Shown: positions 1 to 64,000 of the stretch, piece after piece
Position numbering within the stretch: the first letter of the stretch is position 1
Layout of the letters: every line of letters begins with the position of its first letter
NCBI RefSeq assembly: GCF_007556815.1
Contig: NZ_CP041743.1
Location: forward strand, 1,736,001 to 1,800,000
Reading direction: 5' to 3'
DNA length: 64,000 nt
Origin: Paraburkholderia megapolitana
GTDB lineage: Bacteria > Pseudomonadota > Gammaproteobacteria > Burkholderiales > Burkholderiaceae
Notes under the pieces: model-generated
What the model was told of the DNA's origin: nothing
The model's input: the letters and a program-made list of their open reading frames with translations, nothing else
Databases searched by the model: none
Made by a program: the position numbers and the translations under genes

Positions 1-79
1 CAATCAATGCGCGCGGTTTCGCGCGCTTGCCGAGGAACACCAGGCTATGGTACTCGCGATTTCCCGGGTGACGCTGTGA

Positions 80-841
80 TCAGCTATCGCGATGAATACA
101 GATCAACTGCTTGGTCGTAATCCGCTGTTCATGCGGATAACCAAACGCGTTATTGATGTAAGTCACACCATCGACCACGATCTGCCGGTTCACATGGCTA
201 TGCCCATAGACATGAATACTGGCGCCAACCGCACGAATCTGTCGATCGAGCCGCTCGGTGCCAAGCACCGGATAAACGGTGCGGTGTGCCGGAGGAATGA
301 AGTCGGGCATCAGATCGATGCGCGGCAAGAAATGCGAGAACGTGATCACGGTCCCGTCGTACGGAACGAGCACCGGTTCGTTGAGTTGCAGGAAGTACGT
401 CGTGATCTCCTGCGCGCCGAGACCGTCCGGCCACAAGCATGCGCGAAAATCCATCCACGTCGCGAGAATGTCCTCACTGGGCTCGCCGAACGAATAATCG
501 TACCAACCGAATAGCGGAATGACCGACACACCGCCCACTTGCGTCGGTCGTATCGACATGCCGCAATCCTGTGCAAGCTCGCAAACCTGGTGGAATTTAT
601 CGAGCGAGCTGTGACCTTTCTCGCGAATCACCCACAAGTCGTGATTGCCCGGCACGTACAGCACCTTGCGAAAGCGTCGCACGAGATTGTCGAAACAGCG
701 CTGCATGCGCACGAGCGAGTCCGAGACATCGCCCGCCAGAATCAGTATGTCGTCGCGGTAATCGTGAGTAGAAAGCGATTCGATCCACGACTCGTTGTCG
801 GGGTAATCGACATGAATGTCCGACAGGGCAAACACGCGCAT
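80..841 (-). CDS. Calcineurin-like metallophosphoesterase
   Basis: Predicted cytoplasmic two-metal phosphoesterase of unknown substrate. The protein has the family's metal-binding blocks in order: SDIHVDY at the N-terminus, GDVSD, GNHDLW, SHF and GHSHV near the C-terminus, and no signal peptide. I place the start at the ATG at 841 because the first block then begins a few residues in, as is normal for the family. A GTG at 889 in the same frame would add 16 residues but lies inside a perfect hairpin. About 253 residues. It follows the biosynthetic cluster on the same strand, but the hairpin lies between them, so it is probably not part of that operon. Family assignment is firm; the substrate cannot be told from sequence. 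Confidence 0.85.
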   Translation of the reverse strand: MRVFALSDIHVDYPDNESWIESLSTHDYRDDILILAGDVSDSLVRMQRCFDNLVRRFRKVLYVPGNHDLWVIREKGHSSLDKFHQVCELAQDCGMSIRPTQVGGVSVIPLFGWYDYSFGEPSEDILATWMDFRACLWPDGLGAQEITTYFLQLNEPVLVPYDGTVITFSHFLPRIDLMPDFIPPAHRTVYPVLGTERLDRQIRAVGASIHVYGHSHVNRQIVVDGVTYINNAFGYPHEQRITTKQLICIHRDS

Positions 842-871
842 GGTGGGGTAACCGCCGCCGTAATGGGAGAG

Positions 872-894
872 GCCCGGTGCGGAGCGCACCGGGC
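872..894 (-). terminator. Perfect 10-bp hairpin after the cluster's last gene
   Basis: GCCCGGTGCG (872-881) and CGCACCGGGC (885-894) are a perfect 10-bp inverted repeat with a 3-nt loop. It lies 58 bp past the stop of the MenD-like gene, in front of the phosphoesterase. It is placed and shaped like an intrinsic terminator for the leftward operon. The run after the stem on the minus strand (CCTCTCCC) is only weakly U-rich, so termination may be partial. Confidence 0.5.
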
Positions 895-951
895 TAACCG
901 GAGGTATTTAATCACGTCGTCGTTCGACGCGTGTGACACGGCTTCTGGCGC

Positions 952-2712
952 TTATACCGCGGCGACCGGTACCTGCAAGGCACTCATCGCGGCGGTGTAC
1001 AGCGGGACGATGTCCCGCCGCAGCGAATCGGCCGGCACGACCATTTCGATGACCTGCAGCCCCTCGGCCGATTTCGCATCGGCGAGCGCCTGCTGCAGGG
1101 CCTGCAGCGATTCGCAGCGCACGTGCTGCAAACCGAACGCGGCAGCGGCCGGCCCGATACGGTAGCCCGGCGGATTGCGCACGAGGCGCGTGTAATCGGG
1201 CAGCGTCTTCTCGAGCCCGAGACCGAGCACATCGAACAGCGACGCGCCGCTGTTGTTGGTGACGCAGATCGTGCCGCGCAGACCGGCAATGCGACTGGCT
1301 TCCAGCCCGCTCAGATCGTGCAGGAACGTCTGATCGCCGATCAGCAGCAAACCGCGCGACTGCGAACCGTGCAACTCGCCGATGAACGTCGAGTTGGTCC
1401 CGTCGATCCCGACCACCCCGCGGTTCGAATACACCTGCAGGTCGTGCGCCTCGAGCAGCAGATTGGTATGGCGCGTGGTCATCGAATTGGCGACATGCAG
1501 GAGGTCGTAGCCGTCGGCGGCCAGCACCGTCGCGACGGCCTGGCATTCGCCCCAGGGCAGCGCGGCGAGCGCTTCGTTCAGGCCGTTGCGGACCACTACG
1601 TCGCGACTTACCCACTGCTCGAGCCAGTTCTCGTCGCCGCGCCCAAGGCTGGCGGCGAGCCGTTCGAGATCGGCTTCGTCGGGATTTTGCAGCAGCTCGA
1701 AGCGCGGCGTCAGGAAGTCCGCCTCGATGTGCTTGCGATCGATACGCAGCACCGGCGCCGACAGCGTGCTGAGCCAGTTCTGCATGTACTGCGACACCGG
1801 CAGACCGCCGAGCCGGATTACGAGGTCCGGCTGTTCTTTCTCGACCGCTACAAGAATGTCGGCTGTGGTGAGCAGATTGGGCATGCCTGGGCGGCGCAGA
1901 CCGGAGAGCGCATCGGCGAGCAGCGGGAAGCCCAGTTGCTTCGACAGCTTCGCGGCAGCCGACGGCGTCAGCGGACAGTCCGATGCAGCCACCACCAGGC
2001 CCTTCATGCCAGGACGCAGCCCCAGCCGCGCAATCAGGCCGTCCCAATCGGTTGCATGCGGCTGGGTGATTGCTACATCGCGGATCGGCAGCGGCGTGCC
2101 CGTGGCGTTAAAGCGACCGTGACGCGCCAGGTCGCTGAGCGCAGGCGGTTCCCAGTTCGGCGTCGGATCGGCTGAGCTGAGCTTGCCGGCCATCGGGATA
2201 TTGATCTGCACCGGACCCTTGCGATCGCCGATCAAGTGCGGCAGCAATCCGGCAATCTTGCCGCGCAGCGCTTCGATGTCCTGCGAGCTGTCGGTCGGGT
2301 TGTCGAGGTCGAGCGCGGCGCGCACGACGGCCGCGCACAGGCCGATCTGGTTCGTGGTTTGCGGCATGCCCGACTTCTGACCGCCCTTGGGGCGATCGGC
2401 GGTGAGGACGATCACCGGCACGTCGGTGCTGTCGGCCTCGATGAGCGCCGGCAGCAAGTTGCCCACCGACGAACCCGAGGTCACCGCGACCACCACCGGT
2501 CGCTGGGTTGCCTTGGCGAGGCCGAGCGCCAGGAAGCCGGCGGCGCGTTCGTCGGTCTGCACGTGAGCGATTTCCCAGTCGCTCGCCGCGATGCCCGCGA
2601 TCAGGGCGAACGAGCGTCCACCGGCACAGACGACAGCCTGGCGGACACCCGCGCGCGAGAGTTCGTCGATGATCGCGTGCACCCACGCGGTATTGCGGTT
2701 CTGCAGGGACAT
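952..2712 (-). CDS. MenD-like thiamine-diphosphate-dependent enzyme
   Basis: 586-residue ThDP enzyme whose closest recognisable family is MenD (SEPHCHC synthase), which adds a succinyl carbanion equivalent from 2-oxoglutarate to isochorismate. Family marks: the N-terminal NRNTAWVHAIIDEL segment, TDERAAGFLALGLAKA carrying the presumed cofactor-activating Glu, the LTADRP segment, and the C-terminal ThDP/metal region with GDQTFLHDL followed by TNNSG. The usual PGSRSTP loop reads AGGRSFA, which suggests a changed substrate site. No other menaquinone gene is nearby. It begins 1 nt after the pyruvyl transferase stop and has an AGAGG ribosome site, so it is the last gene of the PKS/NRPS operon. Inference: it makes an unusual starter unit, decarboxylates a 2-oxo acid, or makes a C-C bond on the product. 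Confidence 0.8.
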   Translation of the reverse strand: MSLQNRNTAWVHAIIDELSRAGVRQAVVCAGGRSFALIAGIAASDWEIAHVQTDERAAGFLALGLAKATQRPVVVAVTSGSSVGNLLPALIEADSTDVPVIVLTADRPKGGQKSGMPQTTNQIGLCAAVVRAALDLDNPTDSSQDIEALRGKIAGLLPHLIGDRKGPVQINIPMAGKLSSADPTPNWEPPALSDLARHGRFNATGTPLPIRDVAITQPHATDWDGLIARLGLRPGMKGLVVAASDCPLTPSAAAKLSKQLGFPLLADALSGLRRPGMPNLLTTADILVAVEKEQPDLVIRLGGLPVSQYMQNWLSTLSAPVLRIDRKHIEADFLTPRFELLQNPDEADLERLAASLGRGDENWLEQWVSRDVVVRNGLNEALAALPWGECQAVATVLAADGYDLLHVANSMTTRHTNLLLEAHDLQVYSNRGVVGIDGTNSTFIGELHGSQSRGLLLIGDQTFLHDLSGLEASRIAGLRGTICVTNNSGASLFDVLGLGLEKTLPDYTRLVRNPPGYRIGPAAAAFGLQHVRCESLQALQQALADAKSAEGLQVIEMVVPADSLRRDIVPLYTAAMSALQVPVAAV

Positions 2713-2713
2713 G

Positions 2714-4162
2714 TCAGCTATTCCTCTCTAATAGGGCGTGCAGTTCGGGATGCATCGAGGGCAGGTAGGCGCTCCATCCGGCGTTGCTGTCGGGTGTCTT
2801 GATGTCGGGATGGAAGCGCCGCACTTCGTCGGCGAAGCGCTTGCCCATCTCGCCCATTGCGCGCAACTGGCTCGCGACAAACGCCTGCGCGGCCGCGCCG
2901 ATCGATTCGCGCTCGGCCTGCGCATGGCGCAGCGCCGGCAGGATCTGCCCGGCCAGCTCTGGGCTGTCGGCGCGCAGCAGCCGGCGGTTGTGTTCGCCGG
3001 CGCCCAGCAGGTTGTTGATGCGCTCGTCCATGCTGATACCGACCGCGGGTACACCGGCCTGCATGCTGGTCACGATCGCGTGAAAGCGCGAGCTGAGCAG
3101 CAGGTCGGCGGCGCGCAGCATGCCGACGATGGCACCCGGCGATACGTCGCCGCTCTGCACGATCGGCGGCGGAGTGTCGAAGCGCGCGGCGAGATCGTGA
3201 CAAGGCTTGCGATCGACGCGGTCCATGCCGATGATCAGCACGCTGCCGTGGTTGTCCTCGCGCCATTGCTTCGCGGCCTCGGCGATCGCGTCGAGATAGG
3301 CGGCATAGCCGCGGCGGATCTCGTCGCTGTCGGCGTGAAACAGCACGGCTGCGTAGTGCAGGTCGCGATGCGCGCCGTGGGTTTCCAGCTCGACGGCCTT
3401 CGCGAGATCGGGACGCACCGGCCACCAGAACGGGTTGATCGGACAGATCACGAGCAGCGGCCGCTGCCCGACGCCGAGCATGCGCAGGCGCTGTTGTACG
3501 GCAGCTTCGGGCGTGGCCTGGTAAGTCCATGCAGTGTCCGCACCCGCCGCGGTACGCAGACCGAGACCGTCGAGCAAGGTGCGCGACTCCGCGTTACGGC
3601 ACAGCACGAGCGGACCCTGGCCCAGCCCGGACACGAAGTCGCGCAGACCCGGCTCCATGCGGCCGGCCTCGGCGCCGTAGCCGACGGCCAGTCGTCCGCT
3701 CGCCGAAGCGATGCCCAGGCTCGCGGCCATGAAGGCCCCGAGCGCGGTGGAGAAGTTCGACTTGAACATCGAGCCTTCGCAGGCGATCACGCCGTCGTAG
3801 CGACGACAGGTGCGCTCGAGAAAGTCGGGCAGGTAGTCGCTGCTCAGCTCGGGCCGGACCTCGTCGGCGAGCTCCAGCGGCAATGTCTCGCCGGCGGCGA
3901 TCAAACCGATCTGCACCTGCTCGCGCCCAAGAATGGCGCGTATCTGGCGGATCATCTCGGCCACCCGCACATCCGCGCCCGTATTGCCGCCGCCGTTGTA
4001 GCCGGCCAGCAGCAGACGCAGCGGCGTGCCCGGTACGCGCGGCGGCGCAGCGTTCGCGCTGTTCTGGATCAGCTCGTGCAACTGGCGCAGCAGCACGGTG
4101 TCGTTGGCGCCTGAGGCCAGATATTCGTCAAGCCGGCTGGGGGGTTCGATAATCTCGGTCAT
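2714..4162 (-). CDS. Polysaccharide pyruvyl transferase family protein
   Basis: About 482 residues. It has the WcaK/CsaB/AmsJ-type fold signatures: LLLAGYNGGGNTGADVR near the N-terminus, a central LVLCRNAESRTLL segment, and C-terminal LLSSRFHAIVTSMQAGVPAVGIS with the conserved Arg-Phe-His. Known members move pyruvate from phosphoenolpyruvate onto sugars as a ketal; others have drifted in function. The start is taken at ATG 4162 (MTEIIEPPSRLD); the frame is open 23 codons further, but those residues lie inside the phosphopantetheinyl transferase gene and look non-conserved. It overlaps that gene by 35 bp and is followed 1 nt later by the MenD-like gene, so both are translated with the cluster. 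Role inferred: pyruvylation or similar tailoring of hydroxyl groups on the product. Confidence 0.75.
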   Translation of the reverse strand: MTEIIEPPSRLDEYLASGANDTVLLRQLHELIQNSANAAPPRVPGTPLRLLLAGYNGGGNTGADVRVAEMIRQIRAILGREQVQIGLIAAGETLPLELADEVRPELSSDYLPDFLERTCRRYDGVIACEGSMFKSNFSTALGAFMAASLGIASASGRLAVGYGAEAGRMEPGLRDFVSGLGQGPLVLCRNAESRTLLDGLGLRTAAGADTAWTYQATPEAAVQQRLRMLGVGQRPLLVICPINPFWWPVRPDLAKAVELETHGAHRDLHYAAVLFHADSDEIRRGYAAYLDAIAEAAKQWREDNHGSVLIIGMDRVDRKPCHDLAARFDTPPPIVQSGDVSPGAIVGMLRAADLLLSSRFHAIVTSMQAGVPAVGISMDERINNLLGAGEHNRRLLRADSPELAGQILPALRHAQAERESIGAAAQAFVASQLRAMGEMGKRFADEVRRFHPDIKTPDSNAGWSAYLPSMHPELHALLERNS

Positions 4163-4847
4163 GAAGCGTTCCGGGCAGGTGGACAGGAAGCGGCCAGCGC
4201 CAGTGGCGCAGCATCCGCGTGGGGCCGTCATAGACGAGGGCGGCGGGATGCCCGACCTCGTGTAGCGGGGTGAGATGCCATTCGTCGTTCAGCGGGTGCA
4301 GCAGTCGCGGTCGACCCTCGCGATCGAGTGCGATCGGTGCGTCATCGAGTGCGGACAGGCCGCAACCGATCGCCTTGAGGACCGCTTCTTTCGCGGTCCA
4401 CAAGGTATAGAAACGCCGTGCCGACCCTTCGCCTTCGCCTATCGCGCGACATTCGTCCGCATTGAAGTAGTGACTGGCGATACCGCGCCAGTCGAGCGAG
4501 CGGGCGAGGTGCTCCACGTCGACGCCCACACGTAGATCGCGACCGAGCGCGATCACCGCAATCGGGCCGGCATGCGACAGGTTGAAACCGAGCCGTGGAT
4601 GAGCCGGCAACCACGGCTTGCCGCTCTCGCGCACACCCCACACGAGGCTCGCCGGCGGCTCGCCACAGGCGAGACCGAGCAACTCGCGCAACAAGCCGTG
4701 CGCGGCGGCGAAGCGATGGCTGTCCTGCGGGCGCAGAAAGGCACGCGCGCGCCGGTTCTCGTCGGCGTCGAGCAGATCGTGGCGCGTCGGCAGGGCGTCT
4801 AGGTCGACCGTGACGATCTCGATATGGGCTTTATCCAGCACGAACAT
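4128..4847 (-). CDS. Sfp-type 4'-phosphopantetheinyl transferase
   Basis: 239 residues. It carries the two diagnostic motifs of the Sfp/AcpT superfamily: GVDVEHL around residue 110 (Mg/CoA-binding Asp and Glu) and LWTAKEAVLKAIG around residue 150, with FNLSHA upstream. It transfers phosphopantetheine from CoA to the serine of ACP and PCP domains, converting apo to holo forms. The operon it sits in encodes roughly twelve such carrier domains, which accounts for its presence. The start at 4847 has a strong GGAGGG ribosome site and overlaps the thioesterase end by 17 bp, suggesting coupled translation. Length and motifs are normal; no oddity seen. Confidence 0.93.
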   Translation of the reverse strand: MFVLDKAHIEIVTVDLDALPTRHDLLDADENRRARAFLRPQDSHRFAAAHGLLRELLGLACGEPPASLVWGVRESGKPWLPAHPRLGFNLSHAGPIAVIALGRDLRVGVDVEHLARSLDWRGIASHYFNADECRAIGEGEGSARRFYTLWTAKEAVLKAIGCGLSALDDAPIALDREGRPRLLHPLNDEWHLTPLHEVGHPAALVYDGPTRMLRHWRWPLPVHLPGTLHDRDYRTPQPA

Positions 4848-5643
4848 GCAGGCCCTCCAGATCGGCAGTGAGACGCTCGCTCAGATAATCGAGCACGAGC
4901 TTCGGCTGGTACTGCGGGAAGAAATGCCCGCCGTGAAATAACCGGCCATCGAACGCGGAGTGAGTGAGGCTCGACCAACCCTGCAAGTCGCCTACTGGCA
5001 CATACGGATCGTGCAGGCCGCCCAGCGTGGTGATCGGCACGTTGCGCAGCGCGTGGGGGCTCGTGTACTGGTCGTTCATCTGCAAGTCGGCGCGCAGCAG
5101 ACGGAACACCTGGGTCCGCAACTCGGCGTTCTCGAAGACGATCTCCGGGGTGCCGCCGAGATCGCGCAGATACGCCGTCAGCTCCGCGTCGTTGCGTTCA
5201 TGGAAGGTACCGACGTGGCCGAGCAACGGCGGACGCCGCGCCGACGCGAACACGCGCAGCGGCGCGCGGCCGCGCTGCTCGAGCTTGATGGCGAGCGCAA
5301 ACGCGAGCGCCGAGCCCATGCTGTGACCGAACAGCGCAACCGGTCGATCGAGCAATGGCTCGATCGCGGGCAGCAAATCGTCGAGCAGCGCGGCGACCGA
5401 GGTATAGGCCGTCTCGTGCGCGCGATTGCTGCGGCCAGGCAACTGGATCGGGCAGACCTCGACGAAGTCGGGCAGCTGTTCGCTCCAGCCGCGATACGCG
5501 AGCGCGGTGCCGCCGGCGTGCGGAAAACATAGCAGGCGCATCGCCGGGTTCGCGCGTGCTGTGCGGAACAGGGTCCACGGTGCGCAGAGCCGGTCCGCAC
5601 TGACGTCGACGATCGGCGGACGCTGCAGGGTGGTGCCGTTCAT
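4831..5643 (-). CDS. Type II (editing) thioesterase
   Basis: 270-residue alpha/beta hydrolase of the GrsT/TEII family. It removes stalled acyl groups from carrier proteins during PKS/NRPS synthesis. Seen: CFPHAGGTALAYRGW near the N-terminus (oxyanion region), the nucleophile elbow GHSMGSALA, an Asp in LHDPYVP and the His in FHGGHFFP. The frame stays open 81 codons upstream, but that part lies inside the enoyl reductase gene. The ATG at 5643 overlaps that gene's stop (ATGA) and has GGAGG upstream, so it is the real start. Cytoplasmic, no signal peptide. It travels with the assembly-line genes, as is usual for this family. Confidence 0.92.
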   Translation of the reverse strand: MNGTTLQRPPIVDVSADRLCAPWTLFRTARANPAMRLLCFPHAGGTALAYRGWSEQLPDFVEVCPIQLPGRSNRAHETAYTSVAALLDDLLPAIEPLLDRPVALFGHSMGSALAFALAIKLEQRGRAPLRVFASARRPPLLGHVGTFHERNDAELTAYLRDLGGTPEIVFENAELRTQVFRLLRADLQMNDQYTSPHALRNVPITTLGGLHDPYVPVGDLQGWSSLTHSAFDGRLFHGGHFFPQYQPKLVLDYLSERLTADLEGLHVRAG

Positions 5644-7403
5644 GCGTTTGCCTCCGCGCCAACGCTCGCTGCCTCGGCCATCTGTTGCAGGCGGGCGGCG
5701 AGTTTTTCGATCGTCGGGTAGTTCCACACGAGCGTCGGCGAGAGCTTCATCGACAGACGCTGCTCGACGCGGTTGAGCAGCAGCAGGGTGCGTGCCGAAT
5801 CGAGCGCATAACTCTCGAAGCTGCAGCGCGGATCGATCTGGTCGATGTCGACGCCAAGTTCGCGCGCGATCTGCAGCATCAGCCACTCCTGCAGATCCTC
5901 TTCTTCATCGAGTTCGATGTCGTCCGTGGATGTCGACGTCGACGTGGATGTGACAGCCGACAGTGCCGGTGGCCACACCGAGCGCGCCATGAAATTGTCG
6001 AGATGCGCACCCGCCTCGTTCATCAACGACAGCGCGATCGCCGCCGCATGCCGGCGGCGCGGATCGGCGAACGGCGTATCGGCGGCCCACGCGTTGAAGG
6101 CGCCCATCGCCTGGCCGCACCAGATCTGGAAGTCGAGCACGCGAGCCGGATCGCCGTTGATCGCCCAGCGCGAGGCCTGGCCCAGGTACCAGCGAAACAC
6201 GAGACCCATCATGACGCGCGGGTCCTGGGCTGCCCGCTCGGCAAGACCCGGATGGCGCGCCTGCCAGAACGCGAGCGTCTGCTCTTCCACCGCTGCGATC
6301 GGCTGATGAAAGATCTGCTGTTCGAGCCGTTTGCATTCGTCGGGCGGCAGATCGCGCAGCGTGCGATGCGCGCGGTACAGCTCGCCCAACTGGTTGGCGC
6401 GCGCGGCGAACATGCTGCCGCGCTTGAGCACCTGCACGGAGACGCCGAGCTCGAACATATCGGCGGCGGGCGCCATCGTGACATCGGCGGGTTCGGCGCC
6501 GGCCAGCAGTTGCTTGACCGTATCGGAGGTGCCGGCCTCGATGCAGCCCTGGTTGATCGAACCGGTCACGACGTAGTCCGCGCCCATCGCGAAAGCGGCC
6601 GCGATCGCCGCCGGCGTGCCGAGGCCGCCGCCTGCGCCGAGCCCAACCTCGGCCGCCGGCGGAAACTCGCGCGCGACGCGTGCGCGCAACGCGGCGAGCG
6701 CCGGCCACGCGCAGACCAGCGACTGTCGATCCGTATGGCCGCCCGAATCGGCTTCGACGGTGATGTCGTCGGCCATCGGCAGCAGGCGCGCGGCGGCGAC
6801 TTCGACGGCATCGAGCGCGCCTTCGGCCCGCAGCGTCGCGAGCAGCGCTTCGGGTGCGGGCCTTAAAAAGGCCTGCGCCACTTCGCGGCGCGACACCTTG
6901 GCGATGATCCGTTGCTTTGCATGAGCGCGACCATGCTCGTCGATGCGCGCGCCGCGCGCGCGGAACAGCACGAGTGCCGCGCTCAGTTGCATGAACGCCG
7001 ACGCCTCGATGGTCTCGATGCCTTCGCGCAGATACAGCTCGACGATGCTGCGTTCCTGCGCCGGATGATCGGGCGTATGGATCAGGTTGAAGCACAGGCG
7101 TTTGCCGGGCAGCGAGGCACGCAGTCGCGCGATCGCTGCTTCGATGCGCGCCAGAGGCAGGCCCGCCGACCCGAAACTGGCGAGGCAACCGGCGCCGACG
7201 AGCGCTTCGAGCAGCGCCTCGCCGGCGATGCCGGCAGCCATCGCGCCGGCCATATAGGCGAGGCTCAGGCCATGGCGCTCACGGAACGCTGCGCTGCCCA
7301 GCGACTGCGCCGTGGCGGTGGCGCCGGGGATCTTCACAGGGGCATTCATTGCATTGACTCCATGGTTCTGCATCGACGATGTCGCGAGGTCAGACTTCTT
7401 CAT
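5640..7403 (-). CDS. PfaD-like enoyl reductase fused to an acyl carrier protein
   Basis: 587 residues. Residues 30-470 match the FMN-dependent PfaD/2-nitropropane-dioxygenase-like enoyl reductase of PUFA synthases: NLIHTPD, IEASAFMQLSAALV, VEADSGGHTD, GLGAGGGLGTPAAIAAAFAMGADYVVTGSINQ and EAGTSDTVKQLL are typical. Such enzymes reduce the enoyl thioester in trans to the KS/KR/DH proteins. Residues about 505-580 form an extra ACP (SYALDS, phosphopantetheine Ser near 535), joined by a Ser-Thr repeat and an acidic linker. Usual PfaD proteins end without a carrier domain. The start at 7403 overlaps the oxygenase end by 14 bp; in-frame ATGs at 7373 and 7349 are alternatives, the last two having GGAG nearby. 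Function is well supported; the fused ACP is unusual. Confidence 0.88.
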   Translation of the reverse strand: MKKSDLATSSMQNHGVNAMNAPVKIPGATATAQSLGSAAFRERHGLSLAYMAGAMAAGIAGEALLEALVGAGCLASFGSAGLPLARIEAAIARLRASLPGKRLCFNLIHTPDHPAQERSIVELYLREGIETIEASAFMQLSAALVLFRARGARIDEHGRAHAKQRIIAKVSRREVAQAFLRPAPEALLATLRAEGALDAVEVAAARLLPMADDITVEADSGGHTDRQSLVCAWPALAALRARVAREFPPAAEVGLGAGGGLGTPAAIAAAFAMGADYVVTGSINQGCIEAGTSDTVKQLLAGAEPADVTMAPAADMFELGVSVQVLKRGSMFAARANQLGELYRAHRTLRDLPPDECKRLEQQIFHQPIAAVEEQTLAFWQARHPGLAERAAQDPRVMMGLVFRWYLGQASRWAINGDPARVLDFQIWCGQAMGAFNAWAADTPFADPRRRHAAAIALSLMNEAGAHLDNFMARSVWPPALSAVTSTSTSTSTDDIELDEEEDLQEWLMLQIARELGVDIDQIDPRCSFESYALDSARTLLLLNRVEQRLSMKLSPTLVWNYPTIEKLAARLQQMAEAASVGAEANA

Positions 7404-8328
7404 ACCAGGGGGTGCCCTTCAGGCGGCGCATCAGCGAAGTGAAGGCAATCACGCTTTTCTGTATCGGCGATGCCCGATACCCTGGCTTCGGTTTGTTCGA
7501 GGTCATGCCGCGCGTGATCGGGTCGCGCCAGTCGCCAAAACGCTCCCACGGCGTACGGAAGCAGTTCGCGAGCGTCACGCCGACCACCGAGTCTTCCGGA
7601 TCCACGCCGTGCCACCAGAACGGCGGGATGTAGGCCACGTCGCCGGGGTTGAGCGTGGCTTCGTACTTGACGAGCGAAAGACGCGGCGGGAACAGCTGCT
7701 TCGCGCAACTCAGGTGGTGCAGGTTGGCTTCGAGGATGCTGTTGCAGTCCTCCCAGTTTTCCGGCGTGAGCCGAAACATCGAGAAACGCTTGCTGCCGCT
7801 CAACTGCGTGGTCAAGGTCTCGTCGGTCTCGTGGTAATGCCAGTCTGAGGCCGCATTGCGGTAGATGAACATGCGCTGCCGGTTGTAAGTGCGGGGCGCC
7901 TTCTCGAACCGGTCGGGCGAGATGAACGCGTGCTCGCCGAGGTCTTGCTGCCATTCCTTCGGCACCGGAATGCCGGTCATCGAATACGTTTGATCGGCGG
8001 GGGCTTCGCGCATCTCGCGGACGCAGTCCTGCACTTTCTTGATCTGCACGACCTTCTTGATGACCATGATCTGTAGCGGGTTGAAGGTGCGGCTCAGCCA
8101 CGCTTTGGCGTCGGAGGGGAGCGACTCCAGATAGCCCGGGTCTTGCCACTTGCCGACCGCCGGCCAGTGAGCGGCGCCTTCCTTGATGATGAGCGGCCGG
8201 TGCCGGCACACGTAGTCGTTCCAGAAGACTTCGCGGGTCAGGTCCTGGGCCGCGATGGAAGGAAGCTCGCGTCGCTCGCCGGGAACCAGATCGATGACTT
8301 TGATGATCGGGTTGGTCGTATCGGTCAT
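7390..8328 (-). CDS. JmjC/cupin-like Fe(II)/2-oxoglutarate oxygenase
   Basis: 312-residue cupin_8/JmjC-domain protein. The metal triad is visible: HYHETDE (His-x-Asp/Glu type) near residue 155, then WWHGVDP near residue 255 supplying the second His. Flanking PLIIKEGAAHWPA and GDVAYIPPFWWHG are typical of this family. Members hydroxylate amino acid side chains or small molecules with O2 and 2-oxoglutarate. The ATG at 8328 is chosen because AGGAG lies 7 nt upstream; the frame is open far further but only within the PfaC-like gene's 3' end. It lies between the PfaC-like and PfaD-like genes and overlaps the latter, so it is almost surely co-expressed. Likely role (inference): hydroxylation of a peptide residue or of the acyl chain. 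Confidence 0.82.
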   Translation of the reverse strand: MTDTTNPIIKVIDLVPGERRELPSIAAQDLTREVFWNDYVCRHRPLIIKEGAAHWPAVGKWQDPGYLESLPSDAKAWLSRTFNPLQIMVIKKVVQIKKVQDCVREMREAPADQTYSMTGIPVPKEWQQDLGEHAFISPDRFEKAPRTYNRQRMFIYRNAASDWHYHETDETLTTQLSGSKRFSMFRLTPENWEDCNSILEANLHHLSCAKQLFPPRLSLVKYEATLNPGDVAYIPPFWWHGVDPEDSVVGVTLANCFRTPWERFGDWRDPITRGMTSNKPKPGYRASPIQKSVIAFTSLMRRLKGTPWYEEV

Positions 8329-8426
8329 GGGTTCGCTCCTGATTCTGTGCGGATGTAATGGGTTGCTTTCATCGGTATCGCTCGGCGCGGCCGCTGCGTT
8401 GCTGGAAGATGAAGAAGCGCTGTGGT

Positions 8427-11400
8427 TCATGCGAGGACTCCAGGGGCATGAACTGCGGCGGTGTCGATCGCGTGGTGGACTGGCGTGCCGACAAGGCGCA
8501 CACCGAGTCCTTCGATACGGCCGGTAACCCGGCCCGCATCGATGAGGTCGATATCGGCGATCAGATAAGGCTCTGGGTCGAGCCCGATCTCGATGATGTC
8601 GGCGCGGTAACCGAACACCTGTCCGCGCGGCAGCACCTGGGCGCGAAAGCGCGCTTGCACCGGGCGTCCGCACACAGGCTGGAACCGTGCGCCGCGCAAA
8701 CCGCGGCCGAGCCCCAACGCGAGCGCATGAACCTGCAGCAACTGGAACGCCCCTTCGAGCATGCAGGGGCCTGGGAACACTGGGTCGTCCTTGAAGTGCG
8801 CGCGTACCGCCCAGTGCTGCGGATCGAGCGTGAACTCGGCCATGCTGCCGCCCAGACCGCACACGCCACCCGTGCTGCGGATGTACGGAATGCGTTCGAT
8901 CATGTGCGTGATCGTCGGCGACAGACGCAGCGACGGGTTGGGTCCGCCGGCGGCATGCGCGCCCGACAGTACGCCTGCGATGTCGCCGTGCGCGAGCGCG
9001 ACGAGGTCCCGCGTTTCGAGTGCGCGCGTGGGCGGTGCCAGCGGCGGCACGAACGGTTGCGTTGCCGGTTTGCGCACGGCCTTGTGCTGCTCGCCGATGC
9101 CTGCGCCGGTCGCCAGTTCCTCGTAGGTGAAAAAGCCCGCTGTGCAGCGTTCGATCTTCAGCAGCGGGCGGCCGTTGGTGCTGGCCTGGAACTCGGTCTT
9201 GAACAGCAGCGAGTCGCCGTTGCGGAAGGAGTCGACGATCTGGATGTCGTATTCGACACATTCGCCGGCACGCGGCGTGTCGCCCTGGAAGGTCAGCACG
9301 GCATCGAGCCAGCGATACACCCGGCGACCCTGGTTCTGCGCATCCATCCCGAGCCAGCCGGCGAGGAACAGCACGCCTTGCGCGTCGAGTGCGAGATAGC
9401 AGGTCTGGCCATCGACGGCATTCCACGCCGGATCGGGCACGTCGAATTCGGTGCGGATGCGGCTACCGTGCAACTGGCCGTGCGTGCCGGACATTTCCGT
9501 CACGCGGCTTAGCGCGAGAAACGGCGGACCGGGCAGACGCAGGCGGCGCGGCAACTGGTCGGCGGCGGCATAGGCGGGACCGAACACGTGCGAGATGCGG
9601 CCTTCGGCGAATTCCATTACGTCGGATTCGTTGTAGAGCGAGGCCTTGGCGTGACGGCGCGCAGCGGGCTTCGCACTGTGTTCGTCGCCGTGTGTCGCAG
9701 GAGCCGGAGCCTGAGCTGGAGTCGGACCGAGCAGGCCGGTCAGACTCTGCCGATGCTGTTCGAGCCATGCGCCATGCGCTTGCGCACGACGTGCGGCGAT
9801 GGCGAGCAGCGTGGCGCTCAGTTCACTGGAACGCTGCTCGATGGTTTGAGCTGACGTGTCCTGATGCACTGCTGGCACGCTGACGACGAGGTTCGGCTGA
9901 GAGGCCGCTGGGCGCGTGTCCGACGCGAGCACGGCCGCCACCCTCGCGCTTTCCCGTTGCACGTTCGAAGACTTGCCCGCAGCGCGCTGCAACGCCTGAT
10001 CGACACCGAGCCGACGCAGGTTATCCGCCAGCACGCCGGCGAGCGCCGGTTGCTGAAACTTGAGCTCCTTGTACAGCGCGGGCTTCGCCGGTGCATTGGA
10101 TTCGTCGGCAAGACCCCAGACGCGAGCCATGTCGAGCGGCACCCGATGCGCGACCAGCAACGCGACAAGCCGGCCGAAATTCTGCACATCATCCTGATCG
10201 CGCCGGCTCATCGCGAACGAGACATGCGGCCGTCCGTGCAAGGTCTTGCCGATCCAGCGGCTGCAGTTCGCACCCGGACCCATCTCGACGAACAGGCGTG
10301 CGCCGCGCGCATAAGCCTGCTCGGTCAAGGCGGCGAAATCGAGTGGCGAGACGAGGTCGTCGGCGATCCGTTCGGCGATGCCTTGCGGCGTCCACGAGGC
10401 GGGTGCGCCGCCGGCGAACAGCAACGCCGGCGAAGCGGGTCCGACCTGCGACGTCGTGCATACCGCCGCGATGCCGGCGCGTTCGGCCTGCGCCGGGTCG
10501 CAATGTACGACGAGGCTATCCGGCGCGGATATCGCACCGATGCCGAGTTTTTTCAGCACGCGCGCGCAGGCCGCCTGCTCGCCGATCAGCGTGACTTCGT
10601 CGGGTGCATTGACGAGGCTGACATAGGCGCGCGTCTCGCCCGCGGCAGCGGCCTTCACCGCATCGGCCGGCGCGAGCAGCAGGTAGTTGGCCCACTCGAG
10701 CGGTTGGTCGTCGGCAAGTTGCCAGTGTTCGCGCACAGCCACCTTGTCGCCGGCCAACCGTTGCAGATGCTCGCCGAACTGATCGAGCCGGGCGGTCCAG
10801 GCATCGCCCGGTTCCCAGACATCGTTGGCAAACAGCATGCTGAGCTGTCCGAGGCTATGTCCGAACACCGCTGCGGGCTCGATGCCGATGCGCTCCGTCA
10901 GCAGGCGCGTGTACAGCCAGCTCGACAGCACACCCGCGCCGATCAGCGCGTGGTTGTCGGTGAGCAGGCGTTGCTCGATCTGCATCCGCGTTTCGGGATC
11001 GAGCGGCGCAAGGCGCTGCGGATATAGCAACGACGCACCCATCGCCGCGCCCGCATCGCGGTAACCGGCATCGAGCTTGTCGAGCGCACCGGGCAGCAAC
11101 GCACCGACGCCGCGCGCGAGTCCGCAGAACGCGGTATTCAACGGCGAGTAGACGAACGCGACGCCGCCTTCGCGGCCAAGCGGCGCTGCACTGAAGCGAC
11201 TGCCGCGCGGCGACTGCCATTCCTGCGCGGCAGGCAACTGCGCCAGCGCGGCGCGGGCTTCTTCCAGCAAGCCTTCGACATCGTCGGCGAGCAACGCCAG
11301 CGCGAGCGGCGCGTCGGCGTCGTAGCCGCGTAATGTTTGCCGGGCACGCAGACCGAGTTGTGCCGGCGCGGCAATCAGCTCGCGCAGACGCGCCAGCAGT

Positions 11401-14114
11401 TCGTCGCGTGTCTGCGCGGTGATTGTTAGCAACAACGGTAGCGTGGTGGTGGGCGCGCTGCGCGACAGCGCAGCGGGAGCTTCGCGCAGCAGCGCGTGGG
11501 CGGCGCTGCCGTCGGGATCGCGCGCGAGCACGGCGGCGTGACGCAGTTCGCCGGCCGGGCGAAACCATGGAGTCGATCCGGTCGGCACGTACGCACGACC
11601 TTCGCCCAGTGCGGCCAATGCGGCCAATGCGGCCGGTGTACCGAATGCCGCGGTCCGCTCATCGTTCAAAGCGGCTGCGGTGTCCAACCCGGCCCAGCCA
11701 GGCAGCCTGCGCGCATTCAATGCGAGCGCCGCGTTCAGCACGCCAAGCAGAGGCGTCAGCATATGGCCGTCGCCGAATATCGCGGCGCTGCTCGCCAGTG
11801 CCGGGCACGTTGCCTCAGCTAGCGGCGCAGCCAGTGCAGCAGCCGGCAGGGCGCCCACTTCGAACAACCCAACAGGTGTTCCCTCGGCGAGACCTGCGCG
11901 TTGCCCGGCACGCTGCGCCGCATCGGCGAGGCTATCCGCAAAACCGGCACCGAGCCATTGCGCGTAAGCGCGTGCCTGATCGTGTGTAGCTGCCGGTTCA
12001 AGGACCAGTGCGCAGGCACCTTCGGCGAGCGGGTTCTGAATCGGCTCGCCGTTCGCATGACGGACCAGCAGATTCTCGATGGTGCCGCCCAGATCGATGG
12101 CGCCGACCAGCACCGCTTGCGCTACGCCTTCCGCCAGCATGCGTGCGCCCAGATCGAGCGCGCGCAATGCCGTGGTTTCGTCGCCGGACAGCGTGAACGC
12201 GGGGCCCGAGAAATCCCAGGCCGAAGCGATGCGGCTCGCAAGCAGGTTGCCGATATAGCCGAGTGCGACGGCGGCATCGGCGGGTGTATGCAGCGCGTCG
12301 GTCACCGCTTGATCGAGCTTGCCGCGTTCTTCGTCGCTTAAAGACAGTCCGGCCGCGGCGAGTGCATCGGCGAGCCGCCAGCCGCTTTCCCAGCGAGCGA
12401 GCAGGCGATGCACGCTATGGTCCATGCTGGCCGCGATGATCACCGCGGTGCAGGTGCCGGCAGCGATGCCGGCGTCGCGCAATGCGGCGTCGCCGACTGC
12501 GAGCATCAACGGTTGTTGCGGATGCAGCCGCTCGAGATCCTTCGGCGGCAGGCGCAGTCGCAGCGCATCGATGGCGACGCGCTCGAGATAGGCACCGCGT
12601 GGTGCCACGAACGGTAAGCCCGCGAATGTCGCGGGCGGGGCATCGCGCAGCCGTGGCTTCGCTTGCTGCAAAGCTTCAATGACGGCATCGAGATTGGCGC
12701 AGTCGCCGACGGTGGCGGCAAGGCCGGTCAGCAGCGGCGGTGTTGCGGTGTCTTCGACGCGGCGCTGCGTATTCGTATCGGCACGTTGATCGATCGCAGT
12801 CGACACAGCGCCTGGCGCATCGACAACGAGATGGGCGTTAACCCCGCCGAAACCAAATGCATTAACCGCGGCGCGTCGCAATCCCTCGGGCCACGTGCGC
12901 AGTTCGCACACGATATCGGCCTCGCTGCTCAGCGGTTGCTCGATGCCGGCCGTCGGCGGCAGCACGCCTTCGCGCATCGCCAGCACGGTCTTCACGAGGC
13001 CGGCCGCGCCGGCGGCGGTGAGCAGGTGACCGAGATTCGATTTGACCGAGCCGACGGCCTGGCCCGGGCCGAATACGGCGCTCATCGTTTCCAGCTCGAC
13101 GCGATCGCCCATCTGGGTGCCGGTGGCATGGCATTCGACATAGCTGACGCTGGACGGCGCGACGCCGGCATCCGCATAGGCACGTTCGCAGGCCAGTTGC
13201 TGGCCTTGCGTATTGGGCGCGGTCAGGGTCTTGCCGTTGCCGTCGCTGGACAGACCGACTGCGCGAATAACGCCATAGGTCGACGTGCCGACAACGGCTC
13301 GGCGCACCAGCATCGCGACCGCGCCTTCGCCAGGCGCGAGACCCGTCGAGCGTGCATCGAAGGGCCGGCTCGGAATGCCGTCGGGCAGCGCCTGGGTCGC
13401 GGCGAAACCGAGGTTCGCGTACAGCGGATCGAACCCGTTGGCGGCGACCACCAGCATCGCGTCGGCTTCGCCCGCGGCGATATGCAACGCGGCGAGGCGC
13501 AGCGCGTACAACGACGTGGCGCACGCTGCGTCGAGCGAATAACGCGGACCACCCAGGCCCAATGCCCCAGCGATACCGCGCACGAGACCACCGCCGATGC
13601 GCGCCGATTGTGCATGCGTGCCTTTCAGCACACGGCCCGTTGCGAGCCGCAGTTGCGCCTGCGGAGCGACGGCATCGAATGCTTCTGCTATGGCTTGTTC
13701 GTAGAGCGGCCGGGTCAACGCATCGCTCGCCGCGCCGACCGCCCAGGCATAACTGCCGAGCAGCAGGCCGGTGCGCGCAAGGCTTTCTTTATCGGCTGGC
13801 CACAGGCCGGCGTCGCGCAACGCATCGCGCGCTACGGCCAGCGGCCATTGCAGACAACGATCCTGGGCGGCGAGAAATTCGGCCGGCAGATGGTAGCCGT
13901 GCGGGTCGAACGTATAACCCGACGGACTCGCGATCTCGATGCTCGGCGTGCGGTCGCTACCGGTGCCGCGCAGGCGGTTCGGGTCGATGCCCCAGTCGGC
14001 GGCGACTGCTGTGCGTATCGATCGTTTGCCGGCGAGCAGATTCGCCCAGAAGGTGTCGAGGCTGTCGGCGTCCGGTAACAGACAACCGAGGCCGAGGATA
14101 TCGAGCGCGAGCAT
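8427..14114 (-). CDS. PfaC-like PUFA-type synthase: KS-CLF-AT-DH-DH
   Basis: 1895-residue multidomain protein of the PUFA-synthase type. KS (about 1-430) has DAACATS with the active Cys near 198, plus ECHATGT and GHLLTAAG His motifs. The next 390 residues are KS-like but have FTLSGDE where the Cys should be, marking a chain-length-factor domain. An acyltransferase follows (GHSLGQ, Ser near 1087). Two FabA-type hotdog halves end it: the first with FGPAYAAADQ near 1510, the second with HFKDDPVFPGP near 1773, the latter fitting the HF-x-x-DPV-PG catalytic pattern. The start overlaps the PfaA-like stop by 1 bp and has GGAG upstream. With the PfaA-like and PfaD-like proteins it forms a complete iterative synthase. 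In Shewanella PfaC the AT is absent and encoded as PfaB; here it is built in. Confidence 0.88.
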   Translation of the reverse strand: MLALDILGLGCLLPDADSLDTFWANLLAGKRSIRTAVAADWGIDPNRLRGTGSDRTPSIEIASPSGYTFDPHGYHLPAEFLAAQDRCLQWPLAVARDALRDAGLWPADKESLARTGLLLGSYAWAVGAASDALTRPLYEQAIAEAFDAVAPQAQLRLATGRVLKGTHAQSARIGGGLVRGIAGALGLGGPRYSLDAACATSLYALRLAALHIAAGEADAMLVVAANGFDPLYANLGFAATQALPDGIPSRPFDARSTGLAPGEGAVAMLVRRAVVGTSTYGVIRAVGLSSDGNGKTLTAPNTQGQQLACERAYADAGVAPSSVSYVECHATGTQMGDRVELETMSAVFGPGQAVGSVKSNLGHLLTAAGAAGLVKTVLAMREGVLPPTAGIEQPLSSEADIVCELRTWPEGLRRAAVNAFGFGGVNAHLVVDAPGAVSTAIDQRADTNTQRRVEDTATPPLLTGLAATVGDCANLDAVIEALQQAKPRLRDAPPATFAGLPFVAPRGAYLERVAIDALRLRLPPKDLERLHPQQPLMLAVGDAALRDAGIAAGTCTAVIIAASMDHSVHRLLARWESGWRLADALAAAGLSLSDEERGKLDQAVTDALHTPADAAVALGYIGNLLASRIASAWDFSGPAFTLSGDETTALRALDLGARMLAEGVAQAVLVGAIDLGGTIENLLVRHANGEPIQNPLAEGACALVLEPAATHDQARAYAQWLGAGFADSLADAAQRAGQRAGLAEGTPVGLFEVGALPAAALAAPLAEATCPALASSAAIFGDGHMLTPLLGVLNAALALNARRLPGWAGLDTAAALNDERTAAFGTPAALAALAALGEGRAYVPTGSTPWFRPAGELRHAAVLARDPDGSAAHALLREAPAALSRSAPTTTLPLLLTITAQTRDELLARLRELIAAPAQLGLRARQTLRGYDADAPLALALLADDVEGLLEEARAALAQLPAAQEWQSPRGSRFSAAPLGREGGVAFVYSPLNTAFCGLARGVGALLPGALDKLDAGYRDAGAAMGASLLYPQRLAPLDPETRMQIEQRLLTDNHALIGAGVLSSWLYTRLLTERIGIEPAAVFGHSLGQLSMLFANDVWEPGDAWTARLDQFGEHLQRLAGDKVAVREHWQLADDQPLEWANYLLLAPADAVKAAAAGETRAYVSLVNAPDEVTLIGEQAACARVLKKLGIGAISAPDSLVVHCDPAQAERAGIAAVCTTSQVGPASPALLFAGGAPASWTPQGIAERIADDLVSPLDFAALTEQAYARGARLFVEMGPGANCSRWIGKTLHGRPHVSFAMSRRDQDDVQNFGRLVALLVAHRVPLDMARVWGLADESNAPAKPALYKELKFQQPALAGVLADNLRRLGVDQALQRAAGKSSNVQRESARVAAVLASDTRPAASQPNLVVSVPAVHQDTSAQTIEQRSSELSATLLAIAARRAQAHGAWLEQHRQSLTGLLGPTPAQAPAPATHGDEHSAKPAARRHAKASLYNESDVMEFAEGRISHVFGPAYAAADQLPRRLRLPGPPFLALSRVTEMSGTHGQLHGSRIRTEFDVPDPAWNAVDGQTCYLALDAQGVLFLAGWLGMDAQNQGRRVYRWLDAVLTFQGDTPRAGECVEYDIQIVDSFRNGDSLLFKTEFQASTNGRPLLKIERCTAGFFTYEELATGAGIGEQHKAVRKPATQPFVPPLAPPTRALETRDLVALAHGDIAGVLSGAHAAGGPNPSLRLSPTITHMIERIPYIRSTGGVCGLGGSMAEFTLDPQHWAVRAHFKDDPVFPGPCMLEGAFQLLQVHALALGLGRGLRGARFQPVCGRPVQARFRAQVLPRGQVFGYRADIIEIGLDPEPYLIADIDLIDAGRVTGRIEGLGVRLVGTPVHHAIDTAAVHAPGVLA

Positions 14115-17100
14115 CAGGCCGTCTCCATACCGATCACGTCGTCATTGAGATCGCGGTTCCACAGCGGGTCGTCTTCACCGACGACGGTGGCGGCGAAATC
14201 CTCGAGCAACGCGAACACCCGGCCGTCGCGATCGCAGAGTTCGAAGTCGCAGCTGAACTGCGGGCCGACCAGGCTGCGTACGCGCATTTCCACGAAGAAG
14301 TCGCGCGGCATCGGCGCATCGCCGCGCCAGCTGAAGCGGCCCATCGAAGCTGGCAGACACGCCGCGCGATGCCGTTCCATCAGCCAGACGAGGCACGCGT
14401 GGCTGGCAATGTCATAGATCAGCGGTCGCAGCCCATGGCTCGTCGTGTTCTCCGACACGTGCGCAGGAATCCGGCATTCGATCAGCGTGCTGTGCGCGTC
14501 CAGCTGCAACACGCGCTCGACACCGCGGAAACTCGGCCCGTACTGGATCGGTCCGGCCAGGTAACCCGCGGGATCGGCAACGTTGTCGGTTGCGACCGGC
14601 AGCTTGCGCTGGCGCGTTTCGAGCGACTGGTCGAAGCAGAGATTGCCGGCGAAGCGGGGGCGCCCGTCGGCGTCGGTGACCGAGGCGCGCAGCGTATGCG
14701 GCCCGCTCACTTCGAGTTCGAGCGTGAGGGTCACCGGCGCGGGCGTATCGAAGACGACCCCCTTGAACACGCGGTAATCCTCGAGTGCGGTGACCACGCG
14801 ATCCTGCCAGCGCGTCGCGCATTCCACGAGCCACTCGGCGACCCACGCCGAAGGCAGCACGGCGAGCCGGTTGATGCGATGCTCGTCGATCAGCGGGTCT
14901 TGCTGCGGCGAAAAGGACCGCTCGAGCCGAACGCGCGAACCGGCCTGGGCGCCAGGCGCGGGCAGGGTAGCGCCGACGACGTACTGGTTGCCGCCGCCAC
15001 GTTTCGACAGGGCTGCTTCGACAAACGTCCGCGTGCCCGCGGCGAGCGGCAGCAGGCCGATGCCGCGATCGGCGAACAGCTTCTTCAAGGTCTCGTCGAC
15101 CATGCCGGCATCCCACGGTCCCCATGCGAGCGAGACCGCGCGTGTCTGCGGCCAGCGACGACCGAGGCGAAACGCGAGCTTGCTCAGCGCTTCGTTGGCC
15201 ATCGAGTAGTCCGATTGTCCCGCGTTGCCGGTGTAGCCCGCGGTCGAAGAGAACAGCAGCACGCGTTGCGGCGGTTGTGTGTCGAGTGCGTCGAGCAAGG
15301 TCAGCAGCGCGTCGAGCTTCGGCGCGAATACCTGCTCGATGTCCTGCGCGGTCTTGTCGACGATGCGGCGATCGGCCAGCACGCCGGCGCCGTGCACCAA
15401 CATCTTCACTGGGCCGTGCGCGTCGATCAGACCGGCGAGCGCGGCGCGCGTCGCGGCGGTGTCGCCGAGATCGAGTGCCAGGTAGTCGACCTTGGCGCCA
15501 TGCGCACGGATGGCGTCGAGGTTGGCGCGTACTTCGCGTGCGGCGAGGACTGCGCGGCACGCTTCATCGATGAGGCGAGGCGTGATCTGCTTGCCGCTGC
15601 TGCGCAGGTGTTCCAGCGCTTGCGCTTTCAGCGCTGCACCCGCTGCGTGGCCGACGGCCCAGGCCGGGTCGCCGGCGGTGAGGACCGTGCGTCCGAGCAG
15701 GACGAAATGCGCCGGTACCTGCGCCGCGAGCGCCTCGATGCAGGCCGCGGTGATGCCGCGCGCGCCGCCGGTGACCAGCACTAGATCGCCGGCTTGCAAC
15801 GACGGCAGCGTTTCGGCTGCGGTTTCGTTTTCTTCCGTGCAGGCGAGGGTCCAGCGGCCTTGTGCATTCCAGCCGCATTCGGCCGGGTAGTGCGCGAGCG
15901 GATCGCTGTGTGACACGGCGGCGCGCTGGCAGTCGTGCCATTCCGACAGCAGGTGTTCGGCGGCGTCGGCCGGTGCCAGCGATCCGGCGAGATCGACGAA
16001 GCGCGCCACGCTCTGCGGATGCTCGTGACGCAGCGTTTTCAACAGACCGGCGAGACCGCCGGCCACGCTATCGCCGCCGCCGTCGAAGCCGAGCCGGCCA
16101 TCGAGCCGCGCGCTGCCCAGAATGCAATGCGGCTGCCAGCGCAGTACGGCGCGTACGATCAGCAGGCCGAGCGCGAGGCGTCGACGGCTTGCCGCGTCGT
16201 CGCCTGCGGGCAACAGCAACAGCACGCTTTGCGGGTTGCCGTGGGCGTTGGCCAGCGCGGCCAGTGCATCGTCGAGACCGGCCAGTTCGCACGATACGTC
16301 GGCGTGTTCGCTGACGCCGTCGGTCCAGCCGGCGAGCGCGAGAACGATCGGGCGTTGGCCTTGTTGACGCAAGCGGGCGGCGACCTCGCGGGTGAGCGGG
16401 CCGCCATCGTCGATCAGCAGTACGCCGGCGTCGGCGATCATGCGAACGGGGCGTCCCAGCGAGATCGGTACGGGGCGTACTGCGAGCGAGCGCCAGCGTT
16501 GCGCATCGTAGGTGGGCGTGGCAGCCGGTGGCGTATTGACTGCGGACGCAGTGGGCGCTGCTACGGCGTTGGTCATACCCGTCAGCAATGCGGCGATCTC
16601 AGCGATCGTGCCCGCGTTGCGCAGTTCGTCACCGGCGCTCGCGCTGTCGGCGATACCGAGCGCATCGCGCACACCGGCGAGAATTTCCACGCGCTTGATC
16701 GAATCGACGCCAAGGTCTGCTTCGAGACGCATGCCGGTGTTGAGCATCTCGGCGGGGAAGCCGGTTTTCTCGGCGATGATGCGTAGTAGCAGGGCGCCGA
16801 CATCGATGCTGTCAGTAGTGGCCGGAGCCAGCGGAGCGACCGAAGCCGCCGCAGTGGTCTGTACCGAACCTGACGCGCTCGCAACGGTCGCAGGCGCTTG
16901 CACATGACCTTGCAGCAATGCAGCGATATCACCGATCGTAGCGGCCTGGCGCAGTTCGTCACCGAGCTTGCCGTCGTCCGCCACGCCGAGTGCATCGCGC
17001 ACGCCTGCGAGAATTTCCACACGCTTGATCGAATCGACACCGAGATCGGCTTCGAGACGCATACTCTCGTTGAGCATCTCGGCGGGGAAACCCGTTTTCT

Positions 17101-20100
17101 CTGCCACGGTACGCAGCAGCAGCGCGACGACATCGATGCCCGTACTGACGCTGGCCGGTGCTGCTGCTGCCGGTGCTATCGACGAAGCCGCTGCACTGTG
17201 CTGACTGCCCAGCAGCGCCGCAATGTCGCCGATCGTAGCGGCCTGGCGCAGTTCGTCGCCGAGCTTGCCATCTTCGGCGACGCCCAGTGCATCGCGCACA
17301 CCAGCGAGAATCTCGACACGCTTGATCGAATCGACGCCGAGATCGGCTTCGAGACGCATGCCGGTGTTGAGCATCTCTGCAGGGAAGCCGGTCTTTTCGG
17401 CAACGATGCGCAGCAGTAGCGCGGCGACGTCGATGCCGGTTGCGGCGCTGGCCTGAGCCGCGACCGGAGTGACCGACGCAACTGAAGCAACCGAGGCAAC
17501 CGATGGTGCTGCGGATGCGCCCTGGTGGCTACCGAGCAACGCAGCGATGTCGCCGATCGTCGCCGCCTGACGCAACTCGTCACCGAGCTTGCCATCCTCG
17601 GCGACACCCAACGCGTCGCGTACCGAGGCGAGAATTTCGACGCGCTTGATCGAGTCGACACCGAGATCCGCTTCGAGGCGCATGCCGGCGTTCAGCATCT
17701 CGGCGGGGAAGCCGGTTTTCTCTGCTGCGATGCGCAGCAGCAACGCGGTGATGTCCACACCCTGGCTCGCGGCTGCAACGGGAGCGGCAACGACAGGCGC
17801 CGACGTTTTTGCGACCACCGGAGCCGGGGCTGCTACAGGTGCCGCAACGCGGGCAGCAACAACAGGTGCCAACACATTCGCGCGCGGTGCTTCAAACGCG
17901 ATGGGCGCGATGGGTGAGAGTTGCGGCGCAGCGACCGGTGCGCCGACGTTGCCCGACCATGCAACGGCCGTACCGCCAATTTCCGCCGACAACGCTTGCT
18001 GTCCCTGCAGGAATTGCAGATGCAACGCCATGGCCTGTTGCTGGCCACGCTCGATCTGCTGCAGCACCGCGGCTGACGGCGCGTGCTTCGCGAGCGTCAG
18101 TGCAAGCTCGAGCTGACCGTCGAGGAACTGACGATGCACATCGGCGAGCCACGCATTTGCCTGCGCGTCTTGTCCGACGTTCTGCGTCGCAGCGACCGGC
18201 AGCGGCGCCGGCGCCACTACCGCTGCGTGCGATTGAACCGTCACCGGTACAGACACCGACACAGCCACCGGAACCTCCGCAACTTCCGGCCACGCCGGCC
18301 GCTTACCGATGCGATGGTTCGACGCGCTGATATTGAACGCGAGCGCACGCGGCGCCGCCTTCTCAAGAGCGGGAAATTCCAGCCGCAGCGGCAATCCGAG
18401 CACAGCCAGTTGCACGGCCGCCGACTGGATCTGCAGGCCGTCGTCGCCGGCCGGATCGGGTGCGGTCGGCAGTGCGACGTGCGGCTGGCCTTCGAGAACC
18501 TCACCGACAAGTCGCGTCAGGATGCTGCGCGGACCGACCTCGACGAAGACGCGGCCGCCCTCGGCGTAAGCCGCTTCGATCTGTTCGCGAAAACGCACGG
18601 CGTTGAACGGCTGACGACGCAGCAGATCGCGTATGCCGGCGGGATCGGCGGGATAGGGCGCGGCGGTCACGTTGGCCAGCACCGGACAGTGCGGCGCGTG
18701 CGGTTCGAGTGTCGCGAGCGCGTCGTTCCACGCGGCTTCCGCGTAACCGACGTGTGCCGTATGAAAGGCTGCGGCGACCGGAATGCGGACCGCCTGAATG
18801 CCGGCCTGCTTGAACACCGGCAGCGCCTGCTCGATCGCTTGCGCGTCGCCGCCGGCTACGGTCTGACGCGGACTGTTGAGGTTAGCGAGGCTGATCCCCG
18901 GCAGTTGCGGCAGCAGCGCACGCACGCGCTCGGCGTCGACATTCAGCGCCAGCAGACCGCCTTCGGCCAGTCCGGCAGGCGGTGTCAACGCGCCGCCGCG
19001 CGCGAGGACGATGGCGCGGTATTGCTCGTCGTCGAGACTCCCCGCTGCCCACAGTGCGGAGAGTTCGCCGAAGCTATGGCCGATTGCGAGGTCGGGACGG
19101 AAACCGTGCTCGCGCAGGAACGTGAACACGGCCATGTTGTACGCGCCGATCGAAGCTTGCGCGTACAACGTATGCGTCAGCGCCTGGCGTTGTGCCAGCG
19201 CTTGCGCAGGGGCGAAGGTTTCAGGCGGATAAAGCAGGTCGGTGATCGGCGTGTGGCCGTGTGCTTTTGCTTCGGCATCGAAGGCATCGAAGATCGTGCG
19301 CAGTTGCGGAAAATCGGTGGCGAGCTTGGCGCCCATGCCAACGGTCTGCGCGCCTTGTCCGCTGAATACGGCGACGACTTTGGCGTCGCTGTCGAGCGCG
19401 CGACGGCGGAAATGAACTGTCTGCTGTAGGCTCCACGCGGCTTCTTCGCCACGTTGGGACAACGTCTTCGCGGCCAGATGCAGCAGCGTCGCGGCCTCGT
19501 GCGCGTTGACGGCGGTGATGCCCACACGCGGGTGATCGACGTGCGGTGCGGTGTCGGGCCAGGGCTGTGTATGGTCCGCGTCCTGTTCGAAGCGCGCGGC
19601 GACTTCTTCGCACAGTCGCGCGAGCGCGGCAGGAGTCGCGGCGCTCAAAAGCAGCGGCAGTGCGCGGCGATGGCCTGGATTGGCGGGCACCGTAGCCGCA
19701 TATTCCTCCAGCGCCAGATGCACATTGGCACCGCCGAACCCGAACGCACTCACACCCGCACGGCGCGGATGATCGGGATTGCCAATCCACGGACGAGCCT
19801 GTTTCGGCAGATACAGCGGACCCTCTTCGCCGAGCAACGTGTTGGGCTTGCGCACGTTGAGCGTCGGCGGCACCACCTTGTGGTGCAGCGCGAGCAACGT
19901 TTTGACGAGACTCGCCGCACCAGCCGCGGCCTTGGTATGACCGATCTGCGACTTGACGCTGCCGAGCGCGACCGGTGCCTTTGCACCTTCGAGCACGGTC
20001 TGCAGCGAAGCGATTTCCACCGCATCGCCGACGGTCGTGCCTGTCGCATGCGCTTCGATCAGGCCGACACTGTTGGCCGGAAAACCGGCTTCGTCATACG

Positions 20101-21112
20101 CGTTGCGCAGCGCCCGCAACTGACCTTCGCTGCGCGGTGCGTAGATCGCGCCACCGGCTGCGTCGGTGCTCGCCCCCGCGCCGCGAATCACACCATAGAT
20201 GCGGTCGCCGTCGGCTTCGGCGTCGGCGAGCCGCTTCAGCACCAGCATCGCGACGCCTTCGGAGATCAACGTGCCGTCGGCCTCCGCATCGAACGCACTG
20301 ACCTTGCCGCTCTTCGATAAGGCAGGCGTTTTGCTGAAGCTAAGAAACGCGAGCTGCGAATTGTCGGTGTCGACACCGCCGCTGATCATCAGGTCGGCGG
20401 CGCCGCTGCGCAGCTCCTGGCACGCGAGTCGCACGGCGGCCAGCGAACTCGCGCAGGCCGCATCGACGGTATGGCTCGCGCCGCCCAGACCGAAGCGGTT
20501 GGCGACCCGACCGGCCACGATATTGGCCAGCATGCCGGGGAAGGTGTCCTCGGTCCACTGCGGGTAGTAGTTGCCCATCGCGGTGGCGACGGCGTCGATC
20601 TGCTCCGCCGCAACACCGGCCTGTTTCAGCGCGTCCTGCCATTTCGGAATGTCGCTGCGGCGGGCCATGTCGAGCGCGAGTTCGACGGTGGTGCCGGCGA
20701 CGCCGAGTACGACGCCCGCACGCGCGGCCGGCAGCGGTTTGCCCGCGGCATTCGACTCGGTGGCATAGCCGGCATCGAGCAGCGCTTCGCGGGCCACCAT
20801 CATCGCGTAGAGCTGCGCGCTGTCGGTGGCATCGAGACTGTTCGGCGGGATGCCGTACAGCAGCGGATCGAAGGCGAGATCGGGCATGAAGCCGCCGCGA
20901 TCGGCATAGGTTTTATCGGGTGCCGACGGGTCGGCATCGTGATACTGATCGATGCGCCAGCGGCTCGGCGGTACCGGCTCAAGGCACTCGGTGCCACCGA
21001 GAATATGACTCCAGTACTCGCCGAGGTTGCGGGCCTTCGGTAGTACCGTGGCCATGCCGATTACCGCGATCGGTGCGGAGACCTGGTGCTGGACGTTGGA
21101 GGACTTGGGCAT
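14114..21112 (-). CDS. PfaA-like PUFA-type synthase: KS-AT-4xACP-KR-DH
   Basis: 2332 residues. KS (12-470) with VDAACASS (Cys220), EAHATGT (His354) and GHTKAAAG (His392). AT (about 580-880) with GHSFGE (Ser680). Four near-identical ACPs follow, each with LGVDSIKRVEIL; their phosphopantetheine serines fall near residues 1155, 1262, 1361 and 1471, joined by Ala/Pro-rich linkers. A ketoreductase occupies about 1560-2000 (VTGGARGIT, FSSTAGYTGNAGQSDYSMAN). A dehydratase-like domain ends the protein (HRINRLAVLP near 2075, with Arg where PKS DHs have Gly). Tandem ACPs are the hallmark of PUFA synthases, where their number raises output. It starts 107 bp after the terminal NRPS gene, the larger of two gaps in the operon. 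Likely builds the lipid part iteratively from malonyl-CoA. Confidence 0.9.
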   Translation of the reverse strand: MPKSSNVQHQVSAPIAVIGMATVLPKARNLGEYWSHILGGTECLEPVPPSRWRIDQYHDADPSAPDKTYADRGGFMPDLAFDPLLYGIPPNSLDATDSAQLYAMMVAREALLDAGYATESNAAGKPLPAARAGVVLGVAGTTVELALDMARRSDIPKWQDALKQAGVAAEQIDAVATAMGNYYPQWTEDTFPGMLANIVAGRVANRFGLGGASHTVDAACASSLAAVRLACQELRSGAADLMISGGVDTDNSQLAFLSFSKTPALSKSGKVSAFDAEADGTLISEGVAMLVLKRLADAEADGDRIYGVIRGAGASTDAAGGAIYAPRSEGQLRALRNAYDEAGFPANSVGLIEAHATGTTVGDAVEIASLQTVLEGAKAPVALGSVKSQIGHTKAAAGAASLVKTLLALHHKVVPPTLNVRKPNTLLGEEGPLYLPKQARPWIGNPDHPRRAGVSAFGFGGANVHLALEEYAATVPANPGHRRALPLLLSAATPAALARLCEEVAARFEQDADHTQPWPDTAPHVDHPRVGITAVNAHEAATLLHLAAKTLSQRGEEAAWSLQQTVHFRRRALDSDAKVVAVFSGQGAQTVGMGAKLATDFPQLRTIFDAFDAEAKAHGHTPITDLLYPPETFAPAQALAQRQALTHTLYAQASIGAYNMAVFTFLREHGFRPDLAIGHSFGELSALWAAGSLDDEQYRAIVLARGGALTPPAGLAEGGLLALNVDAERVRALLPQLPGISLANLNSPRQTVAGGDAQAIEQALPVFKQAGIQAVRIPVAAAFHTAHVGYAEAAWNDALATLEPHAPHCPVLANVTAAPYPADPAGIRDLLRRQPFNAVRFREQIEAAYAEGGRVFVEVGPRSILTRLVGEVLEGQPHVALPTAPDPAGDDGLQIQSAAVQLAVLGLPLRLEFPALEKAAPRALAFNISASNHRIGKRPAWPEVAEVPVAVSVSVPVTVQSHAAVVAPAPLPVAATQNVGQDAQANAWLADVHRQFLDGQLELALTLAKHAPSAAVLQQIERGQQQAMALHLQFLQGQQALSAEIGGTAVAWSGNVGAPVAAPQLSPIAPIAFEAPRANVLAPVVAARVAAPVAAPAPVVAKTSAPVVAAPVAAASQGVDITALLLRIAAEKTGFPAEMLNAGMRLEADLGVDSIKRVEILASVRDALGVAEDGKLGDELRQAATIGDIAALLGSHQGASAAPSVASVASVASVTPVAAQASAATGIDVAALLLRIVAEKTGFPAEMLNTGMRLEADLGVDSIKRVEILAGVRDALGVAEDGKLGDELRQAATIGDIAALLGSQHSAAASSIAPAAAAPASVSTGIDVVALLLRTVAEKTGFPAEMLNESMRLEADLGVDSIKRVEILAGVRDALGVADDGKLGDELRQAATIGDIAALLQGHVQAPATVASASGSVQTTAAASVAPLAPATTDSIDVGALLLRIIAEKTGFPAEMLNTGMRLEADLGVDSIKRVEILAGVRDALGIADSASAGDELRNAGTIAEIAALLTGMTNAVAAPTASAVNTPPAATPTYDAQRWRSLAVRPVPISLGRPVRMIADAGVLLIDDGGPLTREVAARLRQQGQRPIVLALAGWTDGVSEHADVSCELAGLDDALAALANAHGNPQSVLLLLPAGDDAASRRRLALGLLIVRAVLRWQPHCILGSARLDGRLGFDGGGDSVAGGLAGLLKTLRHEHPQSVARFVDLAGSLAPADAAEHLLSEWHDCQRAAVSHSDPLAHYPAECGWNAQGRWTLACTEENETAAETLPSLQAGDLVLVTGGARGITAACIEALAAQVPAHFVLLGRTVLTAGDPAWAVGHAAGAALKAQALEHLRSSGKQITPRLIDEACRAVLAAREVRANLDAIRAHGAKVDYLALDLGDTAATRAALAGLIDAHGPVKMLVHGAGVLADRRIVDKTAQDIEQVFAPKLDALLTLLDALDTQPPQRVLLFSSTAGYTGNAGQSDYSMANEALSKLAFRLGRRWPQTRAVSLAWGPWDAGMVDETLKKLFADRGIGLLPLAAGTRTFVEAALSKRGGGNQYVVGATLPAPGAQAGSRVRLERSFSPQQDPLIDEHRINRLAVLPSAWVAEWLVECATRWQDRVVTALEDYRVFKGVVFDTPAPVTLTLELEVSGPHTLRASVTDADGRPRFAGNLCFDQSLETRQRKLPVATDNVADPAGYLAGPIQYGPSFRGVERVLQLDAHSTLIECRIPAHVSENTTSHGLRPLIYDIASHACLVWLMERHRAACLPASMGRFSWRGDAPMPRDFFVEMRVRSLVGPQFSCDFELCDRDGRVFALLEDFAATVVGEDDPLWNRDLNDDVIGMETA
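16582..17770 (-). repeat. Four tandem ACP-coding repeats, about 300-330 bp each
   Basis: Four copies of an ACP-coding unit lie within the PfaA-like gene. A matching core (GAATYTCSACRCGCTTGATC-like on the plus strand) starts at 16681, 17011, 17308 and 17632, giving periods of 330, 297 and 324 bp. About 80 codons per unit are nearly identical; the linkers differ in length and composition. Such repeats readily gain or lose copies by recombination, so ACP number may vary between strains and assemblies. Confidence 0.95.
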
Positions 21113-21219
21113 GAGCAGTCTCTAGTCGGACTCGGTGGGTACGGTAGCTGGGACGACAGGGTGTGAAGCAGACGAACGGCGCTGCAACGCGGCCGGATCG
21201 ACGGAGCAACCGGGGTTCA

Positions 21220-24200
21220 TCAAGCCGGGACGCATGCTTCCCCCTGTTGCTCGAGAATCCGCGCGGCCAGCTCGCCGGCGTGAGCGGCGGTGATCATGCC
21301 GATGTGGTCGCTGTCGACGCGCGCCGTCGCGGCATGCGAACACAGCGCATGCCAGCCAAGGCTCGGGTCGTCGCCGGTTGCGGCGTCGCCGCGAATCACG
21401 GCGAGCGGGCCGGACCACGCGGGCGGCTGGTAGGCAGCGAGAATCGAGGCGCTGCGCCGGTAGATGGTCAGCAGGTTGTCGATGATCGACAGATCGGCGC
21501 TGACAGGCAGGATGCCGGCCGCCTGGCATTGTTCGAGCATGCGGCGGTGCTGTTCGGCGCGCGGTAGTCCGCGCAGCGTTGCAGCATCGAGCGGCAACTC
21601 GCGGCCGAAGTAGGCGACCATCGCCTCGGCGATCTCCGACAGCAGATCGGCTTCGTCGTATGCGGCAAACGGGTCGCTGCCATCGGGCGCAGGCTGATCG
21701 ATCAGAACCAGACTTTCTACTTCGCGACCACGCGCCTTGAGCACCTGGGCAATCGCGTAGGCAAGCACCGCGCCGAACGAATGGCCGGCCAGTCGCAATG
21801 CGCCTTCCGGCTGACGCCGCGCGATCGCCGTGGCGAATTCGTCGGCCAGTTGTTCCAGCGAAGGTGTATCGACACGCGCGTGCAGATCGGGTTGGCCCAC
21901 CTGCACGGCGAGCTGGCCGTCGAGCGCGCGGGCGAGCGGCAGATAAGCCATCGGATTGCCGCTGGCACCGGGGAACAGATAGAGCGGCACGCCCTCGTGC
22001 CCGAGTGCGATCAACCGTTCGCTGTCGGCATGAGAGGGATCGCCGAGCAGCGCGGCGAGACCCGCGACGGTCGGCTGACCGAGGAATGCGGCGAAGGACA
22101 CCTCGCGGCCAAAGTGTTGCCGCAGTCGCGTCATCAGATCGAGCGCGAGCAGCGAGTGCCCGCCCAGATCGAAGAAGTTATCGTCGAGACCGATCGCGCG
22201 CTCGGCGAAGAGCTGCTCCCACAGCGTGCAGAGCTCCAGCTCGAGTTGCGTGCGCGGCGCGCGGCTTTGTTCCTGCACCGGCATGCAACGTTGCAGCGCC
22301 TGTGTGGGCAAACCGGCGATCAGTTCGGCGAGGTCGGCTTGCTCGTCGGCGAGACGCTCCAGCAGCCCCACGTACGCATCGAGCAGGCGGCCGGCTTCGG
22401 CGAGCGGCATGTAGGCGGTGTTGACCACCAGCTCGCAACGCCAGCCCTGTTCGGTCAGCACCACCAGCAAGGTCAGTGGGAAATGCGTGCGCGCACCGTG
22501 CCCGTTCACTTCGACGATCGGCACCGCAGCTTCCTGTTGCGCCTGCCGCGGATAATTCTCGAACACCAGCAGCGCATCGCTGAGCGGCCGGCCGGCGGGC
22601 AGACCCGACCAACGATGAATATCGGCGCCGCTACACCATTCGTACGGCACGGTTGCAGCCGCGCGATCGCTGACGTCTTCGCGCAGCCACGACCAGGCAT
22701 CGCCTCGCGTGGGCACATTCAGACGCAGCGGCAGGCTGTTGATAAACAGGCCGATCCATTGCTCGCTGCCATCGAGTGCGGCTGGGCGGCCGGACACCGT
22801 GGTGAGCTGGACCACGTCGCGCTGTCCCGAGGCCCATCCTTGCAGCAGCGCAAACGCGCCACGCGCAACGTTGGCGAGCGTGATGCCGTGCTGGCGCGTC
22901 AACGCTTGCAGGCGCTCGGCCGGTGCAGCAGGCAGCCAGCGATGCAGATCGACCTGGCCAGGTGTGCCTTGCAGATCCGCTTGCGGCTGTCCAAGCGCAG
23001 TGGGTCCAACGAAGCCGGTCAGGTTGTGCTGCCAGAACGCGGTGGCCTCTTCGCGATCGCGTTCGGCGAGCCACGTGGCGTAGCGGCGTGCACTGTGACT
23101 CGGGGGCGGCAGGTGGTCGGCGTGCAACGCTTCTTCGAGCAGGCGCGCCACGCTCCAGCCGTCGAGCAGCGCGTGATGGTAGGTCCACACGAAGAGCCAG
23201 CGCTCGGTGTTTCCCGCGGATGCATCGGCGGTATCGGCTGCGTCGAGCCGCACTGTCGCGAAGCGCAGCGGCGGCGTGTCGTGCTCGAAACCTTGCTGGC
23301 GATCTGCGGCGAGCCACGCGGCAAGACGTGCTTTGCCGTCCGCTTCACCGCGCCAGTCGAGGTGTTGCCATGCCGGCGCGAACTGTGCGAGCACCGCGCA
23401 CAGCAACTCGTTCTGCGCGGCCCAGACGAAGCGGCTACGCAGCGCGTCGTGACGCACGATCAGGCGTGCCCACGCCGCTTCCAGTGCAGCGGGATCGAAG
23501 CTGCTGTCGAACGTCGCGATGAACTGTTCGATATGCATGCCGCTGCCGGGACGCGCGAGGCTTTCCAGCAGCATGCCGCGCTGCTGGGCACTGACCGGCA
23601 ACAACTCGGCGAGCGCTGCGGGCTCCAACTGGTACGTTTGCAGCAACGTATCGAGCGGCTGCTGTTCGCGAATGCCGCTCAACGGAAAGTCGCACGGTGC
23701 GCGGCCGCCCGCACCGGGACGACGCAGCGCCACGAGCAGTTCTTCCAGTGCGCGCACGGTGGCGTGAGCCCAGGCTTCGAGCTGGGTCGCGTCGGTTTGC
23801 GCCGCGCTGTAGCGGAAATCGATCCGCAGACCTGCCGAGGTCGCGTGCGCGACGATCTCGATCGGATAGGGACGCGGTGCCTGCGCATCGAGCGGCTCGC
23901 CGCTGCTTTCTTCGACTGCGCGCAGCGGGCCGGTCGTGCTCAGCGCCTGGTCGAACTGGCCGAGGTAGTTGAAGGCGACATCCGGTGCGCGCGCTGCTAT
24001 CGAGTCCATACCCGCGGGAGTGCTGCGCGCGGTTTGCTTGATTGCCAGCAGCGCTTGTTCGAGTGGCGTGCGTTGCGCGACAGATTGCGTGGCGAGTTGC
24101 GTAGGGAATGCCAGCTCGATTGCCACGATGCGGGTGAACCACCCGACAGTGCTGGCAAGTGCCGCGCCGTCAAGATCGCGACCGTGCCGCTCGAGTGCGA

Positions 24201-27200
24201 TACCAAGGCTCTGTTGTCCGTACACCTCACGCAAGCCGAGCAGTAAGCCTGTGAGCATCAGTTCGGTCGGCTCGCTGCGATATGGCGTGTTGGCCGGGCC
24301 GAGCAGTTCCTGGCTCAATGCGGCAGGTAGCGCGACGCAGCACACGCGGGTGTTGCTTTCGAGGTTCTCGCCGTCGCGATGAGCGAGCGGTGCGGGCGTC
24401 AACCGCGGTGCGACGACTGCGCTGGCGGCTGATTGAGCGGCGATCTGTCCGACTGGCTCAGCGGCCAGGTGCGCAGCCCAGTCGCCATAGCCGAGCGTAG
24501 GCGCAATCGGTTGTTCACCGTGCAGCAGTTGACCTAGGTGCTCCATCAGGACACGCCACGACATGCCATCGACAACCAGGTGATGCGCAATGATCAGCAG
24601 ATGCGGCCACGGCCATTGCGGCGCTTCGAGCAACAGCGCAGTCCAGAGCGGACCGCGTTCGATATCGAGGCTTTGCTGGGCCGCGCCGATCAAGACTTGA
24701 GCCTCTGCTTCACTGGCCACGTGGTGATGTTTCGGCAAACGGTCCGCCTGTGCCTCGGCGATGGTCTGCCGCCACTGCCCATCGTCGTCACGATGAAAGC
24801 GCAGACGCAACGCATCGTGCAGCCGCTCCAGTTCGCTCAACGCAGCGGGCAGACGTTCGAGCGTAGCGGGATCGATGGCCAGTCGCACGGCCTGATTCCA
24901 GTGATCGCGCTGCGGCATGTCGATCGCGAAGAACCACTGCTGGATCGGCGTAAGCGGCAGCGGACCCGCATGCGCGCGACGCTCGATGGTTTCGCGGCGT
25001 CGTTGCAACAGCGCGACCTGAGCCTGCAAGGTCGGCTGGCGCAGCAGTTCCTGCGGTTGCATCTCCCAGCCCTGGCGCGAGAGCCGCATCGCCATTTGCA
25101 TCGCGATGATCGAATCGCCGCCAAGGTGATAGAAGTTGTCGTCGGCTCCAAGCGTGTCGACCTTCAGCAATTCGCGCCACGCGGCGCTCAGCACGCGGGC
25201 CTGTTCGTTGTCGGGCAGTGCATCGAGATTCGCGCTGCGCGGTGCCGGCTTCGGCAACGCGTTGCGATCGAGCTTGCCGTTCGTCGTGAGCGGCAGACGC
25301 GGCAGCGTCACCAGTGCCTGCGGCAGCATGTAGTCGGGCAGATGCTGGCCGAGAAAGGCGCTCAGTTCGCGAGCGTCGAGCGAGTGATCGGGTGCGAGTA
25401 CGACGTAGGCTGTCAGTTGCTTGTGGCCGTCGGTGTCCTGCACATCGACGAGCGCTTGCACCACCGCTGGATGCGCGCCGATATGCGCTTCGATTTCGGC
25501 CAGTTCGATACGGAAACCGCGGATTTTCACCTGACGGTCCGCACGTCCGAGAAATTCGAGGCTGCGATCGGCGCGCCAGCGTACGAGGTCGCCGGTGCGG
25601 TACATGCGGGCATCGGGCACGACGCCGAACGGGTCGCGCAGGAAACGCTCGGCGCTCAGTTCGGGCCGCTTCGCATAGCCGCCGGCAACACCGCCGCCGC
25701 CGACATACAACTCGCCGACCGCACCCGGCGGCGCCAGTTCGCCGTGTGCATCGAGCACATACAAACGGGTTGCTCCGACCGCCGAACCGATCGGCACGCT
25801 GACCGCATCGGGGCCGACGTCTGCGGGAAGGATCGGATGCAGGGTCGCGAGCACCGTCGTTTCGGTGGGACCGTAGCCGTTGTAGACACGCACCTTGCCG
25901 CCGCGCGCGAACAGCGCGCGCAAGGCATTGAGCGATAGACGGTCGCCACCGGCTATCAGATGTTCGAGATTGGCCAGCACCTGCGGATGGGTTTCGCACA
26001 GGCTCTGGAACAGACCGGCGGTCAGCCACGCGAACTGCACGTTGTGCGTATCGAGCAGGTTGCCGAGCGCGTCGAGATCGGGCAATCCGGGTGGCGCGAC
26101 GAGGACCTGGGCGCCCTTGAGCAGCGGCAGCCAGATCTCCATGATCGAGGCATCGAAGGCAGTCGACGCGAAGCTCAGATAGGTGCCATCGGACGGAAAC
26201 TGCTGCATGCCGGCGAGGAAGTGCGCAACGTTCGCATGGCTGACGAGCACACCTTTGGGTCGACCGGTCGAACCGGACGTGAAGATCTGATACGCGATAT
26301 CGCTGGCTGCGCCGGTGAACGCTTCGCTTGCCGACGGCGTTTCCTGCGTGTCTTGCGCGCGCAAATCGCGCAAATCGATGGTCACCGGAAACAGCGCAGC
26401 GAAGGATAGACCCGCATCGTCGCAGGCGAGCAGCAGGTTGGCGCCGCTGTCTTCCGCCATCTCCGCGATGCGTGCGGCCGGCGTTTCCGGATCGAGCGGC
26501 AGATAGGCCGCGCCCGTGGCGAGGATGCCAAGCAGCCCTTCGATGAAATCGATCGAGCGATGTCCGGCCATCGCCACGACGTCGCCGCGGCGCACACCGG
26601 CTGTGTGCAGGCTAGCAGCGATACCGCGCGCTGTCGCTGCCAGTTCGCGATAAGTGACCTGGCGCAGTTCGGCGTGATTCCACGCGAGCGGCGAGCTCAA
26701 TGCGATCCGTTCCGGATGCGCTGCGACCACATCGTTGAAGCCCTGCCACAAGTGCGTAGCAGGCGCGCCCTCGGGCCGGAAATCGAGCAGGGCGGCACGC
26801 TCGCGTGCGGACAGCAGCGGCAGTTGCGACAACGGACGTTGCGGCTCGGCGAGCGCGACGCGCAGCAACTGCAACCAGTGATCGAGCATGGCCTGCATCG
26901 GCTCGCGCTCGAACAGCGCGCTCGCATATTCCAGCGCGGCAATCAGCCGATCGCCGCGTTCCTCGAAGGACAGCGCGAGATCGAACTTGGTGACGGTCGG
27001 CGGCGTCGCAACCGGCTGTACCTGCAAGCCTTCCAGACGAAGCTCGTTCTGGATCGCGTTTTGCAGCGCGATCATCACCTGGAACAGATCTCGACCGCTC
27101 TCGCTCGCGGGCAATACCTGCGTTGCGATGCGTTCGATCGGCACTTCGGCATGGCTGAATGCTTCGGTTGTTTGCTGCCCGATGCTGCCGATCAATGCGG

Positions 27201-28341
27201 CGAAACCGAGTTGCGGATCGACCTGCAAGCGCAGCGGCAGGCGCCCGGCAAAGAGCCCCACGACATCTTCGAGTTCACGCTGACCACGCCCTGCGATGGC
27301 GGTACCGATCAGCAGTTCGCGCTGACCGCTGTAGCGATAGAGCAGCGCGGCGAAGCTCGCGCACAGCGCCGCAAACAACGTGCACTTAGCCTGGGTGGCA
27401 AGCTGGCGTAGCGCGCGCAACTCGGCTGCGGGCAGATCGACTTGCACCGATGCGCCGACGAACTGTTTGTCGGTGGCGTTGGCGCGGCGTGTGGACAGTT
27501 CGAGCGGCGCCGGTAGTTCGGCGAGCTGTGTGCGCCAGAAAACGAGGTCGTCCTGATCGGCGTCGACCGCGTGATGTGCGACTTGCCAGGCCGCGTAGTC
27601 CGCATAGCCGAGCCCGCCAGGCGGCAAGGCAGGCGCAGTCGCGGCGCCGGGGCGATACAGCGCACTCAGTTCGCCGAGCAGGATATCGATGCTCCAGCCG
27701 TCGGCGACGATGTGATGCAAGGTCAGGCACAGCACATGACGTTGTGCGGCGAGGCGGATCAGGCGGGTGCGCAGCAGCGGTGCCTGGGTCAGCTCGATTG
27801 TGGTGGTCGCTTCTTCGGCCAGCAGGCGGTCCAGTTCGCTCTGTTGCCCCGCTTCGTCGAGTGCGGACAGATCGTAGAGCGGTAACGCAAGGTCGATCGA
27901 AGGCAGCACCGTCTGCATCGGTTGCTCGCCGATCAGCGTGATCGTGGTGCGCAATGCTTCGTGGCGTGCGCACAGTGCCTGCAATGCACGTTGCAGCGCG
28001 TCGGCGTCGAGCGGGCCATCCAGTTGCAACGCGCCTGGCATCAGGAACGCCTGGCCGCCGCCGAATTGCTGTGCCGCCCACACGGCGCGTTGCTGCACCG
28101 ATAGCGGCGCAGGCTCGCCCTGCGGTTGCACCCGACGCCGGATCGTTTGCGCGTCGCGGGTCCGTTCGAGCTGGGCCAGCAACTCCGCGCGGTGAGCGAC
28201 CAGACGCTCTTTCAGGTCGAGCGGTAGCTTGCCCTTGGGTGCGCGAAAACGCAGCTGGCCATCCTCGATCCACAGGGCGATACCGAGGTCGTGCAACTCC
28301 GCGAGCAGGCGGATCGCGATCGTGCTGCCGGCATCGTTCAT
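21220..28341 (-). CDS. Terminal NRPS: docking-C-A-PCP-E-C-PCP-TE
   Basis: 2373 residues. A TubC-type docking domain (1-60) opens it. C domain with HHIVADG near 211; A domain about 530-1010 (TSGSTGRPKG near 692); PCP GGDSIIA near 1076; epimerization domain about 1120-1560 (HHLVVDGMSW, ERHGRD); second C domain with YHHALLDGW near 1724; PCP GGHSLLA near 2061; thioesterase with GHSFGA near 2188. My reading of the A-domain pocket is D-A-M-W-I-G-G-V-L-K, resembling valine/small aliphatic codes, tentatively. The E domain should make that residue D. The last module has no A domain between C and PCP, so the last building block must come from elsewhere or the module only passes the chain. The start overlaps the preceding NRPS stop by 4 bp. 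The TE releases the product by hydrolysis or cyclisation. Confidence 0.92.
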   Translation of the reverse strand: MNDAGSTIAIRLLAELHDLGIALWIEDGQLRFRAPKGKLPLDLKERLVAHRAELLAQLERTRDAQTIRRRVQPQGEPAPLSVQQRAVWAAQQFGGGQAFLMPGALQLDGPLDADALQRALQALCARHEALRTTITLIGEQPMQTVLPSIDLALPLYDLSALDEAGQQSELDRLLAEEATTTIELTQAPLLRTRLIRLAAQRHVLCLTLHHIVADGWSIDILLGELSALYRPGAATAPALPPGGLGYADYAAWQVAHHAVDADQDDLVFWRTQLAELPAPLELSTRRANATDKQFVGASVQVDLPAAELRALRQLATQAKCTLFAALCASFAALLYRYSGQRELLIGTAIAGRGQRELEDVVGLFAGRLPLRLQVDPQLGFAALIGSIGQQTTEAFSHAEVPIERIATQVLPASESGRDLFQVMIALQNAIQNELRLEGLQVQPVATPPTVTKFDLALSFEERGDRLIAALEYASALFEREPMQAMLDHWLQLLRVALAEPQRPLSQLPLLSARERAALLDFRPEGAPATHLWQGFNDVVAAHPERIALSSPLAWNHAELRQVTYRELAATARGIAASLHTAGVRRGDVVAMAGHRSIDFIEGLLGILATGAAYLPLDPETPAARIAEMAEDSGANLLLACDDAGLSFAALFPVTIDLRDLRAQDTQETPSASEAFTGAASDIAYQIFTSGSTGRPKGVLVSHANVAHFLAGMQQFPSDGTYLSFASTAFDASIMEIWLPLLKGAQVLVAPPGLPDLDALGNLLDTHNVQFAWLTAGLFQSLCETHPQVLANLEHLIAGGDRLSLNALRALFARGGKVRVYNGYGPTETTVLATLHPILPADVGPDAVSVPIGSAVGATRLYVLDAHGELAPPGAVGELYVGGGGVAGGYAKRPELSAERFLRDPFGVVPDARMYRTGDLVRWRADRSLEFLGRADRQVKIRGFRIELAEIEAHIGAHPAVVQALVDVQDTDGHKQLTAYVVLAPDHSLDARELSAFLGQHLPDYMLPQALVTLPRLPLTTNGKLDRNALPKPAPRSANLDALPDNEQARVLSAAWRELLKVDTLGADDNFYHLGGDSIIAMQMAMRLSRQGWEMQPQELLRQPTLQAQVALLQRRRETIERRAHAGPLPLTPIQQWFFAIDMPQRDHWNQAVRLAIDPATLERLPAALSELERLHDALRLRFHRDDDGQWRQTIAEAQADRLPKHHHVASEAEAQVLIGAAQQSLDIERGPLWTALLLEAPQWPWPHLLIIAHHLVVDGMSWRVLMEHLGQLLHGEQPIAPTLGYGDWAAHLAAEPVGQIAAQSAASAVVAPRLTPAPLAHRDGENLESNTRVCCVALPAALSQELLGPANTPYRSEPTELMLTGLLLGLREVYGQQSLGIALERHGRDLDGAALASTVGWFTRIVAIELAFPTQLATQSVAQRTPLEQALLAIKQTARSTPAGMDSIAARAPDVAFNYLGQFDQALSTTGPLRAVEESSGEPLDAQAPRPYPIEIVAHATSAGLRIDFRYSAAQTDATQLEAWAHATVRALEELLVALRRPGAGGRAPCDFPLSGIREQQPLDTLLQTYQLEPAALAELLPVSAQQRGMLLESLARPGSGMHIEQFIATFDSSFDPAALEAAWARLIVRHDALRSRFVWAAQNELLCAVLAQFAPAWQHLDWRGEADGKARLAAWLAADRQQGFEHDTPPLRFATVRLDAADTADASAGNTERWLFVWTYHHALLDGWSVARLLEEALHADHLPPPSHSARRYATWLAERDREEATAFWQHNLTGFVGPTALGQPQADLQGTPGQVDLHRWLPAAPAERLQALTRQHGITLANVARGAFALLQGWASGQRDVVQLTTVSGRPAALDGSEQWIGLFINSLPLRLNVPTRGDAWSWLREDVSDRAAATVPYEWCSGADIHRWSGLPAGRPLSDALLVFENYPRQAQQEAAVPIVEVNGHGARTHFPLTLLVVLTEQGWRCELVVNTAYMPLAEAGRLLDAYVGLLERLADEQADLAELIAGLPTQALQRCMPVQEQSRAPRTQLELELCTLWEQLFAERAIGLDDNFFDLGGHSLLALDLMTRLRQHFGREVSFAAFLGQPTVAGLAALLGDPSHADSERLIALGHEGVPLYLFPGASGNPMAYLPLARALDGQLAVQVGQPDLHARVDTPSLEQLADEFATAIARRQPEGALRLAGHSFGAVLAYAIAQVLKARGREVESLVLIDQPAPDGSDPFAAYDEADLLSEIAEAMVAYFGRELPLDAATLRGLPRAEQHRRMLEQCQAAGILPVSADLSIIDNLLTIYRRSASILAAYQPPAWSGPLAVIRGDAATGDDPSLGWHALCSHAATARVDSDHIGMITAAHAGELAARILEQQGEACVPA

Positions 28342-31300
28342 AGGACGCCCTCTTCAAAAGCGTGGTCGTCGGTGGTTTCGGTGCGGCCGCCGTTGTTGCT
28401 AGTGCCACTGCTGCCGCCGCGCAAGGCCGCGATCTCGGCGGCCAGCAGACGCACGCTCGGCGCGCGCAGCACGAGACCGACCGACAGCTTCAATCCGGTG
28501 GCTTCACGCAACTGGGCGATCAAACGGGTCGCCACGAGGCTGTCGCCGCCGAGTTCGAAGAAATCGTCGTCGGGTCCAAGCTGCGTGAGCCCCAGCGTAT
28601 TGGCGAGCGCCTGGGCCACGAGGGCTTGCAGCGGATCGTCGTAGACGGTGGCGAGTGCGGCCGGCGTGAGCGCGTCGACGGCAGCCGGTGCACGCAGCGT
28701 CTGACTATCCCAGCGGCGCAGGCGGCTCTGCAGGTCGCTTGCTACAGCCAGCACGCGACCGCTGAGGCCAGCCGTCAGCGCCTGCTCGGCAAGCGCGATG
28801 GCCGTGGCAGCGTCGAGCGCCGGTTCCTGCGCGAGGTCGCTGCTGAAATGCAGACCGTCGTAGGCGAGCGCGAGCCAGCGGGTGTCGCCGCGCCGGCTCT
28901 GTGCCTCGGCGAACACTTCCATCCAGCGATTGCCGGCGGCGTACGCGGCGAAGCCGAGCCCGCCCAGCACGGTGGAGATCGACGAGCACAACAGAACGTG
29001 ATCGAGCACGAGGCCGTCCAGTGCGGTGGCGAGTTGTTGTGTGCCGGCGCGCTTGGCTGTCCAGATCGCCGCGCTCTCGGCGAGGTCGGTTTCGAGCAGC
29101 GGCTTTTGCGCCTCACTACCGGCGATACCCGCCGCGTGGATCACCGCATGCAGCGCGCCAAAGCGTTGCTGGGCCATTTGCACCGCGTGTTCGGCAACGC
29201 CGGGTTCGGCGATGTCGCCGCTCAGTGCGAGCACCTCGGCACCGTTCGCACGCAGCGCTTGCAGGCGCGGATCGTCGTCGGGTGGCGCGGTGCGGCCCAG
29301 TAGTACGAGCCGGGCACGCGAGTGTTCCGCGAGATGCTGCGCGAAGGCGAAACCGAGCTGGCCGTAGCCACCAGTGATCAGCACCACGGCTTCGTCGCGC
29401 CACGCTGTCGCCGCCGGTGCGGCAGGCACCGTCTGCACCTTGGGCACGCGACGTTGACCGTCGCGCAACTGGACCAGCGCAGGACCATCGGCCGCGCATT
29501 CGACTGCGAGTGCGGCGAGCTGGCGGGCATCGTCGGCGCCGGCCAGGTCGATGCGGCGCAGGCCCAGTTCGGGCAGCTCCTGGCCTAGCGGCAGGGCTGC
29601 GGCGAAGGCCATGGCTGCTTCGCTGTCGGTGGCATCGCTGCTGTCCTCGGCATGACGGCCGACCAGCACCAGTCGTTGCGGCGGCAACACGGCCAGTTGA
29701 TGCGACAGCGCAAGCACCTGGCTGTAGTCGGGAGCCAGCACGACGAGGCGTTGCTCGCGACGCAGACCGTCGAGCGAGGTCAGTGTTTCGACAGCGGCGC
29801 CTGTTTTTTCGAGCTGTGCCGCGAGTGCGGCGAGCAATGCCGGATCGCTGCCGTACAGGGCGATCGGTTCGGCACTGCGCGCGCGCGGCGCAGCCGGCAC
29901 ACGTTGCCAGTCGAGTACGGCCAGTTGTGGACCGGATGCGCTCGCAGCGTCGAGCCAGTGACGATGTTGCGCGAACGGGTAGGCCGGCAGGCTCAAGCGT
30001 TGCGGCGGACGTGTGCCGTGCAGCGCGTGCCAGTCGAGTGTCGCGCCTGCTTGCCAGCGCTCGGCCGCTTGCGCCAGCGAGACAGCATGCGTGTCGAGCT
30101 CCACAGCGTCGGTCGCGGCAGGTGTCTCGGGCAGCGCGCTATCGCGCAGCAGTGCCACGGCTCCTTCGACCGTTTCGACCAGCCACGCCTGACGCCAGGC
30201 CAGCACGCGCCGGCCGCTCTGCAACGTCCAGGCGAGCGCGGCGAGATCGGTGTCGGGATGCTTCTGCAGATAGTCGGCGAGTTGCCAGCGCAGGCGCATT
30301 AGCGCATCGCGGTCCGTGGCGGAAAGCGGCAGCAGTTGCGCGACCGGTGTTACGACCGCGGCTTCGCGTACGGGCGGTTGCTCGACGATGCAATGCGCGT
30401 TAGTACCGCCGATGCCGAACGAGCTGATACCGGCACGCCGCGCCTGCTTGCCCGGCCACAGTGTCGGCGCGGTTGCCGCGCGAAAGCGCGCGGCGTGTTC
30501 CTGCAACAGCGGATTCGGTGTGTCCAGATGCAACGTAGGGGGGACGATGCCGTGCTCGACGGTGAGCGCCGCCTTGATCAGACCCGCCACGCCGGCAGCC
30601 GCATCGAGGTGGCCGATACTCGATTTCAGCGAGCCGAGCAGACACGGTTCGGTACGTGCTTCGACACTGTCGAACGCGGCAGCGAGCGCGCTCAGTTCGA
30701 CTTCATCGCCGAGCCGGGTGCCCGTGCCATGCGCCTCGATATAGCCGATCGAATTCGCCTCGACACCGGCGTCGGCCAGCGCGGCGCGTACGACGGCTTC
30801 CTGGCCTTTGATCGACGGTGCGGTGAAGCCGAGCTTGTCGGAGCCATCGTTGTTGATCGCGATGCCGCGAATCACCGCGCGGATCGGATCGCCATCGGCG
30901 AGCGCCGCGCTCAGTCGCTTCAGCGCGACCATCGCGACGCCGTTGCCGCCGATCGTGCCGCCCGCGTCGCGATCGAACGCGCGGCAATGACCATCGGGTG
31001 AGTAGATCGAACCTTCGTCGTAGAGATAGCCGATGCGATGCGGCACGCTCACCGACGCGCCTCCGGCCAGCGCAACTTCGCACTCGCCGTTGCGCAGCGC
31101 CTGCACAGCCAGCGCGACCGCTACCAGCGAACTGGAACACGCGGTCTGCACACCGATCGCGGGGCCGTTCAGTCCGAGCTTGTAGGCGATGCGACTCGCG
31201 ATGTAGTCCTTGTCGTTGGCAAACAGCACGCGCTGGGCAAACGACGGGTCCTGCGCGTGTTCGCGCAGTGCGTGCAACGCGTAGGTGCTGACCGTCGCAC

Positions 31301-34300
31301 CGGCGAACACGCCGATGCGCTGATCCGTGTGATCGGGATTCACCGCGGCGTGTTCGAGCGTTTCCCACGCGCATTGCAGCAGCAAGCGACCTTGCGGATC
31401 GAGCAGCGCGGCGTCGGCCGGGCTGTAGCCGAACAGCTTTTCGTCGAAGTGACCGATGCCTTCGAGCGGTGCCGCGTACGGCACGTACGACGGATGGTCG
31501 AGAAAGGCCGGGTCGGCGCCGTCGGCGAGCGCTTCTTCGCGGCTCACTTCGCGGATGCCGCTGCGTCCTTCCAGTAGTGCCTGCCACAACTCGTCTACGT
31601 TCGCGGCGCCCGGGAAACGGCCGGCCATGCCGACGATGGCGATGGCTTCATCTGCAGCACGGGCCGCACGCGGTGCGGCGCTCCGGTTTGCGGGACTCGC
31701 ACCATCGAGATGTGCCGCGAGCGCAGCAACACTCGGATAGCGGAACAGTTCGGTCAACGTCGGCACGCGCTCGAAGCTGCGCTTCAACCGCGCGTGTACC
31801 TGGACCAGCAGTAGCGAATTGCCACCGGCCTCGAAGAAATTCTTCGTGGGCTCGATGTGCGTCAAACCCAGTACCTCGCACCAGATCGCCGTGACCTGCT
31901 CGCGCGTGGCGGTACTCGCCGACGCGATGTCGGTATCCGGCGATGCCGGCGGCGTCAGCTCGGCAAGCGCGCGGCGATCGGTCTTGCCGCTCACCGTCAA
32001 CGGGAAACTTTCCAGCGCATGCACGCGCGCGGGCACGAGCGCTGCGGGCAGTTGCTCGCTCAGGAAGGCCCGCAAGGTGGCGCCGTCGGGCGCGCCGGGG
32101 CTGACCAGTGCAAAGGCGTCGAGCCGTGCGCGCACGCCTTCGCCTTGCAGCAGAACGATCGCATCGCGTACGGCGGGATGCTGGCGTAGCGCGGCCTCGA
32201 TTTCACCGAGTTCGATGCGCTGGCCACGCAGTTTCACCTGATGGTCGCGGCGTCCCAGGTATTCGACCCAGCCCTCTTCGCGCCAGCGACCGAGGTCGCC
32301 GGTGCGATACATGCGCGCATGTTCACCGGTAGCGTCAGGCTCGCTGACGAAGCGCTCGGCATCGAGTTCGGGCCGGTTGAGATACCCGCGCGCTACCTGC
32401 ACGCCGGCGATACAGATTTCGCCGGGGACGCCGATCGGCGCGATGCGTCCGTGGCGATCGAGGATATGGATGCGGGTGTTGGCAACCGGCCGGCCGATCG
32501 GTACCGGGCCGCCGGGTTCCGCACACGGCCAGTAGGTCACGTCGACGGCGGCTTCGGTCGGGCCGTACAGATTGTGCAGGGCGGCTTGCGGCAGGAACGT
32601 CAGACAGCGGTCGCGCAGATCGGGGCTCAGTGCCTCGCCGCTCGTGAACACGCGACGCAGCGGCGCGCAACGGCCGGGCTCGGTGTTGGCGAGGAAAATA
32701 TCGAGCATCGAGGGCACGAAGTGCAGCGTCGTGATCTGCTCGCGCTCGATCAGCGCCGCGAGGTAATCCGGATCGCGATGGCCGTCGGGGCGGGCCATGA
32801 CCAGCGTCGCGCCGGTCAGCATCGGCCAGAAGAACTCCCATACCGACACGTCGAAGCCGCACGGTGTTTTCTGCAGGACGCGGTCGCCGGTGCCGAGCGC
32901 GTATTCGGCTTGCATCCAGAGCAGTCGGTTGGCGATCGCGCGGTGCGACACCATCACGCCCTTCGGTTTGCCCGTCGAGCCCGAGGTGTAGATCACGTAG
33001 GCGAGGTTGTCGGGGCTGCGGTCTTTGTCTGCCTGCGCGGTGGCCTGGGTCGTGGCTTTCGTGCGGCGTTTGGTGCGCTTGCCGGTGCTCTTTCCTGCAG
33101 CGGCAGCAGCGGCCGCTTCGCTTGCTAAATTCGGTGCGAGTACCGGCAACTCCGCGGGCAGCCACTCGTAGCTTCCGGCCGCTGCGACGAGCGCGACAGG
33201 GGCAGCGTCGGCGACCATGAAGGCGAGCCGGTCGGCGGGCAAGTCGGGGTCGAGCGGCAGATAGGCCGCGCCTGCGCGCAGCACGGCGAGCAGCGTCATC
33301 GGCAGATCGACGCCGCGCGGCAGATACACGGCGACGACGCGGTCCGGTCCCGCGCCGACAGCGCGCAGACGCTCGGCCAGCGCATCGGCGCGCGCGAGCA
33401 ATTCGGTGAAGTCGACCGCGCCGTCTTCCGCCGCGATGGCAGTGGCCTGCGGTGTGCGCTCGACCTGTTCCGCGATCAACGCATCGAGCGTCGTGGCCGG
33501 GCCGTAGTCGACGGCGGTATCGTTCCAGGCCGCAAGGCGCTGGCGATCTTTCGCGGTAGCCAGTTCCACATCGGCCCACCCCAGCGTGCTCTCGCCGGCG
33601 GCTTCGAGCAGGGCGCGATAGCCGGCGGCCATGCGTTCGACAGTAGCCGCGTCGAACAGCTCGCTACGGTAGATAAAGCGGCCATGCACACCATCGGCGG
33701 AATCATCCAGATGCAGCGACAGGTCGAACTGCGCGATGTCGCCGGGCAGTTCCAGCGGCTGCAGACGCAGGCCGTCGGTCACTGTCGTATGGATGTCCCT
33801 GTGCATGTAGTTGAACAGCACCTGGAACAGCGGATGTTGACCGTTGTCGACGCCAGGGCGCAGCGCCTCCAGCAGTCGTTCGAACGGCAGCGCCTGACGT
33901 TCGAGCGCGGCGCGGTAGCGCTGCTTCACCATCTCGGCGAGCTGGCCGAAACCGGCAGCTTGCGTCAGTTCGACGCGGATCGGCAGCAGGTTGATGAAGC
34001 AGCCGATCACGTCGTAGACATCGTCGCGCTCGCGGCCGGCAATCGGCACACCGAGCGCGAAATCGCACTGACCGCTCCAGCGTCCGAGCAACGCAGCGAA
34101 GATCGCGAGGCTGGCGACGAAACGGGTCGTGCCGGCCGCGCGCGCGAGCTTGTCCAGCGCGGTAACCGCACGACCGGAGAGCGCGAAATCGACCTGCGCG
34201 CCGGTGCGGCCCAGCTGCGCCGGGCGCACGTGATCGGTGGCGAGATCGAGTGCGGGCAGGTCGGCGAGATCGAGGCGCCAGGCATCGATATGGTGTCGCA

Positions 34301-37300
34301 GCGGTGCGCTGTCCAGCATCGCCAATTGCCATTGCGCGTAGTCCGCGTATTGCAGCGGCAGCGGCGCCAACGTAGCCGGACGTCGTGCGGCGAGGCTGCG
34401 GTACAGCTCGCCGAGTTCCTGCCAGAGAACACCGAGCGACCAGCCGTCGATGATGATGTGATGCACCGTCAGGCAGAACACATGCTGTTCCGGTCCGAGG
34501 TGCAGCAAGCGTGCGCGCAGCAGCGGTGCCTCGGTCAAATCGAACGGACGGTTTGCCTCGTCGCTAGCGAGTTTGAGCAGCGCCTGATCCTGTTCGGCGG
34601 GATCGAGTGCTTCGAGATTGTCGACCGGCAAGGCAAGGTTGCCGGCCGGCATGACCTGCTGCAACGGCACACCGTCGCGATCGATAAAGCGCGTGCGCAG
34701 ACTGTGCTGACGTTCCTGTAGCAAAGCGAGCGCTTGCGTGAGCGTATCGATCTGCAACTGACCTTCGATCAGCACCGCACCGAACTGGTTGTACGCCGTA
34801 TCGAGCGGATCGAGTTGATGAACGAACCACAGGCGAGCCTGGGCCGACGACAGCGGCGTGGCCGCGTGCGCGTCGCGAGCCGGCGTGGGTAGGGCGCTTT
34901 GTCCGCTGGCGGATTTAGCGATCGACGCAACCGGCCTGCTCGACGTAGCAGATTCTGCTGCCGCTGCAGCCGTAGTAAACGCGGTAGCCAGGTTGGCGAG
35001 CACGGGCGCATCGAACAACGCGCTGATAGGCAACGCGTGCTGCAACTGCTTGCCAAGACGCGCCATGGCCTTGGCGGCCAGCAGCGAATGACCGCCGATC
35101 TCGAAGAAGTTGTCGCTACGTCCTACCCGTTCCATGCCGAGCAGTTCTTGCCAGATCCGCGCGATGGCCTGCTCGGTTTCGCCGAGCGGCGCTTCGTATT
35201 CATGCGCCGACAGCTGGCCTTGCGACAGATCGGGTGCAGGCAGCGCCTTGCGATCGAGCTTGCCGTTCACAGTAAGCGGGAACGCATCGAGCGCGATAAA
35301 CGCACTCGGAATCATGTAATCCGGCAGCACCTTGCCGAGCTGGGTACGCAGACCAGGCAGCGACAGTTGCGCGCCCGCGTCGAGGATCACGTAGGCGACC
35401 AGACGTTTATCGCCCGGCGTATCTTCGCGTGTCATCACCATCGCTTCGGCAATGGTCTCGCAAGCACTGAGCTTCGCTTCGATCTCGCCGAGCTCGATGC
35501 GGAAACCGCGAATCTTCACCTGGTCGTCCATGCGACCGAGATGAACGATCTCGCCGTTTTCGAGCAGCTTGCCGAGGTCACCCGAGCGATAGATCCGTTC
35601 GTGCGGCAGGTACGGATTGGTCACGAACCGCCGCGACGTCAGATCGGCCCGGTTCAGATAGCCGCGACCGACGCCGAGGCCGCCGACACAGATTTCGCCA
35701 GGCACGCCCGCGGGCACGAGGCGTTGTTCGGCATCCATGATGTAGACCGTGGTGGTCGGAATCGGCCGGCCCACGTTCGACAGATTGCTGTCGATCTCGG
35801 CCTGACCGATGTGCTTGAACGTGACATGCACGCAAGTTTCGGTAATGCCGTACATGTTGATCAGCGCAACGTGGCCGTACGCGCGATGGAATGCGCGCAG
35901 CTTGCCCGGGTCCAGCCCTTCGCCGCCAAATACCACGTAACGCAGTGCGGGCAGCGGCCATTCCGCCTGGGCGACCGCGACGCCGCTGAGGTTATAGAAG
36001 GCCGACGGTGTCTGGTTGAGGACCGTGACGCCTTCCTGTTCGAGAAAATCGAGGAACAGCGCGGGGTCCTTGCGCACGGTGTCCGGCACGATCGCCACGC
36101 GACCGCCGTAGAGCAGGGCGCCGTACATCTCCCAGACGGAGAAATCGAATGCATACGAGTGGAACAGCGACCACACGTCGTCGGCATTGAACGTGAACTG
36201 CAACTTGTCGTTGTGCATGAGGCGCACGACGTTGCGGTGTTCGAGCAGGCTGCCCTTGGGCTGTCCCGTGGAGCCGGACGTGTAGATCACGTAGATCAGG
36301 TCGTCCGGCGAATTCAGATTGTCAGGATTGGTATCGGGCCAGCCGGCCAGACTACCGGCCGTGTCGCCGAGCGTGATGGTTTGCAGATCGCCGATGGGCA
36401 GATTGCCGGGCAGGTTCGGCGAGACGATCGCCTGACGCGCACCGCTGTCTTTGAGGATGTATTCGATCCGCTCCACCGGCGCATGCGGATCGATCGGTAC
36501 ATAGGCCGCACCGGCTTTCATGACGGCGAGAATCGCCACGATCATGTCCGGCGAACGATCGAGCAGCAGCACCACCAGTGCTTGCCGTTCGATGCCGGAG
36601 GCGCGCAGCCGATGCGCGAGCTGATTGGCCCGCGTATTCAGTTCGCGATAGCTGAGCTGTTCGTCGCCGTAGCTGACGGCAATGTGATGAGGCGTGCGTT
36701 CGGCCTGCTCTTCGAACAACTGATGCACGGTCCGTTCGTGCGGGTACGCCGCCGCACTGTCGTTCCACACGAGCAACTGGGTATCGCGTTCGGCGGGGCC
36801 GAGTAGCGGCACGCTGTCGATCGGCTGATCGGGGTTTGTTGCCAGCGCTTCTAGCAGCGTCAGGTAGTGGGCCATCATCTGTTCGATGAGCCACGCGTCG
36901 AAGAACAGTGCGTTGTAGACGAGCTTGCCGGCCCAGTGACGGTCCTGTGCATGGACGAACAGATGCAGGTCGTTCTTGCCGTAGCCGAGGTTGGTTTCGA
37001 CTGCCGTTGCACTGAGTCCGCCTCCGGACAGCACTTGCGGCGCTGTGTCGTCGAACTGGAACAGGATGTCGAACAGCGCAGTGCGGCTCATGTCCTTGTC
37101 GGGTGCGAGCGCGAGCACCAACTGATCGAACTGCATGTCGCGATGTTCGAGCGCTTGCGATGTATTGCGCTGTACCTGGTCGAGCAATGCTTGCAGCGTG
37201 GTCGTCGCATCGACCTGACTGCGCGATACCAGCAGATTGGCGATTGGGCCGATCAGCGCGGCGATCGCGGCGCGTTCGCGGCACGGCGCGCTGAAGCCGA

Positions 37301-39569
37301 CGACCAGTTCTTCGTGTCCGCTATAGCGGCGCAACAACGCATTGAAACCGGCGAACAGCACATCGGCGGCGCTGTGACCCGAGCGCGCCGCGACGGCGCG
37401 CAGCCGTTCGACCAGCGGCTCGCCGATGACGAACTCGTGGCGCGCTTCGGCGAACACGTGGATCGCCATGCGCGCTCGGTTCAGCGGCAACTCCATTGCT
37501 TGCAGCGGGCCGCGTAACTGCTGCGTCCAGTAGCCGCGCAGTGTCTGCACCGCTGCGGCGGGCAGGCGCCGCTGCCAGGCGGCGTAATCGAGGTACTGGA
37601 CCGGCAGTTCCGGCAACACAGCCGCGCGACCGATCGTCTTCGCTGCATACAGCTCGAACAACTCGCTCGCGAGTAGCCGCATCGATACGCGATCGGCGAT
37701 CAGGTGATGGGCCGTGATGGCCAGCACCGCATGCTGCGCGTTGATGCGGATCAACGCGGCGCGCAGCAACGGCTGGCTCGCGTTCATCGCGAACGGCTTG
37801 CGGGTTTCTTCGATTGCGCGGGCGAGTGCTTCTTCGCCATTGGCCGAAGATTCGCTCACGCTGAGACGCAACTCGGGATCGAACACCTGCCACGCCTGCT
37901 CGCCGTCGCTGTGCACGCGTGTGCGCAGCACTTCGTGGCGCGCGACGACGCTGTTCAATGCTGCTTCCAGCGACGCAACGTCGGCATCGCCCGACAGTTC
38001 GAGGATCAGCGGAATGTTGTGATAGACCGGGCTCGCGTCGTAGAGATAGCCGGTTTCGAACGTGTCGACGAACCAGATGCGTTCCTGATGCCACGCCAGC
38101 GGGATGCGCGCATCGGTGCGTGCTGTCGGCACGATGGCGGGCAGACCGTTCGCGAGATCGAAGGGGCCGGTTTGCGTCGATGCAACGACATCGGCAGCGG
38201 TATTGGTCGTGGCATTGAAAGCCGGCAGATCGGCGAGCCGCCCGTGCGGCGTGGCGAGCGCGGCGTCGAGCAGCGTAGCGAAATAGAGCGCCAGCTGTTC
38301 TATCGTGCGCGAATCGAACAGCGCGCTGTCGTATTCGAGCGCGCCACCGAACGTGTCACCGGTTTCGCCCAGCTCCAGCACGATGTCGCTCTTTGCCTGC
38401 CCGAGCCACAGCGACAGCGGTTCGCTGCGCAGACCGGGCAGCGTCGGGAGCGGTATCGGTGGGACCATCGAGAAGAGCGTCTGAAACAACGGCGTGCGGT
38501 CGCGTGCCTGCGGGCGATTCAGACTTTTCATCAAGCGGTCGAGCGGCACGCCGCCTTGCGCCATCGCTTCACGCCAGGTCTCGGCGGCGTTGCGCCACAG
38601 CGTGCGCATATCGGCGGCATCGTCGAACTGAAAGCGCAGCGCGGCCGTTTCAATGAAAAAGCCCACCGCACCATCGAGCGTTGCTTCGCCATGACCGGTG
38701 ATCGGCACGCCGATCGCGAAATCGCGCTGCCCGCTCCAGCGGGCCAGCATCATGCCCCAGCCACCGAGCAGTACCGCGAACGGCGTGACGTTGCTCGCGC
38801 GCGCGGCCTGTTCGATGCGCTGCCGCAAGTTCGCATCGAAGCTCAGTTCGACACGCGCGCCGCGTGCCGCGCGCACGGCCGGTCGCGCATGATCGAGCGG
38901 CAATGCGAGGTCGGGCACATCGCGCAGACGTTGTTGCCAGAACGCGAGCCGTGCGTGCATAGCCGGTGTTTCGAGCTGCTCGCATTGCCACTCCGCGTAG
39001 TCGGCCATCTGCACACGCGGCGGCTTTGGCGCGGGCTGCGACGGGTCGAGGCGGTGCGTATAAGCCGTCGCGATATCGGTCAGCAACTGGACCAGCGAAG
39101 AGCCGTCGCAGACGATGTGGTGGATGCACAGGCTCAACAGCCAGTCATCGGCTTCGAGCCGCAGTAGTTGCACGCGTAACAACGGCGGATTGCGCAAATC
39201 GAAGTTGCGTTCAATTGCTTCGCGCGCCATGCGCAACGCGGTGGGCATGCGTTCCGCTGCCGGCAGCGCGCGCAGATCGTGTTCGACGAGGCCGATTTCC
39301 AGCTCGGGCTCGACAGCCTGCCAGGGCGTGCCGTCGATATCGATGAAGCCGGTGCGCAGACTTTCGTGCAGGTCCACGCAGTCGTTCAACGCGAGCTTGA
39401 GCGCCTGCGTCGACAGCGGGCCATGCAGTCGCAGGGCGCCCGCGATCAGGTAGTCCTGGCTGTTGCCGTCGTGCAGCTGCTCGAGCAGCCACAGCCGCTG
39501 TTGCGCCGGCGAGGCGCGGAACAGCAGGATGTCGTTCGTGGATACCGTTTCATCGATGCGAGCGCTCAT
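28338..39569 (-). CDS. NRPS-PKS hybrid: C-C-A(Thr)-PCP-C-A(Ser)-PCP-KS-KR-ACP
   Basis: 3743 residues, the largest protein here. Two C domains in a row open it: C1 with HHIVCDG near 151 and C2 with HHLIADR near 623. A1 (about 965-1450, TSGSTGQPKG) reads D-F-W-N-V-G-M-V-H-K, a threonine code. PCP GGHSLLA near 1494; C3 HHIIIDG near 1706; A2 (TSGSTGKPKG near 2198) reads D-V-W-H-F-S-L-V-D-K, a serine code; PCP GGNSLLL near 2584. Then KS (TACSSS near 2810), no AT, KR (TGGYGQLG near 3400) and ACP (GGDSLVA near 3676). So it should add Thr, Ser and a reduced two-carbon unit. The acidic C-terminal tail (DDHAFEEGVL) could dock on the next protein. It overlaps both neighbours by 4 bp. The pocket codes were aligned by eye to GrsA. 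Confidence 0.93.
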   Translation of the reverse strand: MSARIDETVSTNDILLFRASPAQQRLWLLEQLHDGNSQDYLIAGALRLHGPLSTQALKLALNDCVDLHESLRTGFIDIDGTPWQAVEPELEIGLVEHDLRALPAAERMPTALRMAREAIERNFDLRNPPLLRVQLLRLEADDWLLSLCIHHIVCDGSSLVQLLTDIATAYTHRLDPSQPAPKPPRVQMADYAEWQCEQLETPAMHARLAFWQQRLRDVPDLALPLDHARPAVRAARGARVELSFDANLRQRIEQAARASNVTPFAVLLGGWGMMLARWSGQRDFAIGVPITGHGEATLDGAVGFFIETAALRFQFDDAADMRTLWRNAAETWREAMAQGGVPLDRLMKSLNRPQARDRTPLFQTLFSMVPPIPLPTLPGLRSEPLSLWLGQAKSDIVLELGETGDTFGGALEYDSALFDSRTIEQLALYFATLLDAALATPHGRLADLPAFNATTNTAADVVASTQTGPFDLANGLPAIVPTARTDARIPLAWHQERIWFVDTFETGYLYDASPVYHNIPLILELSGDADVASLEAALNSVVARHEVLRTRVHSDGEQAWQVFDPELRLSVSESSANGEEALARAIEETRKPFAMNASQPLLRAALIRINAQHAVLAITAHHLIADRVSMRLLASELFELYAAKTIGRAAVLPELPVQYLDYAAWQRRLPAAAVQTLRGYWTQQLRGPLQAMELPLNRARMAIHVFAEARHEFVIGEPLVERLRAVAARSGHSAADVLFAGFNALLRRYSGHEELVVGFSAPCRERAAIAALIGPIANLLVSRSQVDATTTLQALLDQVQRNTSQALEHRDMQFDQLVLALAPDKDMSRTALFDILFQFDDTAPQVLSGGGLSATAVETNLGYGKNDLHLFVHAQDRHWAGKLVYNALFFDAWLIEQMMAHYLTLLEALATNPDQPIDSVPLLGPAERDTQLLVWNDSAAAYPHERTVHQLFEEQAERTPHHIAVSYGDEQLSYRELNTRANQLAHRLRASGIERQALVVLLLDRSPDMIVAILAVMKAGAAYVPIDPHAPVERIEYILKDSGARQAIVSPNLPGNLPIGDLQTITLGDTAGSLAGWPDTNPDNLNSPDDLIYVIYTSGSTGQPKGSLLEHRNVVRLMHNDKLQFTFNADDVWSLFHSYAFDFSVWEMYGALLYGGRVAIVPDTVRKDPALFLDFLEQEGVTVLNQTPSAFYNLSGVAVAQAEWPLPALRYVVFGGEGLDPGKLRAFHRAYGHVALINMYGITETCVHVTFKHIGQAEIDSNLSNVGRPIPTTTVYIMDAEQRLVPAGVPGEICVGGLGVGRGYLNRADLTSRRFVTNPYLPHERIYRSGDLGKLLENGEIVHLGRMDDQVKIRGFRIELGEIEAKLSACETIAEAMVMTREDTPGDKRLVAYVILDAGAQLSLPGLRTQLGKVLPDYMIPSAFIALDAFPLTVNGKLDRKALPAPDLSQGQLSAHEYEAPLGETEQAIARIWQELLGMERVGRSDNFFEIGGHSLLAAKAMARLGKQLQHALPISALFDAPVLANLATAFTTAAAAAESATSSRPVASIAKSASGQSALPTPARDAHAATPLSSAQARLWFVHQLDPLDTAYNQFGAVLIEGQLQIDTLTQALALLQERQHSLRTRFIDRDGVPLQQVMPAGNLALPVDNLEALDPAEQDQALLKLASDEANRPFDLTEAPLLRARLLHLGPEQHVFCLTVHHIIIDGWSLGVLWQELGELYRSLAARRPATLAPLPLQYADYAQWQLAMLDSAPLRHHIDAWRLDLADLPALDLATDHVRPAQLGRTGAQVDFALSGRAVTALDKLARAAGTTRFVASLAIFAALLGRWSGQCDFALGVPIAGRERDDVYDVIGCFINLLPIRVELTQAAGFGQLAEMVKQRYRAALERQALPFERLLEALRPGVDNGQHPLFQVLFNYMHRDIHTTVTDGLRLQPLELPGDIAQFDLSLHLDDSADGVHGRFIYRSELFDAATVERMAAGYRALLEAAGESTLGWADVELATAKDRQRLAAWNDTAVDYGPATTLDALIAEQVERTPQATAIAAEDGAVDFTELLARADALAERLRAVGAGPDRVVAVYLPRGVDLPMTLLAVLRAGAAYLPLDPDLPADRLAFMVADAAPVALVAAAGSYEWLPAELPVLAPNLASEAAAAAAAGKSTGKRTKRRTKATTQATAQADKDRSPDNLAYVIYTSGSTGKPKGVMVSHRAIANRLLWMQAEYALGTGDRVLQKTPCGFDVSVWEFFWPMLTGATLVMARPDGHRDPDYLAALIEREQITTLHFVPSMLDIFLANTEPGRCAPLRRVFTSGEALSPDLRDRCLTFLPQAALHNLYGPTEAAVDVTYWPCAEPGGPVPIGRPVANTRIHILDRHGRIAPIGVPGEICIAGVQVARGYLNRPELDAERFVSEPDATGEHARMYRTGDLGRWREEGWVEYLGRRDHQVKLRGQRIELGEIEAALRQHPAVRDAIVLLQGEGVRARLDAFALVSPGAPDGATLRAFLSEQLPAALVPARVHALESFPLTVSGKTDRRALAELTPPASPDTDIASASTATREQVTAIWCEVLGLTHIEPTKNFFEAGGNSLLLVQVHARLKRSFERVPTLTELFRYPSVAALAAHLDGASPANRSAAPRAARAADEAIAIVGMAGRFPGAANVDELWQALLEGRSGIREVSREEALADGADPAFLDHPSYVPYAAPLEGIGHFDEKLFGYSPADAALLDPQGRLLLQCAWETLEHAAVNPDHTDQRIGVFAGATVSTYALHALREHAQDPSFAQRVLFANDKDYIASRIAYKLGLNGPAIGVQTACSSSLVAVALAVQALRNGECEVALAGGASVSVPHRIGYLYDEGSIYSPDGHCRAFDRDAGGTIGGNGVAMVALKRLSAALADGDPIRAVIRGIAINNDGSDKLGFTAPSIKGQEAVVRAALADAGVEANSIGYIEAHGTGTRLGDEVELSALAAAFDSVEARTEPCLLGSLKSSIGHLDAAAGVAGLIKAALTVEHGIVPPTLHLDTPNPLLQEHAARFRAATAPTLWPGKQARRAGISSFGIGGTNAHCIVEQPPVREAAVVTPVAQLLPLSATDRDALMRLRWQLADYLQKHPDTDLAALAWTLQSGRRVLAWRQAWLVETVEGAVALLRDSALPETPAATDAVELDTHAVSLAQAAERWQAGATLDWHALHGTRPPQRLSLPAYPFAQHRHWLDAASASGPQLAVLDWQRVPAAPRARSAEPIALYGSDPALLAALAAQLEKTGAAVETLTSLDGLRREQRLVVLAPDYSQVLALSHQLAVLPPQRLVLVGRHAEDSSDATDSEAAMAFAAALPLGQELPELGLRRIDLAGADDARQLAALAVECAADGPALVQLRDGQRRVPKVQTVPAAPAATAWRDEAVVLITGGYGQLGFAFAQHLAEHSRARLVLLGRTAPPDDDPRLQALRANGAEVLALSGDIAEPGVAEHAVQMAQQRFGALHAVIHAAGIAGSEAQKPLLETDLAESAAIWTAKRAGTQQLATALDGLVLDHVLLCSSISTVLGGLGFAAYAAGNRWMEVFAEAQSRRGDTRWLALAYDGLHFSSDLAQEPALDAATAIALAEQALTAGLSGRVLAVASDLQSRLRRWDSQTLRAPAAVDALTPAALATVYDDPLQALVAQALANTLGLTQLGPDDDFFELGGDSLVATRLIAQLREATGLKLSVGLVLRAPSVRLLAAEIAALRGGSSGTSNNGGRTETTDDHAFEEGVL
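29945..30375 (-). other. AT-less linker after the KS of the NRPS-PKS hybrid
   Basis: Between the KS end and the KR only about 140 residues remain. They keep the KS-AT adaptor start (LLPLSATDRDALMRL) and the post-AT linker (DWHALHG and LPAYPFAQHRHW), but no GHSxG acyltransferase core. This is the usual look of an AT-less (trans-AT style) module. Its extender unit must come from an AT on another protein. Confidence 0.8.
33018..33126 (-). other. Ala/Lys-rich insertion in the serine-type A domain
   Basis: Just before the A3 motif (YTSGSTGKPKG) the second A domain carries about 35 extra residues: an Ala run, then basic GKSTGKRTKRRTK and TTQATAQA. The other three A domains of the cluster lack it. 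It lies in a surface loop region of the family, so the domain can still fold. Confidence 0.75.
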
Positions 39570-42500
39570 TGGCTCACCTCGCTATTGGAAGACTCGATGG
39601 CCTGCACGCCCTCGAGGGCGGCATCGCGGCGCACGCGGCGTTGCGCGCGGGAGCGGATCGGGATGATGCCGGCGGACGCGGGCGCGCCACCGGCGGCGCG
39701 GGCACGCTCGGCTTCGATGGCGATGGCGAGGCTGCGCACGCTGGGCTCGGCGAGGAACTGCTTGAGCGGCAACTCGATCTGCCAGTGCTGGCGGACCCAG
39801 CTCACGAGCTTCGCTGCGGACAGCGACTGGCCGCCGGCGGCGAAGAAGTTCTCGGTCGTGCCGCCCGGTGCGAGTTGCAGTTCGCGATGTATGTAGTCGA
39901 GCAGTTCGCGTTCGAGCGGCGATGCATCCGACACCGCGGCCGGGACCGCTTCGGCCGGCCGAGGCAACGCCGCGCGATCGACCTTGCCGCTGCTCATGAG
40001 CGGCAGCTCCGGCAGATGCAGGTAGTGAGTGGGCACCATATAGGCCGGCAGCCTGCTGGCGAGGTAATCGCGCAACGCGGCGATCGGCGCGTTGGCTAGC
40101 ACATCGCTCGGGACGTACCACGCGATCAGGGTCTGGTCCGCGAGCAGGTCGACCACGGCCGTGCCGATCTGCGGATGCGCGCGCAACGCGATTTCGATCT
40201 CGCCCAGCTCAAGGCGCTGACCGCGCAGTTTCACGAGACGATCCGCGCGACCGCGGTGGATCACTGCGCCATCCTCGCGCCAGCACGCGCGATCGCCGCT
40301 GCGGTAGATGCGCGCATCGGGCCGACCCAGCGGGTCCGTCGCGAACTGTTGTCGCGTCAACTCCGGGTCGCCGAGATAGCCGCGCGACAACTGTTCGCCG
40401 CCGATCAAAAGATCGCCTTCGATACCGACGCCGACCGGGCGATTGCGGCTGTCGACGATACGGAACCACGTGCCTTTCGGCGCGTAGCCGATCGGCACGT
40501 AGTGTTCGGTTTGTCCGGGCAGGCAATCGAACTGGCTGACGAGTATCGTCGTCTCGGTGGGACCGTACGCGTTGTGAAACTTGAGCGGCAGCCCGAGCGC
40601 GAGGACCGCATCGCGCAGATCGGCGGGCACGGTGTCGCCGCCGGCCAGCAGATGGCGCAGCGAACGGCATTCTTTCATTTCGGGTTGACGCACGATCAGC
40701 TCGAGCAGCGCCGGCACGAGAAACGCGAACGTGACCTGCTCGGCCACCATGAGCCTTGCCAGATACTGCGGATCGCTGTGCTGCTCCGGCGCCACGATGG
40801 CGACGCGGCCACCGCTCGCGAGCGGTAGACAGATTTCGAGCATCGCGACGTCGAACGTGGTCGGCGAACTGAGCAGCACCGTATCGCCGTGGCCGACCTC
40901 GTACTGGTCGATGTTCCACGCAAGCAGGCGCGCCAGACCGTCGCGCGTGCACTCGACGCCCTTGGGTACGCCGGTGCTGCCAGACGTATAGATCACGAAG
41001 GCGAGTTGCCCAGCGGTGCTCTGCAGCGGCTCGAAGTCTTCTTGTGCAACCGCGGCGGCGAGCGCGGACGGCGATTCGAGTGCGATGACCGGGATCTCGA
41101 GATCGATCAGGTCGGTTGCTGTGGCGGCCAAAGTGAGCACGACCGCCGGTTGCGCGGTTGCGAAGATCTGCGTGCGGCGCGCTTTCGGTTCGTCGCCGGA
41201 GATCGGCAGAATCGCTGCGCCGGCATAGAAGCAGGCCAGCACGGCGGTCACGAGTTCGGCCGAGCGCGGCAGCGCCGCTGCGACGATGCGCCCCGCGCCT
41301 GCGCCGTGAGCGTGCAGACGTTTTGCGAGGACGCGGGCAGCGCGATCGAGCGTCGCGTAGTCGTATTCGCGCTGCTGGTCGCGAATCGCGATGGCCTGCG
41401 GTGCGCGGGCCAGCTGCTCGCGGAACAACTGGACGAAGTCGGCGGCTGGCGGCGGCGCGACATCGGTGGCGAATGCTGCGAGGACCTTGTTCAGTTCCTC
41501 GGCGGGCAGTGCGACGGCGCGTTCCAACTCGAGATGCGGATCGGTAGCCACGCGGCCTGCCCAATCGAGCCAGCGTCGACCGATGCGCTCGATCTGTTCG
41601 CGCTCGTAGCGGTCGCTGCTGTAGTCGAGATCGAGCAGCCAGCCCTGGCGCGTTTGCAGCAGATTGATCGACAGTTCGAACTTCGCGCCGGCCACCGGCG
41701 CATCGAGCAGACGGGCGGGCAGCCCGGCGAATTCGGTGTGACGCGTGTGATCCATGTTGAAGATGACGTTCAGCGCGCCCGCCCGCTGTTCGTTGCCGAG
41801 CACCTGTTCGAGCAGACGCGAGACCGGATACGCCTGGTATTCGCCAAGTCCTTGCCACTGTGCATCGACCTCGCGCAGCAACGTGTCGAAGCGCATGCCG
41901 GTCTTGAGACGCGAGCGCCACGGCAGCACCTGCGCGGCCTGGCCGACCATCCGTTCGTGACCATGTTTGCGGCCATGAGCGCCGATGCCGATCAGCACAT
42001 CGTCGCGATCGTATGACGCATGCAGCAGGCTCAGCGTCGTGGCCAGCGCGGCGGTGAAGATGGTGGTGCCGTGGCTGCCGGCGAGCTTGCCAAGGGCTGT
42101 GCTCACCTCTGCCGGTACTGGCAGCCGCACGCGTGCGCCTTGCCAGCGCGACTGTTGCATCGATCCGAGCGTGGACAGCGGCAGCGGGGCCGGTGCTTCG
42201 GCGATGCGCTGTTGCCAGAACGCGAGCGCCTGGGTGTCGTCGGCATCGGCAATCGCGCGTAGATGTTCGCGGAACGGCAGTGCTGCCGGCAGTTCGGCGT
42301 GCGGGTTCTGCAGCAAGGTCGACAGTTCTTCGACGACGAGTCCGAGCGAGATACCGTCGATCAGCGCATGGTGTGCGCGGATCGCGAGCACGCTGGGTCC
42401 GCTCGCCGGTTGCAGCAGGCCGACCTGTAGCGGACCGGTGCGACTGAGATCGAGCGGTTCGGCCTGGAAGGCAGTGAGCCAGGCATCGCGTTCGTCGCTC

Positions 42501-45500
42501 GTCTCGAGTCGCAGCGGCACCGGCAGCGAGGCATGTACGGTTTGCCGGTCGTTCTCGCCGTCGAGCGTGGTGCGCAGCGCTTCGTGGCGCTCAGCAAGGC
42601 GGCCTAGCGCGCGTTGCAGTGCGGCTGCATCGAGCCGGCCTTCGAGTTCCATGCTGACGGTTTCGACATACGCGAGCGCGCCGGCCGGATCGATCTGCGA
42701 GGCGATCCAGATCTGCTTTTGCTGGTCGGACAACGGCAGGTTCAGCGGCGAGTTCAGCGGTTGTGTTGGCACGGGTACTGCGGTGGCAGGCTTTGCGCCA
42801 GGCAAGTAGCCGCCTTCGCGCAGGGCTTCCACACCATCCATCGTGCGCTCGACGATTGCGTCGATCTCCGCTTCGCCGTGCGCGTCGCACAGGAAGCAGT
42901 TACGGCCTTCCCAGACGAACAGGCCGCGATACAGCAGGTGGTAGTACAGCAGGTCCAGGTTGCCCGCATGCTTGAAGCGGAACAACGAACCGAAGTGAGT
43001 CAGCGACAGCGGTGCGTCGATTGCGGAGAGGCGTCTATTGAGGCGCTCCGTGAGTTCGTGGGTGCGTTCGGTCAGGCTTTCCTGGAACGAAGGGCCGCGG
43101 CGCTTCAGTTCGGTAAGCACCGAGTGGCACAGCGCGAGACCGAGCGGATGATTGTTGAACGTGCCCGCGAAGAAGGTGATGTACGGATTCGGCGCCGACG
43201 TATCGCCAAACTGCCACTGTCCGCCGTCGATGCCATCGAGTAGATTGCCGCGCGCGGCGAGCGCCGCCATCGGCACGCCGCCACCGATCGTCTTGCCATA
43301 CGTGGCGAGATCCGCTTCGACGCCGAAGATCTGCTGCGCACCGCCCGGTGCGGTGCGGAACCCCGTGATCATCTCGTCGAAAATCAGCAGGATGCCGTGG
43401 CGCTTCGTGAGTTCGCGCAGACGTTGCAGGAACTCGCGCGGCTGCATGCCGACGTTGCGGCTCTGCACCGGTTCGACGAGCACGGCGGCCAGCGTGTCGG
43501 CCTGGCGCGCGATCGCTTCGAGCGATTCGTCGCTGCCGTAGTCCAGCACGAGCAGGTCGTTGACGAAGCTCTGCGCAATGCCCGGCGCGGCCGGTTCGGT
43601 CTGGTCGCCGTACGCGCTGCGATCGCCGAGGAAGCCGTCGAAGTGCCCGTGATAGGACTTGCGGAACGTCGCGATGCGATCGCGCCCGCGCAGCAAACGC
43701 GCCAACCGCACGGCGGTCATGACCGACTCGCTGCCGGATTGACAGAACAGCACGCGATCCATGCCGCTCAGTTCGCAGATCATCTTCGCGCATTCGGCGG
43801 CGAGCGGCGAACGCGGTCCGAGCGCGATGCCGTTATCGATCTGTCGGTGTGCGGCCTGTTGCATGAACGGCGCGCCATGACCGAACAGATTCACGCCGAA
43901 ATCCATCGAGATGTCGATGTATTCGTTGCCGTCGACGTCCCACAGCAGCGCCCCCTTCGAGCGCTCGCCGGTGATCGGGTAGAGCAGCTCCTTCATTGAA
44001 GGGCGGAAGCCAGCCGACGCGCGCACGTCGGCGAAGTGCTGGCGACGCAGCCCCGCGAGCCGTTTCGATTCCGCCGTGCGAGCGATATAGCGCTTCGCGA
44101 AGGCATCGAAATGGGCGGCCTGGCGTGGGTCGGAATGAGACGTGGCAGTGGCGGCGGCGGGTTGTGCGGTGGCTGCGATCGGTGTTGCAAGTTGCGGTGC
44201 GGGTGCAGGTGCGACTGCCGCTGCCACTGGTGCGACCTGCGCGAGATGAGGGTGTGACTGCTGCGGCGGCGGTACCGTGATCGTGTTGCTCACGCTCGCC
44301 ACCGCTGGCGCGGCGGCCGCGCTGCCCGTCGTACCGAGCGCCGCCAGTTGCGCGCCGATCACGCTTTGCACCAAGGTCAGTTGTTGCTGGAACAGGCTTT
44401 CGATGCCGGTGGAATGTGCCAGTGCTACCGGTGCCGTTGGTGCTGCGACCAGCAACGGTGCAGCGGGCACCGCCGGTGCAGTGAATACCGCCGTTGGTAC
44501 CGGTGCCACTGCTACCTGGGCGATGAGTGTCGGTGCCGGCGCCGGCACGCTCTGCGTCGCGAGAAACGCGCCCAGTCGATTGATCGTATTGAGCTCGCCG
44601 AGCAGTTCGCGGATACCGATCTTCACGCTATAGCGTGTCTGGATCGCACGCACCGCTTCGGCCAGTACCACCGAGTCAGCGCCCATTTCCACGAATGGCC
44701 GGTCGCCGGTTACGGCCTGTTCGGGTTCACCTAGCGCCTGAGCGACCTGTGTGCGGAGCTCGGCCTGGATCGTGGCGATGCGCGCGGACTCATCGGCGGC
44801 GACTGTCGGTTCTACGGCGTTGCGCCCGGAAACGGAAGTTGTCATGGGAGCGGATCTCGGCTGGACCAGTTTGTAGGTACTGCGTGCGAAGGACGAAGGC
44901 GATTGCGGCGTGCGACTACGGCGATAGGGGCGATCGAAGGCAACCCAGTCCACATCGATGCCGGCCGTGTACAGGGCGGCGGTACTGTCCAGCACACCCT
45001 GCCAGTCGTCCTCGCTACCGTTGAGGCTGCTGCACCACAGGGTGTCCGCGGGCGCCGCGCTGCTCTCGCCGAGCGTGCTTAGCACCGGACGCGGCCCCAG
45101 TTCGAGGAACGTGCGATGGCCCTGGGCGAGCAGCGTGGCGAGACCCTCGCGAAAGCGCACCGAGCCGCGTGCGTGACGTGCCCAATACGCGGCGTCCGGT
45201 GCGTGTTCGTGTGCCTGCGCGCTGAGATTGGAAATCACCGGTACGGCGGGCGCGCGCCAGCTCACCTGGGCGGCCAGCGCCTGCAACGGTTCGAGCACGC
45301 TGTCCATTAGCGGCGAATGGAAGGCGGCATTGGTGTCGAGCGCGCGGCTGCGAATCTTGCGCGCGGCGAGTTGCTGGACGACGCGCTCGATGGTGGTCGC
45401 GCTGCCGGCGAGCACGCAATTGCGCTCGCCGTTATCGACTGCGAGCGCAAGTTGCGTGGGCTCCGCTTCGACCAGATCGATGACACTGCTGGCGGGTGCT

Positions 45501-47560
45501 GCGACGGCCAGCATGCGACCTGCCGGCGCGTGTTCCTGCATCAGCGTGCCGCGTGCCGCGACCAGCGGCAGGATCTCGTCGATGTTGGCCATGCCGGAGA
45601 TTGCGGCCGCGCTGTATTCACCGAGGCTGTGGCCGAGCATCGCGACGGGATGGATGCCCCAGTCCGCCCACAGTTGCGCCAGCGACCAGCTCAGTGCGAC
45701 GGTGGCCGGTTGCGCGTAGCGGGTCTGTTGCAAGAGCACGCTGTTTTCTGCGTCGAACAGCAGACGCTGCAACGGCAGGTCGAGCGAAGGTTCGAGCAGC
45801 GCGGCGCAGCGGTCGATGGCCGCGCGGAATACCGGTTGCGTGCGATATAGCACAGCGCCTGCGCCGGGGCTGGGGTTGCCCTGGCCGGTCAACAGGAACA
45901 CCACGCCTTGAGCGCGCGGTTTGCTGGCGGCGGGGGGAGTCGCCGCGAGTTGTTGCAACGCTTCGCGCAGGGACGCATGGCTGTCGACGTGTAGCGCGGC
46001 GCGTACCTGGTGCCGGGCGCGGCCTGCATTTGCGGCGAAGCAGATATCGGCTAGTGCCACTTGCGGTTCGCGCGCGAGGTCGGCGGCGGCGCGGCGTGCG
46101 AGGTCGGCGAGTTGTTCGCCGCTGCGCGCACTGAGCGCATAGAGATGGCGCGGCCGGTCAATCTCCGCGCGCGGCACGGCGACCTCGGGCGCTTCTTCGA
46201 TGATCACGTGCGCGTTGGTGCCGGACAGACCGAAGGCCGACAAGCCGGCGCGACGCGGCCGTTGCTGGCGCGGCCATGCTGTGCTTGCACGCACCACCGA
46301 CGCGACACTGCGCGCCCAGTCGACATGCGGGTTCAACGCGGCGATCGGTGGTTGCGGCGGCAGCGTTTGGGCCTGCAGCGACAGCACGATCTTGGCGAGC
46401 CCGCACAGTCCGGCGGCGGCCTCGGTGTGGCCGATGTTCGCTTTCACTGCACCGATGTGCAGCGGTGCCTGCCGGCTCGCTGTGCCGAATACCGACTGCA
46501 ACGCGGACACTTCGATCGGATCGCCGAGGTCGGTACCGGTGCCGTGCGTTTCGACGTAGTCGATATCGTCGGGTTGCAGACCGGCGTTTTGCAGCGCGGT
46601 GCGGATGACCTGTTCCTGTGCAGATTTGCTCGGCACGGTGAGGCCGCCGCCGCTCGCGCCATCCTGGCTCAGCGCGGTGCCGCGAATCAACGCGTGGATG
46701 TGATAACCGTGACGTACCGCTTGCGAGAGCGGCATTAACACGGTCGCGACGCAGCCTTCGCCGTTGCCGAAACCGTCGGCGTTGGCGGCGAATGTCTTGC
46801 TGCGACCGTCGGGCGCGAGGGCGCCGATGCGCTGGAAATAGCGCCGCGCAAACGGCGCCAGAATCAGATGCGTGCCGCCGACAATCGCCATCTCGCACTC
46901 GCCGCCGCGTAGCGCGCGACACGCCAGATGCAGCGCGGTCAGCGACGACGAACAGGCGGTTTCGACTGTCATCGCCGGACCGCTGAGTCCGAGGTGATAG
47001 GAAAGCCGGCCAGCGGCAAACGCAGCGGCGTTGCCGGTGCCGAACAGGTTGTCGACGGCATCGAAGTTACCGCTCGCGAGCGGCAACTGTCCGTAGTCGC
47101 CTGAGCCGAGGCCGACGTAGACGCCGACGCGGGTGTTCTCGGCCGCGTCGCGCAGACGGTCGGGGGCGATCGCGGCTGATTCGAGCGCTTCCCACGCGAC
47201 TTCGAGCAGCAATCGCTGCTGCGGATCGAGCGAGGTCGCTTCGCGGCGCGACAGTCGGAACAGCGGTGCGTCGAAATCGTGAACGGCGCGCAGGAAAGCA
47301 CCTTGCAATCCCGCCAGGTCGCCGAACTCTTCGTGGCGTTCGGCGGGCAGGTTGCCCGTTGCAGGACGACCGGCGGCAAGCAGTTGCCAGAAGCCATCGA
47401 GGTCTTCGTTCGCGTCGGCTGTGCCGTTCGGCAGACGCGCGGCCAGCCCGACGATCGCGATCGGCTCCCTCGCCAGCACGTCGGCTTCCGCGCTGTGCTG
47501 ACGCAGACGTGAGGCCGCGACCGCAAGCTGCATCGAGCTCAGCAAGGGCAAATCTGACAT
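39566..47560 (-). CDS. PKS-aminotransferase-NRPS: KS-AT-ACP-AMT-C-A-PCP
   Basis: 2664 residues. KS (about 32-450, TACSSS with Cys203); AT (about 550-840, GHSLGE near 642; AAFHS favours malonyl-CoA); ACP (GADSVVL near 962); class III PLP aminotransferase (about 1180-1610, FDEMITGFR and TYGKTIGGG with the PLP lysine near 1420); C (HHALIDG near 1732); A (TSGSTG near 2195); PCP (GGQSLSA near 2578). The KS-AT-ACP-AMT order matches the module that turns a beta-ketoacyl thioester into a beta-amino acyl group in iturin/mycosubtilin synthases and in McyE. The A-domain pocket reads D-V-L-F-L-G-A-I-L-K, for which I know no substrate. It begins 1 bp inside the previous gene's stop. This is the only PKS module of the line with its own AT. 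Expected output: a beta-amino acyl unit amide-linked to one further residue. Confidence 0.93.
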   Translation of the reverse strand: MSDLPLLSSMQLAVAASRLRQHSAEADVLAREPIAIVGLAARLPNGTADANEDLDGFWQLLAAGRPATGNLPAERHEEFGDLAGLQGAFLRAVHDFDAPLFRLSRREATSLDPQQRLLLEVAWEALESAAIAPDRLRDAAENTRVGVYVGLGSGDYGQLPLASGNFDAVDNLFGTGNAAAFAAGRLSYHLGLSGPAMTVETACSSSLTALHLACRALRGGECEMAIVGGTHLILAPFARRYFQRIGALAPDGRSKTFAANADGFGNGEGCVATVLMPLSQAVRHGYHIHALIRGTALSQDGASGGGLTVPSKSAQEQVIRTALQNAGLQPDDIDYVETHGTGTDLGDPIEVSALQSVFGTASRQAPLHIGAVKANIGHTEAAAGLCGLAKIVLSLQAQTLPPQPPIAALNPHVDWARSVASVVRASTAWPRQQRPRRAGLSAFGLSGTNAHVIIEEAPEVAVPRAEIDRPRHLYALSARSGEQLADLARRAAADLAREPQVALADICFAANAGRARHQVRAALHVDSHASLREALQQLAATPPAASKPRAQGVVFLLTGQGNPSPGAGAVLYRTQPVFRAAIDRCAALLEPSLDLPLQRLLFDAENSVLLQQTRYAQPATVALSWSLAQLWADWGIHPVAMLGHSLGEYSAAAISGMANIDEILPLVAARGTLMQEHAPAGRMLAVAAPASSVIDLVEAEPTQLALAVDNGERNCVLAGSATTIERVVQQLAARKIRSRALDTNAAFHSPLMDSVLEPLQALAAQVSWRAPAVPVISNLSAQAHEHAPDAAYWARHARGSVRFREGLATLLAQGHRTFLELGPRPVLSTLGESSAAPADTLWCSSLNGSEDDWQGVLDSTAALYTAGIDVDWVAFDRPYRRSRTPQSPSSFARSTYKLVQPRSAPMTTSVSGRNAVEPTVAADESARIATIQAELRTQVAQALGEPEQAVTGDRPFVEMGADSVVLAEAVRAIQTRYSVKIGIRELLGELNTINRLGAFLATQSVPAPAPTLIAQVAVAPVPTAVFTAPAVPAAPLLVAAPTAPVALAHSTGIESLFQQQLTLVQSVIGAQLAALGTTGSAAAAPAVASVSNTITVPPPQQSHPHLAQVAPVAAAVAPAPAPQLATPIAATAQPAAATATSHSDPRQAAHFDAFAKRYIARTAESKRLAGLRRQHFADVRASAGFRPSMKELLYPITGERSKGALLWDVDGNEYIDISMDFGVNLFGHGAPFMQQAAHRQIDNGIALGPRSPLAAECAKMICELSGMDRVLFCQSGSESVMTAVRLARLLRGRDRIATFRKSYHGHFDGFLGDRSAYGDQTEPAAPGIAQSFVNDLLVLDYGSDESLEAIARQADTLAAVLVEPVQSRNVGMQPREFLQRLRELTKRHGILLIFDEMITGFRTAPGGAQQIFGVEADLATYGKTIGGGVPMAALAARGNLLDGIDGGQWQFGDTSAPNPYITFFAGTFNNHPLGLALCHSVLTELKRRGPSFQESLTERTHELTERLNRRLSAIDAPLSLTHFGSLFRFKHAGNLDLLYYHLLYRGLFVWEGRNCFLCDAHGEAEIDAIVERTMDGVEALREGGYLPGAKPATAVPVPTQPLNSPLNLPLSDQQKQIWIASQIDPAGALAYVETVSMELEGRLDAAALQRALGRLAERHEALRTTLDGENDRQTVHASLPVPLRLETSDERDAWLTAFQAEPLDLSRTGPLQVGLLQPASGPSVLAIRAHHALIDGISLGLVVEELSTLLQNPHAELPAALPFREHLRAIADADDTQALAFWQQRIAEAPAPLPLSTLGSMQQSRWQGARVRLPVPAEVSTALGKLAGSHGTTIFTAALATTLSLLHASYDRDDVLIGIGAHGRKHGHERMVGQAAQVLPWRSRLKTGMRFDTLLREVDAQWQGLGEYQAYPVSRLLEQVLGNEQRAGALNVIFNMDHTRHTEFAGLPARLLDAPVAGAKFELSINLLQTRQGWLLDLDYSSDRYEREQIERIGRRWLDWAGRVATDPHLELERAVALPAEELNKVLAAFATDVAPPPAADFVQLFREQLARAPQAIAIRDQQREYDYATLDRAARVLAKRLHAHGAGAGRIVAAALPRSAELVTAVLACFYAGAAILPISGDEPKARRTQIFATAQPAVVLTLAATATDLIDLEIPVIALESPSALAAAVAQEDFEPLQSTAGQLAFVIYTSGSTGVPKGVECTRDGLARLLAWNIDQYEVGHGDTVLLSSPTTFDVAMLEICLPLASGGRVAIVAPEQHSDPQYLARLMVAEQVTFAFLVPALLELIVRQPEMKECRSLRHLLAGGDTVPADLRDAVLALGLPLKFHNAYGPTETTILVSQFDCLPGQTEHYVPIGYAPKGTWFRIVDSRNRPVGVGIEGDLLIGGEQLSRGYLGDPELTRQQFATDPLGRPDARIYRSGDRACWREDGAVIHRGRADRLVKLRGQRLELGEIEIALRAHPQIGTAVVDLLADQTLIAWYVPSDVLANAPIAALRDYLASRLPAYMVPTHYLHLPELPLMSSGKVDRAALPRPAEAVPAAVSDASPLERELLDYIHRELQLAPGGTTENFFAAGGQSLSAAKLVSWVRQHWQIELPLKQFLAEPSVRSLAIAIEAERARAAGGAPASAGIIPIRSRAQRRVRRDAALEGVQAIESSNSEVSQ

Positions 47561-50500
47561 CAGGCGTCTCCCGTGGCTGTGATCAGTTCTTGCCAGGCTT
47601 CGGCGTCGTCGAGTCCCGCGATCAGGGACAGCAGTTCATGCACCGGCTGGTTGGCGAGCGTCGATGGCCGTGCGGTGGCGATGGCCGGTGACGACGCTGG
47701 CACTGCTCCGTGCGCGTGACCGGCGGTATCGGCGGCAGGCAGCAGCAGACCCAGCAGACGCGTGGCGAGGCTGCGTACCGAGGGTGTCTCCAGCGCGAGC
47801 GTGCTCGGCAGTTGCAAGCCGCTCGCGCGTTGCAGGTTGTCGTGGAATTCGAGTGCCATCAGCGAATCCATGCCTTGTTCCTGCAGACCCAGCACCGGAT
47901 CGGGACGCTCGCCCGTCGGCAGATGCAGTACGCGTCCGAGGATTTCACCGATGCGTTGTTCAAGCAGATGAGTGCGCTGCGCAGTGGGCGCGTCGATGAG
48001 CCACTGGCGCCACGGCGCGCGTGCGGCATCCGATGCGACGGGTTTCGCGCTTACGGCTGCGACCGGCTCGAGCAATTCGCTGAGTAGCGGCGGCGGTGTG
48101 TCGCCCACGTGTCGCGCGATCTCTTTCCAGTCGACCGGCAGTGCCAGCAGATGATGGATGTCCTGAACCTGTTCGATCTGCCGCAGCACACCATCGACCT
48201 GCAATGGCTGCAGGCCGAGGCGCTGCCAGTAAGCGCGCAAGGCGGCAGGCGCAGTGGCTTCCATGCCGATACCGACGATCGGTGCCGGGCTCACCGCCAG
48301 CGCGACGTGGCCTTGACCGCGACGATGCGCGGCGACGGCGTCGAGCACCGCGTTGGCGGCGTTGTAGTTGCCGTTGCCGGGCAGGCCGAAGGTCGCGGCC
48401 GCCGACGAGATCAACATGAACAATGGCAGATCGCGCCCACGCAACGCATCGGCTAGCGTCAGCGCGGCGTCGGCTTTGCCACTCAACACTTTGGCGACCT
48501 GCTGCTCGGTCATCTGCGCGAGGAATGCGCCTTCGAATGCGCCGGCGGCATGGATCACACCGGCCAGCGAACCATCCAGTTGTTTCTCGGCAGTGACGAG
48601 CGCGGCGCGCAATGCATCGGCGTCGCCGACGTCGCAGAGGAAGCTCTCGACGCGGACCTGCTGCGCGCGCAGCGCTTCGATTCGTTGCAGCGCTGCCGCA
48701 TCTGGAGTGCGGCGACCCAGCAAGGCAAGCCGACGCGCACCGCGCTCGACTAGCCAGCGCAGCAAATGCTCACCGAGTGCGCCGAAGGCACCGGTGACCA
48801 GGTACACGCCGTTGGCATCCAGTGGGGGAACGGCGATATCGGCGGCGACCGGTGCGCGCTGTAGTCGCGGTGCCCACCAGGCGCCATCGCGCGAGGCCAG
48901 TTCATGTTCTGCGCGAGGCGAACGTATCGCCTCGTACAGGAGCGCCGACGCTTCGCCGTGATCGGCGGTGCCGGGCAGGTCGATGCTGCCGCCGAGCAGA
49001 TGCGGCGCTTCATTGGCCAGCGTACGCGCGATGCCGTGCAAAACAGCCTGCGCGGGATGGTCGAGCGTTGCGCGCGCAACGACTGCCTGGGACGCGCGGG
49101 TAGCGAACCACAACCGCATCGGTTGCTGGCCGCTCTCGATCAATGCCTGCACGGTCGCGAGGCCGCCGATGAACAGCGATTGCGCGCTGTCGTGGCTGCG
49201 GTTGTCGAGCGCATCGAGATGCAGCACGGCGCGCCACTGCGGACCCTGGGTGGCGAGCGCCCCGGCGACGGTTGCCTTGCGCGTGGCCAGATTACCTTCG
49301 ACGCCGACTGTGACGACGTGGTCGCCGTCGGCTTCGATGCGCGTGCGCAGCTGTTCGGCCAGCTCGCCGCCGCCGACCAGTAGCCAGCGTTGCGCGTCGG
49401 TCGTGGCGACGGGTTGGGCATCGAGCTTCGGCAGTTCGCGCCACTGAATCCGATAGGCGTGCTGGTTGTGCGCGTTTGAATCCGTTGCTGTTGCGGGTTG
49501 CTCCTGAGCGATGAGGGGAGCGAACCAGCAGCGACGACGACGCCACGGATAGGCGGGCAGCTCGGTGAACTGCCCCTGCGGGTAGATACGCTCCCAGCGC
49601 AGATCGTGGCCGTGCACGTAAAGCAACGCGAGCGCCTGCGCTGGTTCGCGTGCATGCAGCACACGGATGCGCTCGGGCAGGCCAGCCGGTGCCTCGGCGG
49701 CTTGCAGCAGCAGGTCCCAGCGACCCGTGAGCTTGCTCACGGCCTGCTTGCCGGCACCCGCGGCGAGCACCATGCCGAGCGCGAAGCGACCGTCGTCGAG
49801 TGCGCTGTCGTCGGCGAGAATGGCCAGCTTGCGCGGTCCTGCCGCCGGGCGTTGACCTTGCCACAGCGCATCGTGGGTTTGACCGGCTGCCGCTGCGCGC
49901 AACGCGGCGACAAGGCTCGCGCGATCGCCCTGAGCGAAGAGCCGATGATCGAGATGATCGCGGTGACGTGCTGCGCTATAGCAGACGTCGTGCAATTCAT
50001 TCGATGCGAGGCCCGCGATACGATCGGCATAACGTGCGGCAAGTTCGCGCAATGCCTCGGGATGTGCAGCGGAAAGCGGCAGCGACCAGATTTGGGCTTG
50101 CGCGCCGTCGAGCACCGCGTGCCCGTCGCGTTCGGGTTGCGCGGCGACCTGTTCGAGAATCACATGCGCGTTGCTGCCGCCGAAGCCGAAGCTGCTGACG
50201 CCGATATGCGCAGGCCGGTCTTGCGCAGACAACGGCGTCGTCGCTGTGGCGACCTGCAATCCGAGCGCATCGAGGTCGATCTCCGGATTCACGCGCTGAA
50301 AATTCAGGCTGGCCGGCAGGCGGCCTTCATCGAGTGCCACGGCTGCCTTCAACAGTCCGGCGATGCCGGCCGCCGACTCGAGATGACCGATATTGGTCTT
50401 GACCGATCCAACCAGCAGAGCGGACGCGCGTTTTGCCCGCAGCGCCTGAGCCAGTGCATGCGCTTCGATCGGATCGCCGAGCGGCGTACCTGTGCCGTGC

Positions 50501-51402
50501 AATTCGACAGCATCGATGTCGCTCGCCTGCAAGCCTGCATCGGCGAGTGCCGCTTCGATCACCGCCACCTGGGCGGGACCGCTCGGCGCGGTGAGGCCAT
50601 TGCTGCGACCGTCCTGATTGGCGGCGCTGCCGGCAATCAGGGCGAGCACGGGGTGATGGTCGCGCGCGGCATCGGCGGCGCGTTTGAGTAGCACGATGGC
50701 GCCGCCTTCACCGCGGACATAACCGTCGGCACTCGCGTCGAAGGTCTTGCAGCGACCGTCCGGCGACAGCATCCGCGCGTTGGCGAATACTTCCATCAGG
50801 TCGCCGGCTAGCAGCAGGTTCACACCGCCGACGATCGCCAGATCGATCTCGCCCGCGCGCAACGCGCGTACCGCGAGGTGGGTCGCGTTCAGCGACGACG
50901 AGCAGGCCGTATCCAGCGCGAAGCTCGGACCGGCCAGATTGAGTACGTATGAGATGCGATTCGCGGCGATGCTCAGCGCATTGCCGGTACCCGAATACAG
51001 ATCGAGGGTGCCGTTGCCGCCGACCTGCAGGCGACTGTAGTCGGATGTGGAGATGCCGATATAGACGCCGGTCCGGCTGCCGGCGAGATCCTTGCGCGGC
51101 AGACCAGCCGCATCGAGTGCTTCCACCACCAGCTCGAGCAACAGGCGCTGTTGCGGGTCCATCTGATCGGCTTCGCGCTGCGCGATGCCGAAGAACTCGG
51201 GATCGAAGCGCTCGACGTCGGCGAGCAAACCGGCGCGCTGTGCGCCGCGCGCGAGCCCCTGACGTGCGGCGGGAATCGTCGACACCGCCTCGCGCGCGTC
51301 GGCTAGCAACGCACGAAATGCGGCCAGATTTTCAGCGCCTGGAAATCTACAGGCAGCACCGATTATGGCGACCCGTGAAGGTCCGGATAATGGTAATGAC
51401 AT
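47560..51402 (-). CDS. First PKS of the line: AT-less KS-KR-ACP
   Basis: 1280 residues, first gene of the operon. KS (about 8-425) has LDTACSSS (Cys near 165), ELHGTGT and GHLESAAG. About 200 residues of linker follow without any acyltransferase motif, ending in the post-AT LPAYPWRRRRCWF. KR with VTGAFGALG near 872 and Ser/Tyr catalytic residues in ISSAAATFGLPGNGNYNAAN. ACP with GMDSLMA near 1179, then a helical tail that may dock on the next protein. There is no loading domain, so the KS must receive a chain made elsewhere; the PUFA-type synthase of the same operon is the obvious donor (inference). One cycle would give a beta-hydroxyacyl chain. ATG at 51402 has CAAGGGG about 11 nt upstream. 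Confidence 0.92.
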   Translation of the reverse strand: MSLPLSGPSRVAIIGAACRFPGAENLAAFRALLADAREAVSTIPAARQGLARGAQRAGLLADVERFDPEFFGIAQREADQMDPQQRLLLELVVEALDAAGLPRKDLAGSRTGVYIGISTSDYSRLQVGGNGTLDLYSGTGNALSIAANRISYVLNLAGPSFALDTACSSSLNATHLAVRALRAGEIDLAIVGGVNLLLAGDLMEVFANARMLSPDGRCKTFDASADGYVRGEGGAIVLLKRAADAARDHHPVLALIAGSAANQDGRSNGLTAPSGPAQVAVIEAALADAGLQASDIDAVELHGTGTPLGDPIEAHALAQALRAKRASALLVGSVKTNIGHLESAAGIAGLLKAAVALDEGRLPASLNFQRVNPEIDLDALGLQVATATTPLSAQDRPAHIGVSSFGFGGSNAHVILEQVAAQPERDGHAVLDGAQAQIWSLPLSAAHPEALRELAARYADRIAGLASNELHDVCYSAARHRDHLDHRLFAQGDRASLVAALRAAAAGQTHDALWQGQRPAAGPRKLAILADDSALDDGRFALGMVLAAGAGKQAVSKLTGRWDLLLQAAEAPAGLPERIRVLHAREPAQALALLYVHGHDLRWERIYPQGQFTELPAYPWRRRRCWFAPLIAQEQPATATDSNAHNQHAYRIQWRELPKLDAQPVATTDAQRWLLVGGGELAEQLRTRIEADGDHVVTVGVEGNLATRKATVAGALATQGPQWRAVLHLDALDNRSHDSAQSLFIGGLATVQALIESGQQPMRLWFATRASQAVVARATLDHPAQAVLHGIARTLANEAPHLLGGSIDLPGTADHGEASALLYEAIRSPRAEHELASRDGAWWAPRLQRAPVAADIAVPPLDANGVYLVTGAFGALGEHLLRWLVERGARRLALLGRRTPDAAALQRIEALRAQQVRVESFLCDVGDADALRAALVTAEKQLDGSLAGVIHAAGAFEGAFLAQMTEQQVAKVLSGKADAALTLADALRGRDLPLFMLISSAAATFGLPGNGNYNAANAVLDAVAAHRRGQGHVALAVSPAPIVGIGMEATAPAALRAYWQRLGLQPLQVDGVLRQIEQVQDIHHLLALPVDWKEIARHVGDTPPPLLSELLEPVAAVSAKPVASDAARAPWRQWLIDAPTAQRTHLLEQRIGEILGRVLHLPTGERPDPVLGLQEQGMDSLMALEFHDNLQRASGLQLPSTLALETPSVRSLATRLLGLLLPAADTAGHAHGAVPASSPAIATARPSTLANQPVHELLSLIAGLDDAEAWQELITATGDA
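49525..50140 (-). other. AT-less linker in the first PKS
   Basis: The region between KS and KR keeps the adaptor ahead of an AT (VCYSAARHRDHLDHRL) and the linker behind it (HDLRWERIYP, LPAYPWRRRRCWF). The stretch between them (LAILADDSALDDGR onward) is far too short for an AT and has no GHSxG. It is either a trans-AT docking region or a deletion of a former AT. Confidence 0.8.
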
Positions 51403-51501
51403 ACCTGAATTGCCCCTTGCCGATCATGCGCAGACAGACATCCATGCAATGCTTTATATGCGGGGGGCATGCGTGGCTTTTGGGAACTGTCCCACACACA
51501 A

Positions 51502-51546
51502 TTCCTGTTTAAAAACGCCACACCTCTAGCGGCCGGATAACAGGAA
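51502..51546. promoter_or_regulatory. 8-bp inverted repeat upstream of the cluster
   Basis: TTCCTGTT (51502-51509) and AACAGGAA (51539-51546), perfect arms with 29 nt between them, about 100-145 bp ahead of the first PKS start. A GGAACTG heptamer also occurs at 51483 and again at 51543. This is a candidate activator or repressor site; no family consensus is recognised. Confidence 0.3.
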
Positions 51547-51800
51547 CTGCGTCGCGATTCAATTGACAGCGGGGCCATTAGACGCGGCCTGGCGCGGGAT
51601 GTCTGCCCCAGAAACGAGGGACATTGCCGCTTGACGGGCATTGGCGCTCAAGCGGGCGCGGTGGCGTTTGTCTTGAGAATGGGGTAAGGGCGAATCAACC
51701 CGAATGAGCAATCTGCTATTGCCGGAGTGGATTTATCGATGTCTGAATGGACGCGGTGAAATGCCGATCGAATTATTCGCCAGGGATTTCCCGAGATACA

Positions 51801-51816
51801 GATGCATACATGCATC
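51801..51816. promoter_or_regulatory. 16-bp palindrome GATGCAT-AC-ATGCATC
   Basis: Two 7-bp arms in perfect inverted repeat with a 2-nt centre, in the middle of the divergent region. The symmetry fits a dimeric regulator, but the cognate protein is unknown. Confidence 0.35.
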
Positions 51817-51932
51817 TCGCATCGCAGCAGGCGATACACGCGAAAAACGCTGTCCCGTTCAAGTTGCATGGGAGGGCGAGTCGGCGCTATGAGATTTTCA
51901 TCGTTCGGCGTATGTCGTGCAATTTATATGCG

Positions 51933-51944
51933 TATATGCATATA
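51933..51944. promoter_or_regulatory. 12-bp AT-rich palindrome TATATGCATATA
   Basis: A perfect palindrome, preceded by a direct TATATGC copy at 51925-51931, in the most AT-rich part of the divergent region. It could be a regulator site or a readily melting promoter element. No firm assignment. Confidence 0.3.
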
Positions 51945-52291
51945 GTGCGTGAATATAGTACTTGTGCATGAGCATGTTTGCGGTGAATCCGACGACTTTC
52001 CGCGTGCGGAACGGTCATTCGCAAAGCGTCGTGCACCGTCGATTTCGCTAGCCGAAGGGTTAACCCCGCTTGGCGTTCCGCCCAAACGATCCTAACGTTG
52101 CATACATTGACCGAACGGCTGGACGGTTTATTAATGCCCCGGCCCGGTCGATCAGGCGGATGTGTTCCTTCAGATTACCGATCTCCTCTTCGTCACCGCG
52201 CAGCGATCCTGCTCATCCTGACGAAAGCAAAGAACTCGACTCTCCGGCCACGACGGAAATAAATAGGATTCCTACATCTGGAGCGATCAAC

Positions 52292-53854
52292 GTGAAAAGC
52301 TGGATTGAAAGTAACGCCATGCGACTCGCCATCGCATTGGCCGTGGGCGGGTGCTTGCCCGCGTTCCTGGGTTATGGCAACGCGGAGGCCGCGGGATCGC
52401 TGGCGACGCCGGCGGCGTTGAAGTCGCTCGACTACGCGACACAGTGCACGAAAATCAACGGCCAGCAATTCAATGGCATTACGGTGACAACGAGTCTGCG
52501 CATTGCTGCGGCAGGCGGCAACCCTGCCTATTGCAAGATCTCCGCAACCGGCGCCGCGAATACCCAGCTCGACATCGAGGTCGATCTTCCCGACAACTGG
52601 TCGAACCGGTTGCTGCACCAGGGCGGTGGCGGTTTCGATGGGAGCATTCCAACTGTTGAAGCCACCTCTGCACAGTTCCCGTTGATCAAACCGCTCGCGC
52701 GTGGGATTGCCTATACCGCATCGAACGGTGGCAACCGCACCGGTAATCCTGCGGAACTACTGACGAATACGACCGAGCTGCAGGACTACGCGTATGCGTC
52801 GACCGGCATCACGGTTCACTTCGCCAAGGCCGTCATTCGCGCGTTCTATGGTTCGGCGCCGAGATATACGTACTTCAATGGCGCATCGAACGGTGGCCGC
52901 GAAGCCTATCTTGTCGCGCAGAATCTGCCGGGCGATTACGACGGCATCATCGCCGGCGATGAAAGCATGAACATGGGCACGCAGGTAGCAGCGATGCTAC
53001 ATACGGCAACGATTGCGGGTTCACCCGCCATGCCATCGAGTGCGCAATGGACCGCAGCCTACAGTGCGGCAGTCGCGCAATGCGGCAACGCCAACGGCGT
53101 GATCCTGAATCCTGCTGCCTGTACCTTCAGCCCAGTGGCCCTGCAGTGCGGCGCGTCGGGTGCGCCTGCGGCAACGTGTCTTTCGCCCGCACAGGTACAG
53201 ACCGTGCAGCGCCTGCTTGCTCCCTTGTCGACAAGCAGTGGCCAGTTGCTTTTTGCCGGCTATAACTGGGCGGATTTCGGCTCGATGTTCGGTGTCGGTG
53301 CATACGGCGGACTGGGTGGTGGCTTTGCAGCGATCGGTACCGGCAACGTGGAATGGCTGTTTCCGCCGACGGTACCCGGCAGTCTGCAAGCGAACTTCAA
53401 TGTTGACGCGTCCTATCCAATCATCGCAGCGGGGCTGCAAAACATTGGCGCCGATCACCACCTGCCGGCTATCGCGCAATATCTGATGGCGGGTAAAAAG
53501 ATGATCTCGTTCAACGGTGCCGCCGATCCGCTGATTTCCCCGCGCGACCATCTGCGCAACTGGAAAACCGTGGTACAGCTTGCCGGCTTCGCCGGGAGCA
53601 ATGCGCGCTTCTATCTGGAGCCGGGCGTGGGTCACGTGCTCGGCGGCAACGGTCCCGATCAGACCGACTATCTCGGGGCGATGATTGCGTGGGTCGAGTA
53701 CGACATCCCGCCGGGGCAACTGCTGCTCGTGAAATTCGACACCAATGGCAAGGTGACGTCGTCGCTGCCGGACTGCCCGTATCCGTTCGTGCCGCACTAT
53801 CTGGGCGCCGGCGATGTGAATGCGGCGTCCAGCTATATCTGCGTGCCGGGCTAA
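52292..53854 (+). CDS. Secreted tannase/feruloyl-esterase-like hydrolase
   Basis: 520 residues from a GTG at 52292 with TGGAG 8 nt upstream. This start places a clear Sec signal peptide first (MRLAIALAVGGCLPAFLGY..AEA), whereas the open frame begins 74 codons earlier with sequence unlike a leader. The mature part matches the tannase/feruloyl esterase family: nucleophile GASNGGREAY (Ser near 199), PGDYDGIIAGDE, Asp in NGAADPLISP and His in GVGHVLGG near 447. Members cleave ester bonds of gallate or ferulate in plant phenolics, usually in the periplasm or outside the cell. The Cys residues normally next to the Ser and His (CS-D-HC motif) are both missing. It is transcribed away from the PKS cluster and ends 56 bp from the convergent LysR gene. 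Confidence 0.82.
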   Translation: MKSWIESNAMRLAIALAVGGCLPAFLGYGNAEAAGSLATPAALKSLDYATQCTKINGQQFNGITVTTSLRIAAAGGNPAYCKISATGAANTQLDIEVDLPDNWSNRLLHQGGGGFDGSIPTVEATSAQFPLIKPLARGIAYTASNGGNRTGNPAELLTNTTELQDYAYASTGITVHFAKAVIRAFYGSAPRYTYFNGASNGGREAYLVAQNLPGDYDGIIAGDESMNMGTQVAAMLHTATIAGSPAMPSSAQWTAAYSAAVAQCGNANGVILNPAACTFSPVALQCGASGAPAATCLSPAQVQTVQRLLAPLSTSSGQLLFAGYNWADFGSMFGVGAYGGLGGGFAAIGTGNVEWLFPPTVPGSLQANFNVDASYPIIAAGLQNIGADHHLPAIAQYLMAGKKMISFNGAADPLISPRDHLRNWKTVVQLAGFAGSNARFYLEPGVGHVLGGNGPDQTDYLGAMIAWVEYDIPPGQLLLVKFDTNGKVTSSLPDCPYPFVPHYLGAGDVNAASSYICVPG

Positions 53855-53910
53855 ACGGGCGTGGCTGTGACGGTCCCACGGCGGCGCAACCGAGCCTCAA
53901 CCTGATGCTC

Positions 53911-54828
53911 CTAGCGCTGCCACTTCGAATCTGCGCATCCTGCAACCAGCGCATCGAGCAGATGACGCACGGCCGGAACCATGCCCCGACGTGAGGGGAA
54001 GATCGCGTGGACGAGGCCAGGCGTAGTGGCGAGATCTGGTAGCAGGTGCTGCAGCCGGCCGGCCTCGAGGTCGGCCTCCACCAGTTCCCTCGGCAGCAAG
54101 GCCACGCCGACGCCAGATAGCGCCGCGACCCGAAGGCTGGCCAGGTCGTCGGTCGCGAGGCGGGGCCGATGCACCCATGACGTCACGCGCCCTTCGGTGT
54201 CGACCAGATTCCAGACAAATCGCTCGCTGCTGCTCGCCATCGAAAGCGTGGGCCAGCTCTGCACGGATTCGACGGAACTGGGCGGCGCATGGCGTGCTGC
54301 CAGTGCGGGGCTGGCCACCAAAATGCGGATCGACAGACCCAACTGACGGACGGCAAGATCGGTGTTCTCCAGCGGAGGAAGCCTGACCCGGATGGCAAAG
54401 TCCAGGCTTTCCTCCACGACATCCACGCGGCGATTGGTTGCATCCAGCAGAACCTGGACATCGGGGTGGTCCTCGACGTAGCGCGCGATGATCCTGGAGA
54501 TGCCCGACTCGAGCAGAGCCACGGGACAGGCGATGCGCACGGTCCCCTGTGGCGTGGACCGGGTCCGGTCCACGATATCCCGGGCGGCCTTTGCTTCCGC
54601 CACCAGCGCGAGGCAATGCTGATGGAACTGCCGCCCGGTTTCCGTCAAAGACAGGCTCCGGCTCGTGCGATTGAGCAACCGGACGCCGAGCTCTTCTTCC
54701 AGCGCCCGAATCCGCCGACTCAGTTTCGAGGTCTGCAGACCGAGACTGCGCGCGGCCGCCGTGTAGCTTCCATGCTCGACCACCTCTGAGAAGAGCCAAA
54801 GATCGTTGAGGTCGGTGATTGCGTTCAT
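53911..54828 (-). CDS. LysR-family transcriptional regulator
   Basis: 305 residues. N-terminal winged helix-turn-helix ([48 protein letters not shown]) and a LysR substrate-binding domain from about residue 90 to 295. ATG 54828 has GGAGG about 9 nt upstream. It is divergent from the pirin and DoxX genes, with a 15-bp inverted repeat between them, so it most likely controls that pair and itself. Pirin next to a LysR gene is common in Burkholderiales (established pattern). The inducer is unknown. Confidence 0.92.
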
Positions 54829-54907
54829 GGATGGCTTTCCCTCCTTTTTATCGTTCTATCCAGAGCAATAATGCGTTCCGATATGGCATCTAGGCGTAAC
54901 GTCGTTG

Positions 54908-54922
54908 CGAATATAGCATTCG
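54908..54922. promoter_or_regulatory. Candidate LysR operator CGAAT-ATAGC-ATTCG
   Basis: Perfect 5-bp arms with a 5-nt centre, midway between the divergent LysR and pirin starts. Spacing and position are those expected of a LysR-type recognition site. Assignment is by position only. Confidence 0.45.
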
Positions 54923-54952
54923 TTCCATCGATTCCACCAGTGCCGGATTCGG

Positions 54953-54978
54953 CAGGTGGCCCAGGTGACCCAGGTGGC
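54953..54978. repeat. Three tandem 9-bp repeats (CAGGTGRCC)
   Basis: CAGGTGGCC, CAGGTGACC and CAGGTGGC run head to tail about 40 bp ahead of the pirin start. They could be a binding array or a slippage-prone tract that changes promoter spacing. No gene covers them. Confidence 0.6.
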
Positions 54979-55017
54979 AAGCATCGCGCTGGCGATGACA
55001 GGAAAACGGAGGCGGAC

Positions 55018-55716
55018 ATGCTCACACATCGGCGTTGGGAATCGTTGGACCGGGCGGATCTCGGCTGGCTGCGCGCGAAACATCATTTCGCGGTCAGCGC
55101 CGACGGCAATCCCGCGCATGGCGCGCTCGGCCCGCTGATTGTCTGGAACGACGACGAGATCGCCGTGGGCAGTGGTTTCCCGATGCACGGGCACCGCGAC
55201 ATGGAGATCGTCACGTATGTCCGTCAGGGCCTGCTCGGTCATCGAGACACGCTGGGGTCCGAAGGTGCGATCCGCGCAGGTGACGTTCAGGTCATGAGCG
55301 CCGGCACCGGCATCCGTCACGCCGAGTTCAACCGCGGTGACGCGCCGCTCAAGCTGTTTCAGATCTGGCTGCTGCCTCGTGAGGCCGGTGGCGAACCCGC
55401 ATGGGGTACCCGGCCGTTTCCGAAACGCGATCGGTCGGGGCGCTTCGTCGTTCTTGCCAGCGGGTTCGACGGCGACGAAGGGGCGCTTCCTGTTCGCGCC
55501 GATGCGCGGGTGCTGGGTGCGCTGCTAAAGGCAGGCGAAAGCGTTCGATACGCGTTCGGTTCAGCGCACCGTGCCTATCTCGTCGTGGCCTCGGGACGTA
55601 TTGAAGTCGATGGCGAACTGGTTGGGCCGCTCGACGGCGTGGCGATCACGCATGTCGCTGCGGCACAGATTTCCGCTCTTGAAGATTCCGAGCTGGTGAT
55701 GGTGGACGCCGGCTAA
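55018..55716 (+). CDS. Pirin family protein
   Basis: 232 residues, bicupin of the pirin family. The four metal ligands of human pirin are at nearly the same positions: His57 and His59 (PMHGHRDME), His101 and Glu103 (RHAEFN). Some members, such as E. coli YhhW, have quercetinase activity; others act as redox-sensitive regulators, so the exact job is open. ATG 55018 has a GGAGG ribosome site 6 nt upstream; the open frame begins 49 codons earlier but that part runs through the promoter and tandem repeats. DoxX follows 48 bp downstream on the same strand, and a LysR gene diverges upstream, implying a small regulated operon. Confidence 0.92.
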   Translation: MLTHRRWESLDRADLGWLRAKHHFAVSADGNPAHGALGPLIVWNDDEIAVGSGFPMHGHRDMEIVTYVRQGLLGHRDTLGSEGAIRAGDVQVMSAGTGIRHAEFNRGDAPLKLFQIWLLPREAGGEPAWGTRPFPKRDRSGRFVVLASGFDGDEGALPVRADARVLGALLKAGESVRYAFGSAHRAYLVVASGRIEVDGELVGPLDGVAITHVAAAQISALEDSELVMVDAG

Positions 55717-55763
55717 TTCCTCTTTCGTATTCCACCTCTGCAAATTCATTCAAGGAGATTGTG

Positions 55764-56186
55764 ATGGAACGCTTCAAATTTATTCCGTTGTTAGGTCGTA
55801 TTTTGATCGGTGGGCCGTTTGTCATGAGCGGGCTCGGCAAGCTCGCAGCGTATGGGGCGACGGTCGGCTACATTGCGGCCATGGGTCTGCCCGTGCCGCC
55901 GCTCGCGTTTGTCCTTGCCGTGCTGACCGAACTGGGTGGCGGCTTGCTGCTGCTGTCCGGCTATCGGGCTCGCGCCGTATCGCTGGGGATGGCGGTGTTT
56001 TGTCTGGTCACCGCGATGGTGTTTCACCACAACTTCGCCGATCAAAACCAGATGATTCACTTCCTCAAGAACGTGATGATGGCGGGCGGCCTTCTGCAGA
56101 TCACGTGGTTTGGCGCCGGCGCATTCAGTCTCGATGCGCTCACCGGTCGGGTGGCTTCCCGTGTCTCGGCTCTGCGCGCGAGCTAG
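55764..56186 (+). CDS. DoxX family membrane protein
   Basis: 140-residue inner-membrane protein with four hydrophobic segments (about 8-28, 45-67, 72-92, 105-125). GRILIGGPFVMSGLGKLA at the N-terminus and GGGLLLLSGYRAR in the middle are typical of DoxX/YphA-type proteins. The family is tied to quinone and redox stress functions, without a defined reaction for most members. ATG 55764 lies 5 nt after AAGGAGA; a GTG 3 nt earlier is too close to that site. Probably co-transcribed with the pirin gene. Confidence 0.88.
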   Translation: MERFKFIPLLGRILIGGPFVMSGLGKLAAYGATVGYIAAMGLPVPPLAFVLAVLTELGGGLLLLSGYRARAVSLGMAVFCLVTAMVFHHNFADQNQMIHFLKNVMMAGGLLQITWFGAGAFSLDALTGRVASRVSALRAS

Positions 56187-56226
56187 GCGGATGGGTGCGT
56201 CGAGGCGATCGCTTGCCTGAGCTGGT

Positions 56227-56271
56227 GTGCGATCGACTCGTCGCGCGATTGCAGGAGAGTCCCCGTGGGAG
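56227..56271. repeat. Direct repeat, left copy, flanking the toxin-antitoxin genes
   Basis: This 45-bp stretch (starting GTGCGATCGACTCGTCGCG, ending GTGGGAG) recurs at 57083-57135. The two copies match closely apart from an 8-nt insertion in the right copy and a few substitutions. Together they bracket the toxin-antitoxin pair in the same orientation. Confidence 0.75.
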
Positions 56272-56314
56272 TCGACATCACATACGTTGCCAAAGGCGTT
56301 GCGTGAGGTCGGTC

Positions 56315-56376
56315 AAAAATGACTTGTTTAGGTAGTCATTTTTGCTATGATTGTGACTATGGACAAATGACCATAG
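56315..56376 (+). promoter_or_regulatory. Toxin-antitoxin promoter and operator
   Basis: AAAAATGACT (56315-56324) and AGTCATTTTT (56334-56343) form a perfect 10-bp inverted repeat. CTATGG (56357-56362) and CCATAG (56371-56376) form a second, 6-bp one. A -10-like TATGAT (56346-56351) and -35-like TTGTTT (56324-56329, spacing 16) overlap them, 30-60 bp ahead of the antitoxin ATG. This fits the autoregulated operators of Phd/YefM-type modules. Confidence 0.6.
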
Positions 56377-56383
56377 GCAAATT

Positions 56384-56620
56384 ATGAATCACAATCAGGT
56401 TTCCAAGTCCGAATTCAAGGCGAAAGCGCTTGAGTTCTTCCGGCAAATCGAGTCGTCGGGCGAAAGCGTCATCGTGACCGATCACGGCAAGCCCGTGCTC
56501 GAAGTCCGGCCGTTCGGGGGCATCGAGCGCAGTCCCCTGGATGTGCTGCGGGGTTCGGTTGTGCGCTACGACAATCCAACCGATCCGGTCGCGGAAGGTG
56601 ATTGGGAGGCAGCGCAGTGA
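56384..56620 (+). CDS. Phd/YefM-type antitoxin
   Basis: 78 residues. The N-terminal part (VSKSEFKAKALEFFRQIESSGESVIVTDHGKPVLEVRP) is the Phd/YefM DNA-binding fold; the C-terminal tail should wrap the toxin. Such proteins neutralise the toxin and repress their own promoter, which here carries two inverted repeats. The stop overlaps the toxin's GTG start (GTGA), so the two are translated together. The ribosome site ahead of ATG 56384 is weak. Confidence 0.88.
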   Translation: MNHNQVSKSEFKAKALEFFRQIESSGESVIVTDHGKPVLEVRPFGGIERSPLDVLRGSVVRYDNPTDPVAEGDWEAAQ

Positions 56621-57012
56621 TCGTGCTGGATACGCATGCGCTGGTGTGGTGGGTGACGGCTGACCCGACGCTGAGCAAGAAAGCGAGAGCCGCTATTGAC
56701 CGGGAACTTGCCGGCGGCGAGATCATCGTTTCGGCAATCTCGGCTTGGGAGATCGCCATGCTCGTCGATCGGGAGAAGCTTGTCCTGTCGATGGACGTGG
56801 CGAGTTGGCTCGCAACGGTATCTGCCATCGAGGCCGTGCGCTTCATCCCGATCGATCCTGAAACGGCAGTCAAATCGGTCGAGTTACCGGGCGAGTTTCA
56901 CAAAGACCCCGCTGACCGGATGATCGTTGCGCTCGCACGTAAGTTTTCGGTCCCGCTTGTGACCAAAGACGAAAAAATACGGGCCTATGCCCATGTCAAA
57001 ACGATCTGGTAA
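56617..57012 (+). CDS. PIN-domain toxin (VapC-like ribonuclease)
   Basis: 131 residues from a GTG overlapping the antitoxin stop, with GGGAGG 7 nt upstream. The acidic PIN catalytic set is visible: Asp5 (VLDTHALVWW), Glu45 (SAWEIA), Asp97/Asp100 (HKDPADRMI) and Asp118 (TKDEKI). PIN toxins are Mg-dependent RNases that act on tRNA or rRNA when the antitoxin is degraded. The LDTHALVWW start is characteristic of the group paired with Phd-type antitoxins. A TTG 15 nt earlier is open too, but the GTG fits the coupling. Confidence 0.9.
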   Translation: MIVLDTHALVWWVTADPTLSKKARAAIDRELAGGEIIVSAISAWEIAMLVDREKLVLSMDVASWLATVSAIEAVRFIPIDPETAVKSVELPGEFHKDPADRMIVALARKFSVPLVTKDEKIRAYAHVKTIW

Positions 57013-57050
57013 CAGGAAAACGAGAGAAGCAAGACGTCTGATTTCAATTT

Positions 57051-57082
57051 CGCCTTTCAGCACGTAATGTTGCTCATCGAAG
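57051..57082. pseudogene. 32-bp fragment of the EgtB-like gene
   Basis: This stretch matches 57769-57800, inside the 3' part of the EgtB-like gene, at 29 of 32 bases and in the same orientation. Translated on the minus strand it reads FDEQHYVLKGE against FDGQHYVLKGG. It is directly followed by the right copy of the direct repeat. It looks like a remnant of a duplicated or rearranged gene end. Confidence 0.55.
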
Positions 57083-57135
57083 GTGCGATCGACTCGTCGC
57101 GATGTTGCGCGGTTGCAGGAGAGTACCTGTGGGAG
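57083..57135. repeat. Direct repeat, right copy
   Basis: Second copy of the 56227-56271 repeat, with 8 extra nucleotides (ATGTTGCG) after the shared first 19 bases. It abuts the EgtB-like remnant. No gene lies in 57013-57181. Confidence 0.75.
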
Positions 57136-57181
57136 CAGATATGGTGGCGTGGCTATTCCAGCCATTGGCTCCGGTACTTTC

Positions 57182-57589
57182 TCACCACGCCGATAGCTTG
57201 ACTCTCTGTTGCCGCAGGAAGTACGCCGCGTGCGAATCCTTTTCATCGAGGATTGCCGCCAGCACCTTTGCGCCAGTCACTTCCGTCTCGTCGTCCGACG
57301 TGATCTGTACCCGCCCGATGGCACGTTGAACTACGCGCTGGAAACCATACGCGGTCTGGACATCGACCTCGTCCGTTCCCGGAGCGACCGGTACGTTGTC
57401 ACGAAGAAATTCCTGTAAGTTCTGACGCAGATTTTCGATGTTGACCGCGTGCCTGCGCAGCACCCCCATTACCGTGGGATTGTCCAGCAGGGCCAGTAAA
57501 AGATGTTCGACCGTGATGAACTCATGCCGTGCCGCGCTCGCTTTCACGAACGCCAGGTGCAGGCTGGTTTCCAGATCACGCGAGAGCAT
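57182..57589 (-). CDS. Stand-alone Clp N-terminal domain protein
   Basis: 135 residues matching the N-terminal double-repeat domain of ClpA-type chaperones: MLSRDLETSLHLAFVKASAARHEFITVEHLLLALLDNP, then FQRVVQRAIGR and GAKVLAAILDEKDSHAAYFLRQQ. In ClpA this domain binds substrates and the adaptor ClpS; the ATPase modules should follow but are absent, the frame stopping just after the domain. It may be a true single-domain regulator or adaptor, or the 5' remnant of a longer clp gene. The rearranged sequence right beside its 3' end favours some caution. Adjacent to, and on the same strand as, the EgtB-like gene. Confidence 0.75.
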   Translation of the reverse strand: MLSRDLETSLHLAFVKASAARHEFITVEHLLLALLDNPTVMGVLRRHAVNIENLRQNLQEFLRDNVPVAPGTDEVDVQTAYGFQRVVQRAIGRVQITSDDETEVTGAKVLAAILDEKDSHAAYFLRQQRVKLSAW

Positions 57590-57664
57590 ACGTTCTCCAC
57601 TACGAGTGACAAGCTTGCGCTTATTTTCTGCCTCTTGTTGTTCTGGCTTCGCGCCTTAAATCCT

Positions 57665-58984
57665 TCAACCCCGCACACACCGAAACCCCGCATAAACATG
57701 CTGATAATGCGCCTGAAACCAGTTGCGGAACGACGGCCTCAGCATGGACAACGCGGTACGCGCAGAGCCGCCTTTAAGCACGTAATGCTGCCCATCGAAG
57801 AAATTCGCCGAGTAGCCGAGATAGAACGGAAACGCTTCGAAGCCCGGTAGCGCGTCGAACTGCGTCGCGGTCCATTCCCAGCCGTTGCCGAACTGGCCTT
57901 CAACACCGAATGCACTGACGTTGTCGGGATGGGCATCGACCGGCTGCGGGTTCCAGTTGCGAAAATCGAAGTTACCCGAGACGCCTTGCGGTGCACCGTG
58001 CGCGGCGCGCTGCCATTGCGCCTCGGTCGGCAATGACTTGCCGGCCCAGCGCGCGTACGCACTGGCTTCCGCGTGGCTGACATAGACCGGCCAGTCGAGC
58101 GGCAACGGGATATCGTCGAACATCGTGCGCAGCGTCCACGCGTTGCCATCAGCGCTGTCGTCATGACCACGCGACCAGACCACCGGATGTTCGATCTGTT
58201 CCGCTTCCCGCCACGCCCAGTCCGCGTCGTTCCACCATGCACGCTCGCGATAACCGCCCGCATCGATGAAGTCGCGATACTCGCCGTTCGTCACCATATA
58301 CCGGTCGATCTCGAACTCCGGCACATCGACGCGCAGCTCGCCGAATTCGTTGTCCCAACCGAACTGTCCACTTTCCTTCGCGATACCGAGCACGGTCGGA
58401 CCCGCGGGCACGCTCATCATCGCTGGCGCGGCGAGTGCGCGCACGGCGTCGCGTGCCTGAGCCGGCGATGCATTGCGACCGGACAACGGCGCCGCTTTCT
58501 GCGCAAGCGGCAACTGATGCAGCATGTAAGCGAGCGTTTCCGCATGCATCAAGCGGTGCTCGATCGCCACGTTCAGCAATTGCGCGGGCGAACCGGTCGC
58601 CATGCCGTCGCGCTCGAAATCGATTGTGGCGAGCGCCTGATCGATCTGCGTGCGGGCGCGTTCTGCGTAGTCGCGCACGATGTCGAACGTGGGCCAGTCG
58701 GCCGGCTGGTCGGTCGGGAAACCTTCGTCGACGGGATCGATGCCGAACGCGAACAGCGCGTCGAGCGACGGCGCGAAGGCGGGCAGAGCGCACAGGCGTT
58801 CGGCGAACAGATTGCGGTCGAACGCTTCGAGGTGGCCGACGTAGAACACGATGCGATGACGCTCGCGAATCGGCCGGTCATAGAGGAATTCGGGTTTGAC
58901 GACGGCAAACAGCGCGTCGGTCACATTACGGGCTTCGATCAGGCGTTGGATGAGCGGATGCTGGACGGCAAGGTCGCGTTTCAT
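57665..58984 (-). CDS. egtB: EgtB-like non-heme iron sulfoxide synthase
   Basis: 439 residues: N-terminal DinB-like domain (1-160) and C-terminal formylglycine-generating-enzyme/SUMF1 domain (about 185-439). The iron ligands of EgtB are in place: His51 (VGHLEAF), His143 and His147 in EHRLMHAE. EgtB joins cysteine or gamma-glutamylcysteine to trimethylhistidine with O2 in ergothioneine synthesis. The C-terminal signature PTEAQWQRAAHG and RPSFRNWFQAHYQHVYAGFRCVR is complete. No egtD methyltransferase is in the window, so it may act with a distant gene. A related reaction, such as the selenium version by SenA, is possible since the subfamilies look alike; no senB or senC is near. Confidence 0.82.
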   Translation of the reverse strand: MKRDLAVQHPLIQRLIEARNVTDALFAVVKPEFLYDRPIRERHRIVFYVGHLEAFDRNLFAERLCALPAFAPSLDALFAFGIDPVDEGFPTDQPADWPTFDIVRDYAERARTQIDQALATIDFERDGMATGSPAQLLNVAIEHRLMHAETLAYMLHQLPLAQKAAPLSGRNASPAQARDAVRALAAPAMMSVPAGPTVLGIAKESGQFGWDNEFGELRVDVPEFEIDRYMVTNGEYRDFIDAGGYRERAWWNDADWAWREAEQIEHPVVWSRGHDDSADGNAWTLRTMFDDIPLPLDWPVYVSHAEASAYARWAGKSLPTEAQWQRAAHGAPQGVSGNFDFRNWNPQPVDAHPDNVSAFGVEGQFGNGWEWTATQFDALPGFEAFPFYLGYSANFFDGQHYVLKGGSARTALSMLRPSFRNWFQAHYQHVYAGFRCVRG

Positions 58985-59029
58985 GTCGCCGGGTCTCCTT
59001 GCGGGGGGACGGTTTTCAACTTTACCTTT

Positions 59030-59122
59030 TTTGCAGAAGACGTGCCCGGGGGCGACACCTTTGCCGGGTATTCGAACGAGCGCATTCCGTATGTCGATCT
59101 GTCCACGCGTTTGAAATTCTGA
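59030..59122 (+). pseudogene. Possible C-terminal gene fragment
   Basis: A plus-strand frame in the gap between the EgtB-like and stress-protein genes reads GYSNERIPYVDLSTRLKF and stops. Alternating hydrophobic residues and a final Phe are typical of an outer-membrane beta-barrel end. Nothing upstream continues it, so it would be a leftover from a lost gene. The evidence is pattern only. Confidence 0.25.
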
Positions 59123-59127
59123 CAGGG

Positions 59128-59598
59128 TCAGTCTGTCTTGTCGTCGTCATGACCGGCTGCCGACGGGATCAACAGCACCGGTAACGTGGCCTGGCGCACA
59201 CAACGCTCCGCGACGCTGCCGAGTATCAGCCGCTGGAAGCCGCGCCGGCCGTGCGTGCCCATCACGAGCAGGTCCGCCTTGAAGGCTTCGGCGGCTTTTA
59301 GTACGAGCGTGGGTACGTCGTCGAGCGACGAAGCCTGGGCCGTGGCGAGATCGCCGGCAACGCCGTGCTCGCGCATGACCTTCGTCAAGTCGTCGGCGAG
59401 TTCCTTGCCTTGCTCGACTAGCTGGTTGTGCAGCACCGAGGGATCGTAGCCGGGTGCTTCGTAATACATCGGTGTGTTCTCGATCACGTAGAACGGCTGC
59501 AGTACCGCGCCAGGTGCACTCGCCAGCGCGAGCGCGGCGTCGAACGCGCGGCGCGAAGTATGGCTGCCGTCGACGGCTACGAGGATGCGTGTGTACAT
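59128..59598 (-). CDS. Universal stress protein, UspA family
   Basis: 156 residues, single Usp domain. [23 protein letters not shown] at the N-terminus and the nucleotide-binding loop [22 protein letters not shown] near residues 113-134 mark the ATP-binding class. These cytoplasmic proteins rise under starvation or oxidative and other stress and aid survival; no single reaction is assigned. Monocistronic, divergent from the FadR-type regulator gene. Confidence 0.92.
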
Positions 59599-59884
59599 GA
59601 AAGACTCCGCGTCGAAAGGGAAAGCTGAAAATCCGCAGACGATCCTGCGTGGCGTGCGGCCAATATCAGCTTAGATGATTGCCGACGGGCGCGCAGCGTG
59701 CCGCGCACGGGATGTCAAACGTTTGCTTAGCAAATTTTCCGGCGCCCCCGCGGTACCGCGCAGGGCTTGCTGCGACTGGCTCTTGCGCATATCGACAGGA
59801 TTAACTGAAGCAGTTCTCGACGGGAAATCGGGCCGGTTTGCCTTACAATCCAAACCTATTCAGACAAGCTGATTCCCGTCGACG
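59599..59884. promoter_or_regulatory. Divergent intergenic region, stress protein / FadR-type regulator
   Basis: 286 bp without a gene. It must hold the promoters of both flanking genes. A -10-like TACAAT at 59844-59849 points toward the regulator gene about 35 bp ahead of its ATG; no good -35 was found. No strong operator symmetry noticed. Confidence 0.35.
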
Positions 59885-60574
59885 ATGAACGAGCGCAAAT
59901 CGTTGGGCCTGCCCGACAAGATTTACAGCGACATCCTCAATCGAATTCTCGAAGGCGAGTACAAGGAGGGTGGCCGTCTGCCCACCGAGCACGCGCTGGC
60001 CGAACGTTTCGATACCTCCCGGCCGACCGTGCGCGAAGCGCTGGCGCGCTTGCGCGCCGACGGCATCATCGTGACGCGGCACGGTTCGGGTACGACGGTC
60101 GCGCGTCGCCCCGATCCGGATGTGCGGCGCTTTGCCCCGCTTGAAACGCTGTCCGACATCCGCCGTTGCTACGAATTTCGCATCGTCACCGAGGCCGGCG
60201 CGGCCGCGCTAGCCGCCCAGCAAGCGGAGGCCGACGATATCGCGGCGATCCAGCACGCGTGGGACGAACTCGAGCGGATCATCGAGACCCAGGGCATCGG
60301 AGCCAAGGATGACTTCGCGTTTCATCTGGCCGTGGCCCGCGCATCGAAGAACCCGTTTTTCATCACCGTGATGTCGTTCATCGAAGAGCAGATCGTGTTC
60401 AGCATGAACCTGTCGCGCAACCTGTCGCTGGTGAAAACCGTCGAGCGACAACGGCTCGTGCAGGCCGAACATCTCGCGGTACTCGACGCGATCCGTGCCA
60501 GAGATTCCGTTGCGGCAGGCCACGCGATGCGCGTTCACCTCGAAAACGCACGCGACAGGATGTTCGGCTCGTAG
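59885..60574 (+). CDS. FadR/GntR-family transcriptional regulator
   Basis: 229 residues. N-terminal winged helix-turn-helix (LPDKIYSDILNRILEGEYKEGGRLPTEHALAERFDTSRPTVREALARLRADGIIVTRHGSGTTV) followed by an all-helical FCD ligand-binding domain with the usual acidic and His residues (DDFAFHLAVARASKNPFF, EHLAVLDAIRARD, HAMRVHLENA). FCD regulators sense organic acids or acyl-CoAs. The MFS exporter gene begins 127 bp downstream on the same strand and may be its target (inference). No clear ribosome site precedes ATG 59885. Confidence 0.9.
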   Translation: MNERKSLGLPDKIYSDILNRILEGEYKEGGRLPTEHALAERFDTSRPTVREALARLRADGIIVTRHGSGTTVARRPDPDVRRFAPLETLSDIRRCYEFRIVTEAGAAALAAQQAEADDIAAIQHAWDELERIIETQGIGAKDDFAFHLAVARASKNPFFITVMSFIEEQIVFSMNLSRNLSLVKTVERQRLVQAEHLAVLDAIRARDSVAAGHAMRVHLENARDRMFGS

Positions 60575-60701
60575 CCGCACGTTCTTTCTGTGCGCGGCGA
60601 GCCGTGAGGCTGTCGGTAGCGCATCCGGTATCTGCATCTCCCAGGCTCGACCCACCTTCCGTTTTTATCCGTTCTCGCGCCTCGCGCCAGGTTTGTCCCC
60701 C

Positions 60702-62255
60702 GTGAATCCTTCCCGCCCCCTGCCTTTTCGCGACGCGCTACTGGCCATGCTCGGCATCGGCCTTGTCAACATGCTGGTCGCGCTCGACCAGACCGTGGTC
60801 AGCACGGCACTTCCGTCGATCGTCTCCGAACTGCAGGGCTTCGAGTACTACGCATGGATCGCTAGCGCGTATCTGCTTGCATCGGTGGTCACGGTGCCGG
60901 TGTTCGGACGGCTCGGCGATTACTTCGGCCGCAAGCGCTTCGTTATCGCCGCGGTGATCGTGTTCACCGCGGCGTCGGTGCTGTGCGGCGTCGCGACCAG
61001 CATGCCGTTTCTGGCAATCGCGCGCGGCCTGCAGGGCGTGGGCGGCGGCATGATGGTCGGCACTGCGTTCGCGTCGATTCCGGATCTGTTTCCCGATCCG
61101 CGCGCCCGCGTGCGCTGGCAGGTCGTGATGGCCGCGGCCTATGGCATCGGCACGGCGGCCGGGCCATCGCTGGGCGGCTGGTTGAGCCAGCACTTCGGCT
61201 GGCGCTCGACGTTTCTCGTCAACCTGCCGGTCGGCGCACTTGCGCTGTACTTCATCTGGGCGCATCTGCCGGCTTACCGGCGCGTGGGCGGCGGCGAGGT
61301 GCGGATCGACTGGACCGGCGCGGCGCTCGTCGCGCTCGTGCTGGGCGGCTTGCAGACTTTCATCGAGGCTGTGCCAAAAGATGGCCTGACCACGGGCAAC
61401 CTCGTGCTGGCTGCGCTGGTCGGGCTCGGTGCGATTGCGTTTCTCGTCTGCGAGCGGCGCGCCACGCATCCGATCGTGCCGCTCGATCTGTTCCGCGACC
61501 CGCAACTGGTCACGCTGTTCACGTTGTCGCTGCTGTCGGGCTTCGTGATGTTCTCGCTGATTTTCTTCGCGCCGCTGCTGCTGCAAGGCGGTTTCGGACT
61601 GTCGCCGCAAGAAGCCGGCCTGCTCGCGACGCCGATTGCGGCGTGTATTGCGCTCGGTAGCCTGATCAACACGCGCATCGTGATCCATCTGTCGAAGCCG
61701 ACGTTGATTCTTTCGATTGGCTTTGCGTTACTCGTGGCCGCGTCGGTCGGTATTGCGCTCGCCACGCCGACTACCCGGCACCTGTGGCTGGAACTCGCGA
61801 TGGGGGCGGTCGGTATCGGGCTCGGCTTCATCCTGAACAACCTGAACGTGTTCGGCCAGGAGATCGCGGGGCGCGAGCGCTTCGGTATCACGACGGCGCT
61901 GCTGCAATCGACCCGGATGGTCGGGGGCATGCTCGGCACGAGCGTCGTGGCGACGATCGTGAATCGCCGTTATGCCGCGGGTGTCGCGGATTCATTGCGG
62001 GTGCTGGGCGAACCGGTTGCGTCGGCGTGGCTGCCGAAGCTCGCCGATCCGCGCATCCTGATCGACCCGGCGCTGCGCGACGCGTTGCTTGCCGAACTGG
62101 CGCGGGCACGGCTCGACGGTCCAGCGCTCGTCGAAGCGGCCCGGCAGGTGCTGGTGCAATCGATACACATCGGTGTGCTGCTGACAGGCGTTGCCGCGCT
62201 GGCGGCGGCGCTGATGGTGCGCCGGATTGCCAGCATTACGTTTCGGCGGCAGTGA
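60702..62255 (+). CDS. MFS transporter, DHA2 (EmrB/QacA) drug-exporter family
   Basis: 517 residues from GTG 60702. The frame is open 69 codons further upstream, but those residues are Arg/Ser/Cys-rich and unlike a membrane protein; the GTG product starts NPSRPLPFRDALLAMLGIGLVNMLVALDQTVVSTALPSI, the usual beginning of TM1 with motif D1. About 14 membrane segments, with motif A GRLGDYFGRKR after TM2 and motif C GIGTAAGPSLGGWL in TM5. It should export drugs or metabolites by proton antiport. It lies more than 9 kb from the biosynthetic operon, so a link to export of that product is only a possibility. Confidence 0.9.
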   Translation: MNPSRPLPFRDALLAMLGIGLVNMLVALDQTVVSTALPSIVSELQGFEYYAWIASAYLLASVVTVPVFGRLGDYFGRKRFVIAAVIVFTAASVLCGVATSMPFLAIARGLQGVGGGMMVGTAFASIPDLFPDPRARVRWQVVMAAAYGIGTAAGPSLGGWLSQHFGWRSTFLVNLPVGALALYFIWAHLPAYRRVGGGEVRIDWTGAALVALVLGGLQTFIEAVPKDGLTTGNLVLAALVGLGAIAFLVCERRATHPIVPLDLFRDPQLVTLFTLSLLSGFVMFSLIFFAPLLLQGGFGLSPQEAGLLATPIAACIALGSLINTRIVIHLSKPTLILSIGFALLVAASVGIALATPTTRHLWLELAMGAVGIGLGFILNNLNVFGQEIAGRERFGITTALLQSTRMVGGMLGTSVVATIVNRRYAAGVADSLRVLGEPVASAWLPKLADPRILIDPALRDALLAELARARLDGPALVEAARQVLVQSIHIGVLLTGVAALAAALMVRRIASITFRRQ

Positions 62256-62363
62256 GGCTGGGGAGCGAAGCGGGGTGAACCGCAACGTGTCTTTTGCGCG
62301 TGGATTGCTTCTGATGGCGCTGACTGGCTTGAATGTTTTTTCGCATTGCCGCCAGCGAATGAA

Positions 62364-62957
62364 TCAGGCCGCAATCGCCATGGGTCCGAACAGTGCCGTC
62401 AACGTTTGAGCGCTGACCGCCACGTCCAGAGCCACCGCGCGCTCGATACCGATCTGCAAAGGCGGCCCAATACGGCACAACTCGATGCCGGTGCGGCGGA
62501 TTAACCTCTCGACGGATGTTGTGGTGACAGTCACATAACGCGAGATGCCCATTCGCTGGGCGAAAGTCATGATGCTCTGGATCGCGTGGATCGTCAGATC
62601 GGCGAAGCCGAAAGTCTGTTCTTCACCCTCCGTATCGATTGCCCATCGGCTCAGTTCCCAGATATGCCGTCCCGCCGGCGCCGCCGTGCCGTGTAATAGC
62701 TGCGGGAAGGTGTCGCGCAGCATGTTGGGGCCTTCTGTCGGCATCAACCGCCAACAGCCCCGAACACGACCCGTTTCATCCTGAATCAACATGTAGTAGG
62801 GATCGAGCGCATCGAAATCGTCAATCTCCATGCCGGCGGTGGTTGGAATATCCCAACCGAGGCGCCCCTTGAAGACACGCGCACGTAACCGGTGCATCTG
62901 GTTGATGTGCTCGTTATCGAAATCTTTCCTGGTTCCAATCCGAATCGTGGTTTGCAT
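62364..62957 (-). CDS. Acyl-homoserine-lactone synthase, LuxI family
   Basis: 197 residues. All ten residues conserved across LuxI proteins are present within one position of their usual numbers: Arg25, Phe29, Trp35, Glu44, Asp46, Asp49, Arg70, Phe84, Glu101 and Arg104. The enzyme joins S-adenosylmethionine to an acyl-ACP to give an N-acyl-homoserine lactone signal. ATG 62957 has GGAGAAC upstream. A 20-bp lux box lies 66-86 bp ahead of it, and rsaL and a luxR gene follow on the far side, matching the BraI-RsaL-BraR arrangement of plant-associated Burkholderia. The acyl length cannot be told from sequence. Confidence 0.95.
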   Translation of the reverse strand: MQTTIRIGTRKDFDNEHINQMHRLRARVFKGRLGWDIPTTAGMEIDDFDALDPYYMLIQDETGRVRGCWRLMPTEGPNMLRDTFPQLLHGTAAPAGRHIWELSRWAIDTEGEEQTFGFADLTIHAIQSIMTFAQRMGISRYVTVTTTSVERLIRRTGIELCRIGPPLQIGIERAVALDVAVSAQTLTALFGPMAIAA

Positions 62958-63023
62958 GGCGTTCTCCTGAACGTGTGGGTCGTCCGATACGGGGGAAACG
63001 TATGCACTTCGGATAGGGCGCGC

Positions 63024-63043
63024 ACCTATCTACATGGGTAGGT
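63024..63043. promoter_or_regulatory. lux box
   Basis: ACCTATCTACATGGGTAGGT is a 20-bp imperfect palindrome with ACCTA and TAGGT ends, matching the las/lux-box form known from LasR- and BraR-type systems. It lies between luxI and rsaL and could drive either or both. A 5-bp inverted repeat (ATACG, 62987-62991; CGTAT, 62999-63003) sits nearer to luxI and may be the RsaL site. Confidence 0.75.
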
Positions 63044-63137
63044 GTCACCGACGACGCACTCCAGCAAAATTGAGACAAATAGCAAACAGATAGTTGAACA
63101 GCAAACAGTAGCAAACTCAACCACAGCGAGATACACC

Positions 63138-63449
63138 ATGGAACTTTTGGAAAATCATTGGCAAGCGGGCATTCAAGAACGGTCGCCGGAGGTGTCGTCT
63201 GCTGTTGACCGCGTGCTGATCATTGCATACAGAAAGAAGAAAAAAGAAAGCCAGCGTCGTTTCTGGGCGCGCTTTGGCGTTACCCAGTCGCGCGGTAGCC
63301 GATTCGAATCGGGCGCTGAAATTCCGGCACCGGTTTCGATCCTGCTTGGACTGTATTTTACGAAAACTATCTCCGACGGAGATCTGGGGCGAGCTGAGCG
63401 CGTGCTCTACAGCCAGGAATCCAGGTCCCTGATCAGCCTGGGTCAATAA
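63138..63449 (+). CDS. rsaL: RsaL-type quorum-sensing repressor
   Basis: 103 residues, with one helix-turn-helix region (KKKESQRRFWARFGVTQSRGSRFESG and EIPAPVSILLGLYF) that fits RsaL. RsaL binds the luxI promoter and keeps AHL levels in check. The ATG at 63138 is chosen because the 32 codons before it run over the lux-box side of the promoter and look non-coding. It is divergent from luxI and convergent with luxR, overlapping the latter's 3' end by 17 bp. Position between luxI and luxR is typical of the BraI/R systems. Confidence 0.88.
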   Translation: MELLENHWQAGIQERSPEVSSAVDRVLIIAYRKKKKESQRRFWARFGVTQSRGSRFESGAEIPAPVSILLGLYFTKTISDGDLGRAERVLYSQESRSLISLGQ

Positions 63450-64000
63450 GTCCCAGCTGCGTTGCGATCACGGCGGCTGCCCGCCGTGAATTGACGCCGA
63501 ACTTGGCCCGGATATTCTTGACGTGGAAGTTCACGACAGCTTCCGAGCAGTTGAGAATATGTGAGATTTCCCACGTGGACTTCCCTTGGGCGGTCCATGC
63601 CAGACATTCGCGTTCCCGTGGCGTCAACTGCGGGATCAGCGGTTGCGCATGTGCGGTCAGGTGATGCTGGCTGCTATCCAGCACCAGATCGCGCAGCAGC
63701 ACGAGATTCGGTAGCACGTTGTCGACGTGACGGCAGAAATCGCCGGCTGGGTTGGAGTCGTTGACAAAGCACAGCATGCCCCACTCCTGTTTGGGGCCGT
63801 GAATGGGCAATGTCACGCCCGCACGCAGTCCATACGCACTTGCTTCTTCATACATCGTTTGCGCCGGGCCAGCGAAAAGCTCGGGGGTCCAGAGGAGCGG
63901 TGCCGAGCGTGTCACGCTATGGGTCACGGTCGGGGCGATGTTCACCAGCCCTCGCTTTTCATAGGCGTCGCGCCACGACGGCGCGTATGTGCTGCGTATG
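63433..64000 (-). CDS. LuxR-family quorum-sensing receptor/activator (5' end outside window)
   Basis: Partial: the frame is open to the window edge, so the N-terminus is missing; about 188 residues are seen. The autoinducer-binding domain runs to about the middle (Trp and Tyr of SWRDAYEKRG, then a Trp in LLWTPE), and the C-terminus is a GerE-type helix-turn-helix (LTPRERECLAWTAQGKSTWEISHILNCSEAVVNFHVKNI). It should bind the AHL made by the neighbouring synthase and act at the lux box. The Asp found at TraR position 70 in nearly all family members reads Ala here (NIAPTV), while the other aligned ligand-pocket residues are kept. A GTG at 63945 would give a short form, but conservation upstream of it argues against that as the start. 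Confidence 0.9.
   Translation of the reverse strand, partial: IRSTYAPSWRDAYEKRGLVNIAPTVTHSVTRSAPLLWTPELFAGPAQTMYEEASAYGLRAGVTLPIHGPKQEWGMLCFVNDSNPAGDFCRHVDNVLPNLVLLRDLVLDSSQHHLTAHAQPLIPQLTPRERECLAWTAQGKSTWEISHILNCSEAVVNFHVKNIRAKFGVNSRRAAAVIATQLGLIDPG

Follow-up and report, generated by a model that had tools for sequence, protein, structure and literature searches.

A 50-kb lipid synthase and PKS/NRPS locus of Paraburkholderia megapolitana fits published descriptions of the megapolipeptin cluster

The megapolipeptin (mgp) cluster of Paraburkholderia megapolitana is described, in the available parts of PMC13291983 and PMC12964715, as containing a PfaC homologue with a DH, four tandem ACPs, a PfaD with an extra ACP, a stand-alone cupin, a TE followed by a PPTase, a pyruvyl transferase, a SEPHCHC synthase and a seven-module assembly line. 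The introduction of PMC13291983 terms this line heptamodular, and the accessible text of the same paper gives the clade a minimum of five NRPS and two PKS modules, which P. megapolitana exceeds by one of each. The dioxanopeptin/chitinimine (dxp/chtn) clusters resemble the locus studied here in lipid synthase architecture, in the pyruvyl transferase and in the PKS-AMT-NRPS line, but in the available parts of the same two papers they have a smaller set of accessory genes, are shorter by one PKS and one NRPS module, and give a cyclic product with a pyruvate ketal. Fabclavine and zeamine clusters also join a PUFA-like synthase to PKS/NRPS proteins, and their lipid is a polyamino alcohol on the peptide C-terminus, according to the accessible part of PMC12964715.

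The window analyzed here is a 64,000-nucleotide stretch of P. megapolitana DNA (contig NZ_CP041743.1, positions 1,736,001 to 1,800,000), in which twelve long abutting or overlapping orfs, all on the minus strand, fill positions 952-51402; the widest intergenic gap in this block is 107 bp (21112 to 21220). A sequence-only reading had proposed a twelve-gene block of about 50 kb, which the orf list confirms, and its term operon is plausible from the gene layout. A scan of 51000-53000 returned 0 sigma-70-like promoter sites and 2 terminator-like sites, against 2.0 in shuffled sequences. The block encodes a four-protein PKS/NRPS line, a PUFA-type synthase (PfaA, a fused PfaBC, PfaD-ACP and a PPTase, by Pfam and NCBIfam), a JmjC/cupin protein, a thioesterase, a polysaccharide pyruvyl-transferase-like protein (PSPT) and a MenD-like enzyme, arranged as follows.

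952..2712 (-): MenD-like (SEPHCHC synthase family) ThDP enzyme (TIGR00173)
2714..4231 (-): PSPT (Pfam/NCBIfam)
4128..4847 (-): PfaE-like 4'-phosphopantetheinyl transferase (Pfam/NCBIfam)
4831..5886 (-): stand-alone thioesterase (Pfam)
5640..7403 (-): PfaD-like enoyl reductase with extra C-terminal ACP (TIGR02814, PP-binding)
7390..8430 (-): JmjC/cupin oxygenase-like protein, probably mgpG; 346 aa (Cupin_8, JmjC_2)
8427..14114 (-): PfaBC-like fusion, probably mgpF; KS-CLF-AT-DH1-DH2
14114..21112 (-): PfaA-like protein, probably mgpE; KS-AT-4xACP-KR-DH-like
21220..28341 (-): ORF4, probably mgpD; TubC docking-C-A(Val-like)-PCP-E-C-PCP-TE
28338..39569 (-): ORF3, probably mgpC; C-C-A(Thr)-PCP-C-A(Ser)-PCP-KS-KR-ACP, no AT
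39566..47560 (-): ORF2, probably mgpB; KS-AT-ACP-aminotransferase-C-A-PCP
47560..51402 (-): ORF1, probably mgpA; KS - psi-KR/KR - ACP, no AT
48037..49455 (-): psi-KR/KR didomain of ORF1, about aa 650-1122

We have very little doubt that 952-51402 is the mgp cluster of P. megapolitana or of a very near strain. The main finding is already known, as the cluster has been published as that of megapolipeptin, a fatty-acid–peptide hybrid. The sequence-only reading did not recognize the combination of genes and took it to be new; that novelty fails because the gene set fits the published mgp description (the available parts of PMC13291983 and PMC12964715 describe the same set in P. megapolitana) and because the ORF1 product (1280 aa) and the P. 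megapolitana protein P0038 are of equal length and share 98% identity from end to end, ORF1 being the one gene matched at the sequence level to a named protein of this species. The locus agrees with the published cluster in its gene set and its line of seven modules, as well as in the cupin, PfaD-ACP, TE, PPTase, PSPT and MenD-like enzyme, and no difference was found in comparison with the published text descriptions, as far as these are accessible. The window has the PfaD with an ACP, the stand-alone cupin within the lipid synthase gene group, and the pyruvyl transferase with a SEPHCHC synthase/ThDP lyase that mark mgp, and the published cluster comes close, as compared by partly available description, to the characterized cluster of the same gene order and product that the sequence-only reading had named as refuting its claim. 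Recognizing so striking a cluster as a published one saves effort.

The PfaA-like protein scores 1519.9 bits with TIGR02813 (cut-off 1010.1), and its four tandem ACPs are evident as four LGVDSIK sites and four PP-binding stretches. The PfaBC fusion contains two KS-type stretches, a PfaB-like region scoring 112.7 against a cut-off of 144.3, and one FabA-type DH stretch. MgpF is described with two DH domains, the first of them degenerate; in the fusion that single stretch is all that Pfam detects of the DH pair, the upstream part being DH-like by eye only, and DH2 reads HFKDDPVFPGPCMLEG. The synthase had been called complete, which holds if the sub-threshold PfaB region within the PfaC fusion is included. 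PfaD scores 551.9 with TIGR02814 (cut-off 449.25) and has its PP-binding stretch at residues 507-572. The TE gene, whose true start is probably near 5640 at the PfaD end, is followed by the PfaE-like PPTase gene. The cupin gene is in our reading better taken as 7390-8430, the mechanical orf (7390-9426) beginning too far upstream, and its product has weak matches to JMJD7, FIH and JMJD5 chains.

By Pfam, the assembly line totals 3 KS, 4 A and 7 Condensation-family domains, one aminotransferase domain and a terminal TE. ORF1 carries the KS motifs DTACSSS, HGTGT and KTNIGH and the KR motif YNAAN, and neither a GHSxG motif nor a Pfam AT was found in it. The sole aminotransferase match among the twelve proteins is in ORF2, and two KS precede this domain in the line. 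The A codes are DVLFLGAIL in ORF2, DFWNVGMVH and DVWHFSLVD in ORF3 (which we take to denote Thr and Ser, respectively) and DAMWIGGVL in ORF4; the last is followed by the motif HHLVVDGMSW, presumably of the epimerization type, and E and C domains of ORF4 are distinguished by motif only. The beta-amination, Thr, Ser and D-residue proposed from the sequence agree with the aminotransferase domain, the Thr and Ser codes and the epimerase-type domain. Counting modules gives three PKS and four A-containing NRPS modules, consistent with a heptamodular line, or six NRPS and three PKS if every non-E-type C domain is a module; the five-plus-one NRPS and two-plus-one PKS modules of PMC13291983 fit the window only if each C domain is counted in this way. 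A Val moiety is linked to MgpD/MgpG in the available part of PMC12283262.

By reported or standard steps, the PUFA-like synthase (PfaA, PfaBC and PfaD-ACP) iteratively makes a partly unsaturated C16/C18 chain, which the heptamodular line accepts, extends and provides with a beta-amino group before adding the residues Thr and Ser (as read from the codes) and a Val-like one and releasing the product through the terminal TE. The two KS-KR modules without an AT would rely on one acting in trans, the simplest source being the AT of ORF2 or that of the lipid synthase. The sequence-only reading, with a PUFA synthase feeding a PKS/NRPS line to give a partly unsaturated lipopeptide, had understood this chemistry well and agrees with the mgp descriptions.

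A cluster of the dxp/chtn type, with the same lipid synthase but a cyclic peptide whose tail bears a pyruvate ketal, is highly unlikely, close as the two types are: in the accessible descriptions they fall in the same clade III and have PSPT, PfaD-ACP and four ACPs in common, and PSPT relatives at 53-61% are present in genome G695, in G502/Chitinimonas sp. BJB300 and in Chromobacterium. The border between dxp and mgp is also blurred, since the available part of PMC12964715 places Tistlia in dxp and that of PMC13291983 has Tistlia keeping the SEPHCHC synthase, with modules arranged similarly to those of P. megapolitana. The compact dxp/chtn core, sparse in accessory genes and with a single PKS module preceding the aminotransferase, is nevertheless not what the window contains. 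Besides its MenD-like gene, the window has a cupin and a second PKS module ahead of the aminotransferase, both absent from G695, the one relative of this type whose line was examined (a region of broken frames, from which only best-segment identities and the presence of KS, AT and KR were taken), and no MenD-like match was found in the G695 region or the Chromobacterium locus.

Still less probable is an undescribed cluster that merely resembles mgp and makes a different product; the ORF2 code is unassigned, but the near-identity of ORF1 to an equal-length P. megapolitana protein speaks against it, as does the presence in the window of the published mgp markers, the first (degenerate) DH aside. 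Least probable, to the point of being negligible, is a fabclavine/zeamine-type cluster, even with a PUFA-like synthase, PKS, NRPS and an aminotransferase domain all present. The aminotransferase and thioester reductase that serve the lipid synthase in that type are not found as such in the twelve proteins, where the aminotransferase lies in the PKS/NRPS line, and there is no reductase-release domain among the Pfam families listed for the twelve proteins. The aminotransferase position and the extra MenD-like, PSPT and cupin genes bear out the earlier statement that the locus differs from fabclavine and zeamine clusters, and PMC13291983 and PMC12964715, in their available parts, assign mgp to another family.

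With the locus read as the mgp cluster, the MenD-like enzyme and PSPT suggest a route to the group on the lipid tail. The MenD-like protein scores 296 with TIGR00173 (cut-off 244.2) and keeps the MenD motifs; for PSPT, no relative of solved structure was found by sequence at E ≤ 0.01, and a search of a plasmid collection gave no match. The PSPT homologue DxpH performs PEP-dependent pyruvylation in vitro, according to the accessible part of PMC12964715. PSPT would move enolpyruvate from PEP onto the omega-1 hydroxyl of the tail, where it would remain as an enol ether because, unlike the case of DxpH in dioxanopeptins, there is no second hydroxyl for ketal closure. The MenD-like enzyme would then add a succinyl carbanion derived from 2-oxoglutarate to the enol ether, and the resulting group would be a 2-alkoxy-4-oxoheptanedioate (C3 + C4 = C7), a skeleton that megapolipeptins are reported to carry. 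The available text of PMC13291983 terms the tail attachment an esterification, which is at odds with the ether in the proposed route. The enzymology that the pair offers for this unusual C7 group can be tested.

The P. acidicola ATCC 31363 cluster (L058, genome G001) has all twelve genes in the order of the window, with 80-95% amino acid identity in the best segments. Its ORF1 orthologue lacks the psi-KR/KR didomain (814 aa versus 1280 aa, collinear on both sides) and has HSTGS where the window has HGTGT. The gammaproteobacterium Dyella silvatica RBB189 (L148, L149 and L060) also has an mgp-like cluster, which includes MenD and PSPT and whose line is shorter; the genes are spread over three contigs, and their linkage as one cluster is putative. 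PfaA, PfaBC, PfaD-ACP, PSPT, the MenD-like enzyme and a PKS/NRPS line ending in a TE are shared, with segments at 55-77% amino acid identity by tblastn (rows at or below 42% were dropped, except for the cupin query). The Dyella line has one first PKS module versus two in the window, its second KS module has an AT, the Thr C-A is absent, and the PfaBC and PfaD genes are not separated by a cupin gene, nor those for PfaD and PSPT by a TE or PPTase gene. Apparent cupin matches in Dyella, Chromobacterium and G695 were rejected as cupin genes because they cover no more than N-terminal residues of the mechanical orf that precede the probable start of the cupin. What varies naturally in this assembly line can be seen from the P. 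acidicola difference and from the Dyella cluster.

A distant PSPT gene is present at 31 loci in 30 other Burkholderiaceae genomes, directly adjoined by a MenD-like gene at 28 of them, and a type III secretion secretin match lies within 20 kb at 24 of the 31. The secretion count leaves aside a second, weak PSPT match in G262 (2.6e-11), G180 (on a contig of 8.5 kb) and the mgp genomes G000 and G001. It replaces an earlier PF18269 count (17/24 loci within 20 kb and 21/24 within 60 kb), because PF18269 also matches flagellar ATPases. We tentatively suggest that the MenD-like/PSPT pair may be a portable two-enzyme module, adding an enolpyruvate cap to a hydroxyl and then a succinyl group to give a 2-alkoxy-4-oxoheptanedioate, of which megapolipeptin would use one copy and whose distant version in the type III secretion islands of many Burkholderiaceae might make an unrecognized secretion-linked small molecule or surface group. 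The link raises the question of small molecules produced beside injection systems, and merits a separate look.

Twelve open reading frames, all on the minus strand, fill positions 952-51402 of the window, which comes from the 7.63-Mb, three-contig genome of Paraburkholderia megapolitana (G000). Their order of transcription is:

ORF1, first, minus strand: KS-KR-ACP
ORF2, second, minus strand: KS-AT-ACP-aminotransferase-C-A-PCP
ORF3, third, 28338-39569, minus strand: C-C-A-PCP-C-A-PCP-KS-KR-ACP
ORF4, fourth, minus strand: TubC docking-C-A-PCP-E-C-PCP-TE
Fifth, minus strand: PfaA-like protein
Sixth, minus strand: PfaBC-like protein
Seventh, minus strand: cupin/JmjC protein
Eighth, minus strand: PfaD-ACP
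Ninth, minus strand: thioesterase
Tenth, minus strand: PPTase
Eleventh, minus strand: pyruvyl-transferase-like protein (PSPT)
Twelfth, minus strand: MenD-like protein

Pattern searches located the KS cysteine in ORF1, ORF2, ORF3, PfaA and PfaBC, and the KS histidine motifs both in ORF1 and in ORF2, singly in ORF3 and PfaBC, and neither in PfaA; because the patterns missed histidine motifs in some KS domains, this evidence covers only part of the catalytic triads. Six of the seven Condensation-family domains carry HHxxxDG, and the seventh, in ORF3, reads HHLIADR. The KS-KR modules of ORF1 and ORF3 have no AT; ORF1 retains a post-AT linker-like stretch, LPAYPWRRRRCWF, and in ORF3 the AT is missing at about residues 3140-3180, where a Dyella relative has one. 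The four A-domain codes, with positions located by aligning the domains with one from linear gramicidin synthase, are DVLFLGAIL, DFWNVGMVH, DVWHFSLVD and DAMWIGGVL; we take the last three to specify Thr, Ser and a Val-like residue. The Thr and Ser proposed in the sequence-only reading are thus seen in the codes, and the beta-amination is borne out by the aminotransferase domain of ORF2; the proposed D-residue finds partial support, in one epimerisation-type motif.

The cluster is real and was well read from sequence, yet it is already characterised in print: the gene set, which had been claimed as novel, matches the megapolipeptin (mgp) descriptions in the available portions of PMC13291983 and PMC12964715. 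For P. megapolitana, the former describes a heptamodular PKS-NRPS, a stand-alone cupin enzyme, a PfaD bearing an extra ACP, a TE followed by a PPTase, and a 4-oxoheptanedioic moiety made by a pyruvyl transferase and a SEPHCHC synthase. The latter adds that MgpF has two DH domains and that four ACPs stand in tandem, and excerpts of PMC12283262 tie MgpD and MgpG to the Val moiety. The window carries the mgp features printed in these portions, leaving aside a degenerate DH1 that is hard to test well; the letters mgpA-G were assigned by gene order, MgpF alone being tied to its gene by content. ORF1 is 98% identical across its full 1280 aa to P0038, a protein record named Paraburkholderia megapolitana.

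All 12 genes recur in the same order in P. acidicola ATCC 31363 (G001). The primary megapolipeptin paper reportedly also covers, in its abstract, the silent cluster of this species. The P. acidicola ORF1 product is 814 aa long against 1280 aa in the window, and the two are collinear apart from a single gap, roughly 470 residues long, a clean presence/absence of the psi-KR and KR (window 48037-49455); its KS has HSTGS for HGTGT and SEGG for GEGG. P0040, a named record, is also 814 aa long, and both probably derive from one assembly.

The lipid synthase and assembly line fit the published scheme. By eye, on the His/Glu criterion in the available text of PMC12964715, we read the second DH of PfaBC, HFKDDPVFPGPCMLEG, as FabZ-like, which would fit trans double bonds. 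Against solved MenD chains, the MenD-like protein reaches E 2.7e-59. When 10 such proteins were aligned with Bacillus subtilis MenD, the ThDP-binding GDxxxxHD, the GGRS arginine, DER, the DR of TADRP, NSxxxR and NRGxxGIDG were conserved in all 10; at the NQ of MenD PQxxNQ, eight of the proteins have DH, and P. megapolitana and Dyella alone retain NQ. A search of G000 gave a single match at E <= 0.001, the gene itself (9 candidates scored). PSPT may convert the omega-1 hydroxyl into an enolpyruvyl ether, to which the MenD-like enzyme would then add a succinyl unit, together accounting for seven carbons; as the available text of PMC13291983 speaks of esterification in tail attachment, this ether route is a proposal only.

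The MenD/PSPT pair, with its secretion-island relatives, is the lead of greatest novelty here. Some MenD-like match (E <= 0.001) occurs in 89 of 144 same-genus genomes, but at high identity only in G000 (100%) and G001 (95%), the next full-length matches reaching at most 40%. PSPT matches 21 of 398 family genomes at 1e-10, with only G000 above 40% and G001 not among the matches listed, and three of 399 order genomes (its own, G695 at 60% and G502 at 54%). A named genome collection yielded 181 stretches with PSPT relatives; among the best 80 of these, two, from P. acidicola and Dyella silvatica, have a MenD-like match at E <= 1e-15 in the DNA covered. Across 5.8 billion proteins, 37 MenD-like proteins reach 1e-60 (7998 candidates scored), and identity exceeds 51% in only two of them, P0001 at 99% and the protein from Dyella at 74%. 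We also observed a 45% MenD-like protein, P0009, and a KS-methyltransferase-KR protein lacking a Pfam AT, P0142; the longest contig is 198651 bases for both, and they probably belong to a single Tistlia-like cluster, a kind covered in the available part of PMC13291983.

An mgp-like cluster with MenD-like and PSPT genes and a shorter PKS/NRPS line is present in the gammaproteobacterium D. silvatica RBB189, spread over three contigs (L148, L149 and L060). In the first module, a KS at 79% to that of ORF1 (47% for the ORF2 KS) is linked to an AT-ACP-AMT-C-A at 62% to ORF2, with a post-AT linker-like stretch between KS and AT. The protein corresponding to ORF3 is without the Thr C-A, and its KS module includes an AT that is absent from both Paraburkholderia ORF3 proteins; PfaA, PfaBC, PfaD-ACP, PSPT and MenD-like proteins follow, at 61-77% to the window. 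Dyella is unnamed in the main text of PMC13291983 and PMC12964715, whose supplementary tables may list it, and none of the papers listed in a literature search treats such a Dyella cluster, judged by title and abstract.

Distant PSPT relatives were sampled at 31 loci in 30 other Burkholderiaceae genomes (L052, L054, L055, L056 and L057 among them). At 28 of these a MenD-like match directly adjoins that of PSPT, no more than 315 bp away; G050 and G051 have no MenD-like match, and in G192 it lies on another contig. As a type III secretion marker we used PF21304 (secretin N0 domain, SPI-1 type); each of the 32 genomes scanned has a match and none of 14 control genomes does, some matches scoring below the family cut-off. 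PSPT has this marker within 20 kb at 24 of the 31 loci, including 23 of the 28 pairs; a limit of 40 kb takes in 27 loci and 26 pairs. These loci are not independent, since the genomes are related. Given about 1.9 matches per genome and a size of 6-11 Mb for most genomes, we estimate that a randomly placed locus has a chance of about 1% of lying within 20 kb of a match. PF21304 is more than 150 kb from PSPT in G050 and G051, and has no match on the PSPT contig of G074 or G167. Neighbouring genes were read in five regions: secretins occur in L054, L055 and L056, and L055 also encodes an SctN-like ATPase and a Bac_export_1-family export protein; AraC-type regulators are present in L052, L054, L056 and L057, and Rieske oxygenases in L052 and L056. 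Among the papers matched in a literature search, none describes, by title and abstract, a link of a pyruvyl transferase/SEPHCHC synthase to Burkholderia type III secretion. Both mgp genomes also have PF21304 matches, the nearest on contig C1 of G000 lying more than 0.6 Mb from the window.

Two further observations concern G000. At a distance of 11 kb, the cluster is followed along the window by a LuxI-type autoinducer synthase, which adjoins a LuxR-type regulator and another autoinducer-binding protein:

Window 62364-62957 and 63433 to past the window end; locus L154, 1433-2197 and 2271-2945: LuxI/LuxR-type group

Contigs C1 and C3 hold 35 Condensation-domain matches, 28 of them outside the mgp-type cluster, so further NRPS loci exist in this genome.
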